Positions 1-64,000 of a stretch of DNA of 64,000 bases are shown here, piece after piece. Source of the stretch: Arthrobacter sp. FW306-2-2C-D06B (lineage in GTDB: Bacteria > Actinomycetota > Actinomycetes > Actinomycetales > Micrococcaceae); assembly GCF_021789175.1 (NCBI RefSeq), contig NZ_CP084560.1:1364001-1428000 (forward strand), in the 5' to 3' direction. The stretch's first letter is position 1. Every line of letters begins with the position of its first letter. The position numbers and the translations under genes were made by a program. A model generated the notes under the pieces. That model saw nothing but the letters and a program-made list of their open reading frames with translations, did not search any database and was not told the DNA's origin.

Positions 1-1
1 C

Positions 2-688
2 GACGCATTGATGCGGGAAGGCGTGCATCCGTCGCTGCTGGCACAGGGTCACGCGGCAGTAGCGCGAGCCGAGCATACCGGAACGCAAACAGCGATCGCG
101 AGACTCATGTCCCTTGCGGATTCCGCGGCCGCGGACGGAGCCATCGGCGCCGAGATAGAAATCCTGATGTTGGTCCTGAGGCTGGGAGACCCCAGTGTGG
201 CGCGTCGGCTGATAGCAGTAGCCGAGGGCAGCGAAGGCCGCACTGCGGAGTTCGCCTTGAGCGTCGGGATTGCCCTCGCGCACAAGGACGCGGATCGCCT
301 CATTGAGCTGAGTGATTCGGCAGCCAGGGACGGGCTCGAGCTTGCCGCCGCTGACTGCGCCAGCCACGCCCTGCGGATCCTGGAAAGCAGGGGAGACAAG
401 GCGCGCCAGCTCGAGGGACAGCGGCTCCTCAAGCGCCGCACCGCTGCCCTCGACAAGGCCGGCCCGGCGGTTGAAGGAGTCTCCCCGGATCTCCAGAAGC
501 TGACCCGGCGCGAACAGGAAATCGCAACGCTCGTGCAGTCGGGATCGAGCAACAAGGACATTGCGCTCAGCTTGGGCCTGTCGTTGCGCACCGTTGAAGG
601 CCACTTGTACCGAATGTTTGCCAAGCTTGGCATCAGCCACCGGGAAGACTTGATGAACGGTGCCCACGGCACGCAGGGCGTGGGCTAG
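2..688 (+). CDS. LuxR-type transcriptional regulator, C-terminal part (5' end outside window)
   Basis: The reading frame is open from the first bases, so the gene starts outside the window; the TTG at 8 and ATG at 11 are probably internal. The visible 226 residues are alpha-helical and repeat-like (TPR-type scaffold), followed by a LuxR/GerE helix-turn-helix at about residues 165-220 (LTRREQEIATLV, GLSLRTVEGHLYRMFAKLGI). This matches the C-terminus of large LuxR-family (LAL-like) regulators and resembles the complete regulator at 10801. It would bind DNA as a dimer. It sits directly upstream of the nucleotide-sugar genes, with operator-like half-sites between, so it is a candidate local regulator. 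Family certain; target inferred. Confidence 0.85.
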   Translation, partial: DALMREGVHPSLLAQGHAAVARAEHTGTQTAIARLMSLADSAAADGAIGAEIEILMLVLRLGDPSVARRLIAVAEGSEGRTAEFALSVGIALAHKDADRLIELSDSAARDGLELAAADCASHALRILESRGDKARQLEGQRLLKRRTAALDKAGPAVEGVSPDLQKLTRREQEIATLVQSGSSNKDIALSLGLSLRTVEGHLYRMFAKLGISHREDLMNGAHGTQGVG

Positions 689-789
689 CCGCCCGCGCGA
701 CTCGCTTGCCCCCTGCGATCGGGTGACCGCTCCCCGGAAGCCGCCTTCCGCCGTCGTGCTCTCCAACAAAAGGGCGCGAGGAGTAAAAG

Positions 790-830
790 CGAGTACTGAA
801 TCGAGTGGTTAAAAGTGCTCGGACGGGTAG
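790..830 (+). promoter_or_regulatory. Cluster of operator half-sites
   Basis: Three copies of a CGRGTRG-like half-site are seen: CGAGTAC at 790, CGAGTGG at 802 and CGGGTAG at 824. They match the left arm of the palindrome at 865. They lie 35-75 bp upstream of it and could be auxiliary regulator sites. The rest of the 689-1172 gap is described in separate entries; I see no convincing protein gene in it. Confidence 0.4.
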
Positions 831-864
831 TCAATGGCCTCGGAAGGGACCGCGCATCCAAAGA

Positions 865-910
865 CGGGTAGAGCCCACTCGCGCCCGCCCTAGGGGTTCG
901 TTAATACGCT
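865..910 (+). promoter_or_regulatory. Operator palindrome plus -10 box upstream of the nucleotide-sugar genes
   Basis: The 17-mer CGGGTAGAGCCCACTCG (865-881) is an imperfect palindrome. It is followed after 23 bp by TACGCT (905-910, TAnnnT). No good -35 box is present: the operator lies just upstream of where it should be, as expected for a class II activator site. The same layout recurs at 6009, 10684 and 15439. The binding protein is inferred to be one of the LuxR-type regulators. Confidence 0.6.
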
Positions 911-948
911 TTTCCTGATGGCAACCGCCACTCATTTGGGGATAAGTG

Positions 949-965
949 GGTCTCAAGATGAAACG
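949..965 (+). promoter_or_regulatory. Conserved leader element GGTCTCA..ATGAAACG
   Basis: GGTCTCAAGATGAAACG begins 39 bp after the -10 box, exactly as a near copy does at 6092 after the 6048 -10 box. The ATG inside opens a 70-codon frame that stops at 1170, three bases before the downstream start codon. Whether the element acts in RNA, in DNA or as an initiation site is unknown. Confidence 0.4.
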
Positions 966-1067
966 CAGGAAGAATTCTTTGCTTCAGGAAAACCACCCGG
1001 GGATCCGGCGAGAAGTCAACTCCAATGCAAACGGTCTCCCGCATTCGGCGGGTACCCCCACAATCGA

Positions 1068-1135
1068 GCCGGCGGCGGGCGGTCATGTGCCCTCTGAGAC
1101 CAGGGCACGTCCCGTTTCGCCGCCGGCTTTCTTTC
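1068..1135 (+). terminator. Terminator-like hairpin in the leader (possible attenuator)
   Basis: GCCGGCGGCG (1068-1077) pairs with CGCCGCCGGC (1118-1127). An inner stem, GTGCCCT/AGGGCAC (1087-1093/1102-1108), stacks in the loop. TTTCTTTC follows. The structure is downstream of the inferred promoter and 37 bp before the start codon at 1173, so it could terminate or attenuate transcription entering the operon. A smaller hairpin (CCCGC/GCGGG, 1038-1052) precedes it. Confidence 0.5.
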
Positions 1136-1172
1136 ACACTGGAGACAACAGGCACCGGGAGGTCGACTGACC

Positions 1173-2555
1173 ATGGCACCGAACACGAAGGTAAAGACCC
1201 TCAAGGCAGAGCCCAGCGGGAGCTCGCAGTCCTTGCACACGCAGGCACCAGCTTGGCCGGAGGGCGCGGGAACACGGACAACCACACAGGACCAGGCTTT
1301 TACTTTCGACGTGGCGATCGTAGGCATGGGCTATGTCGGCCTGCCCACGGCCCTGGCCATCAACGCCTCGGGTCGGCGTGTTCTCGGCCTTGACGTGTCC
1401 GACGCCCGCCTGGCCGTGATCCGGGAGCAACGGGCAGATCTTCTGGACTCCGACAGGGAACGGCTCAGCAACGCGCTGCTGGACCCGACCTTCATGCTGA
1501 GCAGCGATTTGTCGTTGCTTGCCCACGCGGCGGCAGTGGTTGTGTGCGTTCCCACCCCCGTAGACGAGTACCTGGTTCCGGACCTCGGTATTCTTCGGGC
1601 GGCCTGCGCCTCGGTGGTCGATTTCGCCACCACCGGCCAGTTGCTGATGCTGACCTCTACAACCTACGTCGGATCCACGCGTGACCTTCTGGCTCTGCCC
1701 TTGGCTGCGAGGGGACTCATTCCGGGACGTGACGTGTTCGTGGCCTTCTCGCCCGAGCGCATCAATCCTGGCGTGGATTCGTTCTCCCACGAAGACGTGC
1801 CCCGGGTAGTTGGCGGCGTGACCCCGGCCTGCGGCGAAGTTGCCGAACGGCTCCTGAGCGCCAGCACGAAGCTGGTCCACGTTGTGCCGTCTGCGGACGT
1901 CGCCGAAATGACCAAGCTCGTGGAGAACACCTTCAGGGCCGTCAATATCGCTTTGGCCAACGAATTCGCTGATATCTGCCACGAACTCAACATGGAAGTC
2001 ATGGACGTCATCGATGCGGCCTCCACGAAGCCGTATGGCTTCATGGCGTTCACCCCCGGTCCCGGAGTCGGCGGACACTGCATACCGTGCGACCCGCACT
2101 ACCTGCTGTGGCAATTACGCAAAGCCAGATTGACGGCCCCGGTGATCGAGCAAGCGATGGCTGGGATTGCAGGCAGGCCGCACCAGGTGGTGGAGAAGGC
2201 CCGCCGAATCCTGTCGGACCGCAACCACGGTATTGCCGGTGCCCGCGTCATGGTGCTCGGGGTCGCGTACAAGCCCGACGTCGAAGATCTCCGGGAATCC
2301 CCGGCGTTGGAAATCATTGCCGCCTTGATCGCCGACGGGGCGGAAGTGGCATTCTCCGATCCTTGGTGCCAGACGGCGCCCGACGGTCACGGCGGGACAC
2401 TCCAATCCGAGCAATCGCCTGCTGACTGGGGTGCGGACCTGGTGATCCTGCACACGAGGCACAGCCAGATGGAACTTGGCTGGCTGGCCGGAGCACCAGC
2501 AGTCCTGGACACGACGTACCGCTTGCCCAAGGCCGATAACGTAACCCGGCTCTAG
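1173..2555 (+). CDS. Nucleotide-sugar dehydrogenase (UDP-sugar 6-dehydrogenase family)
   Basis: The 460-residue product oxidises the C6 hydroxyl of a UDP-sugar to the uronate in two NAD+-dependent steps. Visible signatures are the N-terminal Rossmann GMGYVGLPTAL (about residue 50), STTYVGST, and the catalytic-cysteine motif GPGVGGHCIPCDPHYL (about residue 290). The C-terminal UDP-binding domain contains LGVAYKPDVEDLRESP. The cysteine context resembles the WecC/WbpA branch (UDP-ManNAc or UDP-GlcNAc dehydrogenases) more than plain UDP-glucose dehydrogenase, but the substrate cannot be settled. About 45 residues precede the Rossmann fold, a long N-terminus. A purine-rich GGGAGG lies before the ATG. 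The epimerase follows after 31 bp, presumably in one operon supplying precursors for a polysaccharide. Confidence 0.9.
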   Translation: MAPNTKVKTLKAEPSGSSQSLHTQAPAWPEGAGTRTTTQDQAFTFDVAIVGMGYVGLPTALAINASGRRVLGLDVSDARLAVIREQRADLLDSDRERLSNALLDPTFMLSSDLSLLAHAAAVVVCVPTPVDEYLVPDLGILRAACASVVDFATTGQLLMLTSTTYVGSTRDLLALPLAARGLIPGRDVFVAFSPERINPGVDSFSHEDVPRVVGGVTPACGEVAERLLSASTKLVHVVPSADVAEMTKLVENTFRAVNIALANEFADICHELNMEVMDVIDAASTKPYGFMAFTPGPGVGGHCIPCDPHYLLWQLRKARLTAPVIEQAMAGIAGRPHQVVEKARRILSDRNHGIAGARVMVLGVAYKPDVEDLRESPALEIIAALIADGAEVAFSDPWCQTAPDGHGGTLQSEQSPADWGADLVILHTRHSQMELGWLAGAPAVLDTTYRLPKADNVTRL

Positions 2556-2586
2556 ATCCACCAGGTTTTCGACGGAAGCAGGAGTA

Positions 2587-3591
2587 ATGAAAACAGCAAT
2601 AACCGGCGGTGCCGGGTTCATAGGAAGCCACCTTGTTGAGTACTTGTTGGCGGCCGGGGACGAAGTCGCCGTGCTGGACAACTTGTCGACCGGACGCTTG
2701 GAGAATCTCAAAGGCGTCATCGGCCACAGGAACTTCCACTTCATCGAGGGTACGATCCTCGACCGTGACGCTGTGGACAAGGTGGTTGCGGGTGCCGACA
2801 GGGTCTTCCACCTGGCCGCCGCGGTTGGCGTGAATCTTATTGTCGACCACCCGTTGGAGAGCCTCCGCACGAATATCCACGGCACCGAAGTGGTCCTGGA
2901 CTCGGTCCTGGAATCAGGTGCCTCGCTGTTGCTGGCATCCACGAGCGAGATCTACGGCAAAAACACCTCGGACAGCCTCTCGGAGGAAGCGGACCGCATC
3001 CTGGGATCCGCGCTCAAATCCCGGTGGACGTACGCTGCGGCCAAGGGTATTGACGAAGCATTTGCGCACGCATACTGGCGCCAATTCGGGCTGCCGGTTG
3101 CCATCGTGCGGCTCTTCAACACGGTAGGCCCGCGGCAGACGGGCCGGTACGGAATGGTTGTTCCGCGACTGGTGCGGCAGGCGCTCGTCGGGGAGCCCCT
3201 GACCGTATTCGGAGACGGCCACCAGACCAGGTGCTTTTCCTACGTCGGCGACATCGTTCCCGCCATCGTCCGTATTTCCGAGGAACCGCTTGCCTACGGA
3301 AATGCGTACAACCTCGGTGGTAGCTACGAGATCTCCATCCTGACGTTGGCCGAGAGGATTGTCGAACTCCTTGGGAGCGGCAGCACCATCACCTTGGTGC
3401 CTTATGAACAGGCGTACTCGGAAGGCTACGAAGACATGCGCCGGCGGGTCCCGGACAACAGCAAGTCCTTCGGGCTTGTTGGCTTCGAGCCGAAGACCAC
3501 CTTGGATGAAATCATCCTCAACGTCGCGGCCGACTACAAACCGGCAAAAGTCCTGGATCCCGCGGGTTGGAAGATCACCCTCGCATCTTGA
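2587..3591 (+). CDS. NAD-dependent epimerase/dehydratase (extended SDR, nucleotide sugar)
   Basis: This 334-residue cytoplasmic enzyme belongs to the extended short-chain dehydrogenase/reductase family. It has GGAGFIGSHLVEYL at the N-terminus, a Ser in LLASTSEIYG and the YAAAK catalytic pair at about residue 150. LFNTVGPRQTGRYGMVVPR is typical of UDP-glucose 4-epimerase and UDP-glucuronate decarboxylase-like members. A GGAG-type ribosome binding site precedes the ATG at 2587. Its position after the dehydrogenase suggests that it converts the uronate or a related UDP-sugar for surface polysaccharide synthesis. The exact product (epimer or pentose) is not decidable from sequence. Confidence 0.9.
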   Translation: MKTAITGGAGFIGSHLVEYLLAAGDEVAVLDNLSTGRLENLKGVIGHRNFHFIEGTILDRDAVDKVVAGADRVFHLAAAVGVNLIVDHPLESLRTNIHGTEVVLDSVLESGASLLLASTSEIYGKNTSDSLSEEADRILGSALKSRWTYAAAKGIDEAFAHAYWRQFGLPVAIVRLFNTVGPRQTGRYGMVVPRLVRQALVGEPLTVFGDGHQTRCFSYVGDIVPAIVRISEEPLAYGNAYNLGGSYEISILTLAERIVELLGSGSTITLVPYEQAYSEGYEDMRRRVPDNSKSFGLVGFEPKTTLDEIILNVAADYKPAKVLDPAGWKITLAS

Positions 3592-3712
3592 ACCGAGTGA
3601 CAGGAAAGCCTACATCGTTTGGACAGGCGGCTGGGTGCGCGGAGTGTGCGCTGACCGGTCGCCTGACCCTGTCCAAGGAAAGATCCGACGAACCCTTTTC
3701 CAGGAGCATGAT

Positions 3713-4495
3713 GTGAATCGCCCAGCATCCGGACCGAGGCGCCACAACCGGGGCGGAGTGTCTGTCCTTGCGGTCCTGGCCCTGCTGACGGCGGCCTGCA
3801 CCGGTCCAGGTCCGTCCCCGGGTCCGACACAATCAGCCGCGACAGCCGGCCGGTATCCCTGGCACACCGGGATCGTGTCCACGACTTTCTGGGTTGGCGA
3901 GATCTTTGATCCCAAGGCGGCAGATGGGAGCCAAGTGATGTCGACATACGATTCCCAATGGATGCAGAGCTACGGAGGTTGTGACGGCGTCGTGACGAAC
4001 GGCTGCAAGACCGAGGCGAGAACGCAGGCCAAAGGATACGCGCCCACCAGCATGACTCCGAAGGAGAACCCGTTCTACCTCGATCTTCCCTACGATGACG
4101 TCAACGATCCCACCGCGTTCGCCGAACGGGCCAGCGTCATTCCGTGGGCCAACGATCCAGGTTTCGCGGGCAACGCCCAGAACCGTTCCTTCAGCTACAT
4201 GAAGAACCAGTGGGTCAGGATCCGGATGGGCAATCGCGAATGCTACGGACAGATTGAAGATGCCGGTCCGGGGCAATATCACGACAAAAATTATGTTTTC
4301 GGCTCCAATGATGCACGTCCAGTCAACAAGAACTTCAACGGAGCCGGAATGGATGTCTCGCCTGCGCTTAACGGGTGCCTTGGCTTCTCCGAGCTTGACG
4401 GCGAGTCGGACAAAGTCGACTGGCAGTTCGTGCCGCGGGACCAGGTTCCCGCGGGACCGTGGCTGAAAATCGTCACGTCCAGCCAAGTGAAGTAG
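3713..4495 (+). CDS. Secreted lipoprotein, double-psi beta-barrel-like, paralogue of the protein at 9281
   Basis: The GTG at 3713 has AGGAG six bases upstream and begins a 260-residue protein with a lipoprotein signal (LTAAC lipobox, cysteine near residue 27). The mature part contains TTFWVGEIF, FYLDLPYDDVND, CYGQIEDAGP and GMDVSPALNGCLGF. All four recur nearly unchanged in the protein encoded at 9281-10360. The CYGQ..DAGP and DVSP..LNGC pattern suggests a double-psi beta-barrel (RlpA/expansin/GH45-like) fold; this is fold-level inference, not a firm family call. It is probably lipid-anchored outside the membrane and may bind or remodel polysaccharide. The 121 bp before it could hold its own promoter. 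Confidence 0.75.
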   Translation: MNRPASGPRRHNRGGVSVLAVLALLTAACTGPGPSPGPTQSAATAGRYPWHTGIVSTTFWVGEIFDPKAADGSQVMSTYDSQWMQSYGGCDGVVTNGCKTEARTQAKGYAPTSMTPKENPFYLDLPYDDVNDPTAFAERASVIPWANDPGFAGNAQNRSFSYMKNQWVRIRMGNRECYGQIEDAGPGQYHDKNYVFGSNDARPVNKNFNGAGMDVSPALNGCLGFSELDGESDKVDWQFVPRDQVPAGPWLKIVTSSQVK

Positions 4496-4559
4496 CACCG
4501 GCCGCCGGGGCCGTCCAAGCAATCCGGTATGGGCAGTCCCTCGAAAACTGGAGGTAGTC

Positions 4560-4664
4560 ATGCAGTGGCTTAAGAAGCTGTTTCGACACGGCAACGGGAA
4601 GCACCTTGCCCGCCCGGCCGAAGCCAAGGACCAGAACAGGGCGGAACGTCCAAGCCAGGCATGA
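4560..4664 (+). CDS. Possible small protein (34 residues)
   Basis: An ATG at 4560 is preceded by a strong GGAGG (4550-4554) at five-base spacing and opens a 34-codon frame ending at 4664. The product begins MQWLKKLFRHGNGK, a short amphipathic cationic segment, and continues with a polar tail. It lies 64 bp after the lipoprotein gene on the same strand and converges on the GH18 gene, which ends 20 bp away. The ribosome binding site is the main support. No family is recognised. Confidence 0.35.
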   Translation: MQWLKKLFRHGNGKHLARPAEAKDQNRAERPSQA

Positions 4665-4684
4665 CCGCCTGTTAATCGGCGGGG

Positions 4685-5848
4685 TCAAGGCAGTTTGGCG
4701 TGGAATCCCGCACTCAACAAGTCGGAGAAGCGTTGGGTTCCTTGATCGATCCCGCTACACACGTGGCTGGCCGGATCCTCAGGGGTGTCCTGCGGGCACG
4801 ACACGTCCCGGTTCAAGGACCACATGGACACTCGTTGAACTCCCTTGCTGATGGCGAAGGAGTCCAATCCGCGAGCCGCATCGAGGTCGAATATCTCGCC
4901 TGGGAGATCGTTCCGGCCGATCATGGGGGTCAATCCCATCTTTCCCCAGATCTGTTCGCTGTTAAGGGTCGTTCCTGCGCGCTGATAGATGATGCTGAGC
5001 TGATCGTGGGTGGACTGGGCCGCCGAGGTTCCGGCATCGAGCATGCTCTGCGATTGACTCCGGCTTGAACCGTAGTTCATGGTCATGATGTTGACCCCGG
5101 AGAGCTGGACGCCGGCGGCGAGCATCTGGTCAACAGCTGATGTTCCGGCGTCGGTCAGCCCTTGCGGGGTGACCGGAAGGGTCAGCCAGATTGAAAGGGC
5201 GTGCCCTTCCTTGATCCGCTCCTTCTGGAGGGCAGCGATGGCTGCGGCTCGGCGCTGCCAGGCTGCGCTGTCCGCCAGGTTGTCGCCCTCGATGTCAAAG
5301 TCGATAGTTGCGGGGTTGTAGCGCTCCAACACGGCCCGGTAGGCCCTTTCCAGATCTGTTGCATTCTGGCAGGAGTTGGCGAGCTCACTGTTCACCGAGC
5401 CGCCGAAAGACACAGCGAAGGCACCGCCGTTCGACCTCAGCTTGGCGATACGCTCTTCGAGCTTGAGCGAAGTCTTCGCAGCATCGAGACTGTACGTGCT
5501 GCCCCAACTCGGTGTGCAGGCTTGTCCAGCCATTGCCACCACGAACGCCAGCGTGACATTCTTGGTGCCCTCGCCCACGGGTGACTCGAAAGCGTACTGA
5601 GGGACCACGGTGACGTCGACATAGCCGGAAAACCACGGGGGCTCGAGGGAACCGTTTGCGTCCGTAGTAAACCGCCACACGAGGATTCCTCCCATCCCCA
5701 GCACCACAAGGACTGCGGCAATGCAGGCCCGGGCGAAACCTGACAGCCGGCGGAGAGGTCCATCGGCCGGCGGTGGCGGGCGGCGGGTATCGCGCACGCC
5801 GCCCGCCTCAGCCGAAACGGACGTGCCGCCTCCCTGCTTCCTGGACAC
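4685..5848 (-). CDS. Membrane-anchored GH18-like glycosidase
   Basis: The 387-residue protein starts at a GTG at 5848. It has a cytoplasmic basic N-terminus, one transmembrane helix at about residues 37-58 and an extracellular domain. The domain shows GH18 (chitinase-like TIM-barrel) features: VSFGG on strand 3 and IDFDIEG with the proton-donor Glu on strand 4. The full DxxDxDxE motif is incomplete: the first Asp is Ala (ATIDFDIE). Late TIM-barrel motifs are also visible (MTMNYG, QRVSMWSLNRD). It probably cleaves or binds an N-acetylhexosamine-containing polymer. It is divergent from the deacetylase-synthase operon, and GH18-like domains also occur with deacetylases in PgaB of PNAG systems, so a role in processing the locally made polysaccharide is a reasonable inference. 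Confidence 0.8.
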   Translation of the reverse strand: MSRKQGGGTSVSAEAGGVRDTRRPPPPADGPLRRLSGFARACIAAVLVVLGMGGILVWRFTTDANGSLEPPWFSGYVDVTVVPQYAFESPVGEGTKNVTLAFVVAMAGQACTPSWGSTYSLDAAKTSLKLEERIAKLRSNGGAFAVSFGGSVNSELANSCQNATDLERAYRAVLERYNPATIDFDIEGDNLADSAAWQRRAAAIAALQKERIKEGHALSIWLTLPVTPQGLTDAGTSAVDQMLAAGVQLSGVNIMTMNYGSSRSQSQSMLDAGTSAAQSTHDQLSIIYQRAGTTLNSEQIWGKMGLTPMIGRNDLPGEIFDLDAARGLDSFAISKGVQRVSMWSLNRDVSCPQDTPEDPASHVCSGIDQGTQRFSDLLSAGFHAKLP

Positions 5849-6008
5849 GCTCTTCCGCCATCCTTAAACTCCGACTGCCCTGATTGCACCATTTGACCAC
5901 GAACAGATCGGATTCGCCCCTGCCCCGCCCGGGGTTTTGATCCCGGTGTTTTTCGCGCGAAGCGCACGAGTAGTGGCGCTGTCCGGACGTCAAGGTTGAG
6001 TGTAAAGA

Positions 6009-6053
6009 CGGGTAGAGCCTACTCGTGTCCGTCGCCGCCGCAATTCATACGCT
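6009..6053 (+). promoter_or_regulatory. Operator palindrome plus -10 box upstream of the deacetylase-synthase operon
   Basis: CGGGTAGAGCCTACTCG (6009-6025) differs from the 865 site by one base and is the most symmetric 17-mer. TACGCT (6048-6053) follows after 22 bp. It lies in the 518-bp divergent gap between the GH18 gene and the deacetylase. A lone half-site CGAGTAG is at 5967. The same spacing in four promoters argues for a common activator. Confidence 0.65.
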
Positions 6054-6091
6054 GATGGTGTCAGTTGGTGGAGGGCAACGGGGGAAAGACA

Positions 6092-6109
6092 GGTCTCACA
6101 ATGGAAACG
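6092..6109 (+). promoter_or_regulatory. Second copy of the conserved leader element
   Basis: GGTCTCACAATGGAAACG starts 39 bp after the -10 box, as at 949, and is preceded by a similar G-rich tract. A GC hairpin (GGCCCC/GGGGCC) lies further down near 6268-6285. The included ATG opens the frame described at 6101. Confidence 0.4.
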
Positions 6110-6370
6110 GACGCTCTGGTCCGAGCGGCAACAGGACGCGGCGGATTTATCCGAGAAGGCGTTTACCTGGAGTTCGAGCCTGCTCTTGGGGGATTCAGCA
6201 CGGTCCCTCCCATCGATCCTGCGCCGAGTGACGGCGCTGCCGGACGGCAGCGCGCCCTCATAGAGAGGGCCCCTGAGCGGGGGCCGGTGGTGAATAAGCC
6301 TTTGAGACCGAGGCTTCCCCCAGTCGCCACCGGCCCCTTCAGGAACCGCGGCAGCGCGGGTTGGCGATGA
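6101..6370 (+). CDS. Possible upstream ORF (89 residues) overlapping the deacetylase start
   Basis: The frame from the ATG at 6101 runs to a TGA at 6368-6370, which overlaps the ATG at 6367 as ATGA. That geometry would allow translational coupling to the deacetylase. The predicted product has no recognised domain, its second half is rich in Arg and Pro, and third-position GC is lower than in neighbouring genes. No clear ribosome binding site is present. It may equally be untranslated leader. It is listed because its start coincides with the conserved leader element and its stop with the next start. Confidence 0.25.
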   Translation: METDALVRAATGRGGFIREGVYLEFEPALGGFSTVPPIDPAPSDGAAGRQRALIERAPERGPVVNKPLRPRLPPVATGPFRNRGSAGWR

Positions 6371-7776
6371 GTCCCCGGGGGAAGGGCATCGCATCCGGCC
6401 CGCTCCGCACGTCGAGGAAGCGGGTAGGCCTATGGGCTGCCTCTTGGGTGTCGGTGCTGCTCTTGTTGACGGGCGCCACATCGCTGATCAACGGAAGCCA
6501 GGCTCCCTCCGCATCCGGGACCGCCAACCCCACACCTTCTGCCGCCCCGCTCTCATCCGTCAGCCTGACGTTTGATGCGGGCCGGTCAAGCCAGATGGAG
6601 GCGGCCCGCATCTTGAAGGACCACGGCCTCCGGGGCACCTTTTTCATCGACTCCGGCTTTGTTGGCGCGCCTGACTACATGACAACGGACAATCTCCACA
6701 GCTTGGCCGCTGATCAGAATGAAATCGGTGGCCATACGGTCACCCTTGCCGATGTGACCTCGATAGAGCCGGACGAAGCCTCGAGGCAGATCTGCAACGA
6801 TCGGGTGAACCTCACGGATTGGGGCTTCAAGGTCACCTCTTTTGCCTATCCATTTGCGGCTTCAACGCCGAAGTCGGAAGAACAGGTCGCCGGATGCGGC
6901 TACAACAGCGCGCGTGGACTCGGTGAGATAACCACCCCGATCGACTGCACGGGCTGCGCGGCCGCGGAAACTGTCCGCCCAGCCGACCTGTTCCGGACAA
7001 AGGCAACATCGGAGGTCGGCAGCAAGTGGACATTGGCCGACCTTGAGGCGACAGTAACGCAGGCCGAAAAGGCCGGGGGCTGGCTGCAGTTGACCTTCTA
7101 CGACATCGACAGCAGCGGCAGTCTCCGCTCTATCAGCCCCGCGTTGTTCGAACAATTCGCCACTTGGCTGGCGGCCAGGACCCAACAAGGGACCATGGCT
7201 GTGCGGACGGTACATGACGTGATCGGCGGCGTGGCGAAACCCGTGGTGGACGGTCCTGCGGCGGCGCCGGCAGCACCTGGGAAGAACGCACTTCGGAATC
7301 CGGGGCTGGAAACCGCTGGAAAGTATGGCTTGCCGCAATGCTGGCAGGTATCGTCCTATGGCAAGAATGCCGTGGTCCTGAGCACCTTGACTCCGGGACA
7401 CAGTGGTGCGGTGGCCCGTCGCCTGGACGTGAGCGAATATTCGTCCGGTGACGCGAAACTGCTTCCCGTCCTCGATCTGGGAGCGTGCGCTCCGAGCGTG
7501 AGCGCCGGCCACAGCTATTCGCTCAGGGCGTGGTACCAGTCCACTGCAAAGACCCAGTTCGAACTGTATTACCGCAACAAGCTGGGCACGTGGACCTACT
7601 GGACGGCCAGTCCGTGGTTCGCGGCCAACACCAGTTATGAGCAGGCGATCTGGGATACGCCGCCCGTTCCGGCAGGAGCCGAGGCCATCAGCTTTGGAAT
7701 GAACCTCTTCAGCGATGGCCAGCTTGCTACCGATGATTACGAAATGTACGACACAGTGGGAGCTCCGTCGCCGTGA
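6367..7776 (+). CDS. Polysaccharide deacetylase-family protein with altered metal motif and C-terminal carbohydrate-binding-like domain
   Basis: The 469-residue protein has a basic N-terminus, a membrane anchor or signal at about residues 18-40, and a NodB domain (about residues 60-270). A jelly-roll-like domain follows (about residues 300-469: LRNPGLE, TPGHSGAVARRLDVS). NodB enzymes use a D/H/H metal site, from TFDDG and HTxxH. Here the motifs read TFDAG and HTVTL, so the second Asp and second His are replaced, while AYPF of motif 3 remains. It may therefore be inactive or use another geometry, acting as a binding or accessory protein. ATG 6367 is chosen over the TTG at 6361. Its stop overlaps the GT2 start (GTGA), indicating co-translation with the synthase. 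Confidence 0.85.
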   Translation: MSPRGKGIASGPLRTSRKRVGLWAASWVSVLLLLTGATSLINGSQAPSASGTANPTPSAAPLSSVSLTFDAGRSSQMEAARILKDHGLRGTFFIDSGFVGAPDYMTTDNLHSLAADQNEIGGHTVTLADVTSIEPDEASRQICNDRVNLTDWGFKVTSFAYPFAASTPKSEEQVAGCGYNSARGLGEITTPIDCTGCAAAETVRPADLFRTKATSEVGSKWTLADLEATVTQAEKAGGWLQLTFYDIDSSGSLRSISPALFEQFATWLAARTQQGTMAVRTVHDVIGGVAKPVVDGPAAAPAAPGKNALRNPGLETAGKYGLPQCWQVSSYGKNAVVLSTLTPGHSGAVARRLDVSEYSSGDAKLLPVLDLGACAPSVSAGHSYSLRAWYQSTAKTQFELYYRNKLGTWTYWTASPWFAANTSYEQAIWDTPPVPAGAEAISFGMNLFSDGQLATDDYEMYDTVGAPSP

Positions 7777-9152
7777 TAGTTCTTTCGATCTTTTTGGTTC
7801 TGGGGGTAAGCACGATCTTTTGGTCGATTGCCGGGCTGGTCCGCCTGACCGGTGAGGAGTGGTGGCGGGTCCAGGGGTTGTCCTCCCGGATCCGCAGGTG
7901 GATCGCCCTGCTGCGCGGCGGCAAGGTGCCGATCCCTCGACGTCAACGGGCCCGCCATCGTTCGAAGGGGGTGCGGATCTACGCGGCGAACGTCGCGGTC
8001 CTCGTGGCCGCACACAACGAGGCTTTGGTCATCAGGGAGACAATCCTCGCTGCGTCCGCTTTGGTCCCGCGACGCAACATCCACGTCGTTTCGGACATGT
8101 CCACTGATGACACGGCCGCCATTGCGCGGGCCGCAGGTGTGAAGGTCCTTGACCTCGAACCGAACCGTGGCAAGGCAGGCGCACTCGCCGCGGGCATCGC
8201 CCATTTCGATCTGTGTAGGCGGTTCAAGGTCGTCATGCTCCTGGACGCAGACACCCGCCCGACGCCGGACTACCTCGAAACCGGGCTGCCGTTGTTTGAC
8301 GATCCCACCGTGGTCGCCGTCGCGGGACGCGCCAAGTCGATCATGAGCCCGGCGCCTCCGACGGCGATCGGCCGCTTCCTGGTGGCGTACCGGGAGCGTT
8401 TGTACATTGTGGTCCAACTGCTGCTCAAGTATGGCCAGGCAGCGCAGGGCGCCAATGTCGTCTCCATTGTGCCTGGATTTGCCAGCATGTACAGAACCAG
8501 CGCGCTCGCAAAGATAGAGGTCCTGGCGCCCGGACTGGTGATCGAAGACTTCAATATGACGTTTGAAATCCATGCGAAGAAACTGGGACGGATCGCGTTC
8601 CATCCCTCCGCGGCTGTTGCGTACACCCAGGATCCGGACAACCTGAAGGACTACATCAAGCAGGTGCGGCGGTGGATACTTGGTTTCTGGCAGACCGTCA
8701 GGCGGCACGGCCTGCAGTTCAGCAGATTCTGGTTTGTCCTGGGACTGTACATTGTTGAGCTCGTAGCCAGCTGCCTCTTCTTCGTGCTTCTGGTGCCGGC
8801 ATTCCTGCTATCTTCCCTCGCTGCGGTCGAAGTGTGGATTTTTGGCAATCGATCGGAAGTTTTTATCTTCCTGTCGGGCGTTCTTCGGCCTCAGGACGTT
8901 CTCATCGGAGTCTTCCTGCCGGACCTCTTCCTGACAGTCCTTGCCGCTGTTTCGATGCGCAACCCGCGCTTTCTGTTGATGGCGCCCTTCTTTCCGCTGA
9001 TGCGGATCCTGGACGCGGTCATCTGCCTCCAGGTCTTGCCCAGGGCGTACTCGTCGAATTCCTCGGGAGTCTGGGTCAGTCCCGTCCGGCGGATCCAACG
9101 CCAACCCCAGGAAATCGCGACGCCGGGGCCTTCCGTAGTGCGGACAGGCTAG
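7773..9152 (+). CDS. Processive family 2 glycosyltransferase, membrane polysaccharide synthase
   Basis: The 459-residue protein starts at a GTG overlapping the deacetylase stop. One N-terminal membrane helix precedes the GT-A catalytic domain: VAAHNEALVI, the DAD nucleotide-sugar/metal motif in LLDADTRP (about residue 158), IEDFNMT, and QVRRWILGFW, the QxxRW signature of processive synthases. Three or four membrane helices follow (about residues 320-430), forming an export channel as in IcaA/PgaC, hyaluronan and cellulose synthases. Pairing with a NodB protein suggests an N-acetylhexosamine polymer resembling PNAG, but the sugar is not proven. Precursors could come from the genes at 1173-3591. 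Confidence 0.9.
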   Translation: MIVLSIFLVLGVSTIFWSIAGLVRLTGEEWWRVQGLSSRIRRWIALLRGGKVPIPRRQRARHRSKGVRIYAANVAVLVAAHNEALVIRETILAASALVPRRNIHVVSDMSTDDTAAIARAAGVKVLDLEPNRGKAGALAAGIAHFDLCRRFKVVMLLDADTRPTPDYLETGLPLFDDPTVVAVAGRAKSIMSPAPPTAIGRFLVAYRERLYIVVQLLLKYGQAAQGANVVSIVPGFASMYRTSALAKIEVLAPGLVIEDFNMTFEIHAKKLGRIAFHPSAAVAYTQDPDNLKDYIKQVRRWILGFWQTVRRHGLQFSRFWFVLGLYIVELVASCLFFVLLVPAFLLSSLAAVEVWIFGNRSEVFIFLSGVLRPQDVLIGVFLPDLFLTVLAAVSMRNPRFLLMAPFFPLMRILDAVICLQVLPRAYSSNSSGVWVSPVRRIQRQPQEIATPGPSVVRTG

Positions 9153-9183
9153 GGCACAGTCGTTGGCCTCGTAAGCGGACATG

Positions 9184-9232
9184 CGGACGCCCATGCCAGG
9201 CAGCCATTGCGGCTGTGTGGCATGGGCGTCCG
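9184..9232. terminator. Bidirectional terminator hairpin between convergent genes
   Basis: A perfect 15-bp stem pairs 9184-9198 with 9218-9232. It carries an inner CAGCC/GGCTG stem (9201-9205/9211-9215). It lies between the ends of the converging synthase (9152) and lipoprotein-paralogue (9281) genes. No long T-run is present on either side. Confidence 0.65.
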
Positions 9233-9280
9233 ACGCTCCCGGAGGGCGTAGCGTCCTGCGGACCCGCAGGTCCCGCGATA

Positions 9281-10360
9281 TTAGTTGGCAACTCCCGAAG
9301 TGGTGACAACGTTGAGCCACGGACCGGCGGGCACGCTGGCGCGATCAACGAAACGCCACGATACATGGTCATTGTCGCCATTTAGCTCGGCGAAACCGAG
9401 GCAACCGTTCAGGGCAGGGGAAACGTCCATGCCTGCACCCTGGCTCGGGTCGCCCGAGAAGGACTTGTTGGCGGGACGGGCGTTGTTCGCACCGAACACG
9501 TAGGCGGAATCGTGGTAGAGCGAACCGCTGGAGGGGCCGGCATCTTCAACTTGTCCGTAGCAAACGCCGCCGTTCGGGCCGGTGATCTGGACCCATGCGT
9601 TCTTCATGTAGCTGTAGCTCGAATCCGCGCAGTGGTTGACGCCTGTTTTGGCGTTGTCCGCTGCTGCCCACGGAATCACTTTGCAACGCTCGGCGAAAGC
9701 GACGCTGTCATTGACGTCGTCGTAAGGCAGATCCAAGTAGAACGGGTTCTGCAAAGGCTTGGCCTGGTGCAGCGGGAAGTACCCGTTGCTGGCTACGCGC
9801 TGTTCCGTGGCGCACTGGAAGCTCGTGCCGGTGCCGGAACTGACTCCGTCACAACCGCCGTAGGTGCTGCCTGGGCAACCGCTCGCGCTGGACGGAGTGG
9901 TTCCCATGTTGACGCCGGTGTGCTGCAAAGCCCACTGGCCGTTGTAAGTGGAGCAGACCTGGGAGCCGTCCGAGAGGCTGGCGTTGAAGATCTCGCCGAC
10001 CCAGAAGGTGGTGCTCACGATGTTGGTGTGCAGGGGATAAGTTCCCGTGACGGGCAGGGGCGCTGCCGTTGGTGCGGGCGCGCCGGCGGCTGTTGCGGCT
10101 GGAGCCGGTGCGGCTGGAGCGGGAGTGCTCGACGGCGCCGCGGCCGGAACATTGCTGGGCGTCGGCGTCGGCGTCGGTGCCGGCGTGGCGGTCCGCGTTG
10201 GCGCGGATGAAGCGGAAGGCGATGAGCTCGGCCGCGAATATGAACTGCGGTCGCCGGCCTGATAGGAGGATTTGTGTGATGACTGGACAGCTGAGATGGT
10301 GGCGAACCCGCCGAAGGCAAGGAGCGCCACGGCGACGAGTGCTGTGAACAGGTGTTTCAT
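9281..10360 (-). CDS. Secreted double-psi beta-barrel-like protein, paralogue of the protein at 3713
   Basis: The ATG at 10360 gives 359 residues with a signal peptide (LFTALVAVALLAFGG). An 80-residue Ala/Pro/Ser/Thr-rich linker follows, then the conserved domain. The domain shares TTFWVGEIF, PFYLDLPYDDVND, CYGQVEDAGP and GMDVSPALNGCLGF with the lipoprotein at 3713. It carries extra cysteines (probable disulfides) that the paralogue lacks. Having no lipobox, it is likely secreted or wall-associated through the linker. It is divergent from the LuxR-type regulator, with an operator-like palindrome between, and convergent with the synthase gene. Family unnamed; the double-psi barrel is a fold inference. 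Confidence 0.75.
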   Translation of the reverse strand: MKHLFTALVAVALLAFGGFATISAVQSSHKSSYQAGDRSSYSRPSSSPSASSAPTRTATPAPTPTPTPSNVPAAAPSSTPAPAAPAPAATAAGAPAPTAAPLPVTGTYPLHTNIVSTTFWVGEIFNASLSDGSQVCSTYNGQWALQHTGVNMGTTPSSASGCPGSTYGGCDGVSSGTGTSFQCATEQRVASNGYFPLHQAKPLQNPFYLDLPYDDVNDSVAFAERCKVIPWAAADNAKTGVNHCADSSYSYMKNAWVQITGPNGGVCYGQVEDAGPSSGSLYHDSAYVFGANNARPANKSFSGDPSQGAGMDVSPALNGCLGFAELNGDNDHVSWRFVDRASVPAGPWLNVVTTSGVAN

Positions 10361-10683
10361 ATTTTGGGTGACATATCTGTTGGGGACATAGACATACGAG
10401 ACCTGGGCAATGGATAGGGCGAACTGCAGCTGAACACGCCGCAGTGCCGTACACGGCCAAATGGCGTGCACGACAGAGTTGTCGGGAAAATCGGCTGCGC
10501 TTCAACTCCCCAGAAGTAGCCAGCCGGAACTTACTCTTGCGGCACCAGCTTACACAGTCAGATCACGGAGCGGTAACAGAGGAGGTAAATCCGGCGGGAA
10601 TGCCGGGCTGGAAACGGGCCCTTGGTACCTCGCGGGGAGGCTCCGTGGAGCCGGGATGGTTCGTGCAAGTAGCCCCGGAAAAC

Positions 10684-10728
10684 CAAGTAGTTACCACTCA
10701 ATCCAGGACTGAAACCCGAAGGTAACGT
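10684..10728 (+). promoter_or_regulatory. Operator palindrome plus -10 box upstream of the LuxR-type regulator
   Basis: CAAGTAGTTACCACTCA (10684-10700) is followed after 22 bp by TAACGT (10723-10728). A half-site CAAGTAG precedes it at 10666. The 440-bp gap 10361-10800 otherwise holds GC-rich potential stems (GGCTCC/GGAGCC near 10640-10652) and no supported gene. The position before 10801 suggests autoregulation, and possibly shared control of the divergent gene. Confidence 0.55.
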
Positions 10729-10800
10729 GTGGAAATGACACCGGTCCGTGCCACTGCCGTCAGGAACGTGTGTCCGGCGGCCCGATGATGAGACAGGACC

Positions 10801-13455
10801 ATGGACGATACCGAAGGGACCCACACCCCGCCCCCGATCATTCGGGCAGCGGAGCTCCAGGAGATTGTCATTGCCTTGTCAGGGCCGGAACCGGGCGGGA
10901 TAGTCATCTCGGGGCCGGGGGGCTCCGGAATGACCACCCTCTTGGACGCAGCGGCTTCAGTGCTGAGCGGTTCATTCAGCGTGATCGCCCACAACGTCTC
11001 GGAGTCATTCGCGGACATTCCGTTTGGAATCGCCATGGCACTTGTTCCGGATCTGCCGGCCAGGGCCAAGGTGCGGCCGGGTTCCATCGTGGCGGCTTGC
11101 CGCAAGGCAGTGCGTGGCGCAGCGACACCCGGATCCGCTGCCTTGCTGGTCCTGGACAACATAGATTTCCTGGATGACATGTCTCTTTGGCTCCTGAGCC
11201 AGTTGCTTGTTGAACCGGACATCCGCCTGATTGCCACCCACCGCTCGGACCGTCCCTTGCGGATGGAACTCATGGAATCCGTGGTTTCGCGGCAGCTGTC
11301 CGTGGTGACGCTGGACGATCTCACGCAGGAGCAGCTCCGCGAATTCCTTGATGATCGCCTCGGCGGACGCGCTGCCCGCAGCCTGGTCCGGGACATCCAT
11401 GCCCTCACCGGAGGAAACCTGCAGACCGCGAAGTTGCTGCTGGACGAAGCCGCTGCGCGTGGCGAGATCGTGGAGCAGGCCGATTCGTGGATGTTGTCCG
11501 GACCGATCCGCCTGGACGGCTCGCAAGCGCTCGAGCTGACCCGCCACCGGCTTGAGGGCTATTCCGTACCACAGCGGCAAGTCGTGGACATCCTGGCAGT
11601 GGGGGAGCCAGTACCGCTGGCCGTCCTTGAACAACTTGGCCAAAAGCGGGCGATCGAAGCGCTGCGGGCCGACGGAACGATCCGAGTCCCGAACGACGGC
11701 CAGGAGACGGCAACCCTCAGCCACGCCATCGAAGCGCGGCTGGCCCGGCAGCAGCTGGGACCTGAACGGATCCTCGAACTTCGACGGAGCATCTACGCGA
11801 CGAGCTCACCCGTTGCTGATGACTCGCTCTGGACGCTGTTCCGTCGAGTGGACCTTGAACAGGCAAGCGGTCTGCCGGTGCCCGACGCTGATCTTTTGAC
11901 CGTGGCCATTACCGCAAACGATATCCACGACAATCGGAGGGCCCGGCGGGCCGCGGAAGCGGTGCGGGCACCGGAGCTCGAACTGGTTGCCGGCGTGGAA
12001 CTGGCACGGGCGCTTTACCAGACAAGGGATTTCCCCGGGGCGGTGACGGTCCTGAAGGGTTTGGTGGCAAACACCCCGGACGTCCTGACCGTGGACTTCG
12101 CCCACGCGGTATGGCTTCTGCTGCATGCCCTTTTGCCGACATCGCCCGGGGCGAGTGTCCTGCAGGCGGTCCTCCAGGATGCCCGACGGCGGCTGGAGGC
12201 TGCCGCCGTCGGCATCCAACCGGGCGAGCCAGCCCATCTTGGCGAGTCTGCAGTCCGGGACGAACTGGACGTTCTCCAGCTGTATCTGGACGCCCAGAAC
12301 GGTAGCTGGCCTTCAGCCAACGGTGAGCTGTTCCAAAGGCTTGCCCATAGCCAATTGGTTGATCCTGGAATGCGTACTGAGGGCCATCCACCACCGCCCA
12401 CCCAGGCTAGCGTGCTGTTGATGGCGCTTGTCTCCCAAGGGCTGGCCGTCAGCGGACGGTTCGCGGACGCCGTCGCTCTTTCCACGCTGGCCCTTGAAGC
12501 CGTGGGGCGGCTGCCACGGTGCCCCGTGGACTTCCACTCCACTGTGCTGACGATCCACGGGTCCAATCTGATCTGGCGCGGGCAATGGGGTGGCCCGGAA
12601 ATGTTCTGCGCCGGCAGTTCAAGCTTCAGCAACCGGATGAGCTATTTCGGCGGGTCTGCGCATCTCTACAGGGCACTCGTACTTGCCAGGCAGGGGAGCC
12701 TGGAACTGGCATGTGAACAGTTCCGGCAAGCCAAGGCCCGGCTGGATGAAGCCGACCCTGAAGGGCTCCTCCCCCCGGCCCTCGGCGGACTTGCCGCGGC
12801 TTCGTGGTTGCTGGGCGACGTCAATCAGGTACGCCGAGCACTGGCGGCCTACGATTCGAGGTCCACCGGAGGGAACTATCTTGCCTCGCAGCTAGCCGAA
12901 AGCTATTCGTCCGCCGCCCGGTCGGTGCTGATTGGCGCTGAGCACTCGCACCGGAAACTGCTCCAACTTGCCGGGTCTGCCGCCAAGAAGGGGCACCGGG
13001 CGCTTGAAATGTTGAATCTCGGCCTGGCGGCCCGTACCGGCAGCCGGGGAGACCGACAGCTGGGGGCCGGAGTGTCCGAGCTGGTGTGGAGCGTCGAGTC
13101 CGGCATGCCGTCGGGACAGGAAGCAGGACAGGAAATGGGAACAGGACAGCTCAGCATAGGTGAACCTCAGCAAGGGTCAGACGAGGAGGAGGCTTTCGTT
13201 TTCGACGAGCCCCGCCCGGCCAGTCCGGAGGCCGGGTCCTCGGTCCTTCCCGGCGTCGTCAAACTTTCCCAGCGCGAACGCGAAGTGACTGCCTTAGTGG
13301 CCTCAGGCCTAAGCAGCGCGGAGGTGGCTGCCCGATTGGGTATCGCCGTGAACACGGTCAACGCCCACCTGCAGCGGGTTTACGGCAAGCTCGGAGTGTC
13401 ACGTAGGCAGAAGCTTTCCGAACTGTGGGATGAGTTGGCGAAGCCGGAGGAGTAG
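10801..13455 (+). CDS. Large LuxR-family ATPase-type transcriptional regulator (LAL-like)
   Basis: The 884-residue product has an N-terminal AAA-type ATPase domain: Walker A-like GPGGSGMTT at about residue 40 and Walker B LLVLDNIDFLDD at about residue 115. A long helical repeat region (about residues 350-750) and a C-terminal LuxR helix-turn-helix (LSQREREVTALVASGLS, AVNTVNAHLQRVYGKLG) follow. The Walker A lysine is Met, so nucleotide binding or hydrolysis may be impaired. Such proteins usually sense a ligand or protein and activate transcription. Its own promoter carries the 17-bp palindrome found at the exopolysaccharide promoters, making it the best candidate for the regulator of that set (inferred). 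A paralogue fragment is at 2-688. Confidence 0.88.
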   Translation: MDDTEGTHTPPPIIRAAELQEIVIALSGPEPGGIVISGPGGSGMTTLLDAAASVLSGSFSVIAHNVSESFADIPFGIAMALVPDLPARAKVRPGSIVAACRKAVRGAATPGSAALLVLDNIDFLDDMSLWLLSQLLVEPDIRLIATHRSDRPLRMELMESVVSRQLSVVTLDDLTQEQLREFLDDRLGGRAARSLVRDIHALTGGNLQTAKLLLDEAAARGEIVEQADSWMLSGPIRLDGSQALELTRHRLEGYSVPQRQVVDILAVGEPVPLAVLEQLGQKRAIEALRADGTIRVPNDGQETATLSHAIEARLARQQLGPERILELRRSIYATSSPVADDSLWTLFRRVDLEQASGLPVPDADLLTVAITANDIHDNRRARRAAEAVRAPELELVAGVELARALYQTRDFPGAVTVLKGLVANTPDVLTVDFAHAVWLLLHALLPTSPGASVLQAVLQDARRRLEAAAVGIQPGEPAHLGESAVRDELDVLQLYLDAQNGSWPSANGELFQRLAHSQLVDPGMRTEGHPPPPTQASVLLMALVSQGLAVSGRFADAVALSTLALEAVGRLPRCPVDFHSTVLTIHGSNLIWRGQWGGPEMFCAGSSSFSNRMSYFGGSAHLYRALVLARQGSLELACEQFRQAKARLDEADPEGLLPPALGGLAAASWLLGDVNQVRRALAAYDSRSTGGNYLASQLAESYSSAARSVLIGAEHSHRKLLQLAGSAAKKGHRALEMLNLGLAARTGSRGDRQLGAGVSELVWSVESGMPSGQEAGQEMGTGQLSIGEPQQGSDEEEAFVFDEPRPASPEAGSSVLPGVVKLSQREREVTALVASGLSSAEVAARLGIAVNTVNAHLQRVYGKLGVSRRQKLSELWDELAKPEE

Positions 13456-13577
13456 GGCCAACGCTCCGCGGATGAAGGCAGAGAAGCCGATTAGTGGGAC
13501 AATTACTAGGTGACGCCGCCACTTCTGGCGGTCAGCCGCTGGCGATTGCCACGTAGTCCTAACGAGGAGCACCGGTT

Positions 13578-14912
13578 TTGACAATGGTTTCCACCCCCGC
13601 GTGGGGAGATGCCCAGGTTTCCGCACTCGACGACGATGAAGTCCGTCGCATCCGCAACGACTTCCCCGTTCTTGGGCAGGAAATCAATGGCAAACCGCTG
13701 GTCTACCTGGATTCGGGCGCGACCTCGCAGAACCCCCGGAGCGTGCTTGAGGCTGAACAGGAATTCTATGAACAGCGGAACTCAGCCGTCCATCGCGGCG
13801 CGCACCACCTTGCGGTAGAGGCCACGGACGCCTTCGAAGACGCGCGTGCCACCGTGGCCCGTTTTGTGGGCGTGCAGGACGATGAATTGATCTGGACCGC
13901 CAACGCCACCGCAGGGCTGAACCTCCTGGCCTATTCGTTTTCGAACGCCAGCGTGGGCCCGGTGGGCGGGGAAGCCGGGCGCTTCGCCCTCAAGCCGGGC
14001 GACGAAGTGCTTGTCACCGAAATGGAACACCACGCCAACCTGATCCCGTGGCAGGAACTGTGCCGGCGGACCGGAGCGAGCCTAAAGTACATTCCCCTCG
14101 ACGGAACCGGTGCGCTGCGTCTCGAGGAAGCAGCACGCCTCATGACCTCGCGCACCCGGATCCTGGCCTTCACCCACACTTCCAACGTGCTCGGGAACAT
14201 CAACCCCGTTGACGTGTTGGTCGGAATGGCGCGGCAAGTAGGCGCGTTGGTGGTCCTTGACGCCTGCCAGTCCGCTCCGCACCTCCCTTTGGACTTCAAG
14301 GCCATGGACGTGGACTTCGCCGTGTTCTCCGGCCACAAAATGCTGGGTCCCACGGGAATCGGCGCGGTTTATGGCCGCAGCGAACTGCTCAATGCCATGC
14401 CCCCGTTCTTGACCGGCGGTTCCATGATCACCACCGTGACCATGGAGGAAGCCCAATACCTGCCTGCCCCGCAGCGTTTCGAGGCCGGAACCCAGCCTAT
14501 TTCGCAGGCTGTCGCCCTCGCCGCCGCAGCGAACTACCTTAGCGAAACGGGAATGCAGCGGATCGCCCTTCGTGAGGCGGAGCTCGGCCAACGGCTTGTT
14601 ACGGGCCTCAGCGCCATCGAGGGGGTCCGTGTGCTGGGCCCCCGGCCGGGGGAAGAACGGACCGGTCTTGCCGCGTTCGATGTCGGAGGAGTGCACGCTC
14701 ACGACGTCGGGCAGTACCTCGACGACCTGGGCATCGCTGTCCGCGTGGGCCACCATTGTGCCCAGCCCTTGCACCGCAGGCTGGGTCTGAGCGCCTCCAC
14801 GCGGGCCAGTACCTACCTCTACACCACATTCGAGGAAGTCGACCTTCTGGTGGAGGCCGTTGCCCAGGTCAGGCCTTACTTCGGGGTAACCGCTGCCGGA
14901 GCCGCATCATGA
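13578..14912 (+). CDS. sufS: Cysteine desulfurase SufS
   Basis: This PLP enzyme removes sulfur from cysteine, giving alanine and a persulfide for Fe-S cluster assembly. Visible features are the PLP-lysine motif FSGHKMLGPTG (about residue 255) and the C-terminal RVGHHCAQPLHRR with the catalytic Cys, typical of group II (SufS) desulfurases. The start is probably TTG 13578, since GAGGAG ends eight bases before it; ATG 13584 would have a 14-base spacing. The stop overlaps sufU by ATGA, so the two are co-translated. No other suf genes are in the window. A 122-bp gap separates it from the LuxR gene. Confidence 0.93.
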   Translation: MTMVSTPAWGDAQVSALDDDEVRRIRNDFPVLGQEINGKPLVYLDSGATSQNPRSVLEAEQEFYEQRNSAVHRGAHHLAVEATDAFEDARATVARFVGVQDDELIWTANATAGLNLLAYSFSNASVGPVGGEAGRFALKPGDEVLVTEMEHHANLIPWQELCRRTGASLKYIPLDGTGALRLEEAARLMTSRTRILAFTHTSNVLGNINPVDVLVGMARQVGALVVLDACQSAPHLPLDFKAMDVDFAVFSGHKMLGPTGIGAVYGRSELLNAMPPFLTGGSMITTVTMEEAQYLPAPQRFEAGTQPISQAVALAAAANYLSETGMQRIALREAELGQRLVTGLSAIEGVRVLGPRPGEERTGLAAFDVGGVHAHDVGQYLDDLGIAVRVGHHCAQPLHRRLGLSASTRASTYLYTTFEEVDLLVEAVAQVRPYFGVTAAGAAS

Positions 14913-15421
14913 GCGGCCTGGATTCCCTGTATCAGCAGCTGATCCTCGAGCATTCCAAGGCCCGCAGCGGCGGAGACCTTGCCAAGCTTCCGGCCGACGG
15001 AACGGGCGACCCCGCCACAGGTCAGAGCCACACAGGTCAGAGCCACCAGCTCAATCCCATTTGCGGTGACGAAATCACCCTCCGGCTGAGTCTCGGCACC
15101 GCCGGAGACGGGCAAGCTGTCACGGGAATCCATTGGGACGGTGACGGCTGCGCAATTTCGATGGCGTCGGCGTCCATACTCAGTGAATTGGCACCGGGCA
15201 TGTCCCCGGGGACCCTTCGCCACACGATCGATCATTTCCGGGAATTGATGCGTTCGCGCGGCAAGCTGGAAGCGGATGAGGAACTGCTCCAGGACGCTGC
15301 CGCGCTGGCCGGCGTTGCCAAATATCCTGCCCGGGTAAAGTGCGCCATGCTCGCTTGGGTTGCTGCGGAGGACGCGCTGCGCCAGGCTGAGGCGAGCCAA
15401 GGGGTGTCCCAGGCTCTCTAA
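14909..15421 (+). CDS. sufU: Fe-S assembly sulfurtransferase SufU
   Basis: The 170-residue product is the Zn-dependent partner that accepts persulfide from SufS in Gram-positive bacteria. The three Cys are visible: NPICGDE (about 54), GDGCAIS (about 84) and ARVKCAML (about 148). The characteristic SufU insertion lies between the second and third. The ATG overlaps the sufS stop (ATGA), fixing the start. An operator-like palindrome begins 18 bp past its stop. Confidence 0.92.
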   Translation: MSGLDSLYQQLILEHSKARSGGDLAKLPADGTGDPATGQSHTGQSHQLNPICGDEITLRLSLGTAGDGQAVTGIHWDGDGCAISMASASILSELAPGMSPGTLRHTIDHFRELMRSRGKLEADEELLQDAAALAGVAKYPARVKCAMLAWVAAEDALRQAEASQGVSQAL

Positions 15422-15438
15422 TGCGGGTGGTTCGAGGT

Positions 15439-15483
15439 CGAGTACCGTCCACTCTATTTCGGGCAGTCATCCGGACTTAGCCT
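15439..15483 (+). promoter_or_regulatory. Operator palindrome plus -10 box upstream of a small membrane protein gene
   Basis: CGAGTACCGTCCACTCT (15439-15455) matches the shared 17-bp motif at nearly all conserved positions. TAGCCT (15478-15483) follows after exactly 22 bp. Six bases later is the ATG at 15490, so the transcript would be leaderless. The spacing identity with 865, 6009 and 10684 supports membership of the same regulon. Confidence 0.6.
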
Positions 15484-15489
15484 CGAAGC

Positions 15490-15627
15490 ATGATTACCTT
15501 GGAGAGCCGGCGCGAATGGCGCCAGAGCCAGCACCGGGTCCGCCGGGCGGAATTCGTGGTTGTGGGAATGTTGCTGGCCCTCGTAGCCGCGACAATTCTT
15601 GCCGCCGTCGCGGGATTCGTGCAGTAA
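15490..15627 (+). CDS. Small single-pass membrane protein (45 residues)
   Basis: The ATG at 15490 opens a 45-codon frame. A charged, Arg-rich N-terminal half (MITLESRREWRQ) precedes one strongly hydrophobic helix (about residues 22-44, VVVGMLLALVAATILAAV), giving an N-in topology by the positive-inside rule. There is no Shine-Dalgarno sequence. A TAGCCT -10 box ends six bases before the ATG, so the mRNA probably starts at the initiation codon. The shared regulon palindrome lies upstream and a strong terminator lies 80 bp after its stop, forming a complete small transcription unit. No family recognised; a small regulatory or structural partner of the surface machinery is conceivable. Confidence 0.6.
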   Translation: MITLESRREWRQSQHRVRRAEFVVVGMLLALVAATILAAVAGFVQ

Positions 15628-15705
15628 GGGCCGAATTCTTCAACGCGGCCATGCTGCGGCGTTCACGGCCGCCTATATATACGTTGGGAAATGTACGAGG
15701 CAAAG

Positions 15706-15742
15706 AAAAGCTCGGACCCGAAAAACCGGTCCGAGCTTTTTT
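15706..15742 (+). terminator. Intrinsic terminator
   Basis: AAAAGCTCGGACC (15706-15718) pairs perfectly with GGTCCGAGCTTTT (15728-15740), and the T-run extends to 15742. It ends the small transcription unit at 15490. Its A-rich left flank also lets it act on the leftward gene ending at 15766. Confidence 0.85.
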
Positions 15743-15765
15743 GTACCGTTGGCCTAGTCATCGCA

Positions 15766-16020
15766 TCATTTGGGTACCGCTGCGATGAGCACCGAAATCG
15801 ACATGATACCGAGAATTGCCCAAACATAGATCAATGACCAGTTCTTCTTCTCTTGGGCTTTCCTGTGGGCCCCATGCCACACTCGTTCCATACTATTCGC
15901 GTCCATAGCAGCAAGGTATTCCTGCCGATACCGCCCAAACAGCGTGCCAACCACCCCACTTGAAAGCGGCATTACTCCAATTAAAATGGGGGCTACTCGT
16001 ATGCCGCCCCGGCACGTCAC
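15766..16020 (-). CDS. Small membrane protein translationally coupled to nhaA
   Basis: A GTG at 16020 overlaps the nhaA stop (GTGA), the main evidence for this 84-residue frame and its start. Residues 5-28 are weakly hydrophobic, the middle is charged ([18 protein letters not shown]), and a C-terminal helix ([21 protein letters not shown]) is a clear membrane segment. It ends just before the shared terminator. A later ATG (about residue 17) is possible. No family recognised; co-expression with the antiporter is inferred from the overlap. Confidence 0.5.
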
Positions 16021-17324
16021 GCGCGGATAAAAACGTCAGGCACGCCATCGCCGTCGTCGTCTCTTTGTTCCTCCCACGCCACGTTGCGGTAGTGCCGGTT
16101 GCGGGCTTTGAGCACGACGGCGGCGAGCACCGCCGCGGCGAGGGAACCGGCGAGGATGGCCACTTTCGCGTGGTCATCGTGCGGGGACCCGCTGCCGAAG
16201 CCCAGCTCGGCGATCAGGAGGGACACGGTGAACCCGACGCCCGCCAGCATGGCGAGCCCAGCGATGTCGATCCAGGCCAGGCCGTCATCCAGCCGCGCCC
16301 GGGTGGTCTTGGTGATGAGGAATGTGGTGCCGAAGACTCCTGCCGTCTTGCCTGCCACGAGGGCCAAGATAATCCCTATGGCTACCGGGTCGCGCAGGGC
16401 AGCTCCCAGTCCCTCGGCGCCGCCCAAGGCCACGCCGGCGGAGAAGAACGCGAAAACGGGTACGGCAAAGCCGGCGGAGAAGGGACGTAAGCGGTGTTCG
16501 AAGCTTTCGGCGAGGCCGGCCGCAGGCTCGCCCTTCTTGCCTGAGGCCACGACGGGCACGGCGAATCCGAGCAGGACCCCGGCGACGGTGGCGTGGATTC
16601 CCGAGGCATGGACGAAGGCCCACGTGGCTGCTGCCAGGGGGAGGAGGAGGTACCAGCTGCGGACACGCTTCTGGACCAGAAACGCAAAGAGGGCAAGCGG
16701 CACGGCGGCCGCCAGGAGCATGAGGGGCTCGAGGCCGCTTGAGTAGAAGAACGCGATGATGCCGATGGCAATCAAGTCATCCACCACTGCAAGTGTCAGC
16801 AGGAAGGTCCGCAACGCCGCAGGCAAATGTGTGTTGATGACCGCCAGGACGGCCAAAGCGAAGGCGATGTCAGTGGCTGTCGGAATGGCCCAACCCTTGA
16901 GTGTTTCCGCGCCCGAGCCGAAGTTGATGACCACGTAGAGGAGCGCGGGAAGGACCACGCCGCCCACCGCTGCCGCCACCGGGACGATCGCTTTTGCTGG
17001 CTTCCGCAGTTCCCCTGCCACGAATTCACGCTTGAGCTCCAGCCCCGCGATGAAGAAGAAAACGGCCAAGAGCCCGTCCGAGGCCCAGTGGCCCAAGCTC
17101 AATTCCAGATGCCAGGGAGCGTAGCCGATCTTGACATCGCGCAGTGCGAAGTAGCCATTGGCAAGGGGTGAATTTGCCCAGACTAGCGCGGCCACCGTGG
17201 CGGCGAGCAAAAGTGCGCCACCAACTGTTTCAGTGCGGAGAATAGCCAGGATCCGTTGGTACTCGGGAAAGCTGGAGCGGCTGAAAACCTTCGAAGGGGC
17301 AGCGGGGTGCGGGCGGTTCGCCAT
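16017..17324 (-). CDS. nhaA: Na+/H+ antiporter NhaA
   Basis: The 435-residue protein exchanges sodium for protons for pH and salt homeostasis. NhaA hallmarks are [29 protein letters not shown], and [10 protein letters not shown] containing the paired transport aspartates. About twelve membrane helices are expected. The ATG at 17324 is preceded by AAGGAG at four-base spacing, better than more distal starts. The cytoplasmic C-terminus is longer than in E. coli NhaA and ends in an acidic, Arg-containing tail. A long palindromic repeat separates it from the next upstream gene. Confidence 0.93.
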
Positions 17325-17429
17325 GTGGCTCCTTGGGGAGTGTGGGGTCGACAAAACTGTTGCCGACCAGACTTCCCGGCGCACCTGTATTCCATTTTAG
17401 CGGAAGGCGCACCCACCCCGCCGGACCGC

Positions 17430-17495
17430 CCCAACTAACTCGCATTTGTTGTCGTTATGAGGCGTCAAAACGACAACAAATGCGAGTTAGTTGGG
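17430..17495. repeat. Dispersed palindromic repeat, copy 1
   Basis: Perfect 27-bp arms (17430-17456 and 17469-17495) surround a 12-base loop beginning ATGAGGCGT. The arms read CCCAACTAACTCGCATTTG and continue TTGTCGTT. A second copy is at 38742. It lies 14 bp after the stop of the leftward gene ending at 17509. There is no T-run outside the stem, so it is either an unusual terminator or 3' stabiliser, or a mobile palindromic element. The flank CCGGACCGCCCC is also partly conserved in copy 2. Confidence 0.9.
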
Positions 17496-17508
17496 CCCGG
17501 AAGGAGCG

Positions 17509-17730
17509 TTAGGTGAGGAGCGCCGTGATCCCTATGACCGCGGTCGCGAGTCCGAGCACCATCGAGATGGCGACCAACACAACGTGGACAGTGAGGAACT
17601 TCGTGGCTTTCCCGTTGGCGTCGCGGGCGCGCGAGTCTGCCATGACGCGGCGCAGGAACTGCGGCCAAACGATCAAGGACCACGCACCCGCGATGATCAG
17701 CACAATCGACAGCCCGGCTGCCAGCTGCAC
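17509..17730 (-). CDS. SCO4848-family small membrane protein
   Basis: The 73-residue protein has two membrane helices (about residues 1-24 and 47-70). It shows the conserved pattern AWSLIVWPQFLRR followed by KATKFLTVHVVLVAISMVLG, which I recognise from SCO4848-family actinobacterial membrane proteins. It starts at a GTG at 17730, one base after the stop of the DUF2505 gene, implying an operon. Function unknown for the family. Confidence 0.75.
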   Translation of the reverse strand: MQLAAGLSIVLIIAGAWSLIVWPQFLRRVMADSRARDANGKATKFLTVHVVLVAISMVLGLATAVIGITALLT

Positions 17731-17731
17731 G

Positions 17732-18229
17732 CTAGTGGCTTTCGAGCCAGGCCTGGGCCTGCTGGGACTGTATGTTCAAGGCCTTGCCCACCATCGGTTC
17801 GGCTGCGTCGGCGATTTTGCCGCCGAGGAACGGAACCGACGACGTGACGGCACCTTCGAGCTCGACGCGGGTGTTGCCGCCGTCGGCCACCAGGCTCTGC
17901 ACCGCGGTGACATCCAGCGGGGCGCCGGAGATCTTCAGGGAGATGTTGCTCGTCCGGGAACCATCGGCCGTCGGGGCGTCCCACTTCTCGGTCTGGGTGA
18001 CGGTGAGCTTCTCGCCCACGAACTTGCGGGCGATCTCCGGGAGGCGCGTGGTGGGCAGGGTGCGCACCGTTATGGTGGTGAAGGCGCCGGCGACGTCGCC
18101 GTCGATCTTGAATGATTCCAACGTGCCGCCGACATACTCGCTCGTGTGGCGCAGGAAGTCTTCGTCGATGAAAGTGGCGGCTACGCGGTCGACGCTGTAG
18201 GCCAGGGTGGTGGATGCGTTCAGGGCCAT
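17732..18229 (-). CDS. DUF2505 domain protein
   Basis: The ATG at 18229 with GGAGG upstream gives 165 residues. The pattern (LAYSVDRVAATFIDEDFLRH at the start, then alternating strands and EKLTVTQTEKW) matches DUF2505 proteins of actinobacteria, which appear related to START/SRPBCC ligand-binding folds. No signal peptide, so it is cytoplasmic. The substrate is unknown. Its operon partner is the small SCO4848-family membrane protein. It is divergent from mfd. Confidence 0.8.
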   Translation of the reverse strand: MALNASTTLAYSVDRVAATFIDEDFLRHTSEYVGGTLESFKIDGDVAGAFTTITVRTLPTTRLPEIARKFVGEKLTVTQTEKWDAPTADGSRTSNISLKISGAPLDVTAVQSLVADGGNTRVELEGAVTSSVPFLGGKIADAAEPMVGKALNIQSQQAQAWLESH

Positions 18230-18387
18230 GGGGGTCCTCCGTGAATATCTCGGTTGAAAGCTCTTGCGGCTCCCAAACATCCTACGGTGTGGGCGGGGTA
18301 GGCTAGGAACGCCCCGGGATTCGAGAGAATTTCGGGTTTTCGTGCTGCCTTCCCTATCCGACTTCCCTCTTCCGAGGAGTGCCAACC

Positions 18388-21300
18388 ATGAGCCCCAAAG
18401 GCCAACCGTCAGCGGTCAACTCCGGAATCAGCCCCGCCGGCACTGTCGCATCCCTTGATGGATTGCGGCGTGCCCTGGGTGAGGACCGGACGTTCGCGCG
18501 GGTCAGGCCCGAGGCCTCGCGGGCCTTCGGCGAACGCAGCGCTGACTACCAGATCAGCGCCCCCGCCGGCTTGAGGGCCGCGCTGCTCGCGGAAATGGCC
18601 GACGGCCTCGCCTCCCAGGATCTTGAAGCCAGCGCTGTGGTGTTGGCCGTGACGGCCACGGGTCGAGAAGCCGAGGACCTCACAGCGGCCTTGGCTGCCT
18701 ATCTCCCCGCGGACTCGGTGGCCGCCTTCCCCAGCTGGGAAACCCTGCCGCACGAACGGCTCTCCCCGCGCTCGGATACGGTGGGCCGCAGGCTCGCGGT
18801 TTTGCGCCGCCTGGCCCACCCGGAGAGCTCGACGGCGGGGCCCCTGCGGGTGGTCGTGGCGCCGGTTCGCGCAGTGGTCCAGCCAGTGGTCGAGGGCCTG
18901 GGAGAACTGGTCCCGGTGACATTGAAGGTGGGGCAGGAAATGCCCTTCAGCGACGTGGTACGCAGCCTTGCCGACGCTGCCTATTCGAGGGTGGACATGG
19001 TTACCCACCGTGGTGAATTCGCCGTCAGGGGCGGAATTTTGGACGTTTTTCCACCCACCGAGGACCACCCGATCAGGGTGGAATTCTTCGGCGACGAGGT
19101 GGACCAGATGCGCTGGTTCGCCGTGGCAGACCAGCGTTCGCTCTCCGGACCGAGCGTGCGCCACCCGAGCGAATTGCACGCCCCGCCTTGCCGGGAAATC
19201 CTCATCACGCCGTCGGTCATGTCCCGGGCCGCGAAGCTCAAGACCGAGATGCCCGCCGCAGCGGACATGCTGGAAAAGATCGCGGGCGGCATCGCCGTCG
19301 AGGGCATGGAGTCCCTGGCTCCCGTTTTGGTGGACGCGATGGTGCCTTTCGTGGACCAGCTGCCGGCAGGTTCCATCGGTGTGGTCATCGAACCGGAGAA
19401 GGTCCGCACCCGCGCGCATGACCTCGCTGCCACCAACGAAGAGTTCCTCGAAGCGGCGTGGTCCACAGCGTCCGACGGCGGGTCGGCGCCCCTCGATCTC
19501 GACTCGGTCCTGGGCTCCCAAGCCGCTTCAGCGCTGCAAACGGCCAGCTTCCAATCCTTGACGGACACCCGGAGCGCGGCGCTGGCCCACGGGGTTTCCT
19601 GGTGGTCCATCACGTCCTTGGCCACGGACGAAGAACTGGTCCTCGACATCGACGTCCTCAACCTGCACGCCCGTGAACCGCGCGGCTACCAAGGCGACGT
19701 CGCGGAGATGCTCGAATTCATCGGCTCCCACGTGCGGGACCAATGGCGCATCGTGGTGGCGACGGACGGGCCCGGGCCCGCCCAGCGTCTCGCCGAGTTG
19801 TTCCACGATGCCGATATCCCATGCTCCCGCGTCGACTCCCTGGCCCACGAACCCCAGGCCGGAATCATCGAGGTGACCACTGCCGCCGTCGGACGCGGCT
19901 TTGTCCTCGACGGCCTCAAACTGGGGCTGCTGACGGAAGCGGACCTCTTGGGCCGCACCTCGGCCGGGTCCACGAAGGACATGCGGCGTATGCCCTCGAA
20001 GAGGCGCAACGCGGTCGATCCCCTCCAGCTGCACGCCGGTGACTTCGTGGTCCATGAACAACATGGAATCGGGAAGTTCGTGGAGCTGATCCAGCGCAAG
20101 GTGGCGGGCTCCTCTGCCGGTCCCTCCGGGGGAGACACCGGTCTTCGCGAGTACCTCGTACTCGAGTACGCGGCGTCCAAGCGCGGTGCCCCCGGCGACC
20201 GGCTATTCGTGCCGACGGACCAGCTGGACCAGGTGACCCGCTACGTCGGGGGCGACACGCCGTCGTTGAGCAAGATGGGCGGAGCGGACTGGGCGAGCAC
20301 CAAGTCCAAGGCCCGTAAGGCAGTCAAGGAAATCGCGGGTGAGCTCATCAGGCTGTACTCCGCCCGGATGGCCTCGCGCGGGCATGCCTTCGCTCCGGAC
20401 ACGCCGTGGCAGCGGGAGCTTGAGGAGGCCTTCCCGTATGTGGAGACGCCGGACCAGCTCACCACCATCAACGAGGTCAAGGCCGACATGGAACGCGAGA
20501 TCCCCATGGACCGCCTCGTCTCGGGCGACGTCGGCTATGGAAAGACCGAGATCGCGGTCCGGGCCGCGTTCAAGGCGGTACAGGACGGCAAACAGGTCGC
20601 AGTGCTGGTTCCCACCACACTGCTCGCCCAGCAGCACTACGAAACGTTCACCGAGCGCTTCTCCGGATTCCCCCTGCGTGTCAAGCCGCTGTCACGGTTC
20701 CAAGGTGCGAAGGAAGCCAAAGAGACCATTGAGGGAGTCAAGAACGGCTCCGTGGATGTGGTCATTGGCACCCACCGCCTGCTGTCCAAAGACTTCGAGT
20801 TCAAGGATCTCGGCCTGGTGATCGTCGATGAGGAGCAGCGCTTCGGGGTGGAGCACAAGGAAGCCCTCAAGAAGATGCGCACCAACGTGGATGTCCTCGC
20901 CATGAGCGCCACTCCCATCCCGCGCACCTTGGAAATGTCCCTCACCGGTATCCGCGAAACGTCGACGCTGGCCACACCGCCAGAGGAGCGGCACCCGGTG
21001 CTGACCTACGTCGGGCCGTTCACGAACAAGCAGACCTCCGCCGCGATCCGGCGCGAACTCATGCGCGAAGGCCAAGTGTTCTTCGTCCACAACCGTGTGT
21101 CCTCGATTGAGCGCATCGCCGCCCAGATACGGGAACTTGTCCCCGAGGCCCGCGTCGAAGTGGCCCACGGACAGATGTCCGAGAGCCGCCTGGAAAAGAT
21201 CATCGTGGACTTCTGGGAGAAGCGCTTTGACGTCCTGGTCTGCACCACCATCATTGAGACCGGACTGGATATTTCCAACGCCAACACCCTCATTGTGGAC

Positions 21301-22113
21301 GGCGCGGACAAGTACGGCCTCTCCCAGCTTCACCAGCTGCGTGGCCGAGTGGGCCGTGGCCGCGAACGCGCCTACGCCTACTTCCTGTACCCCTCCGAGA
21401 AGCCCCTGGGCGAAGTGGCCCTCGAACGGCTCAAGGCCGTCGCGGCCCACAACGAGCTCGGGGCAGGCATGCAGCTGGCCATGAAGGACCTCGAAATCCG
21501 CGGTGCCGGCAACCTGCTGGGCGGGGAACAGTCCGGGCACATCCAAGGGGTCGGCTTCGATCTGTATATCCGGCTGGTGGGTGAAGCCGTGGCCGAGTAC
21601 CGCGGCGAGGCCGAAGAAAAGGCCGCAGACATGAAGATCGAGCTGCCCGTCAACGCCCATTTGCCGCACGACTACGTGCCCGGCGAACGACTGCGCCTCG
21701 AGGCCTACAGGAAACTGGCCGCGGCCATCACCAACGAGGCCATCGACGAAGTGCTGGCTGAACTCGTGGACCGTTACGGCGAGCCGCCGCTGCCCGCGAA
21801 GAACCTGATCGCCGTCGCCCGCTTCAGGGTGGGTGCCCGCGAGGCAGGGCTGTCCGACGTCGCGCTCCAAGGCAACTTCATCCGTTTCTCGCCCGCCCAA
21901 CTGCCCGAATCGAAAGTCATGCGGCTCAACCGCATGTACCCCGGCTCCCAGATCAAGCCGGCCCTCGACGCCGTGCTGCTCCCCAAGCCCAAGACGGCGA
22001 GGATCGGCGGCCGCGACCTCCAGGACGCGGAGATCCTCGAGTGGGCAAACACGGTAATCGAAGCTATCTTCGCGGCCGCGCCGATCGCGCCCGCTTCGCA
22101 GACCGCAGGCTAA
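18388..22113 (+). CDS. mfd: Transcription-repair coupling factor Mfd
   Basis: The 1241-residue ATPase releases RNA polymerase stalled at lesions and recruits UvrA. Seen in order: a UvrB-like N-terminal module (GGILDVFPP, VEFFGDEVDQMRWF, about residues 200-260); a CarD-like RNA-polymerase-interaction domain (GDFVVHEQHGIGKFV, about residue 550); RecG-like helicase domains with Walker A GDVGYGKTEIA (about 715) and DEEQRFGV (about 815); the translocation region with GRVGRGRERAYAYF; and the C-terminal TRCF domain (about 1080-1180). The ATG at 18388 is chosen over a GTG at 18379 because GAGGAG sits eight bases before it. Length is normal. It overlaps neither neighbour. Confidence 0.96.
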   Translation: MSPKGQPSAVNSGISPAGTVASLDGLRRALGEDRTFARVRPEASRAFGERSADYQISAPAGLRAALLAEMADGLASQDLEASAVVLAVTATGREAEDLTAALAAYLPADSVAAFPSWETLPHERLSPRSDTVGRRLAVLRRLAHPESSTAGPLRVVVAPVRAVVQPVVEGLGELVPVTLKVGQEMPFSDVVRSLADAAYSRVDMVTHRGEFAVRGGILDVFPPTEDHPIRVEFFGDEVDQMRWFAVADQRSLSGPSVRHPSELHAPPCREILITPSVMSRAAKLKTEMPAAADMLEKIAGGIAVEGMESLAPVLVDAMVPFVDQLPAGSIGVVIEPEKVRTRAHDLAATNEEFLEAAWSTASDGGSAPLDLDSVLGSQAASALQTASFQSLTDTRSAALAHGVSWWSITSLATDEELVLDIDVLNLHAREPRGYQGDVAEMLEFIGSHVRDQWRIVVATDGPGPAQRLAELFHDADIPCSRVDSLAHEPQAGIIEVTTAAVGRGFVLDGLKLGLLTEADLLGRTSAGSTKDMRRMPSKRRNAVDPLQLHAGDFVVHEQHGIGKFVELIQRKVAGSSAGPSGGDTGLREYLVLEYAASKRGAPGDRLFVPTDQLDQVTRYVGGDTPSLSKMGGADWASTKSKARKAVKEIAGELIRLYSARMASRGHAFAPDTPWQRELEEAFPYVETPDQLTTINEVKADMEREIPMDRLVSGDVGYGKTEIAVRAAFKAVQDGKQVAVLVPTTLLAQQHYETFTERFSGFPLRVKPLSRFQGAKEAKETIEGVKNGSVDVVIGTHRLLSKDFEFKDLGLVIVDEEQRFGVEHKEALKKMRTNVDVLAMSATPIPRTLEMSLTGIRETSTLATPPEERHPVLTYVGPFTNKQTSAAIRRELMREGQVFFVHNRVSSIERIAAQIRELVPEARVEVAHGQMSESRLEKIIVDFWEKRFDVLVCTTIIETGLDISNANTLIVDGADKYGLSQLHQLRGRVGRGRERAYAYFLYPSEKPLGEVALERLKAVAAHNELGAGMQLAMKDLEIRGAGNLLGGEQSGHIQGVGFDLYIRLVGEAVAEYRGEAEEKAADMKIELPVNAHLPHDYVPGERLRLEAYRKLAAAITNEAIDEVLAELVDRYGEPPLPAKNLIAVARFRVGAREAGLSDVALQGNFIRFSPAQLPESKVMRLNRMYPGSQIKPALDAVLLPKPKTARIGGRDLQDAEILEWANTVIEAIFAAAPIAPASQTAG

Positions 22114-22116
22114 GCG

Positions 22117-22923
22117 ATGATGGGAGGACACCACGCCGCGTCCGGGGCCGCGGCGTGGATAGCTATCGCTTCAACGGGCCCGTACGCCTTGGGCTGGTAC
22201 CCGCTGGACGCCACCGGGATCCTCATCGGAGCGATGACGACGGCGGGGACTGCTTTGGTGTGCGATTGGGACCACCGCGCAAGCACCATCGCCCACTCGC
22301 TGCCGCCGCTGTCCAACGTGATCGCCGTCGGGATCGAGAAAGCCAGCGGGGGACACCGGCAGGGAACCCATTCACTGCTGGGCGCCTCGGCCTTCGTGGT
22401 GCTCGCCGCGATGGCTGCCCAGTTCCAGCTGGATACTCCTGTGGGCCGTTTGTCGGTAGGGGCCGGGCTGTTGTGCATGTTCATGATCAACCTGGCCGCC
22501 AAGGCCCTCAAGCTGTTCCCGAAATCCGGGTGGATCACCAACTGGGTCTTTGCCCTTGCCATGGCCGGCCTGGTCACGTGGTTCGCCCCGCATCAGTGGA
22601 GCTGGCTTCCCTTGGCCATGCTCACCGGCGTCGTAGTCCACATAGTCGGCGACATGATCACCACCGGTGGAGTGCCGCTGCTGTGGCCCATCGTCATCAA
22701 GCCGCCGAAGTTCTGGCGCAAGCTGCCCCTGGTCAGCGGGATCTGGCGGTCCAACGGCGCGTTCTCCATCCCCTTGCTCGGCAGAGCCGGTTCGCGGCGG
22801 GAATGGCTGGTCCTGATTCCCGTGAGCGGCTATGCCATGGTTGGACTCGGCCTGGCTGCGTGGGCATTGCTCCGGAACAAGTGGCCAGCCCTCCTGGCAC
22901 TCATGTTGGGGCTGGGTGGATGA
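22117..22923 (+). CDS. YdjM/DUF457-type membrane metal-dependent hydrolase
   Basis: The 268-residue protein starts three bases after the mfd stop. It has about six membrane helices. Conserved motifs of the LexA-binding/YdjM-like family are visible: HHAASGAA at the N-terminus, CDWDHRAST and RQGTHSLLG (about residues 48-90), GDMITTGG and RSNGAF. Histidines and aspartates in these motifs suggest metal-dependent hydrolysis near the membrane; the substrate is not established. It is probably co-transcribed with mfd. Nine bases separate its stop from that of the convergent secreted-protein operon. Confidence 0.8.
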   Translation: MMGGHHAASGAAAWIAIASTGPYALGWYPLDATGILIGAMTTAGTALVCDWDHRASTIAHSLPPLSNVIAVGIEKASGGHRQGTHSLLGASAFVVLAAMAAQFQLDTPVGRLSVGAGLLCMFMINLAAKALKLFPKSGWITNWVFALAMAGLVTWFAPHQWSWLPLAMLTGVVVHIVGDMITTGGVPLLWPIVIKPPKFWRKLPLVSGIWRSNGAFSIPLLGRAGSRREWLVLIPVSGYAMVGLGLAAWALLRNKWPALLALMLGLGG

Positions 22924-22932
22924 CGATGGATT

Positions 22933-24432
22933 TTAGAACTTCGATTGGCCACCGGCCGTGATGGTTCCGACAGGGTTGCCTGCCTTGTCCGCGGCGCCCG
23001 GTGCTGGAGTGTAAACCGGAGTAGCCGGGGAGAGGCCGGTTCCCGCGGTACCACCCGAACCGTTGGCGGTGAGGGTGATGACCAGGTTTCCGGTGGACTG
23101 GGTCCAGGCCATGGTTGCCGTGAAGGTGCGGGCCGAGCTGCCAGTGTTGTAGGCGGCGCCAAGGGAAACGCTCCCAAATGATGGGGCCGGGCAGCCGGAG
23201 CTGACGAAGGTCAGCACGTTCCCTGTACTGATGCTGGCGGTGCCCGTGGTGGTCTGCGTGGCGGACGTGGAGTCCCAGCCGTTGCACAAGGTGTGGGCGT
23301 CCATGTCGGTCGAAAAGACGATGGTGAGCGTATCTCCGGAATCGGCTGTCTTTCCTGTGCCGCCGTTGTTCATCGTGACGGAGCTGACTGTCGGGGCTGT
23401 CGTGTCGATCTTGACCGTTTGAGTCTGGGATGTGACGTTCCCCGCGACATCCGTGGCGGAGTAGGACACCGTGTGGGTGCCGTCGCCGCCGCTGACGTTC
23501 ACCGCGGCTGTGGCCGCGTTGACGGTGACTGGGGTGAGGCTGTCCACATGGTAGGTGATGGAAGCGATGCCCGAGCCGCCGACGTCCGTCGCGCTGAGGT
23601 TTACTGTCACTGTGCTGGTCCTGTTGTAGCCCAGGGAGTTTGGCGTTGGCGAGATTGAGGCAACTCCCACCACCGGGGCAGTGGTATCGATCTTGACCGG
23701 TTGGGTCTGGAGCGTGCTGGCGTTCCCTGCGACGTCCGTGGCGGAGTACGACACCGAGTGGGTGCCGTCGCCGCTGACGTTGACCGCTGCCGTGGCGGCA
23801 TTGACCGTCACCGTACTGCCGCCGTCGACCGCGTATTTGATGTTCGCAACGCCGGAACCGCCTGTATTGTCCACGGCGGCCAGGTTCACAGTGACCGTAC
23901 CGCTGCGGTTGAAACCCGCGCCGTTCGGTGTCGGGGAAATTGAAGTGACGCTGATGGTGGGCGGCGTCGAATCACTGTTGACGCCACCGCTCCGTGCGCT
24001 CTCCGGGCCTATCCACAAGGAGATGACGGGTGTGACTGTGTAGTACCAGGTCCCAGCCGGCAGGTTTTGTTCAACGCAGCTGAGGCCGGTTACCGTTCCA
24101 GCGCAGCTTCCTCCAGCGGCAACAGTGGTACCGCCGGAGGGAGTCGAGTAGCGGGCCACGGTGTAGCCCGCTACGGCGTGTCCGCCCGGTGTGGCGACGG
24201 CCGCCCAGGTGACCGTGGCATTTGTACCGTTCAGCGCGGCCGTCGGAGCGCCGCCCTGTGGCATGCTGTCTGCTTTGGCCGCGCCGAAATTGCTGCTGCT
24301 CAGCGATTGCCAGAATGCGTTGGCAGCCGGGCCGCCCCACGAGATGAAGAGCACAGCAAGGAGAGTCCAAGCCACCCGACGGCGGACCGCCGGCTTTTGT
24401 CCGCGGCCTGCAGAGTGCTTGGGCTTGTTCAT
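22933..24432 (-). CDS. Secreted multidomain Ig-like repeat protein
   Basis: The ATG at 24432 overlaps the previous stop (ATGA) and yields 499 residues. After a basic stretch comes a signal peptide ending near AANAFWQS, reminiscent of SipW-type exit motifs. A fibronectin-III-like domain (about 60-165) follows, then two near-identical repeats of about 90 residues starting at SISPTPN (about 185 and 270). Both repeats end YSATDVAGN. A C-terminal domain (about 365-499) contains IVFSTDMD. The repeats resemble OmpL47/Ig-like stalk modules. No enzymatic motif is seen. It is probably an extracellular scaffold or adhesin, last gene of the operon starting at 26360. Confidence 0.75.
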   Translation of the reverse strand: MNKPKHSAGRGQKPAVRRRVAWTLLAVLFISWGGPAANAFWQSLSSSNFGAAKADSMPQGGAPTAALNGTNATVTWAAVATPGGHAVAGYTVARYSTPSGGTTVAAGGSCAGTVTGLSCVEQNLPAGTWYYTVTPVISLWIGPESARSGGVNSDSTPPTISVTSISPTPNGAGFNRSGTVTVNLAAVDNTGGSGVANIKYAVDGGSTVTVNAATAAVNVSGDGTHSVSYSATDVAGNASTLQTQPVKIDTTAPVVGVASISPTPNSLGYNRTSTVTVNLSATDVGGSGIASITYHVDSLTPVTVNAATAAVNVSGGDGTHTVSYSATDVAGNVTSQTQTVKIDTTAPTVSSVTMNNGGTGKTADSGDTLTIVFSTDMDAHTLCNGWDSTSATQTTTGTASISTGNVLTFVSSGCPAPSFGSVSLGAAYNTGSSARTFTATMAWTQSTGNLVITLTANGSGGTAGTGLSPATPVYTPAPGAADKAGNPVGTITAGGQSKF

Positions 24433-24953
24433 TTGCGGACCGCCATCGTCACTGGAAGGTGGAATACGGCGCCTTGGCAGCTGGATTGTGAGGCCGTCGA
24501 CATCGACGCCGCTGCGGGCAGGGTGATCAGAACGGAGGAGTTTGCCGGGATGGACACCGATGGAGTGAGTGGCGCGGCCGGGGCATTGAATGTCACGCCC
24601 GTGGTGGTGCACAGCGGGTGGGCTGAATCCGCGGTAGCGGCTCCGTTGGCGATGAAGCTGTACACCTGCACAGTGAACGCATTTGGATTGTTCGCCCGCA
24701 CGATGACCTCCGCGCTACCTCCAGGGACGAGCGTGGTTGCGGGACTGTCACCGGCCACCAAAGCGTCCACGGTGACGGTTTGCATGTCGCCGGCGGCAGC
24801 GGAGCCGCTGCCGATCCCGATGGTGGACCAATAGGCGTAGGCCGATCCGACTCCCAGCACGAGGCTCAGCAGGGCAGCCGTCACAGCCGCTTTGGCCGCG
24901 GCCAAGGAGCCGGTCTTCATCCACCTTTTCGCTTTCATGTCAGTTGTCCGCAT
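24429..24953 (-). CDS. SipW-type signal-peptide protein (TasA/camelysin-like), second copy
   Basis: The 174-residue protein starts at an ATG one base after the preceding stop. A basic N-terminus leads to a hydrophobic segment ending AYAYWST, the hallmark of SipW-dependent signal peptides found on TasA/CalY-type fibre proteins. The rest is beta-rich with two cysteines (about residues 123 and 160). Proteins of this class can assemble into matrix fibres in Bacillus; here that is inference from the signal type. No SipW-like peptidase gene is in the window. Confidence 0.7.
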   Translation of the reverse strand: MRTTDMKAKRWMKTGSLAAAKAAVTAALLSLVLGVGSAYAYWSTIGIGSGSAAAGDMQTVTVDALVAGDSPATTLVPGGSAEVIVRANNPNAFTVQVYSFIANGAATADSAHPLCTTTGVTFNAPAAPLTPSVSIPANSSVLITLPAAASMSTASQSSCQGAVFHLPVTMAVRK

Positions 24954-24954
24954 T

Positions 24955-25794
24955 TCAATTGCCCTGTCCCGTTCCGGAGTAGGAAAGCTGGAGGGTTGCG
25001 CCTTTGCAACCGTCTTGGTTCAGCGAAGTGTCCAGCATTCTTATCTGCGGCCACCGAGCTGCCGGAATTCCGCTCCCGGAAAGCGAGGAATTGCCGGGCG
25101 GTGCAGCTATCGGATAACTGCCGCTGAATTGGATGACGACGTAGTCCGAAGGATTGCACGGCCGGTTGTTGGCGACGGCCTGGGCGGTGCGCGTGACTCC
25201 GGCGATGGAAACGGTCAGGCCGGTGACGTTGAGGCTGGAATTGCCCGGGTTCGTCAATTGAAGATTAATCGGTACTGCATTGCCCGGTGCCAGAAGCCCT
25301 GTGGGGTCGCCTGAGATGGTGAACGGCTGGTGCTGTCCGGCGGTCACCGTCAAAGATACGACGACGACGGCGGATTGTAGCGTCCCGCTGGTGCCCTTGA
25401 CGCTCAGGGAGTAGGTACCAAGAGGTGTGGCCGACGTAGTGGAAACGTCGAGGTTTGATGACCCGGATCCTGGACCGGCGGCGACGACGGCGGGCGAAAA
25501 CGATGCGGTGGCACCCGCCGGCAGCCCCGAGATTGTCAGTGCGACGTTGCCGGCAAACCCGCCCGAGGGCTGGACGACGACGTTGTAGCTCGCCGAGGTT
25601 CCCTGCGTAACGGATCTGCTGGTGGGGGCAAGCTGCAGCGTGATCGCTTTTGGCGTGGTTTGGTTGCCATTGCTATTTGCGGCGAGCACTACACCTGAAG
25701 TCAGGGTTACCAAAAGGAGGCCTGCCAGGAGCACTTTGGCTCCCGCACGGATGATGCGAAGCGGTGAGTGGAATGACTCCTGAATGCTCGGCAC
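24955..25794 (-). CDS. Secreted Ig-like protein of the SipW-cargo operon
   Basis: A GTG at 25794 with GAGGAGG five bases upstream gives 279 residues. A signal peptide (VLLAGLLLVTLTSGVVLA) precedes an Ig-like beta domain (about residues 50-155) and a second domain with two Cys. The C-terminus NQDGCKGATLQLSYSG closely resembles the end of the first operon protein (NQDACKNVTVNFAY). This suggests a shared module or strand-complementation interaction. It is probably a surface-matrix component. A 13-bp hairpin separates it from the first gene. Confidence 0.7.
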   Translation of the reverse strand: MPSIQESFHSPLRIIRAGAKVLLAGLLLVTLTSGVVLAANSNGNQTTPKAITLQLAPTSRSVTQGTSASYNVVVQPSGGFAGNVALTISGLPAGATASFSPAVVAAGPGSGSSNLDVSTTSATPLGTYSLSVKGTSGTLQSAVVVVSLTVTAGQHQPFTISGDPTGLLAPGNAVPINLQLTNPGNSSLNVTGLTVSIAGVTRTAQAVANNRPCNPSDYVVIQFSGSYPIAAPPGNSSLSGSGIPAARWPQIRMLDTSLNQDGCKGATLQLSYSGTGQGN

Positions 25795-25843
25795 CTGGGC
25801 CTCCTCTAGGGTTCTGCGTGGTTTCTACTGATCGGACAGCACA

Positions 25844-25874
25844 AGCTGGTGGGCCCGCGATGGGCCCACCAGCT
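25844..25874 (-). terminator. Intercistronic hairpin after the first SipW-cargo gene
   Basis: AGCTGGTGGGCCC (25844-25856) pairs perfectly with GGGCCCACCAGCT (25862-25874) around a five-base loop. It is only seven bases after the stop of the gene at 25881. No T-run follows on the minus strand, so it is more likely an mRNA-stabilising or partial-termination element, giving higher output of the first protein. Confidence 0.6.
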
Positions 25875-25880
25875 GGATGG

Positions 25881-26360
25881 CTAGTGGCTGGCGTAGGCGA
25901 AGTTGACGGTGACGTTTTTGCAGGCGTCCTGGTTGGTGGCCTTGTCGTTGAATGCGATCGTCGCACCGTGCCAGCTGTCCACGTTCGTGCCGCTGGCTAC
26001 TTCGTGGCCGACGGTCATTGTCGCGTTCGCGAGGGTGAAGTCGGTCGAGTCGCAGCCGACGGCAGTCACTCCGCCTTTGGTCACGCTCGCGATGCTCGCC
26101 GTCACATCTGCAACGAAAACCGGGCTCGTATTGAGGTTGGTGAAATTGCCGCTAAGGGTCTGAGCGGCGCCGCCCGGCTCGAGACCGGTGACAACGCCAG
26201 TCTGGTTTACGGTGATGGTGGTGTTTGTTCCTGATGCTCCGGAACCGACACCGCTACCGGTGTTGGTCCAGTAGGCGTAGGCGACGCCGCCGCTTGCTGC
26301 CACGAGGGCAACTGTTGCTGTTGCCGCGTAGATCTTTCCCTTTTTGCTCAATTTACGCAT
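25881..26360 (-). CDS. SipW-type signal-peptide protein (TasA/camelysin-like), first gene of operon
   Basis: The 159-residue protein starts at an ATG preceded by AAGGAG. The N-terminus (MRKLSKKGKIYA) and hydrophobic stretch end in VAYAYWTNTG, a clear SipW-type signal. The mature domain is small, beta-rich, with Cys near 102 and 147 and a C-terminal NQDACKNVTVNFAY. It is promoter-proximal and followed by a stabilising hairpin, as expected for an abundant structural subunit. Two regulon-type palindromes lie 135-185 bp upstream. A matrix-fibre function is inferred by analogy with TasA/CalY, not demonstrated. Confidence 0.75.
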   Translation of the reverse strand: MRKLSKKGKIYAATATVALVAASGGVAYAYWTNTGSGVGSGASGTNTTITVNQTGVVTGLEPGGAAQTLSGNFTNLNTSPVFVADVTASIASVTKGGVTAVGCDSTDFTLANATMTVGHEVASGTNVDSWHGATIAFNDKATNQDACKNVTVNFAYASH

Positions 26361-26423
26361 GATGAGACTCCTTGTTAATTGTTATTCCCCGGAACAGGCG
26401 AACAGCGGCAAGGAATTCGCAAA

Positions 26424-26543
26424 TTACCACTCCTGCTTTGACTGCCCATTCAATCGATGACCAAATGCTTCCATGGGCGGTCTTTAACTAACAACGAGTG
26501 GTGTTACCTGTCTTTCGTAGTCAAAAGCGAGTGGTACTACTTG
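26424..26543 (-). promoter_or_regulatory. Operator sites upstream of the SipW-cargo operon
   Basis: Two 16-bp palindromes related to the exopolysaccharide operators occur: CGAGTGGTACTACTTG (26528-26543) and CGAGTGGTGTTACCTG (26495-26510), with starts 33 bp (about three helical turns) apart. A third half-site, TTACCACTC (26424-26432), overlaps a candidate minus-strand -10, TAATTT (26426-26421). The central spacer is one base shorter than at 865 and 6009. The remaining 26361-26423 is leader with AAGGAG before the start. Confidence 0.5.
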
Positions 26544-26581
26544 GTTTCGATCACCATCTCTGGTGGAGTCGCATTTAAACC

Positions 26582-26620
26582 ACTGTGGCCCCGGACAAAA
26601 AGTCCGGGGCCACAGTTTTT
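26582..26620. terminator. Intrinsic terminator
   Basis: A perfect 15-bp GC-rich stem (ACTGTGGCCCCGGAC, 26582-26596, with 26602-26616) surrounds AAAAA and is followed by TTTT on the plus strand. It lies 12 bp past the stop of the leftward gene at 26632 and insulates it from the operon at 26360. Confidence 0.8.
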
Positions 26621-26631
26621 GGATTGAGGTC

Positions 26632-26856
26632 TTAGCTTTCGCCAGCCGAGTTGGAGCGGCCGAGAATGGTCTGCGGGATCCAGAACGCGAGGCCAAAGAG
26701 GACCAGGCAGATGGCCATCGGCCACGTGTTCTCCAGCGTCAGGAAAGTCAAGGAGTAGATGGCGCCGAGGAACAGGACCATGCTGAATACAAACAGCAGA
26801 ATGCTCTGGCCCATAGGGTTTTCTTTTTCGATGGGCTGGCTGGCGTTCTGGGACAT
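26632..26856 (-). CDS. Small two-helix membrane protein
   Basis: The 74-residue frame starts at an ATG preceded by a strong GAGGAGGAAAGC. After a 15-residue polar start there are two membrane helices (about residues 17-38 and 45-65). It is followed by a strong terminator. I do not recognise the family; similar small membrane proteins are common beside housekeeping genes in actinobacteria. It is transcribed in the same direction as deoC, 53 bp downstream of it. Confidence 0.7.
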   Translation of the reverse strand: MSQNASQPIEKENPMGQSILLFVFSMVLFLGAIYSLTFLTLENTWPMAICLVLFGLAFWIPQTILGRSNSAGES

Positions 26857-26909
26857 GCTTTCCTCCTCGGCCCCGGGGGGCTCAAAAACTATGGCGGCTG
26901 CCGGGAAAC

Positions 26910-27614
26910 TCAGTACTCGGATGAACCTTGTTCACCTTTGACGATGGCAATTCCGGAGCTCGCACCGATACGTGTTGCACCAGCAGCAATCATAGCCTGT
27001 GCATCGGCCAGGGAACGTACTCCACCGGAGGCCTTGACGCCGAGACCCGGGCCTACTGTCTTGCGCATGAGGGCCACGTCTTCCACCGTGGCGCCGCCAC
27101 CGTTGAAACCGGTTGAGGTCTTCACGAAGTCCGCCCCGGCCTCCACCGATGCCTCGCAAGCCAGGACCTTCTGCTCGTCATTCAGCAGGGCAGTCTCGAT
27201 GATGACCTTCAGGATGGCGCCACCGGCGTGGACAGCCTCCGCTACGGTCGTGATGTCATCCACCAATGCGCCTTTGTCGCCGGCACGGGCCGCGGCGATG
27301 TTGATCACCATGTCGATTTCATCCGCACCGTCCAACACGGCGCCACGTGCTTCGAACGCCTTGACGTCGCTGGGAGTGGCGCCGAGCGGAAAGCCGACAA
27401 CCGAGCAAGTGAGCACTCCGGAACCCTTGAGTGCCTTCGTCACGGTCTTGACCCAAATCGGATTGACGCACACCGACTTGAACTTGTACTCGGCCGCCTC
27501 GGCACAGACTTGGCGCACTTCGGCTTCGCTGGCTTCCGGCTTGAGAAGAGTGTGGTCGATGTATGAAGCGATGCTTGCACTGTTGTCCAGTGCGCTGGAG
27601 GCTTCGTTGCTCAT
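26910..27614 (-). CDS. deoC: Deoxyribose-phosphate aldolase
   Basis: The 234-residue class I aldolase cleaves 2-deoxyribose 5-phosphate to acetaldehyde and glyceraldehyde 3-phosphate in deoxynucleoside catabolism. The Schiff-base lysine is in [10 protein letters not shown] (about 165), the second active-site lysine in GVKASGGVR (about 195), and [11 protein letters not shown] marks the N-terminus. Length is typical. The start ATG at 27614 has GGAAGGAC upstream. A purine nucleoside phosphorylase of the same pathway lies at 47902, not linked. Confidence 0.95.
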
Positions 27615-27801
27615 GGAGGTCCTTCCGTGGCGGGCCCGGTGTGCCGCAAGGGTCGCGGCTCGTCAAATGACCATCTTGCCACACTGCCCCGCCGCCGTGG
27701 AGGCTCCCTCAGCGGGGCTGGCGGGCCGGTATCGGGCTCCCTGAGACTCCCTCCCCATCTCACCCTCAGGCCCTCCGCCTCGCCTTGGACCCGCTAGCCC
27801 C

Positions 27802-28683
27802 TCAGGCCGCGACGCCGGAGCGCGCGCAACGGAGCCTGGCGTCTTCCTCAAGCCGGGCAGCGCAGTGTGCTGCGGCGGCATTCGAGGAGAACACGAGCCC
27901 AAGGCGCATGCCGTCCCGCGAGGCGGCGTCCCCGATCGCCCAGATGCCCGGCACCGATGTGGAGAAATCGCGCCCCACCCTGATGCCGCCGTCGGGAGCT
28001 GTCTGCAGGCCCGCGCTTTCGGCGAGCCCATTGCGGGGGAGCCGTTCCTCGGCGAGCACCACAAGATCGCCGTTCATGCTGCTCCCGTCCTCGAAGACGA
28101 TCCCGGTAGCCGGCAGGACCGAACCGGCGACGGAAGGCATGACGGCAGCTGGACGCAAGGTGGTGCGGATGGGCCGGACTCCGCGGGCGCGCAGCACGGC
28201 CTCGGCCTGGCCGGCCGCCGGACCGGTGCCAACCAGAATCCCCAGCGGGCGACGGCCGAGGACCCTGGTGATGTCCTGGACCGCGGTGCCGATCTGCTCG
28301 GCGTCGTCGATGGTGGAGTAGTTGAGGCTGCGTGCCGCGCCTTGGACCGGCGGGTACAGGGGGGACGAGCCGGTCGCAATCACCAGCTGATCGTAGGGGA
28401 ACTCAAGGCCTTCTGTGGTGGTGACCGTGCGGGCCTGGACATCGATGAAGCTCGCGGCCTGGCCGAAACGCACCGAGACCTGGGGGAGGGCGGCCAGCTC
28501 CAGGAGGGCATCGGGGCACTCGTCGCGGTTGCTCAGGACGGTGATTGTTCCATGGAACGTTGCCGGTCCCGGCTGTCGCGAAGTAGTGCTGCTTCCTGTC
28601 AGCCGACGGACCAGGGCCTGGGCTGCCGGCCCGGCTCCTGCGATGACCAGATGGATGGATCCTGCGGACGGGGGGATGGACAT
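27802..28683 (-). CDS. FAD/NAD-dependent pyridine nucleotide-disulfide oxidoreductase, short form
   Basis: The ATG at 28683 gives 293 residues. An FAD-binding GAGPAAQA and a second NAD-type motif (GILVGTGPAAGQ, about 150) are present, and VPGIWAIGDAASRDGM binds the FAD pyrophosphate. It resembles the N-terminal FAD module of NirB and of the protein at 57398 but stops after that module, with no C-terminal dimerisation, Fe-S or siroheme domain. It may act as a ferredoxin- or rubredoxin-type reductase with a separate partner, or be a truncated derivative. The flanking 187 bp (27615-27801) show nothing recognisable. Confidence 0.75.
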   Translation of the reverse strand: MSIPPSAGSIHLVIAGAGPAAQALVRRLTGSSTTSRQPGPATFHGTITVLSNRDECPDALLELAALPQVSVRFGQAASFIDVQARTVTTTEGLEFPYDQLVIATGSSPLYPPVQGAARSLNYSTIDDAEQIGTAVQDITRVLGRRPLGILVGTGPAAGQAEAVLRARGVRPIRTTLRPAAVMPSVAGSVLPATGIVFEDGSSMNGDLVVLAEERLPRNGLAESAGLQTAPDGGIRVGRDFSTSVPGIWAIGDAASRDGMRLGLVFSSNAAAAHCAARLEEDARLRCARSGVAA

Positions 28684-28824
28684 GGTGGGTCCCTTCGCTG
28701 AACTGAGCTGTGGTTGATGTGCCTGTGCCCAGCCTAGGCGGGGGGTTTTTCGGTGGTGTTTCCCCGTTGTTGCCATTTGGCGGTGGCCCGTTCCCTGATG
28801 GTTACCAGCCGGTAATGAGCTGGG

Positions 28825-29835
28825 TCACACAGGGGGAGGCGCCGTTGAGTTGCGGATTACCAGCTCGGGGGTGAGGCGCTCGTCCGCGATGGGAGCCTCG
28901 GGATTGTTGAGTCGGTCCATGGCCACGGCTCCGGCGACGCTTCCCAGTTCCATCGCATGGAGGTCGACCGACGTCAGGTCGATGCCGTGGAGCCGGCCGG
29001 TCCGTGAATTGTCATAGCCCACCAGCGACAGGTCCCCGGGAATGGCCAGGCCCCTCGCGTAGGCGGCTTCGCGTGCCGTCAAGGCGAACTGGTCATTGTG
29101 GGCGAAGATGGCTGTCGGGCGGTCCGCGGAGTCAAGGATTTCAACTGCGGCACGCTGCCCGGCATCTTGCGTGAAGTCATCCGCCGCTACCGTCCAGGGG
29201 ACCATGCCGGCGTCGCGCATCGTCTGTTCGTAGCTTTTCCGCCGGACCGTGTGGCCGTGATAATCCGGTCCAGCCAGATGGGCGATCCGGGTGTGTCCAA
29301 GGGTGAGGAGGTGTTCGGTGGCGGCGCGGGCGCCGGCGTCGTCGTCCGAATACACGCTGTCGACGCCGGGTACCGGCCGCGCGACGCTGACGATCGGGAC
29401 TATTTGTGCAAGTTCCTGCACCCGTTCGTCCGGGTCGAGAAGCGTTGCGGCGATGATGATCCCCACCCGCGCCTCAATCAGCGAGTCCACGGCCCCCGGA
29501 TCCACGCCGTCGATAGAATGGGAGACGCTCAGGATGAGCCGGTTGCGGGCCTGTGGGAGTGCCATCCTCACGCCGCTGAGAATGTCGGCGTAAACCTCGT
29601 TGTGGATGTCCATCAAATAGAGCCCGACGGCGGAGCGATGCTTGCGTGCAAGGTCGGCAGCGGCCGCATTGGGCCGGTAACCGAGACGTTTTGCAGCGTC
29701 GAAGATGGCCTGTTTGGTTTCTTCGCTGACACCGGGAGCGTCGCGGAAGGCGAAAGACACGAGCGTGCGGGAGACACCTACTTCACGAGCCACATCGCTC
29801 TGTGTCGCGGGACGGAGCTGCCGGTCAAGACCCAT
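28825..29835 (-). CDS. LacI-family transcriptional regulator
   Basis: The 336-residue protein has an N-terminal helix-turn-helix (TQSDVAREVGVSRTLVSFAF) and hinge (RLGYRPNAAAADLARK). A periplasmic-binding-protein-like sugar-sensing domain follows (GVDSVYSDDDAGARAATEHL, AIFAHNDQFALTA). The ATG at 29835 is used because the helix-turn-helix starts ten residues later. It is divergent from a sugar porter 133 bp away, so it likely represses that gene and responds to its substrate (inference from divergent layout). Confidence 0.92.
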   Translation of the reverse strand: MGLDRQLRPATQSDVAREVGVSRTLVSFAFRDAPGVSEETKQAIFDAAKRLGYRPNAAAADLARKHRSAVGLYLMDIHNEVYADILSGVRMALPQARNRLILSVSHSIDGVDPGAVDSLIEARVGIIIAATLLDPDERVQELAQIVPIVSVARPVPGVDSVYSDDDAGARAATEHLLTLGHTRIAHLAGPDYHGHTVRRKSYEQTMRDAGMVPWTVAADDFTQDAGQRAAVEILDSADRPTAIFAHNDQFALTAREAAYARGLAIPGDLSLVGYDNSRTGRLHGIDLTSVDLHAMELGSVAGAVAMDRLNNPEAPIADERLTPELVIRNSTAPPPV

Positions 29836-29867
29836 GGGTTCATCATCCCACGGCGCAGAAGTCTCAA

Positions 29868-29903
29868 TTAAGTCATTTGTTAGATTGACCTTACATTTAA
29901 GTC
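29868..29903. promoter_or_regulatory. Putative control region of the LacI gene and sugar porter
   Basis: Direct repeats TTAAGTC occur at 29868-29874 and 29897-29903, 29 bp apart, with TTGACC (a -35-like hexamer, 29886-29891) between them in an AT-rich stretch. No classic CG-centred LacI palindrome is visible. Assignment as regulator sites is tentative. Confidence 0.3.
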
Positions 29904-29968
29904 TTTCGCGCGTTAGTCTGTTATTCAGGGCGGGTGTATGACCCGCATCACAAGACAAAGGAGTCCTG

Positions 29969-31426
29969 ATGTCTGCAACGCAAAGCCATGGGGGAGTCGG
30001 CAGCGCAGTCGCGCTTCCTCCACTGAGCAACGGCCCGCATCGTAAGCGCCTTGGCCTGGTCGCACTGATTGCCACCTTCGGTGGCCTGCTGTTCGGTTAT
30101 GACACGGGTGTCATCAACGGGGCGCTCCGGCCAATGACGGCCGAACTCGGCCTCACTCCGTTCACCGAGGGCGTCGTGGCCAGCTCACTCGTCTTCGCGG
30201 CGGCGATCGGCGCCCTTTCGGGTGGACGCATCTCCGACGGGTGGGGGCGCCGCAAGACGATCATCCTGCTGGCGGTGCTGTTCTTCGCCGGCACCTTGGT
30301 GTGCGTGTTCACGCCGAGTTTCGGGGTGCTCGTGGTCGGCCGCGTCCTGCTCGGTCTCGCCGTCGGTGGCGCTTCGGCGGTGGTCCCGGTGTTCCTGGCG
30401 GAGATGGCCCCTTATGAGATCCGCGGCTCCCTGGCGGGCCGGAACGAGCTCATGATCGTCGTCGGGCAGCTGGCGGCCTTCGTCGTCAACGCCATCATCG
30501 GCATCGTGTGGGGCGACGTCCCTGGCGTGTGGCGCATCATGCTTGCGGTCTGTGCGTTGCCGGCGATCGCGCTGTTCTTCGGCATGCTCCGCGTGCCTGA
30601 GTCCCCGCGCTGGCTCGTCGAGAAGGGCCGGCACGATGAGGCCCTCGCCGTGTTGCGGTCTGTCCGCTCCGAGGACCGTGCGCTCGCGGAGCTCGGCGAC
30701 GTCGAGAACGTCGCCAGGGAGGAGCGGGAAAGCCAGCAGATCGGCTGGCGTGCGGTCTTCAGCAACAAGAACCTGTTCCGCATTCTGCTCGTCGGCATCG
30801 GCCTGGGCGTCGCCCAACAGCTGACCGGCATCAACTCGATCATGTATTACGGCCAGACGGTACTTGTCGAGTCGGGCTTCAACGAGAGCGGCGCGCTCAT
30901 CGCGAACATCGCGCCCGGCGTGATCGCGGTGGTCGGAGGCGTCATCGCCTTGTCGCTGATGGACCGGATCGACCGTCGCAAGACTTTCATCCTCGGCCTC
31001 ACGCTGACTACCAGCTGCCACCTGCTCATCGGGTTCGCCTCAATGATGTTGCCCGTGGGCAACCCGATCCGCCCGTATGTGATCCTCTTCCTGGTGGTTG
31101 CCTTCGTCGGGTCCATGCAGACGTTCCTGAACGTCGCGGTGTGGGTGTACTTGTCGGAGGTCTTCCCGCTGCACATGCGCGGCTTCGGTACCGGCGTCTC
31201 GATCTTCTTCCTCTGGGTGGTGAACGGTTTCCTATCGCTGTTTTTCCCGTCGCTGGTCGCGGGGGTCGGCATCACCGGCACTTTCTTCCTCTTCGCCGCC
31301 GTCGGGGCGTTGGCCCTGGTCTTCGTCGTCAAGCAGGTCCCCGAAACCCGTGGCCGTACCCTGGAAGCACTCGAGGAAGACGTCACCACCGGTGCCATCT
31401 ACCTCGTTCATAAGAACCAGGGCTAG
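29969..31426 (+). CDS. MFS sugar:H+ symporter (sugar porter family)
   Basis: The 485-residue permease shows twelve membrane helices and sugar-porter signatures: GYDTGVINGAL, SDGWGRRK, PESPRWLVEKGRHDEA, GVAQQLTGINSIMYYG and PETRGRTLE. The motif set is closest to XylE/IolT-like hexose, pentose or myo-inositol symporters; the sugar is not assigned. GGAG precedes the ATG. The stop shares CTAG with the stop of the convergent hemD gene. Control by the divergent LacI regulator is likely. Confidence 0.92.
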   Translation: MSATQSHGGVGSAVALPPLSNGPHRKRLGLVALIATFGGLLFGYDTGVINGALRPMTAELGLTPFTEGVVASSLVFAAAIGALSGGRISDGWGRRKTIILLAVLFFAGTLVCVFTPSFGVLVVGRVLLGLAVGGASAVVPVFLAEMAPYEIRGSLAGRNELMIVVGQLAAFVVNAIIGIVWGDVPGVWRIMLAVCALPAIALFFGMLRVPESPRWLVEKGRHDEALAVLRSVRSEDRALAELGDVENVAREERESQQIGWRAVFSNKNLFRILLVGIGLGVAQQLTGINSIMYYGQTVLVESGFNESGALIANIAPGVIAVVGGVIALSLMDRIDRRKTFILGLTLTTSCHLLIGFASMMLPVGNPIRPYVILFLVVAFVGSMQTFLNVAVWVYLSEVFPLHMRGFGTGVSIFFLWVVNGFLSLFFPSLVAGVGITGTFFLFAAVGALALVFVVKQVPETRGRTLEALEEDVTTGAIYLVHKNQG

Positions 31427-32583
31427 ACGCGGAGCCGGTAACCCCGTTTGACCACGGTTTCCACGAGCTTTCCGTCCGGGAGCGAGGACCGCAAACGGCT
31501 CACCGTCATGTCCAGGGCATGGACCGAGCCACGCAATTCCAGAAGGTCGGAAAGCGCTTCGCGGGACAGCACTGCGCCCCCGGCTCCCAAAAGCGCTCGC
31601 AGCAGGAGCAGCGGAGCCGGGGCCAGCTCCACCACGGAACCATCGATCTTCAAACAGCGGCCGCGCAGCTCGATGTTCCCTGCGGGAGTGTCGAGCCGGC
31701 GCACATGGTTCAGGGCCAGGTGTTCGGTGACGAGCCGGATGAGCGCACCCATGCGGTAGCGGTCCGGGATGAGGGGGGCGAGCCCGGCGTCGATCAGCGG
31801 CTGTGCAGTGACGGGTCCGACGGCGGCGACAGTCACCTGGGTCTTGAGGGCCTCGACCAGCTGGCGGTACAGGCCCATTTCGTGGGCCGTGCTCCACATG
31901 GCGTCTACCGCGGGCGCGCTCGTGAAGGTGAGCACATCCAAGTCTCCACTGCAGGCGGCTTCGATCAGGCGCGGCAGCTTGTCTTCGCCGTCGGGCTTGA
32001 CCCAACGGTAGGGGGTGACGGTGAGGACCGTCGCGCCGGACATCCGGAGCCGCTCCAGTTGACGGACGTCGGTGTAGCCGTGCAATTGCACGGCGACGGT
32101 CTTCCCCCGGACGCCTTCGTGAAGGAGCATGTCCACGAGTGTGGCTGTGGTTTCGTCACTGCTGATCCCGACGTCGGCAAGGCCTGCCGCGCGCACCGCA
32201 CCGCGGGCTTTTGGTCCCCGCACGAACATGCGGCAGGCCCCCAGGACGTCGAGCAGTTGCTCGCCGATGCCGAACGAGTCCGCGGCCTCGCACCAGCGCC
32301 GCATGCCGTAGGCGGTGGTGGCGATGCAGATATCGGGCTTGGCCGCGATGATCGTCTTCGTGTCCTCGATGAGCGTGATGTCTTCCTTGACCGGCGCGAT
32401 CTTCAATGCCGGGGAGTGCAGCACGGAAGCACCGCGCCGTTCGAGCGCCTCGATCAAGTCACGTGAACGCCTGTGTGAAGTCACTCCGATGCGGAAGCCG
32501 TCCAGCGGCGCATCGTCGCTTGGTCCTGGGGTGGCCAACGGCGAGCCTGCATCGATGGAATCAAGGGCATTCAACGTAGTCAT
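31423..32583 (-). CDS. hemD: Uroporphyrinogen-III synthase with C-terminal winged-helix domain
   Basis: The 386-residue protein combines a HemD domain (about residues 35-265: RIGVTSHRRSRDLIEALERRG, TFTSAPAV, VAAVGPVTAQPL) with an OmpR/PhoB-type winged helix (about 290-385: DGSVVELAPAPLLLLRALL, LDMTVSRLRSSLPD, VETVVKRGYRL). It closes the uroporphyrinogen ring that CobA and then siroheme synthesis need; the DNA-binding-like domain suggests an added regulatory role. ATG 32583 is preferred; an in-frame TTG at 32604 overlaps the cobA stop. It is last in the nirB-cobA-hemD operon. Confidence 0.88.
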   Translation of the reverse strand: MTTLNALDSIDAGSPLATPGPSDDAPLDGFRIGVTSHRRSRDLIEALERRGASVLHSPALKIAPVKEDITLIEDTKTIIAAKPDICIATTAYGMRRWCEAADSFGIGEQLLDVLGACRMFVRGPKARGAVRAAGLADVGISSDETTATLVDMLLHEGVRGKTVAVQLHGYTDVRQLERLRMSGATVLTVTPYRWVKPDGEDKLPRLIEAACSGDLDVLTFTSAPAVDAMWSTAHEMGLYRQLVEALKTQVTVAAVGPVTAQPLIDAGLAPLIPDRYRMGALIRLVTEHLALNHVRRLDTPAGNIELRGRCLKIDGSVVELAPAPLLLLRALLGAGGAVLSREALSDLLELRGSVHALDMTVSRLRSSLPDGKLVETVVKRGYRLRV

Positions 32584-32593
32584 GTGTGTTCTT

Positions 32594-33628
32594 TCAGGCT
32601 TCAAGGAGGGAAGCTGCGAGGAGGTTGAGGTCTGCGGTGGCTTCGGTGTGATCGCGGTGGGCTTCGGCCACCCGGACCACCTCGCCGATGACCAGGACGG
32701 CCGGGTTGGTGCAGCCCGCCGCCGCCGTTTCGATGGTGCCGAGTTCGGCGATGGTAGTGCGTTGTCCGGGGCGGTAACCGCGTTCGACGACGGCCACGGG
32801 CATTGCGGGGTCCATCCCGGCCCGGCGGAGCCCGGCGGCGAGTTGGGGGAGGGTTCCGATGCCCATGAGGACCACGATGGTCCCGCCGAGGCCGGCTAAA
32901 TGGGTGTGCTCCTTCTCGGTCAGCGGTGCGTGGCCCGAGACAACCGTGAACATGTGACTGACCTCGCGGTGCGTGACCGGAATGCCGGCGGCGGCCGGGA
33001 CCGAGATGGCGCTCGTGACGCCGGAGATGACGCGGACCCGGATGCCCGCCTGCACGCACGCGCTGACTTCTTCGCCGCCGCGGCCGAACACGTAAGGGTC
33101 ACCGCCCTTGAGTCGGACCACATTCTTCCCGGTCAGGGCGGCGTCGACCATGAGTCTTTCGATGTCGCATTGGGCTACTTTGTGGTGCCCGGGGCTCTTG
33201 CCGACGTCCACCATTTCCGCGGACGTCAATTGCGCCAGTTCCGCGTAGGGGGCGAGCCGGTCGTAGAAGACGACGTCGGCGTCCCGCAGCGCGTTGACCG
33301 CGCCTGTGGTCAGCAGATCGAGGGCGCCTGGGCCGCCGCCCACCAGTGTGACGTGTCCGGACTCGCCTGCGGCCGGTTCGCTCGCGACGGGGATCCCCGC
33401 TTTCCGGCAGCGTTCGAGTAGGGGTTCCCAGCCGGGCTGACCATCGTCGACGGCCGCCACCAGGAACGGGCGTTCGGGCAGCGGGCCGTCAGCGTCGGCT
33501 CCGTCGGGGGCGCTGAGCTGATGGACGACGGCGCCGGCGGCTTCGTAGCGCCGGACGGCCTGGCGCGCGGCGTGAGCGGAGCCTATGACCAGAACGTCGC
33601 GGCCTGTGAGGTCGATGGTGAGCTGCAT
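32594..33628 (-). CDS. cobA: Uroporphyrinogen-III C-methyltransferase (siroheme branch)
   Basis: The 344-residue enzyme makes precorrin-2 with two SAM molecules. The SUMT domain (about residues 90-330) has HVTLVGGGPGALDLLT, VVRLKGGDPYVFGRGGEE, GVTSAISVPAAAGIP and VVLMGIG. About 85 N-terminal residues resemble a shortened Rossmann part of CysG/SirC (DVLVIGSAHAARQAVRRYEA) that lacks the usual GGG NAD motif, so dehydrogenase activity is doubtful. It starts 13 bp after nirB and serves its siroheme. Confidence 0.92.
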   Translation of the reverse strand: MQLTIDLTGRDVLVIGSAHAARQAVRRYEAAGAVVHQLSAPDGADADGPLPERPFLVAAVDDGQPGWEPLLERCRKAGIPVASEPAAGESGHVTLVGGGPGALDLLTTGAVNALRDADVVFYDRLAPYAELAQLTSAEMVDVGKSPGHHKVAQCDIERLMVDAALTGKNVVRLKGGDPYVFGRGGEEVSACVQAGIRVRVISGVTSAISVPAAAGIPVTHREVSHMFTVVSGHAPLTEKEHTHLAGLGGTIVVLMGIGTLPQLAAGLRRAGMDPAMPVAVVERGYRPGQRTTIAELGTIETAAAGCTNPAVLVIGEVVRVAEAHRDHTEATADLNLLAASLLEA

Positions 33629-33641
33629 GGCTTCTTGCTCC

Positions 33642-36266
33642 TTAGTCCTGGCCGCGAACGGGAATCGTGCTGGCGATGAGGACGCCTTTTTCCTCGTTGG
33701 TGGCGGGGCGGATCTGGCCGCGTTCGGGGACGAAGGCGATGGCTTCGTCTTTCTGGTCGGGGGCGTTGACGAAGGAGCGGAAGCGGCGAAGGCGTTCCGG
33801 GTCTTTGAGTGTTTCGGCCCATTCGTCCTGGTAAGTGTCTATGTGGCGGGCCATCGAGGCTTCGAGCTCGTTGGCGATGCCGAGGGAGTCGTGGATGATG
33901 ACGTCCTCGATGTGCTTGAGGCCGCCGTCGAGCTCCTCCTGCCAGCGGGCGGTGCGCTGGAGCCGGTCCGCGGTGCGGATGTAGTACATGAGGTAGCGGT
34001 CGATGTATTTGATGAGGGTTTCGTCGTCCAGGTCCTGGGCGAGGAGTTGCGCGTGGGCGGGCAGGAAACCGCCGTTGCCGCCGACGTAGAGGTTCCAGCC
34101 TTTGTCGGTGGCGATGACGCCGACGTCCTTGCCGCGCGCTTCGGCGCATTCGCGGGCGCAACCGGAGACGCCCATTTTGAGTTTGTGCGGGCTGCGCAGG
34201 CCGCGGTAGCGCATTTCCAGGTTGATGGCCATGGCGACCGAGTCTTGGACGCCGAAGCGGCACCAGGTGGAGCCCACGCAGGACTTCACGGTGCGCAGGC
34301 TCTTGCCGTACGCCTGCCCGGATTCGAAGCCGGCCTCGACGAGTTCCTTCCAGATCTCCGGGAGTTGTTCGAGGCGGGCGCCGAACATGTCGATGCGCTG
34401 CCCCCCGGTGATCTTCGTGTACAGGCCGTACTTCTCCGCGACGCGGGCGATCACGCCGAGGCCCTGCGGGGTGATTTCGCCGCCGGCGATGCGCGGGACC
34501 ACGGAGTAGGTGCCGTCCTTTTGCATGTTGGCCAGGGCGCGGTCGTTGGTGTCCTGCAGGGTCCCGCGGCCGGCGCCCAGGACGTATTCGCTGTTCTGGC
34601 TGGCAAGGATGGAGGCGATGGTGGGTTTGCAGATGTCGCAGCCGGCGCCGGTGCCGTATTTGGCCAGGATGTCCTCGAAGGAGTCCAGTTCCAGGACGCG
34701 GATGGCGTCGAAGAGTTCCTGGCGGGAGAGGCTGAAGTGCTCGCACAACGCCTTGGAGACTTCGATGCCGGACTTCTTCAGTTCGCCTTCGAGGAGTTTC
34801 TTGAGCATCGGCACGCAGGAGCCGCACTGGGTGCCGGCGCGCGTGCAGGTCTTCAGTTCGCCCAGTTCCCGGATGGGCTCCTTGCCTTCGCACGTCCCGC
34901 AGCCGTTGACGGCGTCGCGGATGTTCCCGGCGGGGACGTTGTTGCAGGAGCACAGGATCGCGTCATCGGGCAGTTCGGTGTCGGGGGCCTCCCCGCCGCC
35001 GGCGGCGGTGAGGTAGGCGCCGGGTTCGGCGGGGAGCTCCCGGCCGAGCAGGGGGCGCAGGCTCATGTACGGGGTGGCGTCGCCGACGAAGATGCCGCCG
35101 AGCAGGGTCTTGGCGTCGTCGGTGGTGACGATCTTCTGGTACACGCCCCGGGCGGGGTCCGCGTAGACGATTTCCAGGGAGTGCTCGGTCCTGGCGAACG
35201 CGTCGCCGAAGCTGGCGACGTCCACGCCGGAGAGCTTGAGCTTGGTGGCGGTGTCAAAACCGGGGAAGGTCGCTTGCCCGCCGTGCAGGCGGTCCGCGAC
35301 GATCTCGGCCATGGTGTTCGCCGGTGCCACGAGGCCCAGGCACATGCCCTCGAAGTTCGCCACCTCACCGATGGCCCAGATGCCGGGGACCGGGGTGGCG
35401 CAATGGTCGTTGATGACCACGCCACCCTTCTTTCCCAGTTCGAACAGCTGTTCCTTGCCCTCCGTAGGGTCCTGGGCGGCGCGGAACAGTTCATCGCGGG
35501 GGCGGATGCCGATGGAGGCGATGACCATGTCGGCGAGGACGATGCGGCCGTCCTTCATGAGGACGCCGGTGACCTGGCCGTCGTCGTCGGACAATACTTC
35601 GGCGGGGTAGGTTCCCGTAAGAACTTCGAGTCCCTTGGCAGTGACCAGCCGGCCCAGTGCCTGGCCGGCGCCCTCATCCAGCTGGGCGTTCATGAGCCAG
35701 CGCGAACCGTTGATGACGGTGGCCTGCGCGCCCAACTCCATGGTGCCCGCCGCTGCTTCCAGACCGAGGAGGCCACCGCCGATCGTCACGGTCTTGACGG
35801 TCCGGCCGAGCTTATCCGTGAGTTCGGCAATGGCTTTGTTGATGGCCCAGACGTCGTCGAGGGTGCGGTAGACATGGGCGAGCTCGCCGCCGGGGAAGGG
35901 GAGCTCTGCCGCGTCCGAGCCGGTGGCCACCACCAGGTGGTCGTAGTCGTACGTGTTGCCCGCCGCGGTTTCCACGGACTTCGCATCGGGGTTGATCTTG
36001 ACCACCCGCTCGCCGGTCCGCAGGTCCAGGGCATCGTGCTCCCACATTGACGCGTGTCCGAGGGTGAGGTCATAGTCCACATCGGTCAGCGCTTTGCTCA
36101 ACGTGACCCGGTCATACGGGACGTGATCTTCCTCGGTCAGGACCGTGACGTGCCAGCCCTCGAGACCGCGGGTATGCATGGCATCGGCAAAACGGTGGGC
36201 CGCAGGGCCTCCGCCGGCGACGACAATACGGCGCAGGTTTTCTGGGGTGGAAGTGTGTCCGGTCAC
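33642..36266 (-). CDS. nirB: Assimilatory nitrite reductase, large subunit NirB
   Basis: The 874-residue cytoplasmic enzyme reduces nitrite to ammonium using NAD(P)H. Domain order: FAD (VVAGGGPAAHR, N-terminus) and NAD (TVTIGGGLLGLEAAAG, about 160) modules; a BFD-like [2Fe-2S] domain (CSCNNVP, CGTCEGKEPI, CTRAGTQCGSC, about 430-510); and the siroheme/[4Fe-4S] domain with CVGSTWCRFG and GVSGCARECAEARG (about 640-690). The GTG at 36266 with GAAAGG upstream gives a normal N-terminus; the longer upstream frame is unlikely. It is first in nirB-cobA-hemD. Unusually, nirD is on the opposite strand. Confidence 0.95.
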   Translation of the reverse strand: MTGHTSTPENLRRIVVAGGGPAAHRFADAMHTRGLEGWHVTVLTEEDHVPYDRVTLSKALTDVDYDLTLGHASMWEHDALDLRTGERVVKINPDAKSVETAAGNTYDYDHLVVATGSDAAELPFPGGELAHVYRTLDDVWAINKAIAELTDKLGRTVKTVTIGGGLLGLEAAAGTMELGAQATVINGSRWLMNAQLDEGAGQALGRLVTAKGLEVLTGTYPAEVLSDDDGQVTGVLMKDGRIVLADMVIASIGIRPRDELFRAAQDPTEGKEQLFELGKKGGVVINDHCATPVPGIWAIGEVANFEGMCLGLVAPANTMAEIVADRLHGGQATFPGFDTATKLKLSGVDVASFGDAFARTEHSLEIVYADPARGVYQKIVTTDDAKTLLGGIFVGDATPYMSLRPLLGRELPAEPGAYLTAAGGGEAPDTELPDDAILCSCNNVPAGNIRDAVNGCGTCEGKEPIRELGELKTCTRAGTQCGSCVPMLKKLLEGELKKSGIEVSKALCEHFSLSRQELFDAIRVLELDSFEDILAKYGTGAGCDICKPTIASILASQNSEYVLGAGRGTLQDTNDRALANMQKDGTYSVVPRIAGGEITPQGLGVIARVAEKYGLYTKITGGQRIDMFGARLEQLPEIWKELVEAGFESGQAYGKSLRTVKSCVGSTWCRFGVQDSVAMAINLEMRYRGLRSPHKLKMGVSGCARECAEARGKDVGVIATDKGWNLYVGGNGGFLPAHAQLLAQDLDDETLIKYIDRYLMYYIRTADRLQRTARWQEELDGGLKHIEDVIIHDSLGIANELEASMARHIDTYQDEWAETLKDPERLRRFRSFVNAPDQKDEAIAFVPERGQIRPATNEEKGVLIASTIPVRGQD

Positions 36267-36332
36267 TGGTGGCCTTTCGCATACGCCGCAGAACGTGCTC
36301 CGCAACTTGTCACCTCAGACTACGGACGGGCA

Positions 36333-36381
36333 GTTTCTCTTCAGTTTCCCTTTTGTTTCGTGGTCTTAACTTCTGGGTCAC
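36333..36381 (-). promoter_or_regulatory. Five GlnR-like half-boxes at 11-bp period
   Basis: Read toward nirB, the boxes are GTGAC (36381-36377), GTTAA (36370-36366), GAAAC (36359-36355), GAAAC (36348-36344) and GAAAC (36337-36333). Each is separated by exactly six bases. This is the GTnAC-n6-GAAAC pattern of actinobacterial GlnR nitrogen regulators. It lies between divergent nirB and nirD and could control both. Confidence 0.65.
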
Positions 36382-36546
36382 GATTGCATGTCGGCTTGGG
36401 TGAGGTCTCTTTTACGCACCGGACACATTGACTGCGTTCCGGTGAAACACTCCCCGCCTACCTTGAAGGTATGGCCGCTCGGTGGCCAACGCCTGAAAGG
36501 AACGGGCAGCATTTGTCCGGCCGCAGGCATAGCGAGAGGGGCTGAC

Positions 36547-36918
36547 ATGACCGTCATTCTGGAACGGGAAGAACAACTGATGGGCGCTCCGACCGCGTCC
36601 GGCTGGCACCGCGTATGCCCGTTGGACGAGCTGGAACCGGCTTGGGGCGAGGCAGCGTTGATTGACGGCGTGCAGGTGGCGCTCTTCCGCGTCGACGCCG
36701 AAAACGTCTACGCGGTCGCCCAGCGGGACCCCGCAACCTTGGCCAACGTCATGGCCCGCGGCATCACCGGTTCCCGGGGATCACGCCCCACCATCGCCTC
36801 GCCGTTGCACAAAGAGGTCTACGACTTGCAGACCGGTGAGTGCTATTCCAACCCCGGGCTGCGGCTTCCTGCATTCAGGACCCGCATGGTTGACGGCTTC
36901 ATCGAAGTCGAACTCTAA
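36547..36918 (+). CDS. nirD: Nitrite reductase small subunit NirD
   Basis: The 123-residue protein has the Rieske-like fold of NirD (WHRVCPLDELEP, VALFRVDAENVYAVAQRDPA, PLHKEVYDLQTGE). As in other NirD proteins, the Rieske Cys/His ligands are absent. It associates with NirB. The ATG at 36547 follows a purine-rich GAGAGGGG. It is transcribed divergently from nirB across a 280-bp gap with phased GlnR-like boxes, instead of following nirB in an operon. Confidence 0.92.
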   Translation: MTVILEREEQLMGAPTASGWHRVCPLDELEPAWGEAALIDGVQVALFRVDAENVYAVAQRDPATLANVMARGITGSRGSRPTIASPLHKEVYDLQTGECYSNPGLRLPAFRTRMVDGFIEVEL

Positions 36919-38667
36919 CTAGAGCCCCAGCGCTTCGCGGACGTCCGCGAGTATGTGGTCCAAAGTGGTCCGCGCGGCGTGGCGGGTTTCTGCGAGTTCC
37001 GCCGCGGAACCGACCGATTTGATGACCTCCAGATAGCACTTGAGCTTTGGCTCGGTGCCGCTCGGCCGGATGATGACGCGGCTTAGGTCCTTGGTCAGGT
37101 AGAGGAGGCCGTCCGTTGGCGGAAGTTGTTCGCTTCCCTCGGCCAGATCCACCAAGGTCTCGATGGCGGAACCGCCAAAGGACTCCGGCGGATCGGCCCG
37201 GAGCCGGTTCATCATGGCGTCCAGCAAACCAAGGTCCGCCACCCGGATGCTGAGCTGGTCACTCGCATGCAGGCCGTGCACCAGGTAGATCTCGTCCAAG
37301 GTGTCGAAGATCGTCTTTCCTTCGGCCTTGGCAGCCGCCGCCAGTTCTGCGATGAGCAATGATGCGGAAATGCCATCCTTATCCCTGACAAGTTCGGGCG
37401 CCACGCAGTAGCCCAAGGCTTCCTCGTAGCCGTACACAAGTCCCGGCACCCGGGAAATCCATTTGAATCCCGTGAGCGTTTCCTCATGGGCGAAGCCGGC
37501 GGCCGCCGCGATGCGGGAGAGCAGCCGGGACGAGACGATTGAATTGGCGAAAACGCCCCGTGTCGCGTCGCCTTGCCGGGCGTCCGCGGCGTGCCGGGCC
37601 ACCACATGTGCCCCGAGGAGGGCGCCTACTTCGTCGCCCCGCAACATCCGCCAAGCACCGGTATCCGGGTCCTTTGCCGCTACAGCCGCGCGGTCGGCGT
37701 CGGGGTCGTTGGCCAGCACGATGTCGGCGCCCGAGCGCGCCGCTGCCGCCAAAGCCAGATCCAGCGCGCCGGGTTCTTCCGGGTTGGGGAAATTGACCGT
37801 GGGAAAGTCCGGATCCGGTGCTGCCTGCTCTTCTACGAGCGAGACGTCCGTGAAGCCGGCCGCGTTGAGAACCGAGACGGCGGTTTCACCGCCCACGCCA
37901 TGCATGGGGGTCAGGACGATCTTCAGATCGCGGGCCGGGAAATTTTCGACGTCGGCCAGGCCTGCCATTGCGGCCTCGTACTCGCCGGTGATGGAACCGG
38001 GTAGCTCAGTCCAGCCGGATTCAGCCAGTTCAATGGAATCCAAAGGGCCCACGGCTTCGATGCTTGCGGCGATCTGCGAATCGTAGGGAGCCACGATCTG
38101 GGATCCCCGCCCGCTTTCCTCCACGGCCCGGCCGCCCAGGTACACTTTGTAGCCGTTGTCCTGCGGAGGGTTATGGCTCGCTGTGACCATGACTCCGCCG
38201 TCGCAATCAAGGGAACGGACGGCGTAAGCAAGCAGCGGTGTTGGAAGCGCCGAGGGCATCAGGTAAGTGTCGATTCCGGCGGCCGCGAAGATGGCGGCAG
38301 ACTCTAATGCGAAGACATCCGAGTTGTGCCTCGCGTCATAGCCGACGACGGCGCGCGGCCGCGTTCCGGGGGAAGCGGCCTCAACGGCATCCTTGAGGAA
38401 AGCCGCCAAACCTGCCGCTGCCCGCCGCACGACCACGCGGTTCATCCTGTTTGGACCGGGACCGAGGGCTGCCCGGAGTCCCGCGGTACCGAACTGCAGC
38501 GTTCCACTGAAGCTGTCTTCAAGCTGTTGACGGGCTGCAGCGACGCCGCTGGAGGCGAGTCCGGTCAGTTCGGACAGGGCTGCCGCAGTGATCGGGTCCG
38601 GGTCCTGGGCAGCCCATTCGCCGGCGTCGGATATCAGCTTTTCAAATTCGGCATCGCTCGATGTCAT
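36919..38667 (-). CDS. Phosphoglucomutase/phosphomannomutase
   Basis: The 582-residue alpha-D-phosphohexomutase interconverts hexose 6- and 1-phosphates. The active-site serine loop is GVMVTASHNPPQDNGYKVY (about 160), the metal loop NDPDADRAAVA (about 320), the sugar loop and phosphate-binding IIRPSGTEPKLKCY (about 540). It supplies sugar 1-phosphates for nucleotide sugars, potentially also for the polysaccharide genes. ATG 38667 lacks a Shine-Dalgarno sequence but has TAGCTT seven bases upstream, suggesting a leaderless mRNA; an ATG at 38709 is an alternative. It abuts nirD tail to tail. Confidence 0.93.
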   Translation of the reverse strand: MTSSDAEFEKLISDAGEWAAQDPDPITAAALSELTGLASSGVAAARQQLEDSFSGTLQFGTAGLRAALGPGPNRMNRVVVRRAAAGLAAFLKDAVEAASPGTRPRAVVGYDARHNSDVFALESAAIFAAAGIDTYLMPSALPTPLLAYAVRSLDCDGGVMVTASHNPPQDNGYKVYLGGRAVEESGRGSQIVAPYDSQIAASIEAVGPLDSIELAESGWTELPGSITGEYEAAMAGLADVENFPARDLKIVLTPMHGVGGETAVSVLNAAGFTDVSLVEEQAAPDPDFPTVNFPNPEEPGALDLALAAAARSGADIVLANDPDADRAAVAAKDPDTGAWRMLRGDEVGALLGAHVVARHAADARQGDATRGVFANSIVSSRLLSRIAAAAGFAHEETLTGFKWISRVPGLVYGYEEALGYCVAPELVRDKDGISASLLIAELAAAAKAEGKTIFDTLDEIYLVHGLHASDQLSIRVADLGLLDAMMNRLRADPPESFGGSAIETLVDLAEGSEQLPPTDGLLYLTKDLSRVIIRPSGTEPKLKCYLEVIKSVGSAAELAETRHAARTTLDHILADVREALGL

Positions 38668-38741
38668 AGGGATAAAGCTATCGTCAAAGAGAATGAATGC
38701 CGAGGTCACGGGCTATGTCAGCCGTCACAGTCCGGTCGCCC

Positions 38742-38813
38742 CACCCCAACTGACTCGCATTTGTTGTCGTTATGAGGCGTTTTAACGACAACAAATGCGA
38801 GCTAGTTGGGGTG
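38742..38813. repeat. Dispersed palindromic repeat, copy 2
   Basis: Arms 38742-38771 and 38784-38813 pair over 30 bp, with one wobble and one mismatch, around a loop beginning ATGAGGCGT. Sequence and loop match the copy at 17430, with preceding CCGGTCGCCCC also related. It lies eight bases after the GH32 stop, so the position relative to a leftward gene is the same in both copies. Confidence 0.9.
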
Positions 38814-38820
38814 CACGGCG

Positions 38821-40485
38821 TCAGGGTTGCATCCGCGTGCTGGTCAGCACGAAGCCCGCGGTGCCTCCCGAGCTGAAGGCCGCCGCACCCGTGTTGCCCC
38901 ACTGCGGGAAGAAAATGTCCGAGATGACTACCGATCCGTCTTGTGTGAAGACCTCCACGGATGAGGAATCCAGGAGGATGCGGAGCCGGACCTTGCCGTC
39001 CTTCGTGGGCACGGAGGCTTGGTGGTAGGGGCTGAATTTCGGCGAGAAGTTGGAGGTTCCGGCCGTGGAACGGTCCACTTTCAGGGTTTGGCTTGCGCGG
39101 TTGTACGAGATGCGGAGGCCTGCCCTCCCGTCCGAGGAGGCCCGCAACACCATGCCGGCGTCCGCTGAGCCCGCAACGTCCATTTCGGCGTCGATCAGCT
39201 GGGTTCGCGACCCGAAGTCGCTGCCGAGGGACTCCGTGGAGTCGGTGACGGTGAGGTTTTCGCGATGTACTTCACTGGTCTTGGCGTTCGTGAGCGCATC
39301 CGCGGCGGCCGGCGCGATGGCGGATCGGAGCTCGAAGCGGCTTCCCGTAGCTGCGAGGGTGAGCTGGCGGGGGATGGCCATGGATCCGCGCCACGGGGTG
39401 CTCGGTACGGACTGCGCATAGTCCCAGTTCCCCATCCAGCCGAGCAGTACCGGCTTTCCACCGGGAGCCGCGGAGATGGTGTTCGCGGCGTAAAAGTCCG
39501 CTCCATGGTCCAGCCATTGCGAGTCCGTCAGTGGGTCACCCGGCTTCGCCGCGTGCTCTGCCGTGAACCGGGTGCCGTCGAAGTCGCCCACGAAGTACTG
39601 CATGCCGGAGCCTCCCGCGATGCCTCCAGGGTTGATGCTCACGATCATGACCCACTTCTTCAGTCCGTTGCCGCCGTCGACGTCCATCTGGAGAAGTTCG
39701 GGAACTTCCCAGAGGCCGCCCTGGGCGCCCACCCCGGAGAAATCGCTGAGGAAGCTCCAGTGCAGCAGATCCGTGGATTTGAACAGTTTCACCACTTGGG
39801 CGTCCGCTACCACCGTGGTCATGACCCAGTATTTGCCGGGCTCATACCAGGTGATCTTGGGATCGCGGAAGTTGTTCGACGCCGGCTGCAGGCTGAGCAC
39901 CGGATTGCCTTTGTACTTGGTCCAGGACGTCCCACGGTCGAGGCTGTAGGCCACGGACTGGGCCTGGCTACCCTTGGGCAGGGCCCCGCCTTCGCCGTAT
40001 GAGCTGGTGTAGAGGGCTACCAGCGGCGGGTTTTCAGCGGTGCCCAGGCCGGAAGCGTTCTTGGTGTCCGAAACGATGGCGCCGGAAAAGACTTCCTCGC
40101 TGGCCGAGCCTTCCATGGCTACAGGCTGTTGGGTCCAGTGCACCAGATCGGTGCTGGTGGAGTGGCCCCACGACATATCTCCCCAGAAGTTGCCGTGTGG
40201 ATTGTGCTGGTAGAACGCGTGATAGGTGCCGTTTTCGTAGACAAGTCCATTGGGATCGTTGATCCAGTTTTGCGACGCTGTGAGGTGCGCGGCGGGCCGC
40301 CACGGGTCCGATTCGGACGGCGCCGGGGCAGCTACGGTGCCGGCGGCGGACGGCGGGTTCGCCGCAGACGGCGAGGAGTCCGGCGTCGGGGTGCAGGAGC
40401 TCGCGACCATTGCCACGACAACGGCGACGACGGCGAGTACCGCCTTGCGGGCGGAGCGGAAAGGGTGTTGGGGAGAGTGGAGCAT
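38821..40485 (-). CDS. GH32 fructan hydrolase lipoprotein (levanase/exo-inulinase type)
   Basis: The ATG at 40485, with AGGAAG upstream, gives 554 residues. A lipobox (VASSC) is at about residue 31. The five-bladed GH32 domain shows NWINDPNGLVY with the nucleophile Asp (about 75), FRDPKI (about 205) and WEVPEL with the acid/base Glu (about 270). A C-terminal beta-sandwich (about 400-550) follows. It removes fructose from levan, inulin or sucrose outside the cell. It lies 106 bp after the levansucrase gene, so synthesis and turnover of levan are paired. Confidence 0.92.
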   Translation of the reverse strand: MLHSPQHPFRSARKAVLAVVAVVVAMVASSCTPTPDSSPSAANPPSAAGTVAAPAPSESDPWRPAAHLTASQNWINDPNGLVYENGTYHAFYQHNPHGNFWGDMSWGHSTSTDLVHWTQQPVAMEGSASEEVFSGAIVSDTKNASGLGTAENPPLVALYTSSYGEGGALPKGSQAQSVAYSLDRGTSWTKYKGNPVLSLQPASNNFRDPKITWYEPGKYWVMTTVVADAQVVKLFKSTDLLHWSFLSDFSGVGAQGGLWEVPELLQMDVDGGNGLKKWVMIVSINPGGIAGGSGMQYFVGDFDGTRFTAEHAAKPGDPLTDSQWLDHGADFYAANTISAAPGGKPVLLGWMGNWDYAQSVPSTPWRGSMAIPRQLTLAATGSRFELRSAIAPAAADALTNAKTSEVHRENLTVTDSTESLGSDFGSRTQLIDAEMDVAGSADAGMVLRASSDGRAGLRISYNRASQTLKVDRSTAGTSNFSPKFSPYHQASVPTKDGKVRLRILLDSSSVEVFTQDGSVVISDIFFPQWGNTGAAAFSSGGTAGFVLTSTRMQP

Positions 40486-40507
40486 GGGACTTCCTGGGTT
40501 GTGGAGC

Positions 40508-40572
40508 GGGGCGCCCGGGGTGAACCGGGCGCCCCATAATCGCCGGGCAGGCAGCAAATCCCCTGCCTGCCC
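40508..40572 (-). terminator. Two tandem hairpins between the levan genes
   Basis: Stem 1 pairs GGGCAGGCA (40545-40553) with TGCCTGCCC (40564-40572), 20 bp after the levansucrase stop. Stem 2 is an 11-bp GC stem (40508-40518 with 40525-40535). Without T-runs they probably act as partial terminators or mRNA processing stabilisers. Confidence 0.5.
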
Positions 40573-40591
40573 AGCTGGTATTGACGGTGGC

Positions 40592-42196
40592 CTACTTGTA
40601 GAGGCCTTCCCCTCCAACGCGGACGTTGGTGGGGAGGTAGCCGAACGGGCCGAGGCCGTTCTTGCCGAAGCTGCGGTCAACCTGGGTGACGCCATCGGCG
40701 AAGTTGATCTTTACCGTAGGGGAGAGGGACCCTCCACGGACTCCGTCGACATTGTCGATGAATGACTGCACCAGGCCACCCGGTTGCACGTAGTGCGAGT
40801 AGGCCTGGAACTGACGGCCGTTCTGTTGTGCCGACTGGTTGCCGCTCGGGTTGTTAGCAGGCAGGTTCAAGTCGGTCGGCGAGCCGAGCGCGAGTCCCGA
40901 GTTGTTCACCGGCTGGAAGTCCGAACGGACACCGTTGCCAACAAAGCCGTAGACGCCGTCGGGACCGCGCATGCCATCGGCGTAGGTGAACTGGTGGCTG
41001 ATGGTGAACAGGTAGTACTTGTTCTTGCCGTTTTCGTTCTGGATGAAGATCTGCGGGCGCTCGGTCTGGTCGTTGACGCAGTTGGCGGACAGGATCGGCG
41101 GCAGGAAGTGCCACTGGGTCAGGTCATTGTTGTCTGCGACTGCCAGGCCGACGCTCGCGGTCTGGAACCACGCTCCGGTGGTGGTGTTGACCGTGTTGGT
41201 GTTCTCGGCGTGGGGATCGCCTTGCTGGTAACCAAGATCGGCATCGGTGCACTTGTAGGAGCCCCGGTTTCCGGCGGTGTTGCCCTCAAAGACCATGAAA
41301 GTCTGGCCCGGGTGGGCCGGGTCTTCGAAGGTGTACGGGTCACGGAAGGCGAAGCCGGCGTTCTGGGCCTTGGTCTGGTAGAGCTTGCCGTCCGGCTCGA
41401 GCAGCTTGGTGTGCTGGAACCCGTCGAAGGTCACACCGTTCTTGTCGGCGTGGATGTTGCCGAGGGCCTTGGCGATGACCGCGTCCGGAGCGATCCCGCC
41501 GCCTCCCGCGTTGCGCTCTGCACGGTCGTAGAACGTGGTGGCCGTGTAGAACACGTTGACGTGGTCACCTTGCATGAGGCGCGTGGAACCCGACCACTCG
41601 GTGTTGCCGATGGAGGTGTTGTCCAGGAACAAGTGTCCGCCGTAGTTCCATTTGTCCTTCGCCGGGTCAGCGTTGGTCTTGCGGAAGAAGTAGCCGATGC
41701 GGGCGTTCCAGTGGCGCTGGTCGAAGCCGTAGCCCGCGTGGCGGTCGGCGACGAGGGAGAAGATGACGTCCCAGCCCTTGTAGCTGATCTGGTTGGCGTT
41801 CTGGTCGGTCAGGGACCAGGTGTCCCAGACCCACACGTCGTCGTTCATGGCCGGGAAGTCCTTGGGGATCTCCGGCATGGTGACGTTGGGGCTCATGGAG
41901 TTCTGGCCGGCGGTCACGTTCGGGTTGCTTTGGGCCATGATTTGCTTGGCATCCGCTCGCGTCCACTTGGACGTGAAGTTTGCTGCGGGATCAAAGGCTT
42001 CTTGCGTGTGGACCGTCGGCAGCGGGAATCCCGGCGTGGGAGCCGGCATTGTGGTGGCTGGCTTGTCGGCAGGCAGGTTTGCCTGGGCTGCCGGGGATGC
42101 CATGAGCACCGTGGCGGCCACGCCGGCAGCGGCCGCAAAAGCGGCTACCGACCGCAGGCGTCGGCGTGGCCTGTTCGGGTTTGAGTGAGATTTCAT
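40592..42196 (-). CDS. Levansucrase (GH68)
   Basis: The 534-residue secreted enzyme polymerises fructose from sucrose into levan. A signal peptide (SVAAFAAAAGVAATVLMASPAAQA) precedes the GH68 domain: VWDTWSL with the nucleophile Asp (about 110), FRDPYTFED with the stabilising Asp (about 260), and QTERPQIF with the acid/base Glu (about 355). The last residues have no anchor. The ATG at 42196 has AGAAGAG upstream. Its promoter region contains a LacI-type palindrome and a perfect 29-bp dyad. The GH32 hydrolase follows. Confidence 0.93.
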   Translation of the reverse strand: MKSHSNPNRPRRRLRSVAAFAAAAGVAATVLMASPAAQANLPADKPATTMPAPTPGFPLPTVHTQEAFDPAANFTSKWTRADAKQIMAQSNPNVTAGQNSMSPNVTMPEIPKDFPAMNDDVWVWDTWSLTDQNANQISYKGWDVIFSLVADRHAGYGFDQRHWNARIGYFFRKTNADPAKDKWNYGGHLFLDNTSIGNTEWSGSTRLMQGDHVNVFYTATTFYDRAERNAGGGGIAPDAVIAKALGNIHADKNGVTFDGFQHTKLLEPDGKLYQTKAQNAGFAFRDPYTFEDPAHPGQTFMVFEGNTAGNRGSYKCTDADLGYQQGDPHAENTNTVNTTTGAWFQTASVGLAVADNNDLTQWHFLPPILSANCVNDQTERPQIFIQNENGKNKYYLFTISHQFTYADGMRGPDGVYGFVGNGVRSDFQPVNNSGLALGSPTDLNLPANNPSGNQSAQQNGRQFQAYSHYVQPGGLVQSFIDNVDGVRGGSLSPTVKINFADGVTQVDRSFGKNGLGPFGYLPTNVRVGGEGLYK

Positions 42197-42453
42197 GCGT
42201 GCTCTTCTCGCGGAGGTTGGACTACGTGGAATGGGCGCAAGCCCTGGTCCGAACTCCGGCGCTCCCGGTAACACCAATGGCGTCGTCAGGAACGCCATCG
42301 TGTCGGGTGGGATGGGGATCCTTAGGAAGCCCCATCCTGCGGTTCCGGCACGTCGACTTGCCGGGACCGATCAAAGCTTGACGTGCGCTGGATGCGGTTG
42401 CAACCCGTGTTTCGTCCGGCATTCGGGGCCAAAAACCACATGTCGGACATATG

Positions 42454-42469
42454 TGCGCAAGCGCTTACA
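42454..42469. promoter_or_regulatory. LacI/CcpA-type operator-like palindrome
   Basis: TGCGCAAGCGCTTACA carries the perfect AAGCGCTT core typical of LacI/GalR-family operators. It lies about 260 bp upstream of levansucrase. No regulator is adjacent, so the cognate protein is unknown. Confidence 0.4.
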
Positions 42470-42514
42470 TTTTTACACCGCGCGCGTGCCACGGAAAGCG
42501 CGGCGGGTCAAATA

Positions 42515-42543
42515 TTTCTGAATAAATCTGATTTATTCAGAAA
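42515..42543. promoter_or_regulatory. Perfect AT-rich dyad upstream of levansucrase
   Basis: TTTCTGAATAAATC (42515-42528) and GATTTATTCAGAAA (42530-42543) are perfect 14-bp arms around one base. The short spacer makes it an operator rather than a hairpin terminator. It stands out in this GC-rich context. The region 42197-42702 holds this, the LacI-like site and the ycnI terminator, but no gene. Confidence 0.5.
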
Positions 42544-42649
42544 GTTCACACGCCATTAACACTTGGGTGAATTGACTTGACAGGAGTCGGAAAATTGCCG
42601 TGACGACGCCTGTCGTTGGTGGGTTTCGTGGTCGGCTGGACGGGGACGC

Positions 42650-42684
42650 AAAACTGCCCGCGCCGGGATCCGACGCGGGCAGTT
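42650..42684 (-). terminator. Intrinsic terminator of ycnI
   Basis: AACTGCCCGCG (42652-42662) pairs with CGCGGGCAGTT (42674-42684), and a TTTT run follows on the minus strand. It is 19 bp past the ycnI stop. Confidence 0.8.
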
Positions 42685-42702
42685 CGGTGGTTGGTGCTGG
42701 CG

Positions 42703-43443
42703 CTATTTGGCCTTCGTCGAGCGGGTTCGCACCAGGGCGGTGACGCCCGCGACCAGGCCAATGAGGCCTGCCGCGAGCCCGAACCAACCGGCCGTGGATC
42801 CGGCGTCGCTGGATGTCGAAGCCGCAGCTGACGGGGCCGACGGACCTGAAGGAGCCGGGGTCCCAGACGGGGAAGCAGTCGATGCGGCCGAGTCACTGGC
42901 GGTGGTGACGAACGAGGGAGCCGGGCGCCCGGGCTCTGGCTGACCCTCAACGGTCTTCTCGTCCCACTTCACTACAGTGCCGTCGGTGTAGCTCTGGGTC
43001 GCGGGCAGGGCGATGGTGGTCCCGGCGTCGGGCAGTACACCGACGGAGATCGAGAACGCCTGATATTCGTTCTGCCCGATCTGGTGTGCTGCGTCCGCGG
43101 TCCAGACGACCGAACTGACAGCCTTGGTCACCGTTGCTCCTGCGACCGTGACGGGTTTTGGCAGGGTGGTGGTGACGAGTTCTGCCGTCCAGCCCTCGAC
43201 CGGCTTCACGGACACCGAGTTGAAGGGCGTGTCGGTGGGGAGTGAGACTTCGAGCTTGTTGGTCTTGGCCGTGGGGGACTCGTTGGGGACGTTGAAGGTC
43301 AGGTGGGTGTAGCCGCCCGCTGCCGGGTCGTCGGGATTGACGTTGACGTGTGCGGAGGCGGCCGAGACGCCGAAGGCAAGCAGTCCGGCGACCAGGGTGG
43401 CTGCGCAGGCGGTCTTGAGGGTACGGCGGTGGGAGGTCTTCAT
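42703..43443 (-). CDS. ycnI: YcnI-family copper-binding surface protein
   Basis: The 246-residue protein has a signal peptide whose cleavage leaves the mature N-terminal His (SAHVNVNPDDP). That His is the copper ligand of YcnI/DUF1775 proteins. The family domain covers about residues 30-165 (GYTHLTFNVPNES, WTADAA). A Ser/Pro/Ala-rich linker and a C-terminal membrane anchor (about 215-238) end in a basic tail. It probably handles copper at the outer membrane face together with the membrane protein upstream. Confidence 0.9.
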   Translation of the reverse strand: MKTSHRRTLKTACAATLVAGLLAFGVSAASAHVNVNPDDPAAGGYTHLTFNVPNESPTAKTNKLEVSLPTDTPFNSVSVKPVEGWTAELVTTTLPKPVTVAGATVTKAVSSVVWTADAAHQIGQNEYQAFSISVGVLPDAGTTIALPATQSYTDGTVVKWDEKTVEGQPEPGRPAPSFVTTASDSAASTASPSGTPAPSGPSAPSAAASTSSDAGSTAGWFGLAAGLIGLVAGVTALVRTRSTKAK

Positions 43444-43557
43444 GGCAATGGTGCCCTTTCACAAAGAAAAGCGGTTGGGGCCGGGGCGGACGGAGGTCCG
43501 GACCAGTGAAGGCAAGGAGCTGCCGCCCGTCCCTGCCCGTGTGTGAAGGGGAGAGTC

Positions 43558-44163
43558 TTAGGCGGCGGAAGCCAGGGTTGGTGGACCACGCCGGGAAGGA
43601 AGCCGGAGGCCGGGAAGGCCCTGAGGACGAACATCGGGGCTCGAAAGGGGGCTAGGGGCGCGAAGTGGCTGCACCACTGTGGCGGCGGGTAGTTGGACCA
43701 GCGGGCGCAGCCACGCCGCCAGCGCCCATAGTGCTCGTTCGCCGCGAGCGAGCACCAGGGCCGTGCCCAAGGTTGCCACGGTGTGCGCTGCGAGCATCTG
43801 CCAGTCGCTTGCCGCGGCGTGGGTCGAGGCGATGGCGCTTACGGTTTCCGGAGCGGGCGCCAAGTAAACATGTCCTGTGTGCCCGGGCTGAAGCTGCGCC
43901 GCAGTGGAAGCCCCTGACAGAGCGCAGAACGCCCAGTGAAGGCAGAGTTGCCCGGCCCCCAAGAGCCCGGCTAGGGCGGGCAGCGAAAGTCGGACCCGCG
44001 TCAGGATGGCGACGGGGAGGATTGTCAGGGCACAGAGCGCCGCCAAAATGGCTGGAGCCGGAAGTTCTCCGCCACCAGCCAAGTGTCCGCCCGCAGCCAA
44101 GCTCAGAATGATTGAGCCGAGCAGGCTGGTTCTCAAGAAGCGGAAAGGCGCGGATGTCGTCAT
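43558..44163 (-). CDS. Multi-pass membrane protein preceding ycnI
   Basis: The 201-residue protein has about four membrane helices (residues 8-30, 35-52, 57-80, 115-140). Several His lie near membrane boundaries (LHWAFC, GHTGHVYLAP, AAHTVATLG). A Pro/Arg-rich cytoplasmic tail follows. I do not recognise a named family. It lies 114 bp before ycnI on the same strand, and membrane proteins accompany ycnI in many actinobacteria, so a copper-related role is a guess from context. Confidence 0.7.
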   Translation of the reverse strand: MTTSAPFRFLRTSLLGSIILSLAAGGHLAGGGELPAPAILAALCALTILPVAILTRVRLSLPALAGLLGAGQLCLHWAFCALSGASTAAQLQPGHTGHVYLAPAPETVSAIASTHAAASDWQMLAAHTVATLGTALVLARGERALWALAAWLRPLVQLPAATVVQPLRAPSPLSSPDVRPQGLPGLRLPSRRGPPTLASAA

Positions 44164-44324
44164 CGGCGGTCCTTTCCGGTTCGAGCGCTACGGCGGAGAA
44201 TCACTCAAATTCTACTGGCCCGCGACGCCGGATTTCCCAAGCAGTCCAGGTAGCGATGCCAAGCACATCCCTAGAGTTCGAAGGGGGAGTCGCCGGGCTC
44301 GATCTGGACCAGACTATAAACTCA

Positions 44325-44867
44325 GTGTATAGATGGAGTGTGAACAACTCCCTCACCCTGTTGGGTCTGCTCAGCCGTCAGCCGAGCTATGGCTACGACC
44401 TCAAGCATTCCTATGACCGCTACTTCGGGACCGGGAAGCCCTTGGCTTTCGGGCAGGTGTATTCGACTTTGGCCCGGATGATCCGTGACGAGCTGATCCG
44501 CGCCTTGGGCGAAGAGACCGGCGGCGGTCCGGATCGTAAGAAGTACGAGATCACGGTTGCCGGCCAAGACAAGGTGCGCGAGTGGCTGTTCACTCCCGAC
44601 GTGCCATCAGAGTCCCTGCAAAGCAACCTCTTCGCGAAGACCGTGATTGCCTTGCTGATCGACGACGACGCCGACCGGCTGCTCGACGTCCAGCGCCGCG
44701 AGCACATGGCGCGTATGCGTGAGCTCACCAAGCTGAAGCACGATGCCGAGCCGCTCCAAGTGTTGATGTGCGACCACGGGCTGTTCCACATTGAAGCCGA
44801 TTTGCGGTGGATCGAGCTCACCAGTGCTCGCCTAGCCCGCCTGAAAAAGGAGCTTCAGAACGCATGA
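44325..44867 (+). CDS. PadR-family transcriptional regulator
   Basis: The 180-residue protein has an N-terminal winged helix (LTLLGLLSRQPSYGYDLKHSY, FGQVYSTLARMIRDELI) and a helical C-terminal dimerisation domain. A GTG at 44325 is chosen: TATAAA ends four bases before it, which suggests a leaderless start; the GTG at 44340 is an alternative. TATA half-sites flanking the start could be its own operator. The stop overlaps the ABC ATPase start (ATGA). PadR proteins typically repress adjacent transporter genes until a toxic ligand binds. Confidence 0.88.
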   Translation: MYRWSVNNSLTLLGLLSRQPSYGYDLKHSYDRYFGTGKPLAFGQVYSTLARMIRDELIRALGEETGGGPDRKKYEITVAGQDKVREWLFTPDVPSESLQSNLFAKTVIALLIDDDADRLLDVQRREHMARMRELTKLKHDAEPLQVLMCDHGLFHIEADLRWIELTSARLARLKKELQNA

Positions 44868-45580
44868 ATGCTTTGTCCAGCCACCCAGTGGTCCTGAGCG
44901 CACGCTCGCTTCATCAGTCCTTCGGCCAGACCCAAGCCCTTCGCGGAATCGACCTCGAGGTCCGCTCGGGTGAGGTATTGGCAGTCATGGGTCCATCCGG
45001 TTCCGGCAAGTCCACGCTGCTGCATTGCCTCGCGGGGGTCATGGTCCCGGACTCCGGATCAGTGGTTTACAGTTCACCCGGCGCGCAATTGCCCGTGGAG
45101 ATTAGTGCCCTGAATGAACCGATGCGGTCGAGACTGCGGCTGACAGACTTCGGCTTCGTCTTTCAATTCGGCCAATTGCTTCCGGAGCTCACAGCGGTGG
45201 ATAACGTCAGCATTCCGCTGCTTCTCGGTGGAACCAAACGCCCGGAGGCCATGCGCCGTTCGGCAGAATGGCTGGACCGCTTGGGACTGGACGGGATGGG
45301 GGAGAAACTGCCCGGTGAACTCTCAGGAGGCCAAGCCCAACGGGTTGCCGTCGCACGTGCCATGGTCACGTCCCCTGCCGTGTTATTCGCCGACGAACCT
45401 ACCGGGTCTCTCGACTCGCTTGCCTCTGAGAACGTGCTGACGCTCATGCTTGAACTTGTCAGGGAGATCGGCACCACGGTGGTCATGATCACCCACGATG
45501 CGCGCACGGCTGCATATGCGGACAGGGAGGTCGTTGTGCGCGACGGCATGCTCGGCGCAGGCTACCGGGGGGCTTCGTGA
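44864..45580 (+). CDS. ABC transporter ATP-binding protein (MacB/LolD type)
   Basis: The 238-residue ATPase has Walker A GPSGSGKST (about 45), FVFQFGQLLPELTA (Q-loop), signature LSGGQAQRVAVARAM (about 150), Walker B VLFADEPTGSLDS and the H-loop ITHDARTAAY. The ATG overlaps the padR stop, and its own stop overlaps the permease start (GTGA). All three genes are thus translationally coupled. Together with an FtsX-type permease it forms an export or mechanotransmission system. Confidence 0.93.
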   Translation: MNALSSHPVVLSARSLHQSFGQTQALRGIDLEVRSGEVLAVMGPSGSGKSTLLHCLAGVMVPDSGSVVYSSPGAQLPVEISALNEPMRSRLRLTDFGFVFQFGQLLPELTAVDNVSIPLLLGGTKRPEAMRRSAEWLDRLGLDGMGEKLPGELSGGQAQRVAVARAMVTSPAVLFADEPTGSLDSLASENVLTLMLELVREIGTTVVMITHDARTAAYADREVVVRDGMLGAGYRGAS

Positions 45581-47808
45581 ATCAGGGCTTGCTGAAACTA
45601 GCTGTGGTTGGCAGTAGGTCCTCCTACGGTCGGCTGATGGGAATCATGGGTGGGGTGGCCGTCGGAGTGTGCCTGCTGCTGTTGCTCTGGGGTGGTGCCA
45701 ACGGACTGAACCACCGTGACGAGCGTGGTGCCTGGCTGCGTGAAACGGGCGGCTCCTCCATGGCCACCCCCGTGGCTGCGGAAGGGGGCGGCGCTACAGA
45801 ACCGGTAACGCCTGCACCGTTGACGTCGAATACGGCGCTCATGAGGGCAAATCCGGTGGAAGTTTTCCGGGACCAACTGATCAACCGCCGCGACTTCGCT
45901 GTCTCGCCAACGACAACCGTGAAGCTTCCAGGCGTTGAACACGCTCCGGGTCCAGGTGAGTACTATGCGTCGCCTGCACTACAGCGCCTGATCGAGGCCA
46001 CCCCCAGGAATCAGTTGGGGGACAGGTTCGGGCAGTTCGTCGGTTTCATCGACGATTCTGCGCTACCGGGGCCAGATTCCCTGATTGTCATCACAGGTGC
46101 CACGGAAACCGAGCTTCGACAGAGCGGAGCAGCGACTCTGGTTTCCGGGTTCACGTCCAACCCGTATGGCGAGAACGCCAGCGCATACATGACCGTGCTG
46201 CTCATCGGGGCAATTGCGGTGTTCTTTCCCGTGCTGTTGTTGATCCGTATCGCTACCGCCTTGGGCGCGGCTGAGCGCCGGGAACGCTTCGCCACCCTGC
46301 GACTGATCGGAGCTTCCCCTCAGGTGGTTTCCTGGATCGCCGCCATCGAAACCGCTATCCCAAGCCTGGCGGGGGCAATGCTAGGCATCGTGCTCGCTGT
46401 CTTCCTGACGCCGGCCGCGGCCCAGGTCTCGGTCAATGGGACCAGGATGTTCGAAGGTGACCTTGCCACCAAGGATGCCATGGCCGCCGTCGTCGTTATC
46501 CTGGTGGTTGTGGCCGCAACCCTGGTGGCGGGATACAGCACTGCCCGGGCAGGAATTGGCCCCTTGGGAGCGGCCCGGATGGTGCATGAGAAGGCGCCTG
46601 GGAAACGGCGGCTTGTGCCACTGTTGGCCGGACTGCTTGCCATGATCATGGAAGTTGTCATCACCCGAACCGGGAAAATTCGCACTCCATGGCTTGAAAT
46701 GCCGCTGCTCGTAGGAGGCTTCGCGCTCATCCTGATTGGCATTGTGATCGTCGGACCATGGCTGACCCTGCATGCGAGCCGGCTAGGACTGCACTTCGCG
46801 CGCAGCGCGTCCGCGGTCATTGCCGCCAGCCGGATCCGCGGGACTCCCGTGGCGACGTTCCGGTCCATCGCCGGGTTGGTCGTTGCCGTGTTCGTGGTCT
46901 CAGTCTTCGCCGGTGCATCCAGCATCATCCACACAGAAGCCGGGGCCGCCGCCCGTCCAGGCCTCATTCAGCCCACAAGCCTTCATGCGACCATTGGCGC
47001 TGGACAGGCCCGTGCCGAGGTGGCACAAGTCGCCGACCGAGCCAAGGAGCTCCCCGGGATCCACAGTGCCACCGTCGCCTACGCCCACTCTGCCATCGCC
47101 AAGGGAGGCGGCCCCGACTTGTACATTCAAGCTGGTGACGCTCCCGCCCTGGGATTTGAAAACATTCCTCAGGCCGACGTCCTGTCCCTGGACCTGTCAT
47201 TCCTTTACCCATGGACAGCGCAACCGCTGACGCTGACTCCTGCGCCGGTCGATCGGCTTTCCGCACTCGTGCCTGCGGTGATGGTGGTAGGGACCGATGG
47301 GACGCCTGAGGCCATGGACCGAGCCAGGACTCTTCTGAACGGTTCGGGCATCACGGCGCAGCCCGCTTCTTCCGTCATGGACACCCAACTGCAGAGTCAC
47401 ACGCGTCTGATCCAGGGCCTCGCGGTACTCGCTTACCTCGGCATGTTTGTGGCCATCGCGATTGCCGGGATGTCCTTGGCAGTCGCCACCGCATCAGCGG
47501 TCTTGGACAGGAAAAGGGTCCTCGGCCTCATGCGATTGATGGGGATGCCGGTGTCAGTCCTGCGCCGGATCATCGTCCGTGAGGCTGCAGTGCCGCTCGT
47601 GACCGTGTTGTTCCTCTCAATCGGGCTCGGATTTTTCGTCGCTTGGTTAATGGTCACCGGCATCAACGATACGTACAGGGTGACCTGGCCCGCGCCCGAC
47701 TACTTCGCCGCCCTGGGCCTGAGCCTGCTGCTGGCCCTCGTCGCAGTGACAGCAACGTTCAGGGTCATCCGGGCACATACCGCGATAACCGCAACGCGCT
47801 TCGAATGA
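45577..47808 (+). CDS. FtsX-family ABC permease
   Basis: The 743-residue membrane protein has an N-terminal helix, an extracellular domain (about residues 40-195), and three helices of a first FtsX domain (about 200-330: VLLLIRIATALGAAERRERFATLRLIGAS). A second half contains another extracellular domain (about 450-610) and a C-terminal FtsX domain (about 620-740: GLMRLMGMP). This two-FtsX arrangement is typical of peptide- or lipid-related exporters in Gram-positives. It works with the ATPase at 44864 under the PadR regulator. Substrate unknown. A hairpin terminator follows. Confidence 0.9.
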   Translation: MNQGLLKLAVVGSRSSYGRLMGIMGGVAVGVCLLLLLWGGANGLNHRDERGAWLRETGGSSMATPVAAEGGGATEPVTPAPLTSNTALMRANPVEVFRDQLINRRDFAVSPTTTVKLPGVEHAPGPGEYYASPALQRLIEATPRNQLGDRFGQFVGFIDDSALPGPDSLIVITGATETELRQSGAATLVSGFTSNPYGENASAYMTVLLIGAIAVFFPVLLLIRIATALGAAERRERFATLRLIGASPQVVSWIAAIETAIPSLAGAMLGIVLAVFLTPAAAQVSVNGTRMFEGDLATKDAMAAVVVILVVVAATLVAGYSTARAGIGPLGAARMVHEKAPGKRRLVPLLAGLLAMIMEVVITRTGKIRTPWLEMPLLVGGFALILIGIVIVGPWLTLHASRLGLHFARSASAVIAASRIRGTPVATFRSIAGLVVAVFVVSVFAGASSIIHTEAGAAARPGLIQPTSLHATIGAGQARAEVAQVADRAKELPGIHSATVAYAHSAIAKGGGPDLYIQAGDAPALGFENIPQADVLSLDLSFLYPWTAQPLTLTPAPVDRLSALVPAVMVVGTDGTPEAMDRARTLLNGSGITAQPASSVMDTQLQSHTRLIQGLAVLAYLGMFVAIAIAGMSLAVATASAVLDRKRVLGLMRLMGMPVSVLRRIIVREAAVPLVTVLFLSIGLGFFVAWLMVTGINDTYRVTWPAPDYFAALGLSLLLALVAVTATFRVIRAHTAITATRFE

Positions 47809-47821
47809 GGCAATCAACGAA

Positions 47822-47860
47822 CGAACGCCGTCGAGCAGAATTTCTGCCCGACGGCGTTCG
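47822..47860 (+). terminator. Terminator hairpin after the PadR-ABC operon
   Basis: CGAACGCCGTCG (47822-47833) pairs with CGACGGCGTTCG (47849-47860). An inner GCAGAA/TTCTGC stem continues it. It lies 13 bp past the permease stop and before the convergent phosphorylase gene. Confidence 0.75.
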
Positions 47861-47901
47861 GCGTTAGTCGCGCTGTCCTGGCCCTACCCGCGGTTCGTAC
47901 A

Positions 47902-48720
47902 TCAAAGCTTGGCGATGATGTCCGCCAGGAGGCGCGAAATGCGTGCGCCCGCTGTCTGGCCCGCCTCGATGACTTCCTGGTGGCTCAGCGGTACCGGGCT
48001 GATGCCCGCGGCCAGGTTGGTCACGAGGGAGATGCCGAAGACCTCCATGCCTGCGTGCCGGGCGGCGATGGCTTCCAAAGCGGTGGACATGCCCACCAGG
48101 TCCGCGCCGATTCGCTTGGCGTACTGAACCTCGGCCGGAGTTTCGTAGTGCGGGCCGGTGAACTGGGCGTAGACACCTTCGTCAAGCGTGGGATCCACTT
48201 CGCGTGCTAGGCCGCGGATGCGGGAGGAGTACAGGTCCGTGAGGTCCACGAACGTGGCACCTTCAAGGGGAGAAGCCGCGGTCAGGTTGATGTGATCACT
48301 GATCAGCACCGGAGTGCCGGGGGTCCAGGCTTCGTTCAGGCCGCCGCAGCCGTTGGTCACCACCAGGGTCTTGCATCCGGCTGCCGCGGCAGTGCGCACG
48401 CCGTGGACTACTGCGCGGACGCCCTTGCCTTCGTAGTAGTGGGTACGCGCGCCGAGGACAAGGGCCCGCTTGCCTTCCTTCGTCAGGACCGAACGGATGG
48501 TGCCCACATGCCCTTCAACGGCAGGCGCATGGAAGCCGGGAACCTCCGACGCCGTGAGGGTCGCCGTCGTTTCGCCTATGAGATCCGCGGCCGCGCCCCA
48601 GCCTGAGCCGAGCACGAGCGCGACGTCGTGGGATTCGACGCCGGTCTCCGCCGCGATATAGTCGGCCGCAGCTTTGGCGGCCTCGAATGGGTCTGTGTTC
48701 ATCAGCTCTGTGTTACTCAC
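47902..48720 (-). CDS. Purine nucleoside phosphorylase
   Basis: The 272-residue enzyme splits purine nucleosides with phosphate. Motifs of the trimeric PNP family are visible: LVLGSGWG, VEGHVGTI, GARTHYYEG, VTNGCGGLNEAW, GPHYETPAE and GADLVGMSTA. The GTG at 48720 has TAGTTT six bases upstream and no Shine-Dalgarno, consistent with a leaderless transcript; ATG 48702 is an alternative. It converges with the permease gene and is divergent from lpdA. Confidence 0.94.
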   Translation of the reverse strand: MSNTELMNTDPFEAAKAAADYIAAETGVESHDVALVLGSGWGAAADLIGETTATLTASEVPGFHAPAVEGHVGTIRSVLTKEGKRALVLGARTHYYEGKGVRAVVHGVRTAAAAGCKTLVVTNGCGGLNEAWTPGTPVLISDHINLTAASPLEGATFVDLTDLYSSRIRGLAREVDPTLDEGVYAQFTGPHYETPAEVQYAKRIGADLVGMSTALEAIAARHAGMEVFGISLVTNLAAGISPVPLSHQEVIEAGQTAGARISRLLADIIAKL

Positions 48721-48847
48721 TGGTACAAACTACAGTGCCGCGCGCGCTGTTGAACAGGGCGCAGTTGGGCAGGTAAACGGCCTCTGGGGGCGTTCTCAGG
48801 TGGGGCTTAGTGGCAGGTCCGCCGGCATTAAGTGAGAATTGAACATT

Positions 48848-50263
48848 GTGACCATGCATCCTGACTTCAGCTCACCACGAATCGCGATCCTGGGCGGAGG
48901 TCCAGGCGGATATGAAGCGGCCATGGTCGCGGCGCACTTGGGAGCGCGGGTAACCCTCATCGAGCGCGCCGGCCTCGGCGGCTCAGCCGTCCTCACCGAC
49001 GTCGTACCTTCCAAAACCCTGATCGCGACGGCGGATCTCATGACCCGCGTGGGCGAGGCGGGGGAGCTGGGAGTCAAGTTCGCCGTCGACGGCAGCGATG
49101 TGGCACCGGGGATGCGGGCGGACCTCGGCCACATCAATGACCGCGTCCTGCACCTAGCGCGGGAGCAATCGGACGACATCCGGGTGGGCCTTGAGAACCT
49201 CGGCGTCGAGATCCTGATGGGCTCCGGGAAGCTCCTGGACAACCACACCATCGAGGTCATCACCTCGGACGGCATCAAGACGATTACGGCCGACGCCATC
49301 CTTCTCGCCGTCGGCGCGCACCCCCGCGAGCTGCCCACGGCAAAGCCCGACGGTGAGCGCATCCTGAACTGGGCACAGATCTACAACCTCGAAGAACTTC
49401 CGGAAGACCTGATCGTCGTCGGTTCCGGCGTCACCGGCGCAGAATTCGCTTCGGCCTACAACGGCCTTGGCTCGAACGTCACCCTCATTTCGAGCCGCGA
49501 CCAGGTGCTGCCCGGCTCGGACACCGACGCAGCCCAGGTCCTTGAAGGTGTCTTCAAGCGGCGCGGCGTGCGCGTCCTGTCCCGCTCACGCGCCGAGGCC
49601 GTCGAAAGGACCGATGCCGGCGTGAAGGTGACGCTCGGCGACGGTTCGGTGGTGACCGGCAGCCACTGCCTGGTATGCGTGGGATCTATTCCCAACACGG
49701 CCGGAATCGGGCTGGAAGAGGCGGGCGTGGCTGTCACGGAGTCCGGCCACATCAAGGTGGATGGCGTCTCCCGCACCACCGCGCCGAACATTTACGCCGC
49801 TGGCGATTGCACGGGAATCCTGGCTCTCGCCTCGGTCGCTGCCATGCAGGGCCGCATTGCTGTTGCGCACTTCCTGGGCGACGCCGTCATGCCGATCAAG
49901 CTCCACCAGGTTGCTTCCAACATCTTCACTTCACCGGAAATCGCCTCCGTGGGCGTCTCCGAGGCCGACCTCGAATCAGGTAAATACCAGGGCGACGTGG
50001 TCATGCTGTCCCTGCTGAGCAACGCCCGCGCCAAGATGCGCAACACCAAAGACGGCTTCGTCAAGATCATTGCGCGCAAGGGTTCCGGAACGGTGATCGG
50101 TGGCGTCGTCATCGGCCCCAATGCCTCCGAGCTCATCTTCCCGATCGCTGTTGCGGTGAAGCAGAAACTGCACGTCGACGACCTCGCGAGCACCTTTACC
50201 GTGTACCCCTCGCTGACCGGTTCCATCTCGGAAGCGGCGCGACGGTTGCACGTGCATATGTAG
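48848..50263 (+). CDS. lpdA: NAD(P)H-quinone dehydrogenase LpdA-type flavoprotein
   Basis: About 471 residues form a pyridine nucleotide-disulfide oxidoreductase: FAD motif ILGGGPGGYEAAMVAA, NAD motif VVGSGVTGAEFASAY (about 195), NIYAAGDCTGI and a dimerisation domain. The active-site disulfide of lipoamide dehydrogenases is missing (GLGGSAVLTDVVPSKTLI). This fits the actinobacterial LpdA subgroup that reduces quinones and not lipoamide. The start is uncertain among TTG 48839, GTG 48848 and ATG 48854; none has a strong ribosome binding site. Confidence 0.88.
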   Translation: MTMHPDFSSPRIAILGGGPGGYEAAMVAAHLGARVTLIERAGLGGSAVLTDVVPSKTLIATADLMTRVGEAGELGVKFAVDGSDVAPGMRADLGHINDRVLHLAREQSDDIRVGLENLGVEILMGSGKLLDNHTIEVITSDGIKTITADAILLAVGAHPRELPTAKPDGERILNWAQIYNLEELPEDLIVVGSGVTGAEFASAYNGLGSNVTLISSRDQVLPGSDTDAAQVLEGVFKRRGVRVLSRSRAEAVERTDAGVKVTLGDGSVVTGSHCLVCVGSIPNTAGIGLEEAGVAVTESGHIKVDGVSRTTAPNIYAAGDCTGILALASVAAMQGRIAVAHFLGDAVMPIKLHQVASNIFTSPEIASVGVSEADLESGKYQGDVVMLSLLSNARAKMRNTKDGFVKIIARKGSGTVIGGVVIGPNASELIFPIAVAVKQKLHVDDLASTFTVYPSLTGSISEAARRLHVHM

Positions 50264-50280
50264 GGCATGGCTCTGGTTGC

Positions 50281-50816
50281 CTAACGCCCTAGAACCTCGC
50301 TCACCCTCTCGAGCGATTCCGGATGCGCGGCGATCTCCACCGCGCCTTCGTCCGTCAACACGGTCATTGCCTCGATTCCATAGACCTGGATGTACTTACG
50401 GTCCTTGCGGCTGACTTTTCGGCGCCCCGGTAGTAGATCCTGGACCTTGATCGTCGTCGCCCGTCCGGACGGCTCCAGGGTGTCGTACACCGCGGGCTGG
50501 AATGGATAGACCCGGCGCTGGGCGTCGCGATCCCTTGGTTCCAGAGGCTGCTGAGAGAACCTGTCCGGGAGTCCGGATAGCGGATGTAGGCCATGATTTG
50601 GCCGTCTTCTTTGAGGCGGGCTCTGGCCTTACGTCTTTGCCGGATTCCGAACACTGCAAGAAGCCAGTAGCCCAATGTCCACACAATGGCGGTGATAACC
50701 GAGTCCGCTAGGCCGCGCCGTCCAACCGCCATCCAGACAGCTGTGGCAAACACAAAGAAGAGAATATAGCCGACGGCCATGGCGAGATGGGGGTGCTGCC
50801 GGACCCATTTTTTCAT
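50281..50816 (-). pseudogene. Frameshifted two-helix membrane protein gene
   Basis: The frame from ATG 50816 encodes a basic start, two membrane helices (about residues 12-30 and 42-58) and a soluble part. After YIRYPDSR it continues in a low-complexity Ser/Arg/Pro sequence. From about 50565 another frame reads naturally on (RDRDAQRRVYPFQPAVYD to EVLGR, stop at 50281). One missing base in the CCGGGA run near 50564-50568 explains both halves, giving an original product near 178 residues. It could be a true mutation or a sequencing error. Family unknown. Confidence 0.65.
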
Positions 50817-50958
50817 GGGGCAATACTAGGTAAGCGCGCCACCATGCGACAGGGCCACGATGACTCGTGGTCAAGGTCCGCGGGACTGGATACCTTGCCT
50901 CAGGTGAAAACCTCCGCCTACCGCGCTCCACTAACGACAGCGAAATTTGTAACTGGAC

Positions 50959-51216
50959 TTACTCCCGGTAGATTTCCCGGCGATGACCGGCCTGAACGAC
51001 GACTATCACGAGTCGGCCGTCGTCGATCCGGTAGAGCACTCGATAATCTCTCGTTCGAACTCGCCACTCAAGCCGCCCTGCCAGCTTCTTGGCGCCAGGC
51101 GGACGCGGTGTCTCAGCCAGCAACTCGATGGCCGCCTGGACCCGGCGGCGGCCCTCGGGAGGAAGCTTGCGCAGCTGCCGCAATGCAGCCGGCAGGACCG
51201 TGATGTTGTAGTTCAC
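50959..51216 (-). CDS. RelE/ParE-family toxin
   Basis: The GTG at 51216 overlaps the antitoxin stop (GTGA) and gives 85 residues. The RelE-fold pattern is clear: AALRQLRKLPPEGRRRVQAAI, KKLAGRLEWRVRTRDYRVLYRIDD and a C-terminal QAGHRREIY. RelE-type toxins cleave mRNA in the ribosome. Paired with a Phd/YefM-type antitoxin immediately upstream, the usual relBE-like order. Confidence 0.9.
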   Translation of the reverse strand: MNYNITVLPAALRQLRKLPPEGRRRVQAAIELLAETPRPPGAKKLAGRLEWRVRTRDYRVLYRIDDGRLVIVVVQAGHRREIYRE

Positions 51217-51479
51217 GTCAGTCCCAGGTCGCGCTTGACGTCCTCCCAAGGGATCGGCGTCTGACCGGTCTGTTCCATCTCTTCCCATGCCAGGTCGACT
51301 GCTCGGATGTCTTCGAGTTCTTCCGCAGCCTCGCGAAGGCGCTCCAGCTCGGCGGAATCAATTACTGCCGCGACCCGAATTCCGCGGCGCGTGAGGAATA
51401 CCGGTTCGCGCTCGCGGTGTGCCGTGTCCACAATAGTTGCGAGGTGGTTCCGGGCCTCGGTGATGGCTATGTCGGTCAT
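51213..51479 (-). CDS. Phd/YefM-family antitoxin
   Basis: The 88-residue protein has the N-terminal DNA-binding fold of Phd/YefM (TDIAITEARNHLATIVDTAH, EPVFLTRRGIRVAAVIDSAE). An acidic helical C-terminus would wrap and neutralise the toxin. The start ATG at 51479 is followed upstream by repeats that look like its operator. It is 94 bp from the transposase stop, so the IS inserted just outside the module. Confidence 0.9.
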   Translation of the reverse strand: MTDIAITEARNHLATIVDTAHREREPVFLTRRGIRVAAVIDSAELERLREAAEELEDIRAVDLAWEEMEQTGQTPIPWEDVKRDLGLT

Positions 51480-51490
51480 GCATTAGATGT

Positions 51491-51523
51491 TACGGCAAAT
51501 ACGGCAAAATGTACGTTGCGTAC
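51491..51523 (-). promoter_or_regulatory. Putative toxin-antitoxin operator
   Basis: Tandem TACGGCAAA repeats (51491-51499 and 51500-51508) are followed by the small dyad GTACG-TTG-CGTAC (51511-51523), directly upstream of the antitoxin start. This is a typical place for autorepression by the antitoxin-toxin complex. Confidence 0.45.
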
Positions 51524-51572
51524 AGAACTGCCGATAACGTTGGTTCGGGCTATTTTGATGCTCCTATAGCTG

Positions 51573-52781
51573 TCAATGGTCGTTGAGCCAGCTTTCGTAG
51601 CGTTGGTGGAAGTGGTCGTCACGGGTGAGTCCGCGTTCGAGTCTGGATAGTGCGGTGGGCCAGACGCGGAGGTCATCGGCGGCGGCCTGGAGCGTGATGT
51701 TCTTGGTTTTGCGCAGGGCGCGGAGTGCTGCAGCGTCCGGTGCCGGTTGCGGGTGTAGGAGCTGGTCGTAGAGTTCGCGTGCGACGTAGCGTTTGAGGCA
51801 GCGCATGATTTCCTTGGTGCTCTTGCCTTCTGCCCGGCGCCGGGCGACATAGGTTCTCGTGCGAGTGTCACTCATCATTCGGACGAGAACGACATGGTGG
51901 ATCGCCTTGTTCGCTTGCCGGTCGCCGCCGCGGCTGAGCCGGTGCCGTATGGTCTTACCGGAGGATGCGGGGATCGGTGCGACGCCGACGAGGGCTGCGA
52001 ATTGCGCTTCGGTGCAGATCCTTTCGGGGTTGTCGCCCACGGTGACCAGCAGCTGGCTTGCCACGTCGGTGCCGACCCCGTGCAGGTCGCGGAGCAAGGG
52101 CGCGTGAGTGGTGATGATCGCGTCGAGTTCAGCATCGATCAACGCTATTTCCTGGTGCAACGCGCGGTACCGGGTAGCGAGGCGTTTGAGCGCGGTAGCG
52201 GTAGCGTTCAGGGGTTCTGAGATGGTCCCTGCCGGACGGGTCTTTTCCAGTGCGGACATCTGCGCTGTTCTGGTCAGGCCCCGGTATTTGGCGCGGAGCG
52301 GCTCCGGAGCGGAGACAAGGAAGCTCTGGATCTGGTTCATGACCGCAACCCGTGCCCGCATCGCCGTGGATCTCTCAGACCGCAGGACACGCAGTGACTC
52401 CACAGCCCCGTCGCGCGCTTTCGGCGTGGCGGTGCCACGGCCAGCCAACGCGGACTCCGCAGCCTGATAAGCATCCAATGGGTCCGATTTGCCCTTTAGG
52501 CGGCGCCCCTGCCGGTTCGGGCGCATGACCTCCAGGACTTGGATGCCCTCACGGCTCAGGACGCGGGAGAGCTCGGCTCCGTAACTGCCGGTGCCCTCCA
52601 CGCCTACGGCCACGACCGGACCGAAGCCGATGATGAACTCCACAATCTTCCGGTAACCGGAACCCACGGCCAGGAACTCCCTGTCTGCCAGATGTTGTCC
52701 GGTTTCGCTGATGACGGCGACGTGATGGGTATCGGCATGCGTATCGATCCCGGCGATGACTTTCGGATGCTGTTTTGCCAT
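51573..52781 (-). CDS. IS110-family transposase (DEDD recombinase)
   Basis: The 402-residue protein has the N-terminal DEDD RuvC-like domain: GIDTHADTHHVAV, VEGTGSYGAEL and KSDPLDAYQAAESAL. The C-terminal Tnp_IS110 serine domain follows (LHGVGTDVASQLLV, PASSGKTIRHRLSRGGDRQAN, with the Ser in LSRGG). Beyond about residue 345 there is an extra helical segment resembling a helix-turn-helix (ITLQAAADDLRVWPTALSRL), not present in all family members. IS110 recombinases are guided by a bridge RNA from the element's non-coding end. The gene is intact. Confidence 0.93.
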   Translation of the reverse strand: MAKQHPKVIAGIDTHADTHHVAVISETGQHLADREFLAVGSGYRKIVEFIIGFGPVVAVGVEGTGSYGAELSRVLSREGIQVLEVMRPNRQGRRLKGKSDPLDAYQAAESALAGRGTATPKARDGAVESLRVLRSERSTAMRARVAVMNQIQSFLVSAPEPLRAKYRGLTRTAQMSALEKTRPAGTISEPLNATATALKRLATRYRALHQEIALIDAELDAIITTHAPLLRDLHGVGTDVASQLLVTVGDNPERICTEAQFAALVGVAPIPASSGKTIRHRLSRGGDRQANKAIHHVVLVRMMSDTRTRTYVARRRAEGKSTKEIMRCLKRYVARELYDQLLHPQPAPDAAALRALRKTKNITLQAAADDLRVWPTALSRLERGLTRDDHFHQRYESWLNDH

Positions 52782-52887
52782 GATGAAACTGCCCTGACCT
52801 TCCGTTGCGTGCGATGGAACACGAGGGGGGCGTGGCGGCCGGGTGGGCAGACAAGACAGTAACGGGATTCTTTGAGCAGGCTCCTAT
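52782..52887 (-). ncRNA. Candidate bridge-RNA region of the IS110 element
   Basis: This non-coding left end, 5' to the transposase, is where IS110-group elements encode the bridge RNA that pairs with target and donor DNA. It is GC-rich with complementary stretches, but I cannot fold it reliably. At about 105 bp it is shorter than the roughly 177-nt RNA known for IS621, so either the RNA runs into the coding region or the true end lies further right. Confidence 0.25.
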
Positions 52888-53049
52888 GAGGTCATGTCCA
52901 CCTGGGCCGCCGCGCATACTGCAGCCTGTGTCGCGGCGGACAGATCAAAATCAAGACAAACCCCAAAGGGCGTCAGTCGGAGGCAGAGCCACACCGCAAC
53001 ACAAGCCAATTCCATCATTACTGTCGGTGCCTGCTGGCAGAGTAGTGCC

Positions 53050-54828
53050 ATGGAAGCGATCGGACATCTCACCACCCGCCAGGGCGCCGCGCCCGGTGGC
53101 CGGTTTGTGGTGTCCCCTGGGGTGCGGGCGCCTTGGAGGGTGCCTGCGGCTGGTCAGTCGCTGATGCCGCGCCGGTTCGCTCTGCTGGATCCGGGTGAAG
53201 CTCACGGCGGCAGTCACGGTGGTCCGCAGCGGGTTCTGGAGGGTGCTCTTGCAGCGTTACGCTCGCTGGCGCGGACGGCGGTCGACGACGTCGGGCCGTT
53301 GGGGTTGCCGGATTCCGCGGCGTTTGCCTCCGGCGTGGAGGAACTCTCCCGCACCCTGGACTACTTGCAGCTCGTCGCCGCGGGGCAGTTGCATCGGGTG
53401 CGGCAGCAGGAGCCGGCCGCCGGAACTGGCTGGACGACCGGCTGGGGAGCCGAAACGCGGGCGGACGGCTCCAGCGATGGTCCCGGCAGCCCCGAAATTG
53501 AAGGCGGAGCAGCCGAGGCGAGTGCCGACGTCGGGAACGGCAGTCTCGCCGCGACGTCCGCCGTCGCCGGGTTCCGGGAGTTCCGGAACACAGGCGAGCA
53601 CCTGCGCTCGCTTCTGCGGATCAGCGCGGCCGAGGCGCGCCGCCGTCTTGCTTTGGCGGAGGATCTGCTGCCGGGACGCTCCCTGACGGGGCAGCGGATC
53701 CAGCCGCGGTATGGGGAAGTGGCCGCGGCCCTGGCCTGCGGGAGCATCGCGTCCCGGCCGGCCACCACCATCACCATGGCTCTGGATCGCGTCCGGCCCC
53801 TGTGCAGCCGCGAGACAGCAGCGGACATGGAACACGCATTGACCCTGACGGCGACCGAGAACGACGCCGATTTCCTGGCCAGGATTGCCCGGCGCTGGAC
53901 CGACGCGATCGACCAGGACGGTGCCGAGCCCAGCGAAGAAACCCTGCGCCACCTCCAAGGCGCTTTCCTGCGGCGGCCCAAACACGGGCTGCAACATGTG
54001 GAAATCTTCGCCACACAGGACCAATACGAGCACCTGCTCACCGTCATGAACACCGCCACCAACCCCCGGACCCGCACGTCGGGGGAGCCCGGACCGGAGG
54101 ACGATGCCGTGGAAGCCGGCGGCGGGAGCGCGCCGGCAAATGCTCCGGCCGACGGGCTGCCGGGTGGTTCAGGTGATGATGCCGCGTCCCTGGACCGCCG
54201 CACGAGGGCGCAGAAACTCCTGGACGGGTTGCTGGGCGCCTGCAAGATTGCCCTCGCCACCGGGGCGCTGCCTGCGGCCGGGGGCCAGCGCCCCCAGATC
54301 ATGGCCACCATCGACCACCGGGATCTCCTCGCATCGGTGAAGGAAGCCGGGCAGCTCACGTTCCTGGGCCAATCCGGACAAGCCGGGCGCGCCGACGGGT
54401 CGCAACAGGACACGGGGAGCTTTGCATTCACTGGTCCGGTCCCGGCGGCCACGTTGCGGAAGATCGCCTGCGATGCGGACATCATTCCCGTCGTCCTGGG
54501 CGGGGAAGGCCAGGTCCTGGACATCGGCCGGGCATCCCGGATCTTCCCCGCCCACATCCGTAAAGCCATCACCGCCCGGGACAAAGGCTGCGCGTTCCCT
54601 TCGTGCACGATGCCGGCCCCGTGGTGCGAAGCCCACCACATCACGTACTGGTCCCGGGGTGGACCAAGCAGCGCCGACAATGGTGTCCTGCTCTGCAGCC
54701 ATCACCACCACCTGATCCACAAGGAAGAGTGGCACATCCAGGTCCAAACAGGCGTGCCCTGGTTCATCCCGCCACCCCACATCGACCCAAGGCAACAGCC
54801 ACGCAGAAACCACTACTTCCAGGTGTGA
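53050..54828 (+). CDS. DUF222 and HNH endonuclease domain protein
   Basis: From ATG 53050 the product has 592 residues. A DUF222 domain covers about 60-430 (LAALRSLARTAVDDVGPL, ISAAEARRRLALAEDLLPGR, MEHALTLTATENDADFLARIA). A C-terminal HNH module follows (IRKAITARDKGCAFPSC, WCEAHHITYWSRGG, NGVLLCSHHHHLIHKEEW). Cysteines in CAFPSC and CSHHHH likely bind zinc. Such genes are present in many copies in Arthrobacter-related genomes and are suspected selfish or mobile sequences; a function is not established. The frame is open back to 52894, close to the IS end. Confidence 0.88.
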   Translation: MEAIGHLTTRQGAAPGGRFVVSPGVRAPWRVPAAGQSLMPRRFALLDPGEAHGGSHGGPQRVLEGALAALRSLARTAVDDVGPLGLPDSAAFASGVEELSRTLDYLQLVAAGQLHRVRQQEPAAGTGWTTGWGAETRADGSSDGPGSPEIEGGAAEASADVGNGSLAATSAVAGFREFRNTGEHLRSLLRISAAEARRRLALAEDLLPGRSLTGQRIQPRYGEVAAALACGSIASRPATTITMALDRVRPLCSRETAADMEHALTLTATENDADFLARIARRWTDAIDQDGAEPSEETLRHLQGAFLRRPKHGLQHVEIFATQDQYEHLLTVMNTATNPRTRTSGEPGPEDDAVEAGGGSAPANAPADGLPGGSGDDAASLDRRTRAQKLLDGLLGACKIALATGALPAAGGQRPQIMATIDHRDLLASVKEAGQLTFLGQSGQAGRADGSQQDTGSFAFTGPVPAATLRKIACDADIIPVVLGGEGQVLDIGRASRIFPAHIRKAITARDKGCAFPSCTMPAPWCEAHHITYWSRGGPSSADNGVLLCSHHHHLIHKEEWHIQVQTGVPWFIPPPHIDPRQQPRRNHYFQV

Positions 54829-54869
54829 CCACGTGCTCCGGTGTGACGTGCCTGTGCAAGAGTATGTGA

Positions 54870-55262
54870 ATGGAAATTCTTGACCGTGAGATCCTCGTCG
54901 ATGAACTCACGGCTGTCATGCGCGGGTATGAGGCGGCCAACAACACTCATGACATCGAGCGGGTCCTGCCGTACATCGCCGAGGACGCTTCCTATTGGTT
55001 TTCAGACGGATCTCACGAGGGCCACGAGCAGGTCCGGTCAGCTATCGAGGCGACCTTCCGCGCAATTCAGGACGAACGGTACCTCGTCGACGAACTGACG
55101 TGGGTGTTGGTGCAGGCGAATGGCGCCGTTTGCCGCTACCGATTCTCTTGGACGGGAATCGTCGATGGTCAGCCACGCTCCGGGGCAGGACGCGGCACCA
55201 ACGTATTCGTGCGCAGACACGAAGGCTGGCAGATTGTCCACGAACAACTGACGGCCGATTAG
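54870..55262 (+). CDS. SnoaL/NTF2-like protein
   Basis: The 130-residue protein shows the cone-shaped NTF2 pattern: two N-terminal helices (VDELTAVMRGYEAANNTHDI), then YIAEDASYWFSDGS. A strand-rich half follows with RYRFSWTGI, GAGRGTNVFVRRHEGWQIVHEQL. It matches DUF4440/SnoaL-like domains, which may be enzymes or small-molecule binders. No signal peptide. It is the last intact gene before a decayed stretch. Confidence 0.85.
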   Translation: MEILDREILVDELTAVMRGYEAANNTHDIERVLPYIAEDASYWFSDGSHEGHEQVRSAIEATFRAIQDERYLVDELTWVLVQANGAVCRYRFSWTGIVDGQPRSGAGRGTNVFVRRHEGWQIVHEQLTAD

Positions 55263-55397
55263 TGATGGCGCACCGGGAGGCGCCGTTGCCTGAGGGGAAC
55301 GGGTAGCCGGATCCCGCGCTTGTGTCGCGAATTGGTGATTCCGAACAACCCAACGGGTAAGTACGCTCTGGTTTACTAGGGCCATGGGGGACTTGGC

Positions 55398-55596
55398 AGA
55401 AACGAAGATCGCACACTCAAAGTGGACGGGCTGGTCAGCGGACGCGACCTTGGTGGTCGACAGCGAGCGTATGGCGCCCTTACGCCGCGAGGTGTCTTCG
55501 TCCGGAGCGAGAACGTCGATTGGATCACCGGGAACCGATGGCAGCAGATACACGTTGCCGGGATCCGCACCGTGGTCGACCTTCCGGTAACCGCAA
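55398..55596 (+). pseudogene. Fragment of an IphP-type tyrosine/serine phosphatase gene
   Basis: The frame through 55422 encodes VDGLVSGRDLGG, RGVFVRSENVDWITGN, and HVAGIRTVVDLP, the characteristic N-terminal part of bacterial Y_phosphatase3/IphP-like enzymes. The similarity ends at about 55596, and the catalytic HCxxGxxR loop is not found in any frame downstream. The gene is therefore truncated. Upstream residues (EDRTLK) fit the family but have no clear start in frame. Confidence 0.7.
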
Positions 55597-55600
55597 CAAC

Positions 55601-55740
55601 GCCGAACCTTGGCTCAAGGAGCTGTGGCGGCAACACGGCACAACAACCGAAGGCGCGTTCCGGGATGCGTTGGCAAATTTCGATCCCGAAACCTTGCTCG
55701 ACACCGCAGCGCTCACAGACGGGGACCGGGAGGCCTGTTC
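55601..55740 (+). pseudogene. Coding-like fragment of unrecognised protein
   Basis: A different frame reads EPWLKELWRQHGTTTEGAF and DALANFDPETLLDTAALTDG, which looks like real protein with normal codon use. It has no start, and plausible coding character is lost after about 55740. It directly follows the phosphatase fragment, suggesting a deletion joined pieces of two genes. I do not recognise the parent family. Confidence 0.4.
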
Positions 55741-56606
55741 ACCTGGCGTGGCGCGGCAACCAGACCCTCAAACCCGGCGGGATAGCGTGGGCGTGCAGTT
55801 TTGGCGGTCAAGATTTGCAGCTATCAGGCGACCCTTCAAGAAGGGCAATCGGCTTCCAGCGCGCAGCTCTTGTAAGCACCTCGGAGGCCGCCTAAGTGGC
55901 ATGGCTCCGATACGTGCGACTCGAAGCCATGATCTGGGTGCGAGATGTTGTTGAAGAGTCACGGCGGTGAGGGACCCCTGGGATTCAGCGAAAGCAGGGA
56001 ATGGGGCGGATTGGGACGCCACGGTTCAAACCGCAGGAACAGCAATGGCTGCAGAAACGCGCCGCTCGCCTCGTCTTCGGACTTCATCTCGATCTCCGGA
56101 AGCACTGCGCCGAGATTGCGGAGCACGGGACAAGATGTCTCGCGTTCCGCTGCTGCCTTGGAATGTCTGTCAGAAGGGGGATAACTGGGACCAGATCCTG
56201 ACAGGCCACTCCATCGGGCGAGCTGAGTTTAGTAAGAATTACGCCATGATCTGGACCAACATACGATTGCTCACTACGCCACTACCAAGACCGAATAGAA
56301 CGAAGCGGGGGGCGGATTTCCGAACACAGCGGAGCATCACCGGAGAACTAAGGAACTCGAGATCGGACGCGCATCCGGAGGGCCGTCCAGCCAATTGGAG
56401 AAGGACCAATTTGCGCTTGTGATCGGCGGAACGGATATGGTTCGACGCGTCCCACTTCACGCCATGGAACCCGCAACCCTGATTATTCGGATTTGCGGCA
56501 GGTCGCAGCCTTGAATGGCGTGGCCACTACGACGTAGCGCCGGGTCCGAGAAATGAGCGGCGGTTAAATGATGAACGCGTGCCGAGTAGTGCAATGTTCG
56601 GCAAGG
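55741..56606. other. Apparently decayed intergenic region
   Basis: About 870 bp without a supportable gene. Open frames on both strands are short or have mixed composition, and none has both a ribosome binding site and a recognisable domain. Base composition is less GC-rich near the right end, where the low-GC gene at 56607 begins. No repeats, tRNA remnants or transposase fragments were identified. Confidence 0.5.
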
Positions 56607-57254
56607 TCAAGCTCCGCCGTACCGGACTCTCGCTTGCTCAAGCAAGACGTTGGGGACACGGCCTACAGAGTCCCCCTCCCTTCCTAGGACTTTCTTCCAG
56701 TTCTCTTCGTTCTCCAGCGTCAACTCTTCATCTTCAGTTGTCGCAGTGCCGAGGTCTATTCGCACTGACTGAACGTACTGGTCGAGAACGTATTGATACT
56801 TCACCAACAGCTTGTGCTTTTCCGTGCTAACCCCCGTGGAAGGTGCACTTGCCAACTGGGTCAGATTGTTCATCAAAGTGTTAGCTGTCCGACGCACCGG
56901 GATTGCACCGATCAATTTCAACTGCGTCTTGGCTGCAAGGAGTTTGGACATGTCTGGCATACCAGTCTGAAGCTCACGGGCCATCATGAATGGGCGGCAG
57001 TTCTCGACCTCCAACAGGAAGTTTTCGTAGGCACTCTGTTTGCGATTGCGGTGCCACTGATCATGTTCCAATTGCTGCTCTCGCCGCCAGCGTGCGGCGT
57101 CCGAAAGGTTCGAGGCTTCTAGAGTCATTCGAGTTGTTCTACGAGTGAATAGCCCCCCGATGAGCGCCCCGCCGAGTCCGGCAATAACCGCCCCTGATGC
57201 TGTGGCAACGAGACGCACGGTCTCACCGTCGATTGGAACAGCCGCAATATCCAT
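56607..57254 (-). CDS. Hypothetical membrane-anchored coiled-coil protein
   Basis: The 215-residue product starts at an ATG at 57254. Residues 12-34 form one membrane helix (VATASGAVIAGLGGALIGGLF), followed by a basic stop-transfer (TRRTTR). A long helical, partly coiled-coil cytoplasmic region contains WRREQQLEHDQWHRNRKQSAY and later ENEENWKKVLG. Codon use is clearly more A/T-rich than neighbouring genes, suggesting horizontal acquisition. Similar single-helix proteins occur beside mobile or defence genes, but I recognise no named family. Confidence 0.6.
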   Translation of the reverse strand: MDIAAVPIDGETVRLVATASGAVIAGLGGALIGGLFTRRTTRMTLEASNLSDAARWRREQQLEHDQWHRNRKQSAYENFLLEVENCRPFMMARELQTGMPDMSKLLAAKTQLKLIGAIPVRRTANTLMNNLTQLASAPSTGVSTEKHKLLVKYQYVLDQYVQSVRIDLGTATTEDEELTLENEENWKKVLGREGDSVGRVPNVLLEQARVRYGGA

Positions 57255-57397
57255 TGCAACAGCCTACGAAACTTGGCGTAATATCTAGGCATTTCGTCAA
57301 TTCCAAAACGTAGATCAGGAAGTTTGTTCGGCTCATCCTTATGGATTTCAGAGCTGAACCGGGATCGGACCCGTGAGTACCTGAGCCCCTCAACCCC

Positions 57398-58960
57398 CTA
57401 CGCCGCAACCCCCTGAAAGTGCTTTTCAATAATCCCCTTGATGTCCCCGTGGCACCCTCCACACCCGGTCCCCGCGCGGGTCGCTTTGGAAACCGCCGGC
57501 ACGGAGGAGCAGCCATCCAGCACGGCTTCCTCGATGCTCGCACCGCTGACGCCTGCGCAGCGGCACACGGTCCGCTGAGGATCATCACTCGAAGCAGAAG
57601 AATCCAGTTGGTCCGGCCCATCCAAGCGCAGCAGGAGTGAACGGTCTGCCGGAAGTTCGGAGCCGCGTTCGAAGAGCATCACGAGTTCCGCGGCGGTGCG
57701 CGGCATGCCTACAGTCACGAGTCCCTCGAGTGCGCCGCCGCGCGTCGTCATTTTGACATAGCGGCCGTGTTCCGGATCGGCCCATTGGGCAACCTGGCGC
57801 CGCGGCATTCCCTCGGAGGCCCCGACGGACAACAGCTCGTCATCCCACGGTTCGGCGCTGTTGTCGCCGGCGACCGCCAGGTTGATGCCGCGCGCCTTCA
57901 ACACCACGACGCCGGGCTTCTCCTGCGGGAGCGGTGCCAGGGTGTCGGCAGCGCCCTGGCCGCCCTCTGCAAGGAGGATCAGGTACTCGGCAAGCCACTC
58001 GGCCTGGCGCCAGCCCGGACCCACCAGGCCGGAAGGACCCAGTGCGGTACGGCATTCGGCACACTCGGTATCGGCGCAGCGGACTTCGGCGCAGTCGCCG
58101 ATCGCGAACATGTGCGGCTCGTGGTAGGTCCGCAGGTGGTGATCCACCAGGATGCCGGTGGCCGCGGGGAGCCCACAACCTTCGGCCAGTTCGATCCGTG
58201 GGCGAACGCCACAGGAAAGGACAAGTAGGTCGCCTTCGATCCGTGACCCGTCGTCGAGCACCAGGGCCGAAAACTTGCCGTCGGGACCATTGTGTTCCAC
58301 CGCTGTAGAGCGGGCGTTGCCCACCATGGTGATCCCGCTGTTGCGCAAGCTCGCCGCGAGAACGGCTCCACCGCCGCGGTCGATATTGCGGCCCAGAGGG
58401 AAGGAACCGTTGTGCACCACTGTCGTCAGGGAGCCTTCTTCCGCCGCGGCCAAGGCCGTTTCGAGGCCAAGCACGCCACCCCCGAGGACGATCACGCGCT
58501 TGCCGGCAGTCACGGCGTCGCGCAGTTGCGCGGCGTCGCGCAGGTCACGGAGGGCCGTCACCCCTAAAGGGAGCACGGGATGCGAAGGATCAGGGTTGAT
58601 ACCGGTGAGGTTCGGAATGACGGGCCTCGAGCCGGTGGCGAACACCAAACGGTCGTAGGGCGGCGTGGTCCCGTCCGACAGGACAAGCTGCTGGCGCGCG
58701 CGGTCGATGCGTTTGACGGTGACGCCCAGCCGCACCTCGACGCCGTCGGCCGCCAAATCGCCAGCGTCCGCCATCGCAAGTGCCTCCGCGGTGGTCCGCC
58801 CCACGCCGAGTTCCGCCACCATGACGCGGTTGTACGCGGCGTCGGCCTCCTGCCCGACGACGAGCAACTGTACAAGGCCGCCGCGCACGGCGGGCACCAA
58901 CTCGTCCACCAGCCGGGCCGCGACCGGTCCGAACCCGACCACCACAATTCGCTCGCTCAC
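57398..58960 (-). CDS. FAD/[2Fe-2S] electron-transfer subunit for nitrate reduction (NasB/NirB N-terminal type)
   Basis: The GTG at 58960 has AAGGAGG five bases upstream and overlaps the nitrate reductase stop (GTGA). The 520 residues hold an FAD module (VVVGFGPVAARL), an NAD module (VIVLGGGVLGLETALAAAEEG, about 150) and HMFAIGDCAEV. A cysteine cluster in CADTECAEC (about 290) is unusual. A C-terminal BFD-like [2Fe-2S] domain (CRCAGVSGA, CGGCHGD) ends the protein. It matches the first half of NirB without the siroheme domain, as in assimilatory nitrate reductase electron-transfer subunits. It likely passes NADH electrons to the molybdoenzyme. Confidence 0.88.
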   Translation of the reverse strand: MSERIVVVGFGPVAARLVDELVPAVRGGLVQLLVVGQEADAAYNRVMVAELGVGRTTAEALAMADAGDLAADGVEVRLGVTVKRIDRARQQLVLSDGTTPPYDRLVFATGSRPVIPNLTGINPDPSHPVLPLGVTALRDLRDAAQLRDAVTAGKRVIVLGGGVLGLETALAAAEEGSLTTVVHNGSFPLGRNIDRGGGAVLAASLRNSGITMVGNARSTAVEHNGPDGKFSALVLDDGSRIEGDLLVLSCGVRPRIELAEGCGLPAATGILVDHHLRTYHEPHMFAIGDCAEVRCADTECAECRTALGPSGLVGPGWRQAEWLAEYLILLAEGGQGAADTLAPLPQEKPGVVVLKARGINLAVAGDNSAEPWDDELLSVGASEGMPRRQVAQWADPEHGRYVKMTTRGGALEGLVTVGMPRTAAELVMLFERGSELPADRSLLLRLDGPDQLDSSASSDDPQRTVCRCAGVSGASIEEAVLDGCSSVPAVSKATRAGTGCGGCHGDIKGIIEKHFQGVAA

Positions 58961-61215
58961 GATGCCTCCTTGACCTGCATTGACAAGCTGTCCCGCATTG
59001 ACGAGCCGACCGCCGCCGGCACAGCCAACTGGGCACCCAACTGGGCAGCCAACGCCGATTCGGCATTTGCTCGTGCCGCCTTCCGGACCCAGACCGTGCT
59101 TGTCTTGAATTCCGGCATTCCGGAAATAGGATCCGTGACCGCCGCAGTGAGCCGGTTGGCGCTTCCCAGCCCGGGGAAATGGAAAGGCAGGAAGACGGTG
59201 TCCGTCCGGATGCTGTTGCTGAGTTCCACCTTGCACAGGACCTCACCGCGCTCGTTGGAGACCCGGACAAAGTCGCCGCTGGAGATGTCCCTGACGGCCG
59301 CCGTCGCGGGGTGGATCTGCAGGAGCGGCTCGGGCTGCGCGGCCACGAGTTCGGCCACGCGGCGGGTCTGGGCGCCCGATTGGTAATGTTCCAGCAATCG
59401 CCCGGTGACGAGCGTCAGCGGATCGGGATCAGAGCCGACGACGGCGGAGCGCCGGGACCGCGTCCGCGGTGCCACCGGGACCATCACCGCGCGTCCGCCG
59501 GCGTGCGCGAAGCTATCGAGGAAGAGTCTAGGCGTTCCCGAACTGCCGGTGGGATAGGGCCAATAGGCGGCTTCTCCGCGATCCAACATGGCGTAGTCGA
59601 TTCCGGAGTAGTCGGCCAGGCCCCCTGCCGAGGCGAGCCGGAGCTCCTCGAAGACGGTCTCGGGATCGTCGCTGAACGTTGAAGGAGAGTCGAGGGATTC
59701 GGCAAGCCGGGCCATGAGCCACAATTCGCTGCGGACGCCCGGGGGAGGAGTGAGAGCCTTCCGACGGCGGAGCACGCGGCCCTCGAGGTTGGTCAGGGTT
59801 CCTTCTTCCTCGGCCCATTGGGTGACCGGGAGGACGAGGTCGGCTTCAAGGGCAGTCTCGGACATGAAGAAATCGCAAACAACCAGGAAGTCCAGGCTGC
59901 GCAGGCCCTCGATCACCGCACCGGCGTCGGGGGCTGACACCGCCACGTTGGCGCCGTGCACGAAAAGGCAACGGACGCCGTCGGGCTGTCCCAAAGACTT
60001 CAACAGCTCCACTGCCGGCAGCCCGGGGCCGGGAATGAGGCTTTCGTCCACGCCCCACACCTTGGCGACGTGGGCGCGGGCCGCCGGATCGGTGATCTTG
60101 CGGTAGCCGGGGAGCTGGTCGGCCTTCTGGCCATGCTCGCGGCCGCCCTGGCCGTTGCCTTGGCCCGTCAGTGTGCCGTAGCCGCTGCGGGAGGAACCCG
60201 GCAGGCCCAAGAGGAGGCTGAGGTTGATCGCCGCTGTGGCGGTGTCCGTGCCATCGACGTGCTGCTCCACTCCGCGCCCGGTGAGGATGTAGCTGCCGCC
60301 GCGCCGGGCGCCGTCGGCGAGGCGCCGGGCGGTGTCCCGGATGAGCGTGGCGGGCACGCCGGTAATCGACTGGACGCGCTCGGGCCAGAAGCCGGCGAGG
60401 CTACGAACGATCGCGGGGTAACCCGTGGTGCGGCCCTGGAGGTAGTCGGTGTCGGCGAGGCCTTCGTGCACCACCACGTGGGAGATACCCAACAGCAGGG
60501 CGAGGTCCGTTCCCGGGGTCGGCTGCAAGTGGATGCCGCCGCCGTCACCGGTGAATGCTGCTGTCGCGGAACGGCGGGGATCGGCCACAATCAACCCGCC
60601 GGAATCGCGGGCGCCCTGCAGGTGCTGGACGAACGGCGGCATGGTCTCGGCGACATTGGAGCCGAGAAGGAAAATAACGCTCGCTGAATCAAGGTCCTCC
60701 GCGGGGAACGGGAGGCCGCGGTCCACGCCGAACGCGCGGTTTCCGGCTGCCGCGGCGGAGGACATGCAGAAACGTCCGTTGTAGTCGATGCGCGAGGTTC
60801 CCAACGCCAGGCGGGCGAACTTTCCTAACTGGTAGGCCTTCTCATTGGTGAGTCCGCCGCCGCCGAACACGCCGACGGCGTCGGGCCCGTATTGCTCGCG
60901 GGTCTGCTTGACGGCTCCGGTGACCAGCATGAGTGCCTGGTCCCACGTGACCGGCCGGTGGACGCCGTCGGACCCTTTGAGCATGGGTTCGGTGACGCGT
61001 CCGGTGTGGTTCAACAACGACGGCGATGTCCAGCCCTTGCGGCACAGCCCGCCCCGGTTGGTGGGGAAGTCGCGGCCGGTTACTTCCAGCGGGGGAAGTG
61101 CCTTTGCTGCGGGAGCGGGGTCTGACCCCGGCTGCGCTGTGGGCGCTGCCGGGGTCAGGGTCATGGCGCACTGCAGCGCACAATACGGGCAGTGGGTGTT
61201 GGCGCCATTGGGCAT
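58957..61215 (-). CDS. Assimilatory nitrate reductase, molybdopterin catalytic subunit
   Basis: The 752-residue cytoplasmic enzyme reduces nitrate to nitrite. The N-terminal [4Fe-4S] ligands are CPYCALQC with CRKG (residues 9-60). Molybdopterin-binding motifs follow (IDYNGRFCMSSAAAA with the probable Mo-ligand Cys, IFLLGSNVAETMPP, VADPRRSATAAF). The C-terminal dinucleotide-binding domain includes LTLVTGRLLEHYQSGAQTR. No Tat signal, consistent with the assimilatory Nas class. It starts one base after narK and overlaps the electron-transfer subunit, forming one operon. Confidence 0.93.
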   Translation of the reverse strand: MPNGANTHCPYCALQCAMTLTPAAPTAQPGSDPAPAAKALPPLEVTGRDFPTNRGGLCRKGWTSPSLLNHTGRVTEPMLKGSDGVHRPVTWDQALMLVTGAVKQTREQYGPDAVGVFGGGGLTNEKAYQLGKFARLALGTSRIDYNGRFCMSSAAAAGNRAFGVDRGLPFPAEDLDSASVIFLLGSNVAETMPPFVQHLQGARDSGGLIVADPRRSATAAFTGDGGGIHLQPTPGTDLALLLGISHVVVHEGLADTDYLQGRTTGYPAIVRSLAGFWPERVQSITGVPATLIRDTARRLADGARRGGSYILTGRGVEQHVDGTDTATAAINLSLLLGLPGSSRSGYGTLTGQGNGQGGREHGQKADQLPGYRKITDPAARAHVAKVWGVDESLIPGPGLPAVELLKSLGQPDGVRCLFVHGANVAVSAPDAGAVIEGLRSLDFLVVCDFFMSETALEADLVLPVTQWAEEEGTLTNLEGRVLRRRKALTPPPGVRSELWLMARLAESLDSPSTFSDDPETVFEELRLASAGGLADYSGIDYAMLDRGEAAYWPYPTGSSGTPRLFLDSFAHAGGRAVMVPVAPRTRSRRSAVVGSDPDPLTLVTGRLLEHYQSGAQTRRVAELVAAQPEPLLQIHPATAAVRDISSGDFVRVSNERGEVLCKVELSNSIRTDTVFLPFHFPGLGSANRLTAAVTDPISGMPEFKTSTVWVRKAARANAESALAAQLGAQLAVPAAVGSSMRDSLSMQVKEAS

Positions 61216-61216
61216 A

Positions 61217-62623
61217 TTAGATGTGTCCCATCGCGTTACGGTTGGCCTTCCGGAGGTAGCAGGCCCAGCAGACGATGAGCATCAGCACATAAGCGCCGAC
61301 GAAGCCATAGAACGCGGGAGTGTAGGAGCCGGTAGCGCTGGATGCGTTGAGCACCTGGGGGATGACGAATCCGCCGTAGGCGCCGATCGCGGAGATCAGG
61401 CCGAGGGAGGAAGACGCGAGGCGTGCAGTGCTGGCGGCGCCGGCCCCCGAGCGTGCGGCCCGGCTGGACGTGGCGAAGATGACCGGAATCATGCGGTAGG
61501 TGGCGCCGTTTCCAAAGCCGCTTGCCGTGAACAGGAAGAGGAACAGGACCAGGAAGAGCCAGAAGTTCTTGAGCGGAAGGGTCCAGATCATGGTCAAGGT
61601 GATGATGGCCATCGCCGCGAACGCCGTGACGGTCATCCGCGCTCCGCCCATGCGGTCGGCCATGCGTCCACCGTAAGGCCGGGCAAGCGAGCCGACCAGC
61701 GGGCCAAGGAAGGCGAGCGAGAGGACAACTGCGCCGAGGTGCATGGAGGAGAAGGCCGGGAAGTAGTCCTTGATGAGCTTGGGGAAGACTCCCGAGAAGC
61801 CGATGAACGAGCCGAAGGTGCCGATGTACAGGAAGGCCATGACCCACAGGTGCGGTTCCTTGAGCGCGGCGATCGAGCCTGCGACGTCACCCTTGGCGCT
61901 TGTGAGGTTGTTCATGTACTTCCACGCGCCGAACGCGGCGACAAGGATGAGGGGAATCCAGATGAGGCCGGCCATGGGCAGGTTGACGGTGCCGGCGGCC
62001 AGGAGGGTAACGGCGATCGGGACGACGAGCTGCGCGACGGCGGCACCGAGGTTTCCGCCCGCGGCGTTCAGGCCCAGCGCCCAGCCCTTTTCGCGGGCAG
62101 GGTAGAAGAAGGTGATGTTTGCCATCGAGCTGGCGAAGTTGCCGCCGCCGAAGCCTGCAAGGCCGGCGACCAGCAGCATGACGCCGAAGGGCGTGCCGGG
62201 GTTCGAGACACACAGGGCGAGGCCCGCCGTCGGGATCAGCAGCAGGAGGGCCGAGACGATCGTCCAGTTGCGGCCACCGAACCTTGGAACCATGAAGGTG
62301 TAGGGGATGCGCAGCGTGGCACCGACCAGGCTGGGGATCGAGATGAGCCAGAAGATCTGGTTGGTGTCGAACTTGAAGCCTGCCGCCGGGAGCTGGACGA
62401 CAACGATCGACCAGAGCTGCCAGACGACGAAGCCGAGGAACTCGGCGAAGATGGACCAGTACAGGTTGCGCTTGGCGATGGAACGGCCGGCAGCTTCCCA
62501 CTGGTCTTTGTTCTCTGCATCCCAGTTGGCAATCCAGCGGCCAGGGCGGTGGTCAAGCTCGGGGACGAGGGCGGCGGGCGCCTGCTCGTTGGTGAGGATT
62601 TCGGTGCTTCGGTCAACTGTCAC
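61217..62623 (-). CDS. narK: Nitrate/nitrite MFS transporter
   Basis: The 468-residue permease belongs to the NarK/NasA (NNP) family. It has twelve predicted helices, with nitrate signature regions GLAGFGGGNFASSMANITFFYP (about 155) and GLNAAGGNLGAAVAQLVVP (about 185), and arginines in helices 2 and 8. The GTG at 62623 has AAAGGAGG upstream. First gene of narK-nitrate reductase-electron transfer, importing nitrate for NirB/NirD. Confidence 0.93.
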   Translation of the reverse strand: MTVDRSTEILTNEQAPAALVPELDHRPGRWIANWDAENKDQWEAAGRSIAKRNLYWSIFAEFLGFVVWQLWSIVVVQLPAAGFKFDTNQIFWLISIPSLVGATLRIPYTFMVPRFGGRNWTIVSALLLLIPTAGLALCVSNPGTPFGVMLLVAGLAGFGGGNFASSMANITFFYPAREKGWALGLNAAGGNLGAAVAQLVVPIAVTLLAAGTVNLPMAGLIWIPLILVAAFGAWKYMNNLTSAKGDVAGSIAALKEPHLWVMAFLYIGTFGSFIGFSGVFPKLIKDYFPAFSSMHLGAVVLSLAFLGPLVGSLARPYGGRMADRMGGARMTVTAFAAMAIITLTMIWTLPLKNFWLFLVLFLFLFTASGFGNGATYRMIPVIFATSSRAARSGAGAASTARLASSSLGLISAIGAYGGFVIPQVLNASSATGSYTPAFYGFVGAYVLMLIVCWACYLRKANRNAMGHI

Positions 62624-62672
62624 GGAGTGCCTCCTTTGTGGGGACGTTGTACTTCCACGTTAGGGATGGCGC

Positions 62673-62710
62673 GTTTCGCGGACCGTCGCGGTTTGTAAAC
62701 GTGCTGTGAC
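62673..62710 (-). promoter_or_regulatory. Weak GlnR-like box array upstream of narK
   Basis: Read toward narK, GTCAC (62710-62706), TTTAC (62699-62695), a degenerate CGACG (62688-62684) and GAAAC (62677-62673) keep the 11-bp period of GlnR boxes. It is weaker than the array at 36333. The rest of 62624-62914 shows only an AT-rich partial dyad (62842-62860) before the MHS transporter gene. Confidence 0.35.
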
Positions 62711-62914
62711 ATTCACCTATCGGAGGGCATCACCGGTGCGTGAGGCTTTGGTGAGGTTGTGTGGCGCGGACCACAGAGTGAGACTTTCCAGAGCGTCCGC
62801 ATACTGGACTTGATTGTCCATTTGTTGGATGCCGGGAACTATTATTGAACTCTCAAATAATCAGCCGGCAGGCTCAGGAACGCCGGGCCGGCGTGAACGG
62901 AAAGCAACCACTAC

Positions 62915-64000
62915 ATGTCTTCCATCGCTGAATCCAAGGAAAGCGAGTCAGTCAAGCCGGTCAACTCGCGGGGACGGGTGATCTTCGCCAGCCTCATCGG
63001 GACGTCCATCGAGTTCTACGATTTCTACGTTTATGCCACCGCAGCAGTGCTTGTCTTTCCCAAACTCTTCTTCCCGACGGCCGACGAGACCACCCAGCTG
63101 CTGAGTTCCTTCGCGGTGTTCGGCGTCGCCTTCGTTGCCCGGCCGCTCGGCTCCATCATTTTCGGCCACTTCGGTGACAAGTTCGGTCGCAAGGGAACCC
63201 TGGTTGCGTCCCTCCTGACCATGGGCATTGCCACGTTCCTGATCGGTTGCCTGCCCACGGCACAGGTTCCCGGATGGACCTTCCTGGCCCCCACGCTGCT
63301 GGTAGTCCTGCGTTTCGCCCAAGGCCTGGCCCTCGGTGGTGAGTGGAGCGGCGCCGCGCTGCTGGCAACCGAGAACGCGCCGGCGAACAAGCGCGCCATC
63401 TATGGGACATTCCCTCAGATGGGTGCGCCGATCGGTTTCATCCTGGCCAACATCATCTTCCTAGTCTTCAGCTACACCCTGACTCCCGAAGCCTTCGCCG
63501 CCTGGGGCTGGCGCGTGCCGTTCCTGCTCAGCGCCGTCATGGTGATCCTCGGCCTCTATGTGCGCCTCAAGCTCATCGAGACTCCCGCCTTCACCAAGGT
63601 GCTGGAGTCGAACGAAGTAGCCAAGCTGCCCATCGGACGCGTGTTTAAGAAAAGCTGGCGCCCGCTGATCCTCGGTACCTTCATCATGCTGGCCACGTAC
63701 GTGCTGTTCTACCTGATGACCACGTTCACGCTGAAGTACGGAACCCAACCCACTCTGGCGGGCGCTCAAGCTGCAGCGGTGAAGGCCGGAAAGCCCATGA
63801 CCGACGCGGCCGTCGCAGCGTTCGTCCCGGGCTTGGGCTTCAGCAACAGCGATTTCCTCTGGATGCTGATTGCCGGCGTCGTCTTCTTCGGCATTTTCAC
63901 CCTTGTGGCGGGCCCGCTGGCCGAAAAGTACGGCCGCCGCAAGATGCTGCTCGCCGTGACGGCCGGCATCCTGGTGTTCGGCTTGTTGTTCGTTCCCCTG
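62915..64000 (+). CDS. MHS-family metabolite:H+ symporter (3' end outside window)
   Basis: The frame from ATG 62915 is open to the window edge (362 codons). MHS (MFS) features are visible: SLIGTSIEFYDFYVYATAAV at the first helix, FGHFGDKFGRKGTLVASLL, RFAQGLALGGEWSGAALLATE, IYGTFPQMGAPIGF and AEKYGRRKML. Family members such as ProP, KgtP and ShiA carry osmolytes, carboxylates or shikimate; the substrate here is unclear. The upstream gap separates it from divergent narK. No strong ribosome binding site is seen (GGAAAGCAACCACTAC). Confidence 0.9.
   Translation, partial: MSSIAESKESESVKPVNSRGRVIFASLIGTSIEFYDFYVYATAAVLVFPKLFFPTADETTQLLSSFAVFGVAFVARPLGSIIFGHFGDKFGRKGTLVASLLTMGIATFLIGCLPTAQVPGWTFLAPTLLVVLRFAQGLALGGEWSGAALLATENAPANKRAIYGTFPQMGAPIGFILANIIFLVFSYTLTPEAFAAWGWRVPFLLSAVMVILGLYVRLKLIETPAFTKVLESNEVAKLPIGRVFKKSWRPLILGTFIMLATYVLFYLMTTFTLKYGTQPTLAGAQAAAVKAGKPMTDAAVAAFVPGLGFSNSDFLWMLIAGVVFFGIFTLVAGPLAEKYGRRKMLLAVTAGILVFGLLFVPL

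What the first reader, a model, noticed from the sequence alone, without database searches (positions are those of the whole stretch)
865..26543. A LuxR-linked operator with fixed promoter spacing ties polysaccharide, regulator, small membrane protein and fibre-type protein genes into one regulon
Four 17-bp imperfect palindromes (865, 6009, 10684, 15439; about CRRGTASNNNCYACTCN) each precede a TAnnnT -10 box by 22 or 23 bp, with no -35 box. They sit before a nucleotide-sugar operon, a deacetylase-synthase operon, a LuxR-type regulator and a 45-residue membrane protein. Two 16-bp relatives (26495, 26528) lie upstream of a SipW-cargo operon. Spacing and placement are seen in the sequence. That a LuxR-type protein (10801 or the gene ending at 688) is the activator, and that the products form an extracellular matrix, is inference. 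I know of no description of such a regulon in this group.
Basis: partly seen in the sequence, partly recalled or inferred. Interest (0 to 1): 0.82.

Follow-up and report, generated by a model that had tools for sequence, protein, structure and literature searches.

The report
Conserved operator for surface-polysaccharide genes
Soil bacteria of the Arthrobacter group share a DNA switch, set at a fixed distance from the promoter, that ties cell-surface sugar and envelope genes into one set; it is probably thrown by paired giant LuxR-type proteins.

Summary
The four 17-bp sites are exact. In the 4.56-Mb genome the core occurs exactly 8 times; 7 of 8, and 3 of the 4 outside the window, have TAnnnT 22/23 bp downstream. 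Further sites precede three more NodB deacetylases, a LysM protein and other envelope-like proteins. The deacetylase-operon site recurs with the spacing in 23 of 23 named Arthrobacter-group loci; 20 of 23 exact sites read in eight other genomes obey it. This is a regulon with class-II activator geometry and no -35 box.

The activator is inferred. The LuxR-type gene at 10801 looks like a target; relatives at E<=1e-60 occur in 4 of 295 genomes. The gene ending at 688 is the last of four tandem LAL regulators. Such arrays co-occur with the site, lie beside it in several genera, and are built of A-B pairs from two clades. I propose an A-B LAL pair as activator, possibly a heteromer. The two sites before the fibre-type operon have a 2-bp centre and no -10 box at the fixed distance; both are conserved in one relative, but membership is unproven.

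The parts
865..881 (+). operator 1, upstream of UDP-glucose dehydrogenase/epimerase genes
   Evidence: exact motif, -10 at 23 bp; seen with 0-2 mismatches and the spacing in 17 of 23 named loci (in L052 and L061 the locus begins inside the gene)
905..910 (+). -10 box TACGCT of operator 1
6009..6025 (+). operator 2, upstream of deacetylase-glycosyltransferase operon
   Evidence: in 23 of 23 named loci (gene order read in 8 of 23, the rest by position)
6048..6053 (+). -10 box TACGCT of operator 2
10684..10700 (+). operator 3, upstream of LAL5
   Evidence: in 20 of 20 named loci that hold LAL5
10723..10728 (+). -10 box TAACGT of operator 3
15439..15455 (+). operator 4, upstream of 45-residue membrane protein
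   Evidence: at the corresponding place in 17 of 23 named loci; of those only L043, L047, L052 and L058 were annotated, and the small gene was called in the first three
15478..15483 (+). -10 box TAGCCT of operator 4; 6 bp before the ATG, so perhaps a leaderless transcript
   Evidence: sequence; leaderless reading is inference
1..688 (+). 3' end of LAL4 (B clade), last of four tandem LAL regulators that start outside the window
   Evidence: GerE domain; array read in L031
1173..2555 (+). UDP-glucose/GDP-mannose dehydrogenase
   Evidence: Pfam
2587..3591 (+). NAD-dependent epimerase
   Evidence: Pfam
6361..7776 (+). NodB-type polysaccharide deacetylase (start codon uncertain)
   Evidence: Pfam PF01522
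7773..9152 (+). family 2 glycosyltransferase
   Evidence: Pfam
10801..13455 (+). LAL5, AAA_16 + GerE regulator, probably a target
   Evidence: Pfam; long branch on the A side of the tree
15490..15627 (+). 45-residue protein, hydrophobic segment by eye
   Evidence: translation
26529..26542 (-). related element AAGTAGTACCACTC, 2-bp centre; membership unproven
   Evidence: conserved in L268 of G311
26496..26509 (-). related element AGGTAACACCACTC, 2-bp centre; membership unproven
   Evidence: related copy in L268 of G311

Best explanation
The palindrome (AAAnnC RRGTAS N3 CYACTC nnKYC) is the operator of a class-II activator: it fills the -35 region (centre near -43/-44 if the -10 box starts at -12) and recruits RNA polymerase to a -10 box (TAnnnT) that lacks a -35 box. 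The activator is most likely one or more of the tandem LAL-type regulators LAL1-LAL4 that end at window 688, acting as an A-clade/B-clade pair. The regulon covers surface-polysaccharide synthesis and modification, other envelope-like proteins, LAL5 and, in several genomes, promoters inside or just behind the LAL arrays. Shown: sites, spacing, conservation, placement, co-occurrence, A-B pairing. Inferred: binding, activation, heteromer, signal (ATP plus an unknown ligand, by analogy with MalT, recalled) and matrix output.
For: Spacing in 7 of 8 exact own-genome cores and 20 of 23 exact sites read in 8 other genomes. Conservation in 23 named loci with diverging spacers. Target classes. An array-type LAL at E<=1e-40 in 38 of 46 genomes with the exact motif, against 103 of 249 without. 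16 of 90 sites, in 13 genomes of five genera, within 5 kb of a listed LAL, 0.34 expected. Of 17 arrays chosen by LAL position, 8 hold 11 near-match sites with the spacing, about 0.39 expected; one of them (L320) is the same locus as L063, seen before, so 7 of 16 with 9 sites are new. A then B in 22 of 22 loci where both are in view. Distal and proximal half-sites differ.
Against: No binding or expression data. Outside the own genus the exact pattern is no more frequent than its reversed control (41 against 44, my count) and co-occurrence is weaker (P 0.002, not corrected for kinship; two of the 38 co-occurrences, G025 and G029, rest on coding-like sites). G106 has no LAL hit at 1e-40, yet one of its two 1-mismatch sites has the spacing; G071 has two exact sites with the spacing and no LAL hit. 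103 genomes have a LAL but no exact motif, and 9 of 17 arrays show no site. Linkage could also mean that LALs are targets, as LAL5 seems to be.
Confidence: 0.72

Rival explanations
1. LAL5 (10801) is the activator and autoregulates.
For: Its promoter has the site in 20 of 20 named loci with the gene, and its helix-turn-helix is nearly unchanged although the whole protein falls to about 45% identity.
Against: Relatives at E<=1e-60 in only 4 of 295 family genomes, while sites with the spacing occur in genomes without it, e.g. G236, G145, G099, G239; L065 keeps the dehydrogenase and deacetylase sites without LAL5 between them.
Confidence: 0.08
2. An unlinked regulator (another GerE-type protein or a response regulator) binds the site; the LAL genes are merely targets.
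For: LAL5 seems to be a target; sites sit inside arrays as promoters of LAL genes would; exceptions G106 and G071.
Against: Adjacency of 16 sites against 0.34 expected and co-occurrence. I made no systematic search for another candidate.
Confidence: 0.17
3. The site is a repressor operator.
For: Palindromes near promoters are often repressor sites (general knowledge).
Against: No -35 box better than chance and a fixed 22/23 bp to the -10 box, as expected for class-II activation (general knowledge).
Confidence: 0.05

Closest known systems
LuxR/lux box class-II activation
   Same: Palindrome in place of the -35 box, GerE-type DNA-binding domain (lux-box position near -42.5 is recalled)
   Different: Half-site GAGTAG with a 3-bp centre; regulators of about 840-890 residues with an ATPase found in LAL4 and LAL5; no autoinducer domain among the Pfam matches; LuxI not searched
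PimM PAS-LuxR operator CTVGGGAWWTCCCBAG (PMC6448028, passages seen)
   Same: Actinobacterial LuxR-class dyad operator
   Different: Different sequence; PAS-LuxR protein; antibiotic genes
MalT and Streptomyces LAL regulators such as SCO6993 and NysRI (PMC9628970, passages seen)
   Same: Large regulators with GerE domain; several LALs reported in antibiotic clusters
   Different: MalT box is the short motif GGA[TG]GA; for SCO6993 the authors could not predict a consensus; here one sharp consensus and A-B pairs tied to surface genes
Arthrobacter sp. UMCV2 luxR-related genes (PMC9659744, passages seen)
   Same: LuxR-class genes in Arthrobacter
   Different: Inducibility by a biocompound; the passages seen describe no operator or regulon for them

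Membership tests
LAL regulators (LuxR class with N-terminal ATPase) | C-terminal GerE domain | tested here: met
   PF00196 in LAL5 and the LAL4 C-terminus, in LAL1-LAL3 and in a full-length LAL4 orthologue from L047
LAL regulators (LuxR class with N-terminal ATPase) | N-terminal AAA ATPase domain | tested here: inconclusive
   PF13191 above cut-off in LAL5 and the LAL4 orthologue; no ATPase match at 1e-3 in LAL1-LAL3 as called, whose starts are uncertain
LAL regulators (LuxR class with N-terminal ATPase) | Large size, about 850-950 residues | tested here: met
   LAL1-LAL5: 877, 867, 839, 893, 884 residues; LAL3, with an uncertain start, is just below
LAL regulators (LuxR class with N-terminal ATPase) | ATP- and ligand-dependent DNA binding | not testable with these tools
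   needs protein
class-II activator-dependent promoters | Operator over the -35 region at fixed distance from the -10 box | tested here: met
   22 or 23 bp in 7 of 8 and 20 of 23 exact sites
class-II activator-dependent promoters | No consensus -35 box | tested here: met
class-II activator-dependent promoters | Start site at the predicted place; activity lost without activator | not testable with these tools
   needs RNA data
this regulon: fibre-type operon at 26.4 kb | 3-bp centre and TAnnnT at 22/23 bp | tested here: not met

The most novel reading that the evidence does not exclude
The activator is an obligate heteromer of two ancient LAL subfamilies (A and B), encoded as tandem, often overlapping pairs that have multiplied into arrays in the Arthrobacter family; the differing distal and proximal half-sites fix which subunit faces RNA polymerase, so array expansion gives several partner combinations that read one operator code for the cell surface.
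Probability: 0.35. Interest if true: 0.8.

Novelty: new member of a known kind. Interest (0 to 1): 0.62.

Why it matters
It gives a sharp operator for a large class of giant LuxR-type regulators in the Arthrobacter family, and a gene list (deacetylases, UDP-sugar enzymes, LysM and other envelope-like proteins) that makes control of the cell surface in common soil bacteria directly testable. The A-B pairing poses a simple question about heteromeric LAL activators.

Tried and rejected
The 1-mismatch core is rarer than its reversed control (103 against 365), so mismatch counts prove nothing; the spacing separates real sites. Hits with the spacing that I dropped from the regulon: 2203730+ lies antisense inside a gene, and 3091603- points away from the permease operon beside it. 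3472502, a near-perfect palindrome without the spacing, overlaps the end of a gene that reads as elongation factor Tu (name recalled). Seven of the eight motif genomes without a LAL hit share a near-identical AACGC[AG]GGTACCGGCCACTC, perhaps a coding coincidence (not checked by translation). Alternative sigma factor rejected: the motif is palindromic and ends over 20 bp upstream of the -10 box. Literature: eight searches listed nothing that names this operator in title or abstract start; most listed papers, including the survey of actinobacterial LuxR regulators PMC3466318, were not opened, and subscription papers are mostly not held.

Full report
WHAT WAS CHECKED. TAnnnT follows after 23, 22, 22 and 22 bp. 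The window lies at 1364001-1428000 of a single 4,564,406-base contig; the closest named loci are Arthrobacter.

GENOME-WIDE TEST. I read 98 of the 103 places with at most 1 mismatch and 80 of 80 places of the extended pattern with at most 2 mismatches. TAnnnT at 22/23 bp follows 7 of 8 exact cores (0.04 expected from other gaps), 10 of 16 extended sites with at most 1 mismatch (0.11) and 6 of 64 with 2 mismatches (0.30) (the groups overlap). Among the 90 cores with 1 mismatch it is 5 (0.41). Of the four exact sites outside the window 3 comply (P about 3e-6); the fourth (2341303) has TTGACT at the same place. Against this, the raw 1-mismatch count is below the reversed control (103 against 365): the spacing, not the count, carries the signal.

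WHAT THE OTHER SITES PRECEDE. Polysaccharide deacetylases of 630 aa (site 1177040), 991 aa with fibronectin-III repeats (1506154-) and 644 aa (1515706-); a LysM protein (3535449); a 306-aa protein followed by a gene with a far sub-cut-off class F sortase match (2934805-); a probable lipoprotein (4159404); probably secreted proteins (287099, 1093491); a small membrane protein before a permease-like operon (3091016) and a relative of it (2341303, without TAnnnT); a 101-aa protein (2207523). A ferritin-like gene (PF00210; Dps by recall) has a 2-mismatch site with a 24-bp gap (232946). 'Secreted', 'lipoprotein', 'membrane' and 'permease' are my reading of sequences, not a tool's. Two hits with the spacing were dropped as misplaced (2203730+, 3091603-).

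CONSERVATION. A scan with the glycosyltransferase kept 80 of 223 relatives. In the first 23 loci (L043-L065, Arthrobacter and Pseudarthrobacter) a site with 0-2 mismatches and the spacing lies at the deacetylase-operon place in 23 of 23, at the dehydrogenase in 17, at LAL5 in 20 of the 20 that hold LAL5, and at the 45-residue-protein place in 17 (I annotated 8 of the 23, and LAL genes in all). The logo of 82 sites is AAAnnC RRGTAS N3 CYACTC nnKYC, gap 22 in 51 and 23 in 31 (sites chosen for having the spacing). Most spacer columns are variable.

OTHER GENOMES. The exact extended pattern occurs in 46 of 295 family genomes. In the own genus it is enriched (49 sites against 2 for the reversed pattern in 24 genomes, my count); elsewhere it is not (41 against 44), so there only sites with the spacing should be trusted. 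I read 23 of the 84 sites outside the own genome in 8 genomes of my choice; 20 of 23 have TAnnnT at 22/23. G239 is the genome of L065, so two of the 20 were seen before. Three more exact sites came with LAL arrays: 1 of 3 complies; 58 remain unread. In six own-genus genomes without an exact site, 8 of 22 places with 1 mismatch have the spacing. Sites upstream of SufS (L251, L313) have TTTACT at the 22-bp place, and L314 TTAACT.

WHICH REGULATOR. Upstream of operator 1 lies an array of four LAL genes, the last ending at window 688. All five LALs have a GerE domain; an ATPase domain was found in LAL5 and an LAL4 orthologue but not in LAL1-LAL3 as called. LAL5 has relatives at E<=1e-60 in 4 of 295 genomes, the own genome included. 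A query with an LAL4 orthologue (L047) at 1e-40, which also reaches other array members, matches 141 of 295: 38 of 46 with the exact motif and 103 of 249 without (P 1.5e-7; outside the own genus 20 of 28 against 98 of 243, P 0.002; neither corrected for kinship). 16 of 90 sites, in 13 of 46 genomes, lie within 5 kb of one of the 47 LAL places that I took from the capped list, 0.34 expected; syntenic relatives are not independent. As a forward test 17 arrays were taken by LAL position: 8 hold 11 sites with at most 3 mismatches plus the spacing, about 0.39 expected from 1.10 Mb of loci L066-L122; 9 of 17 hold none. L320 proved to be the locus of L063, leaving 7 of 16 and 9 sites as new. Against the link: G106 has no LAL hit but one 1-mismatch site with the spacing, and G071 two exact sites with the spacing without a LAL hit.

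PAIRED ARRAYS. A tree of 76 LAL proteins, rooted at its midpoint, splits 38 to 38 (support 0.98 and 0.93): one side holds LAL1 and LAL3 (their own clade 0.999) and, on a long branch of uncertain place, LAL5; the other holds LAL2 and LAL4. In 22 of 24 loci where both are in view, A is followed by B; L251 and L265 show only B because the A gene is cut. Departures from strict alternation: ABB (L316, L324, L330; the third gene ends without the helix-turn-helix, and in L316 Pfam finds only the ATPase), ABAAB (L322, L332) and ABA at the end of the stretch (L327, L329). Several pairs overlap by 4 bases (LAL3/LAL4; L315, L322, L332). In 117 sites chosen for the spacing, the distal half is mostly RRGTAS and the proximal half GAGTRG, partly because the search pattern asks for it. 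This suggests, but does not show, a heteromer. In other genomes arrays stand next to a bacterial sugar transferase (L254 of another genus, L318 of the own genus).

THE FIBRE-TYPE OPERON. The two elements have a 2-bp centre and no fixed -10 box. Of 39 genomes searched with the first cargo protein 14 match, the own included; among the 24 loci fetched, the elements occur in the own genome and upstream of the 72%-identical gene of G311 (L268) only. They are probably functional, perhaps for a related regulator, but fail the membership test used here.

VERDICT. A genuine regulon of a LuxR-class, class-II type, not seen described in the eight searches made. Activator identity, activation and matrix function remain inference.

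Noticed in passing
L316 6915-9398, L324 6615-9104, L330 6372-8930: A third LAL-like gene after the A-B pair whose C-terminus shows no helix-turn-helix (Pfam run on L316 only); could be an adaptor or inhibitor of the pair.
   Followed up: partly
window 15478-15492: The -10 box of operator 4 lies 6 bp before the ATG of the 45-residue protein, suggesting a leaderless transcript.
   Followed up: no
window 26496-26542 and L268 1322-1367: Two tandem 2-bp-centre relatives of the operator, 32-33 bp apart, conserved in one relative; may belong to a different LAL.
   Followed up: partly
L275 1021-1035: A perfect GAGTAGCAACTACTC palindrome near a relative of the fibre-type cargo gene, with TAnnnT at 22 bp on the - strand.
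   Followed up: no
L062 13028-15377: LAL5 is called in several pieces in Arthrobacter sp. Hiyo8, possibly sequencing error.
   Followed up: no
L031 13087 and 13152 (genome 1359087, 1359152): Imperfect sites between LAL2 and LAL3, with TTAATT instead of TAnnnT at 22 bp behind the second; L258 has an exact site with the spacing at the same place.
   Followed up: partly
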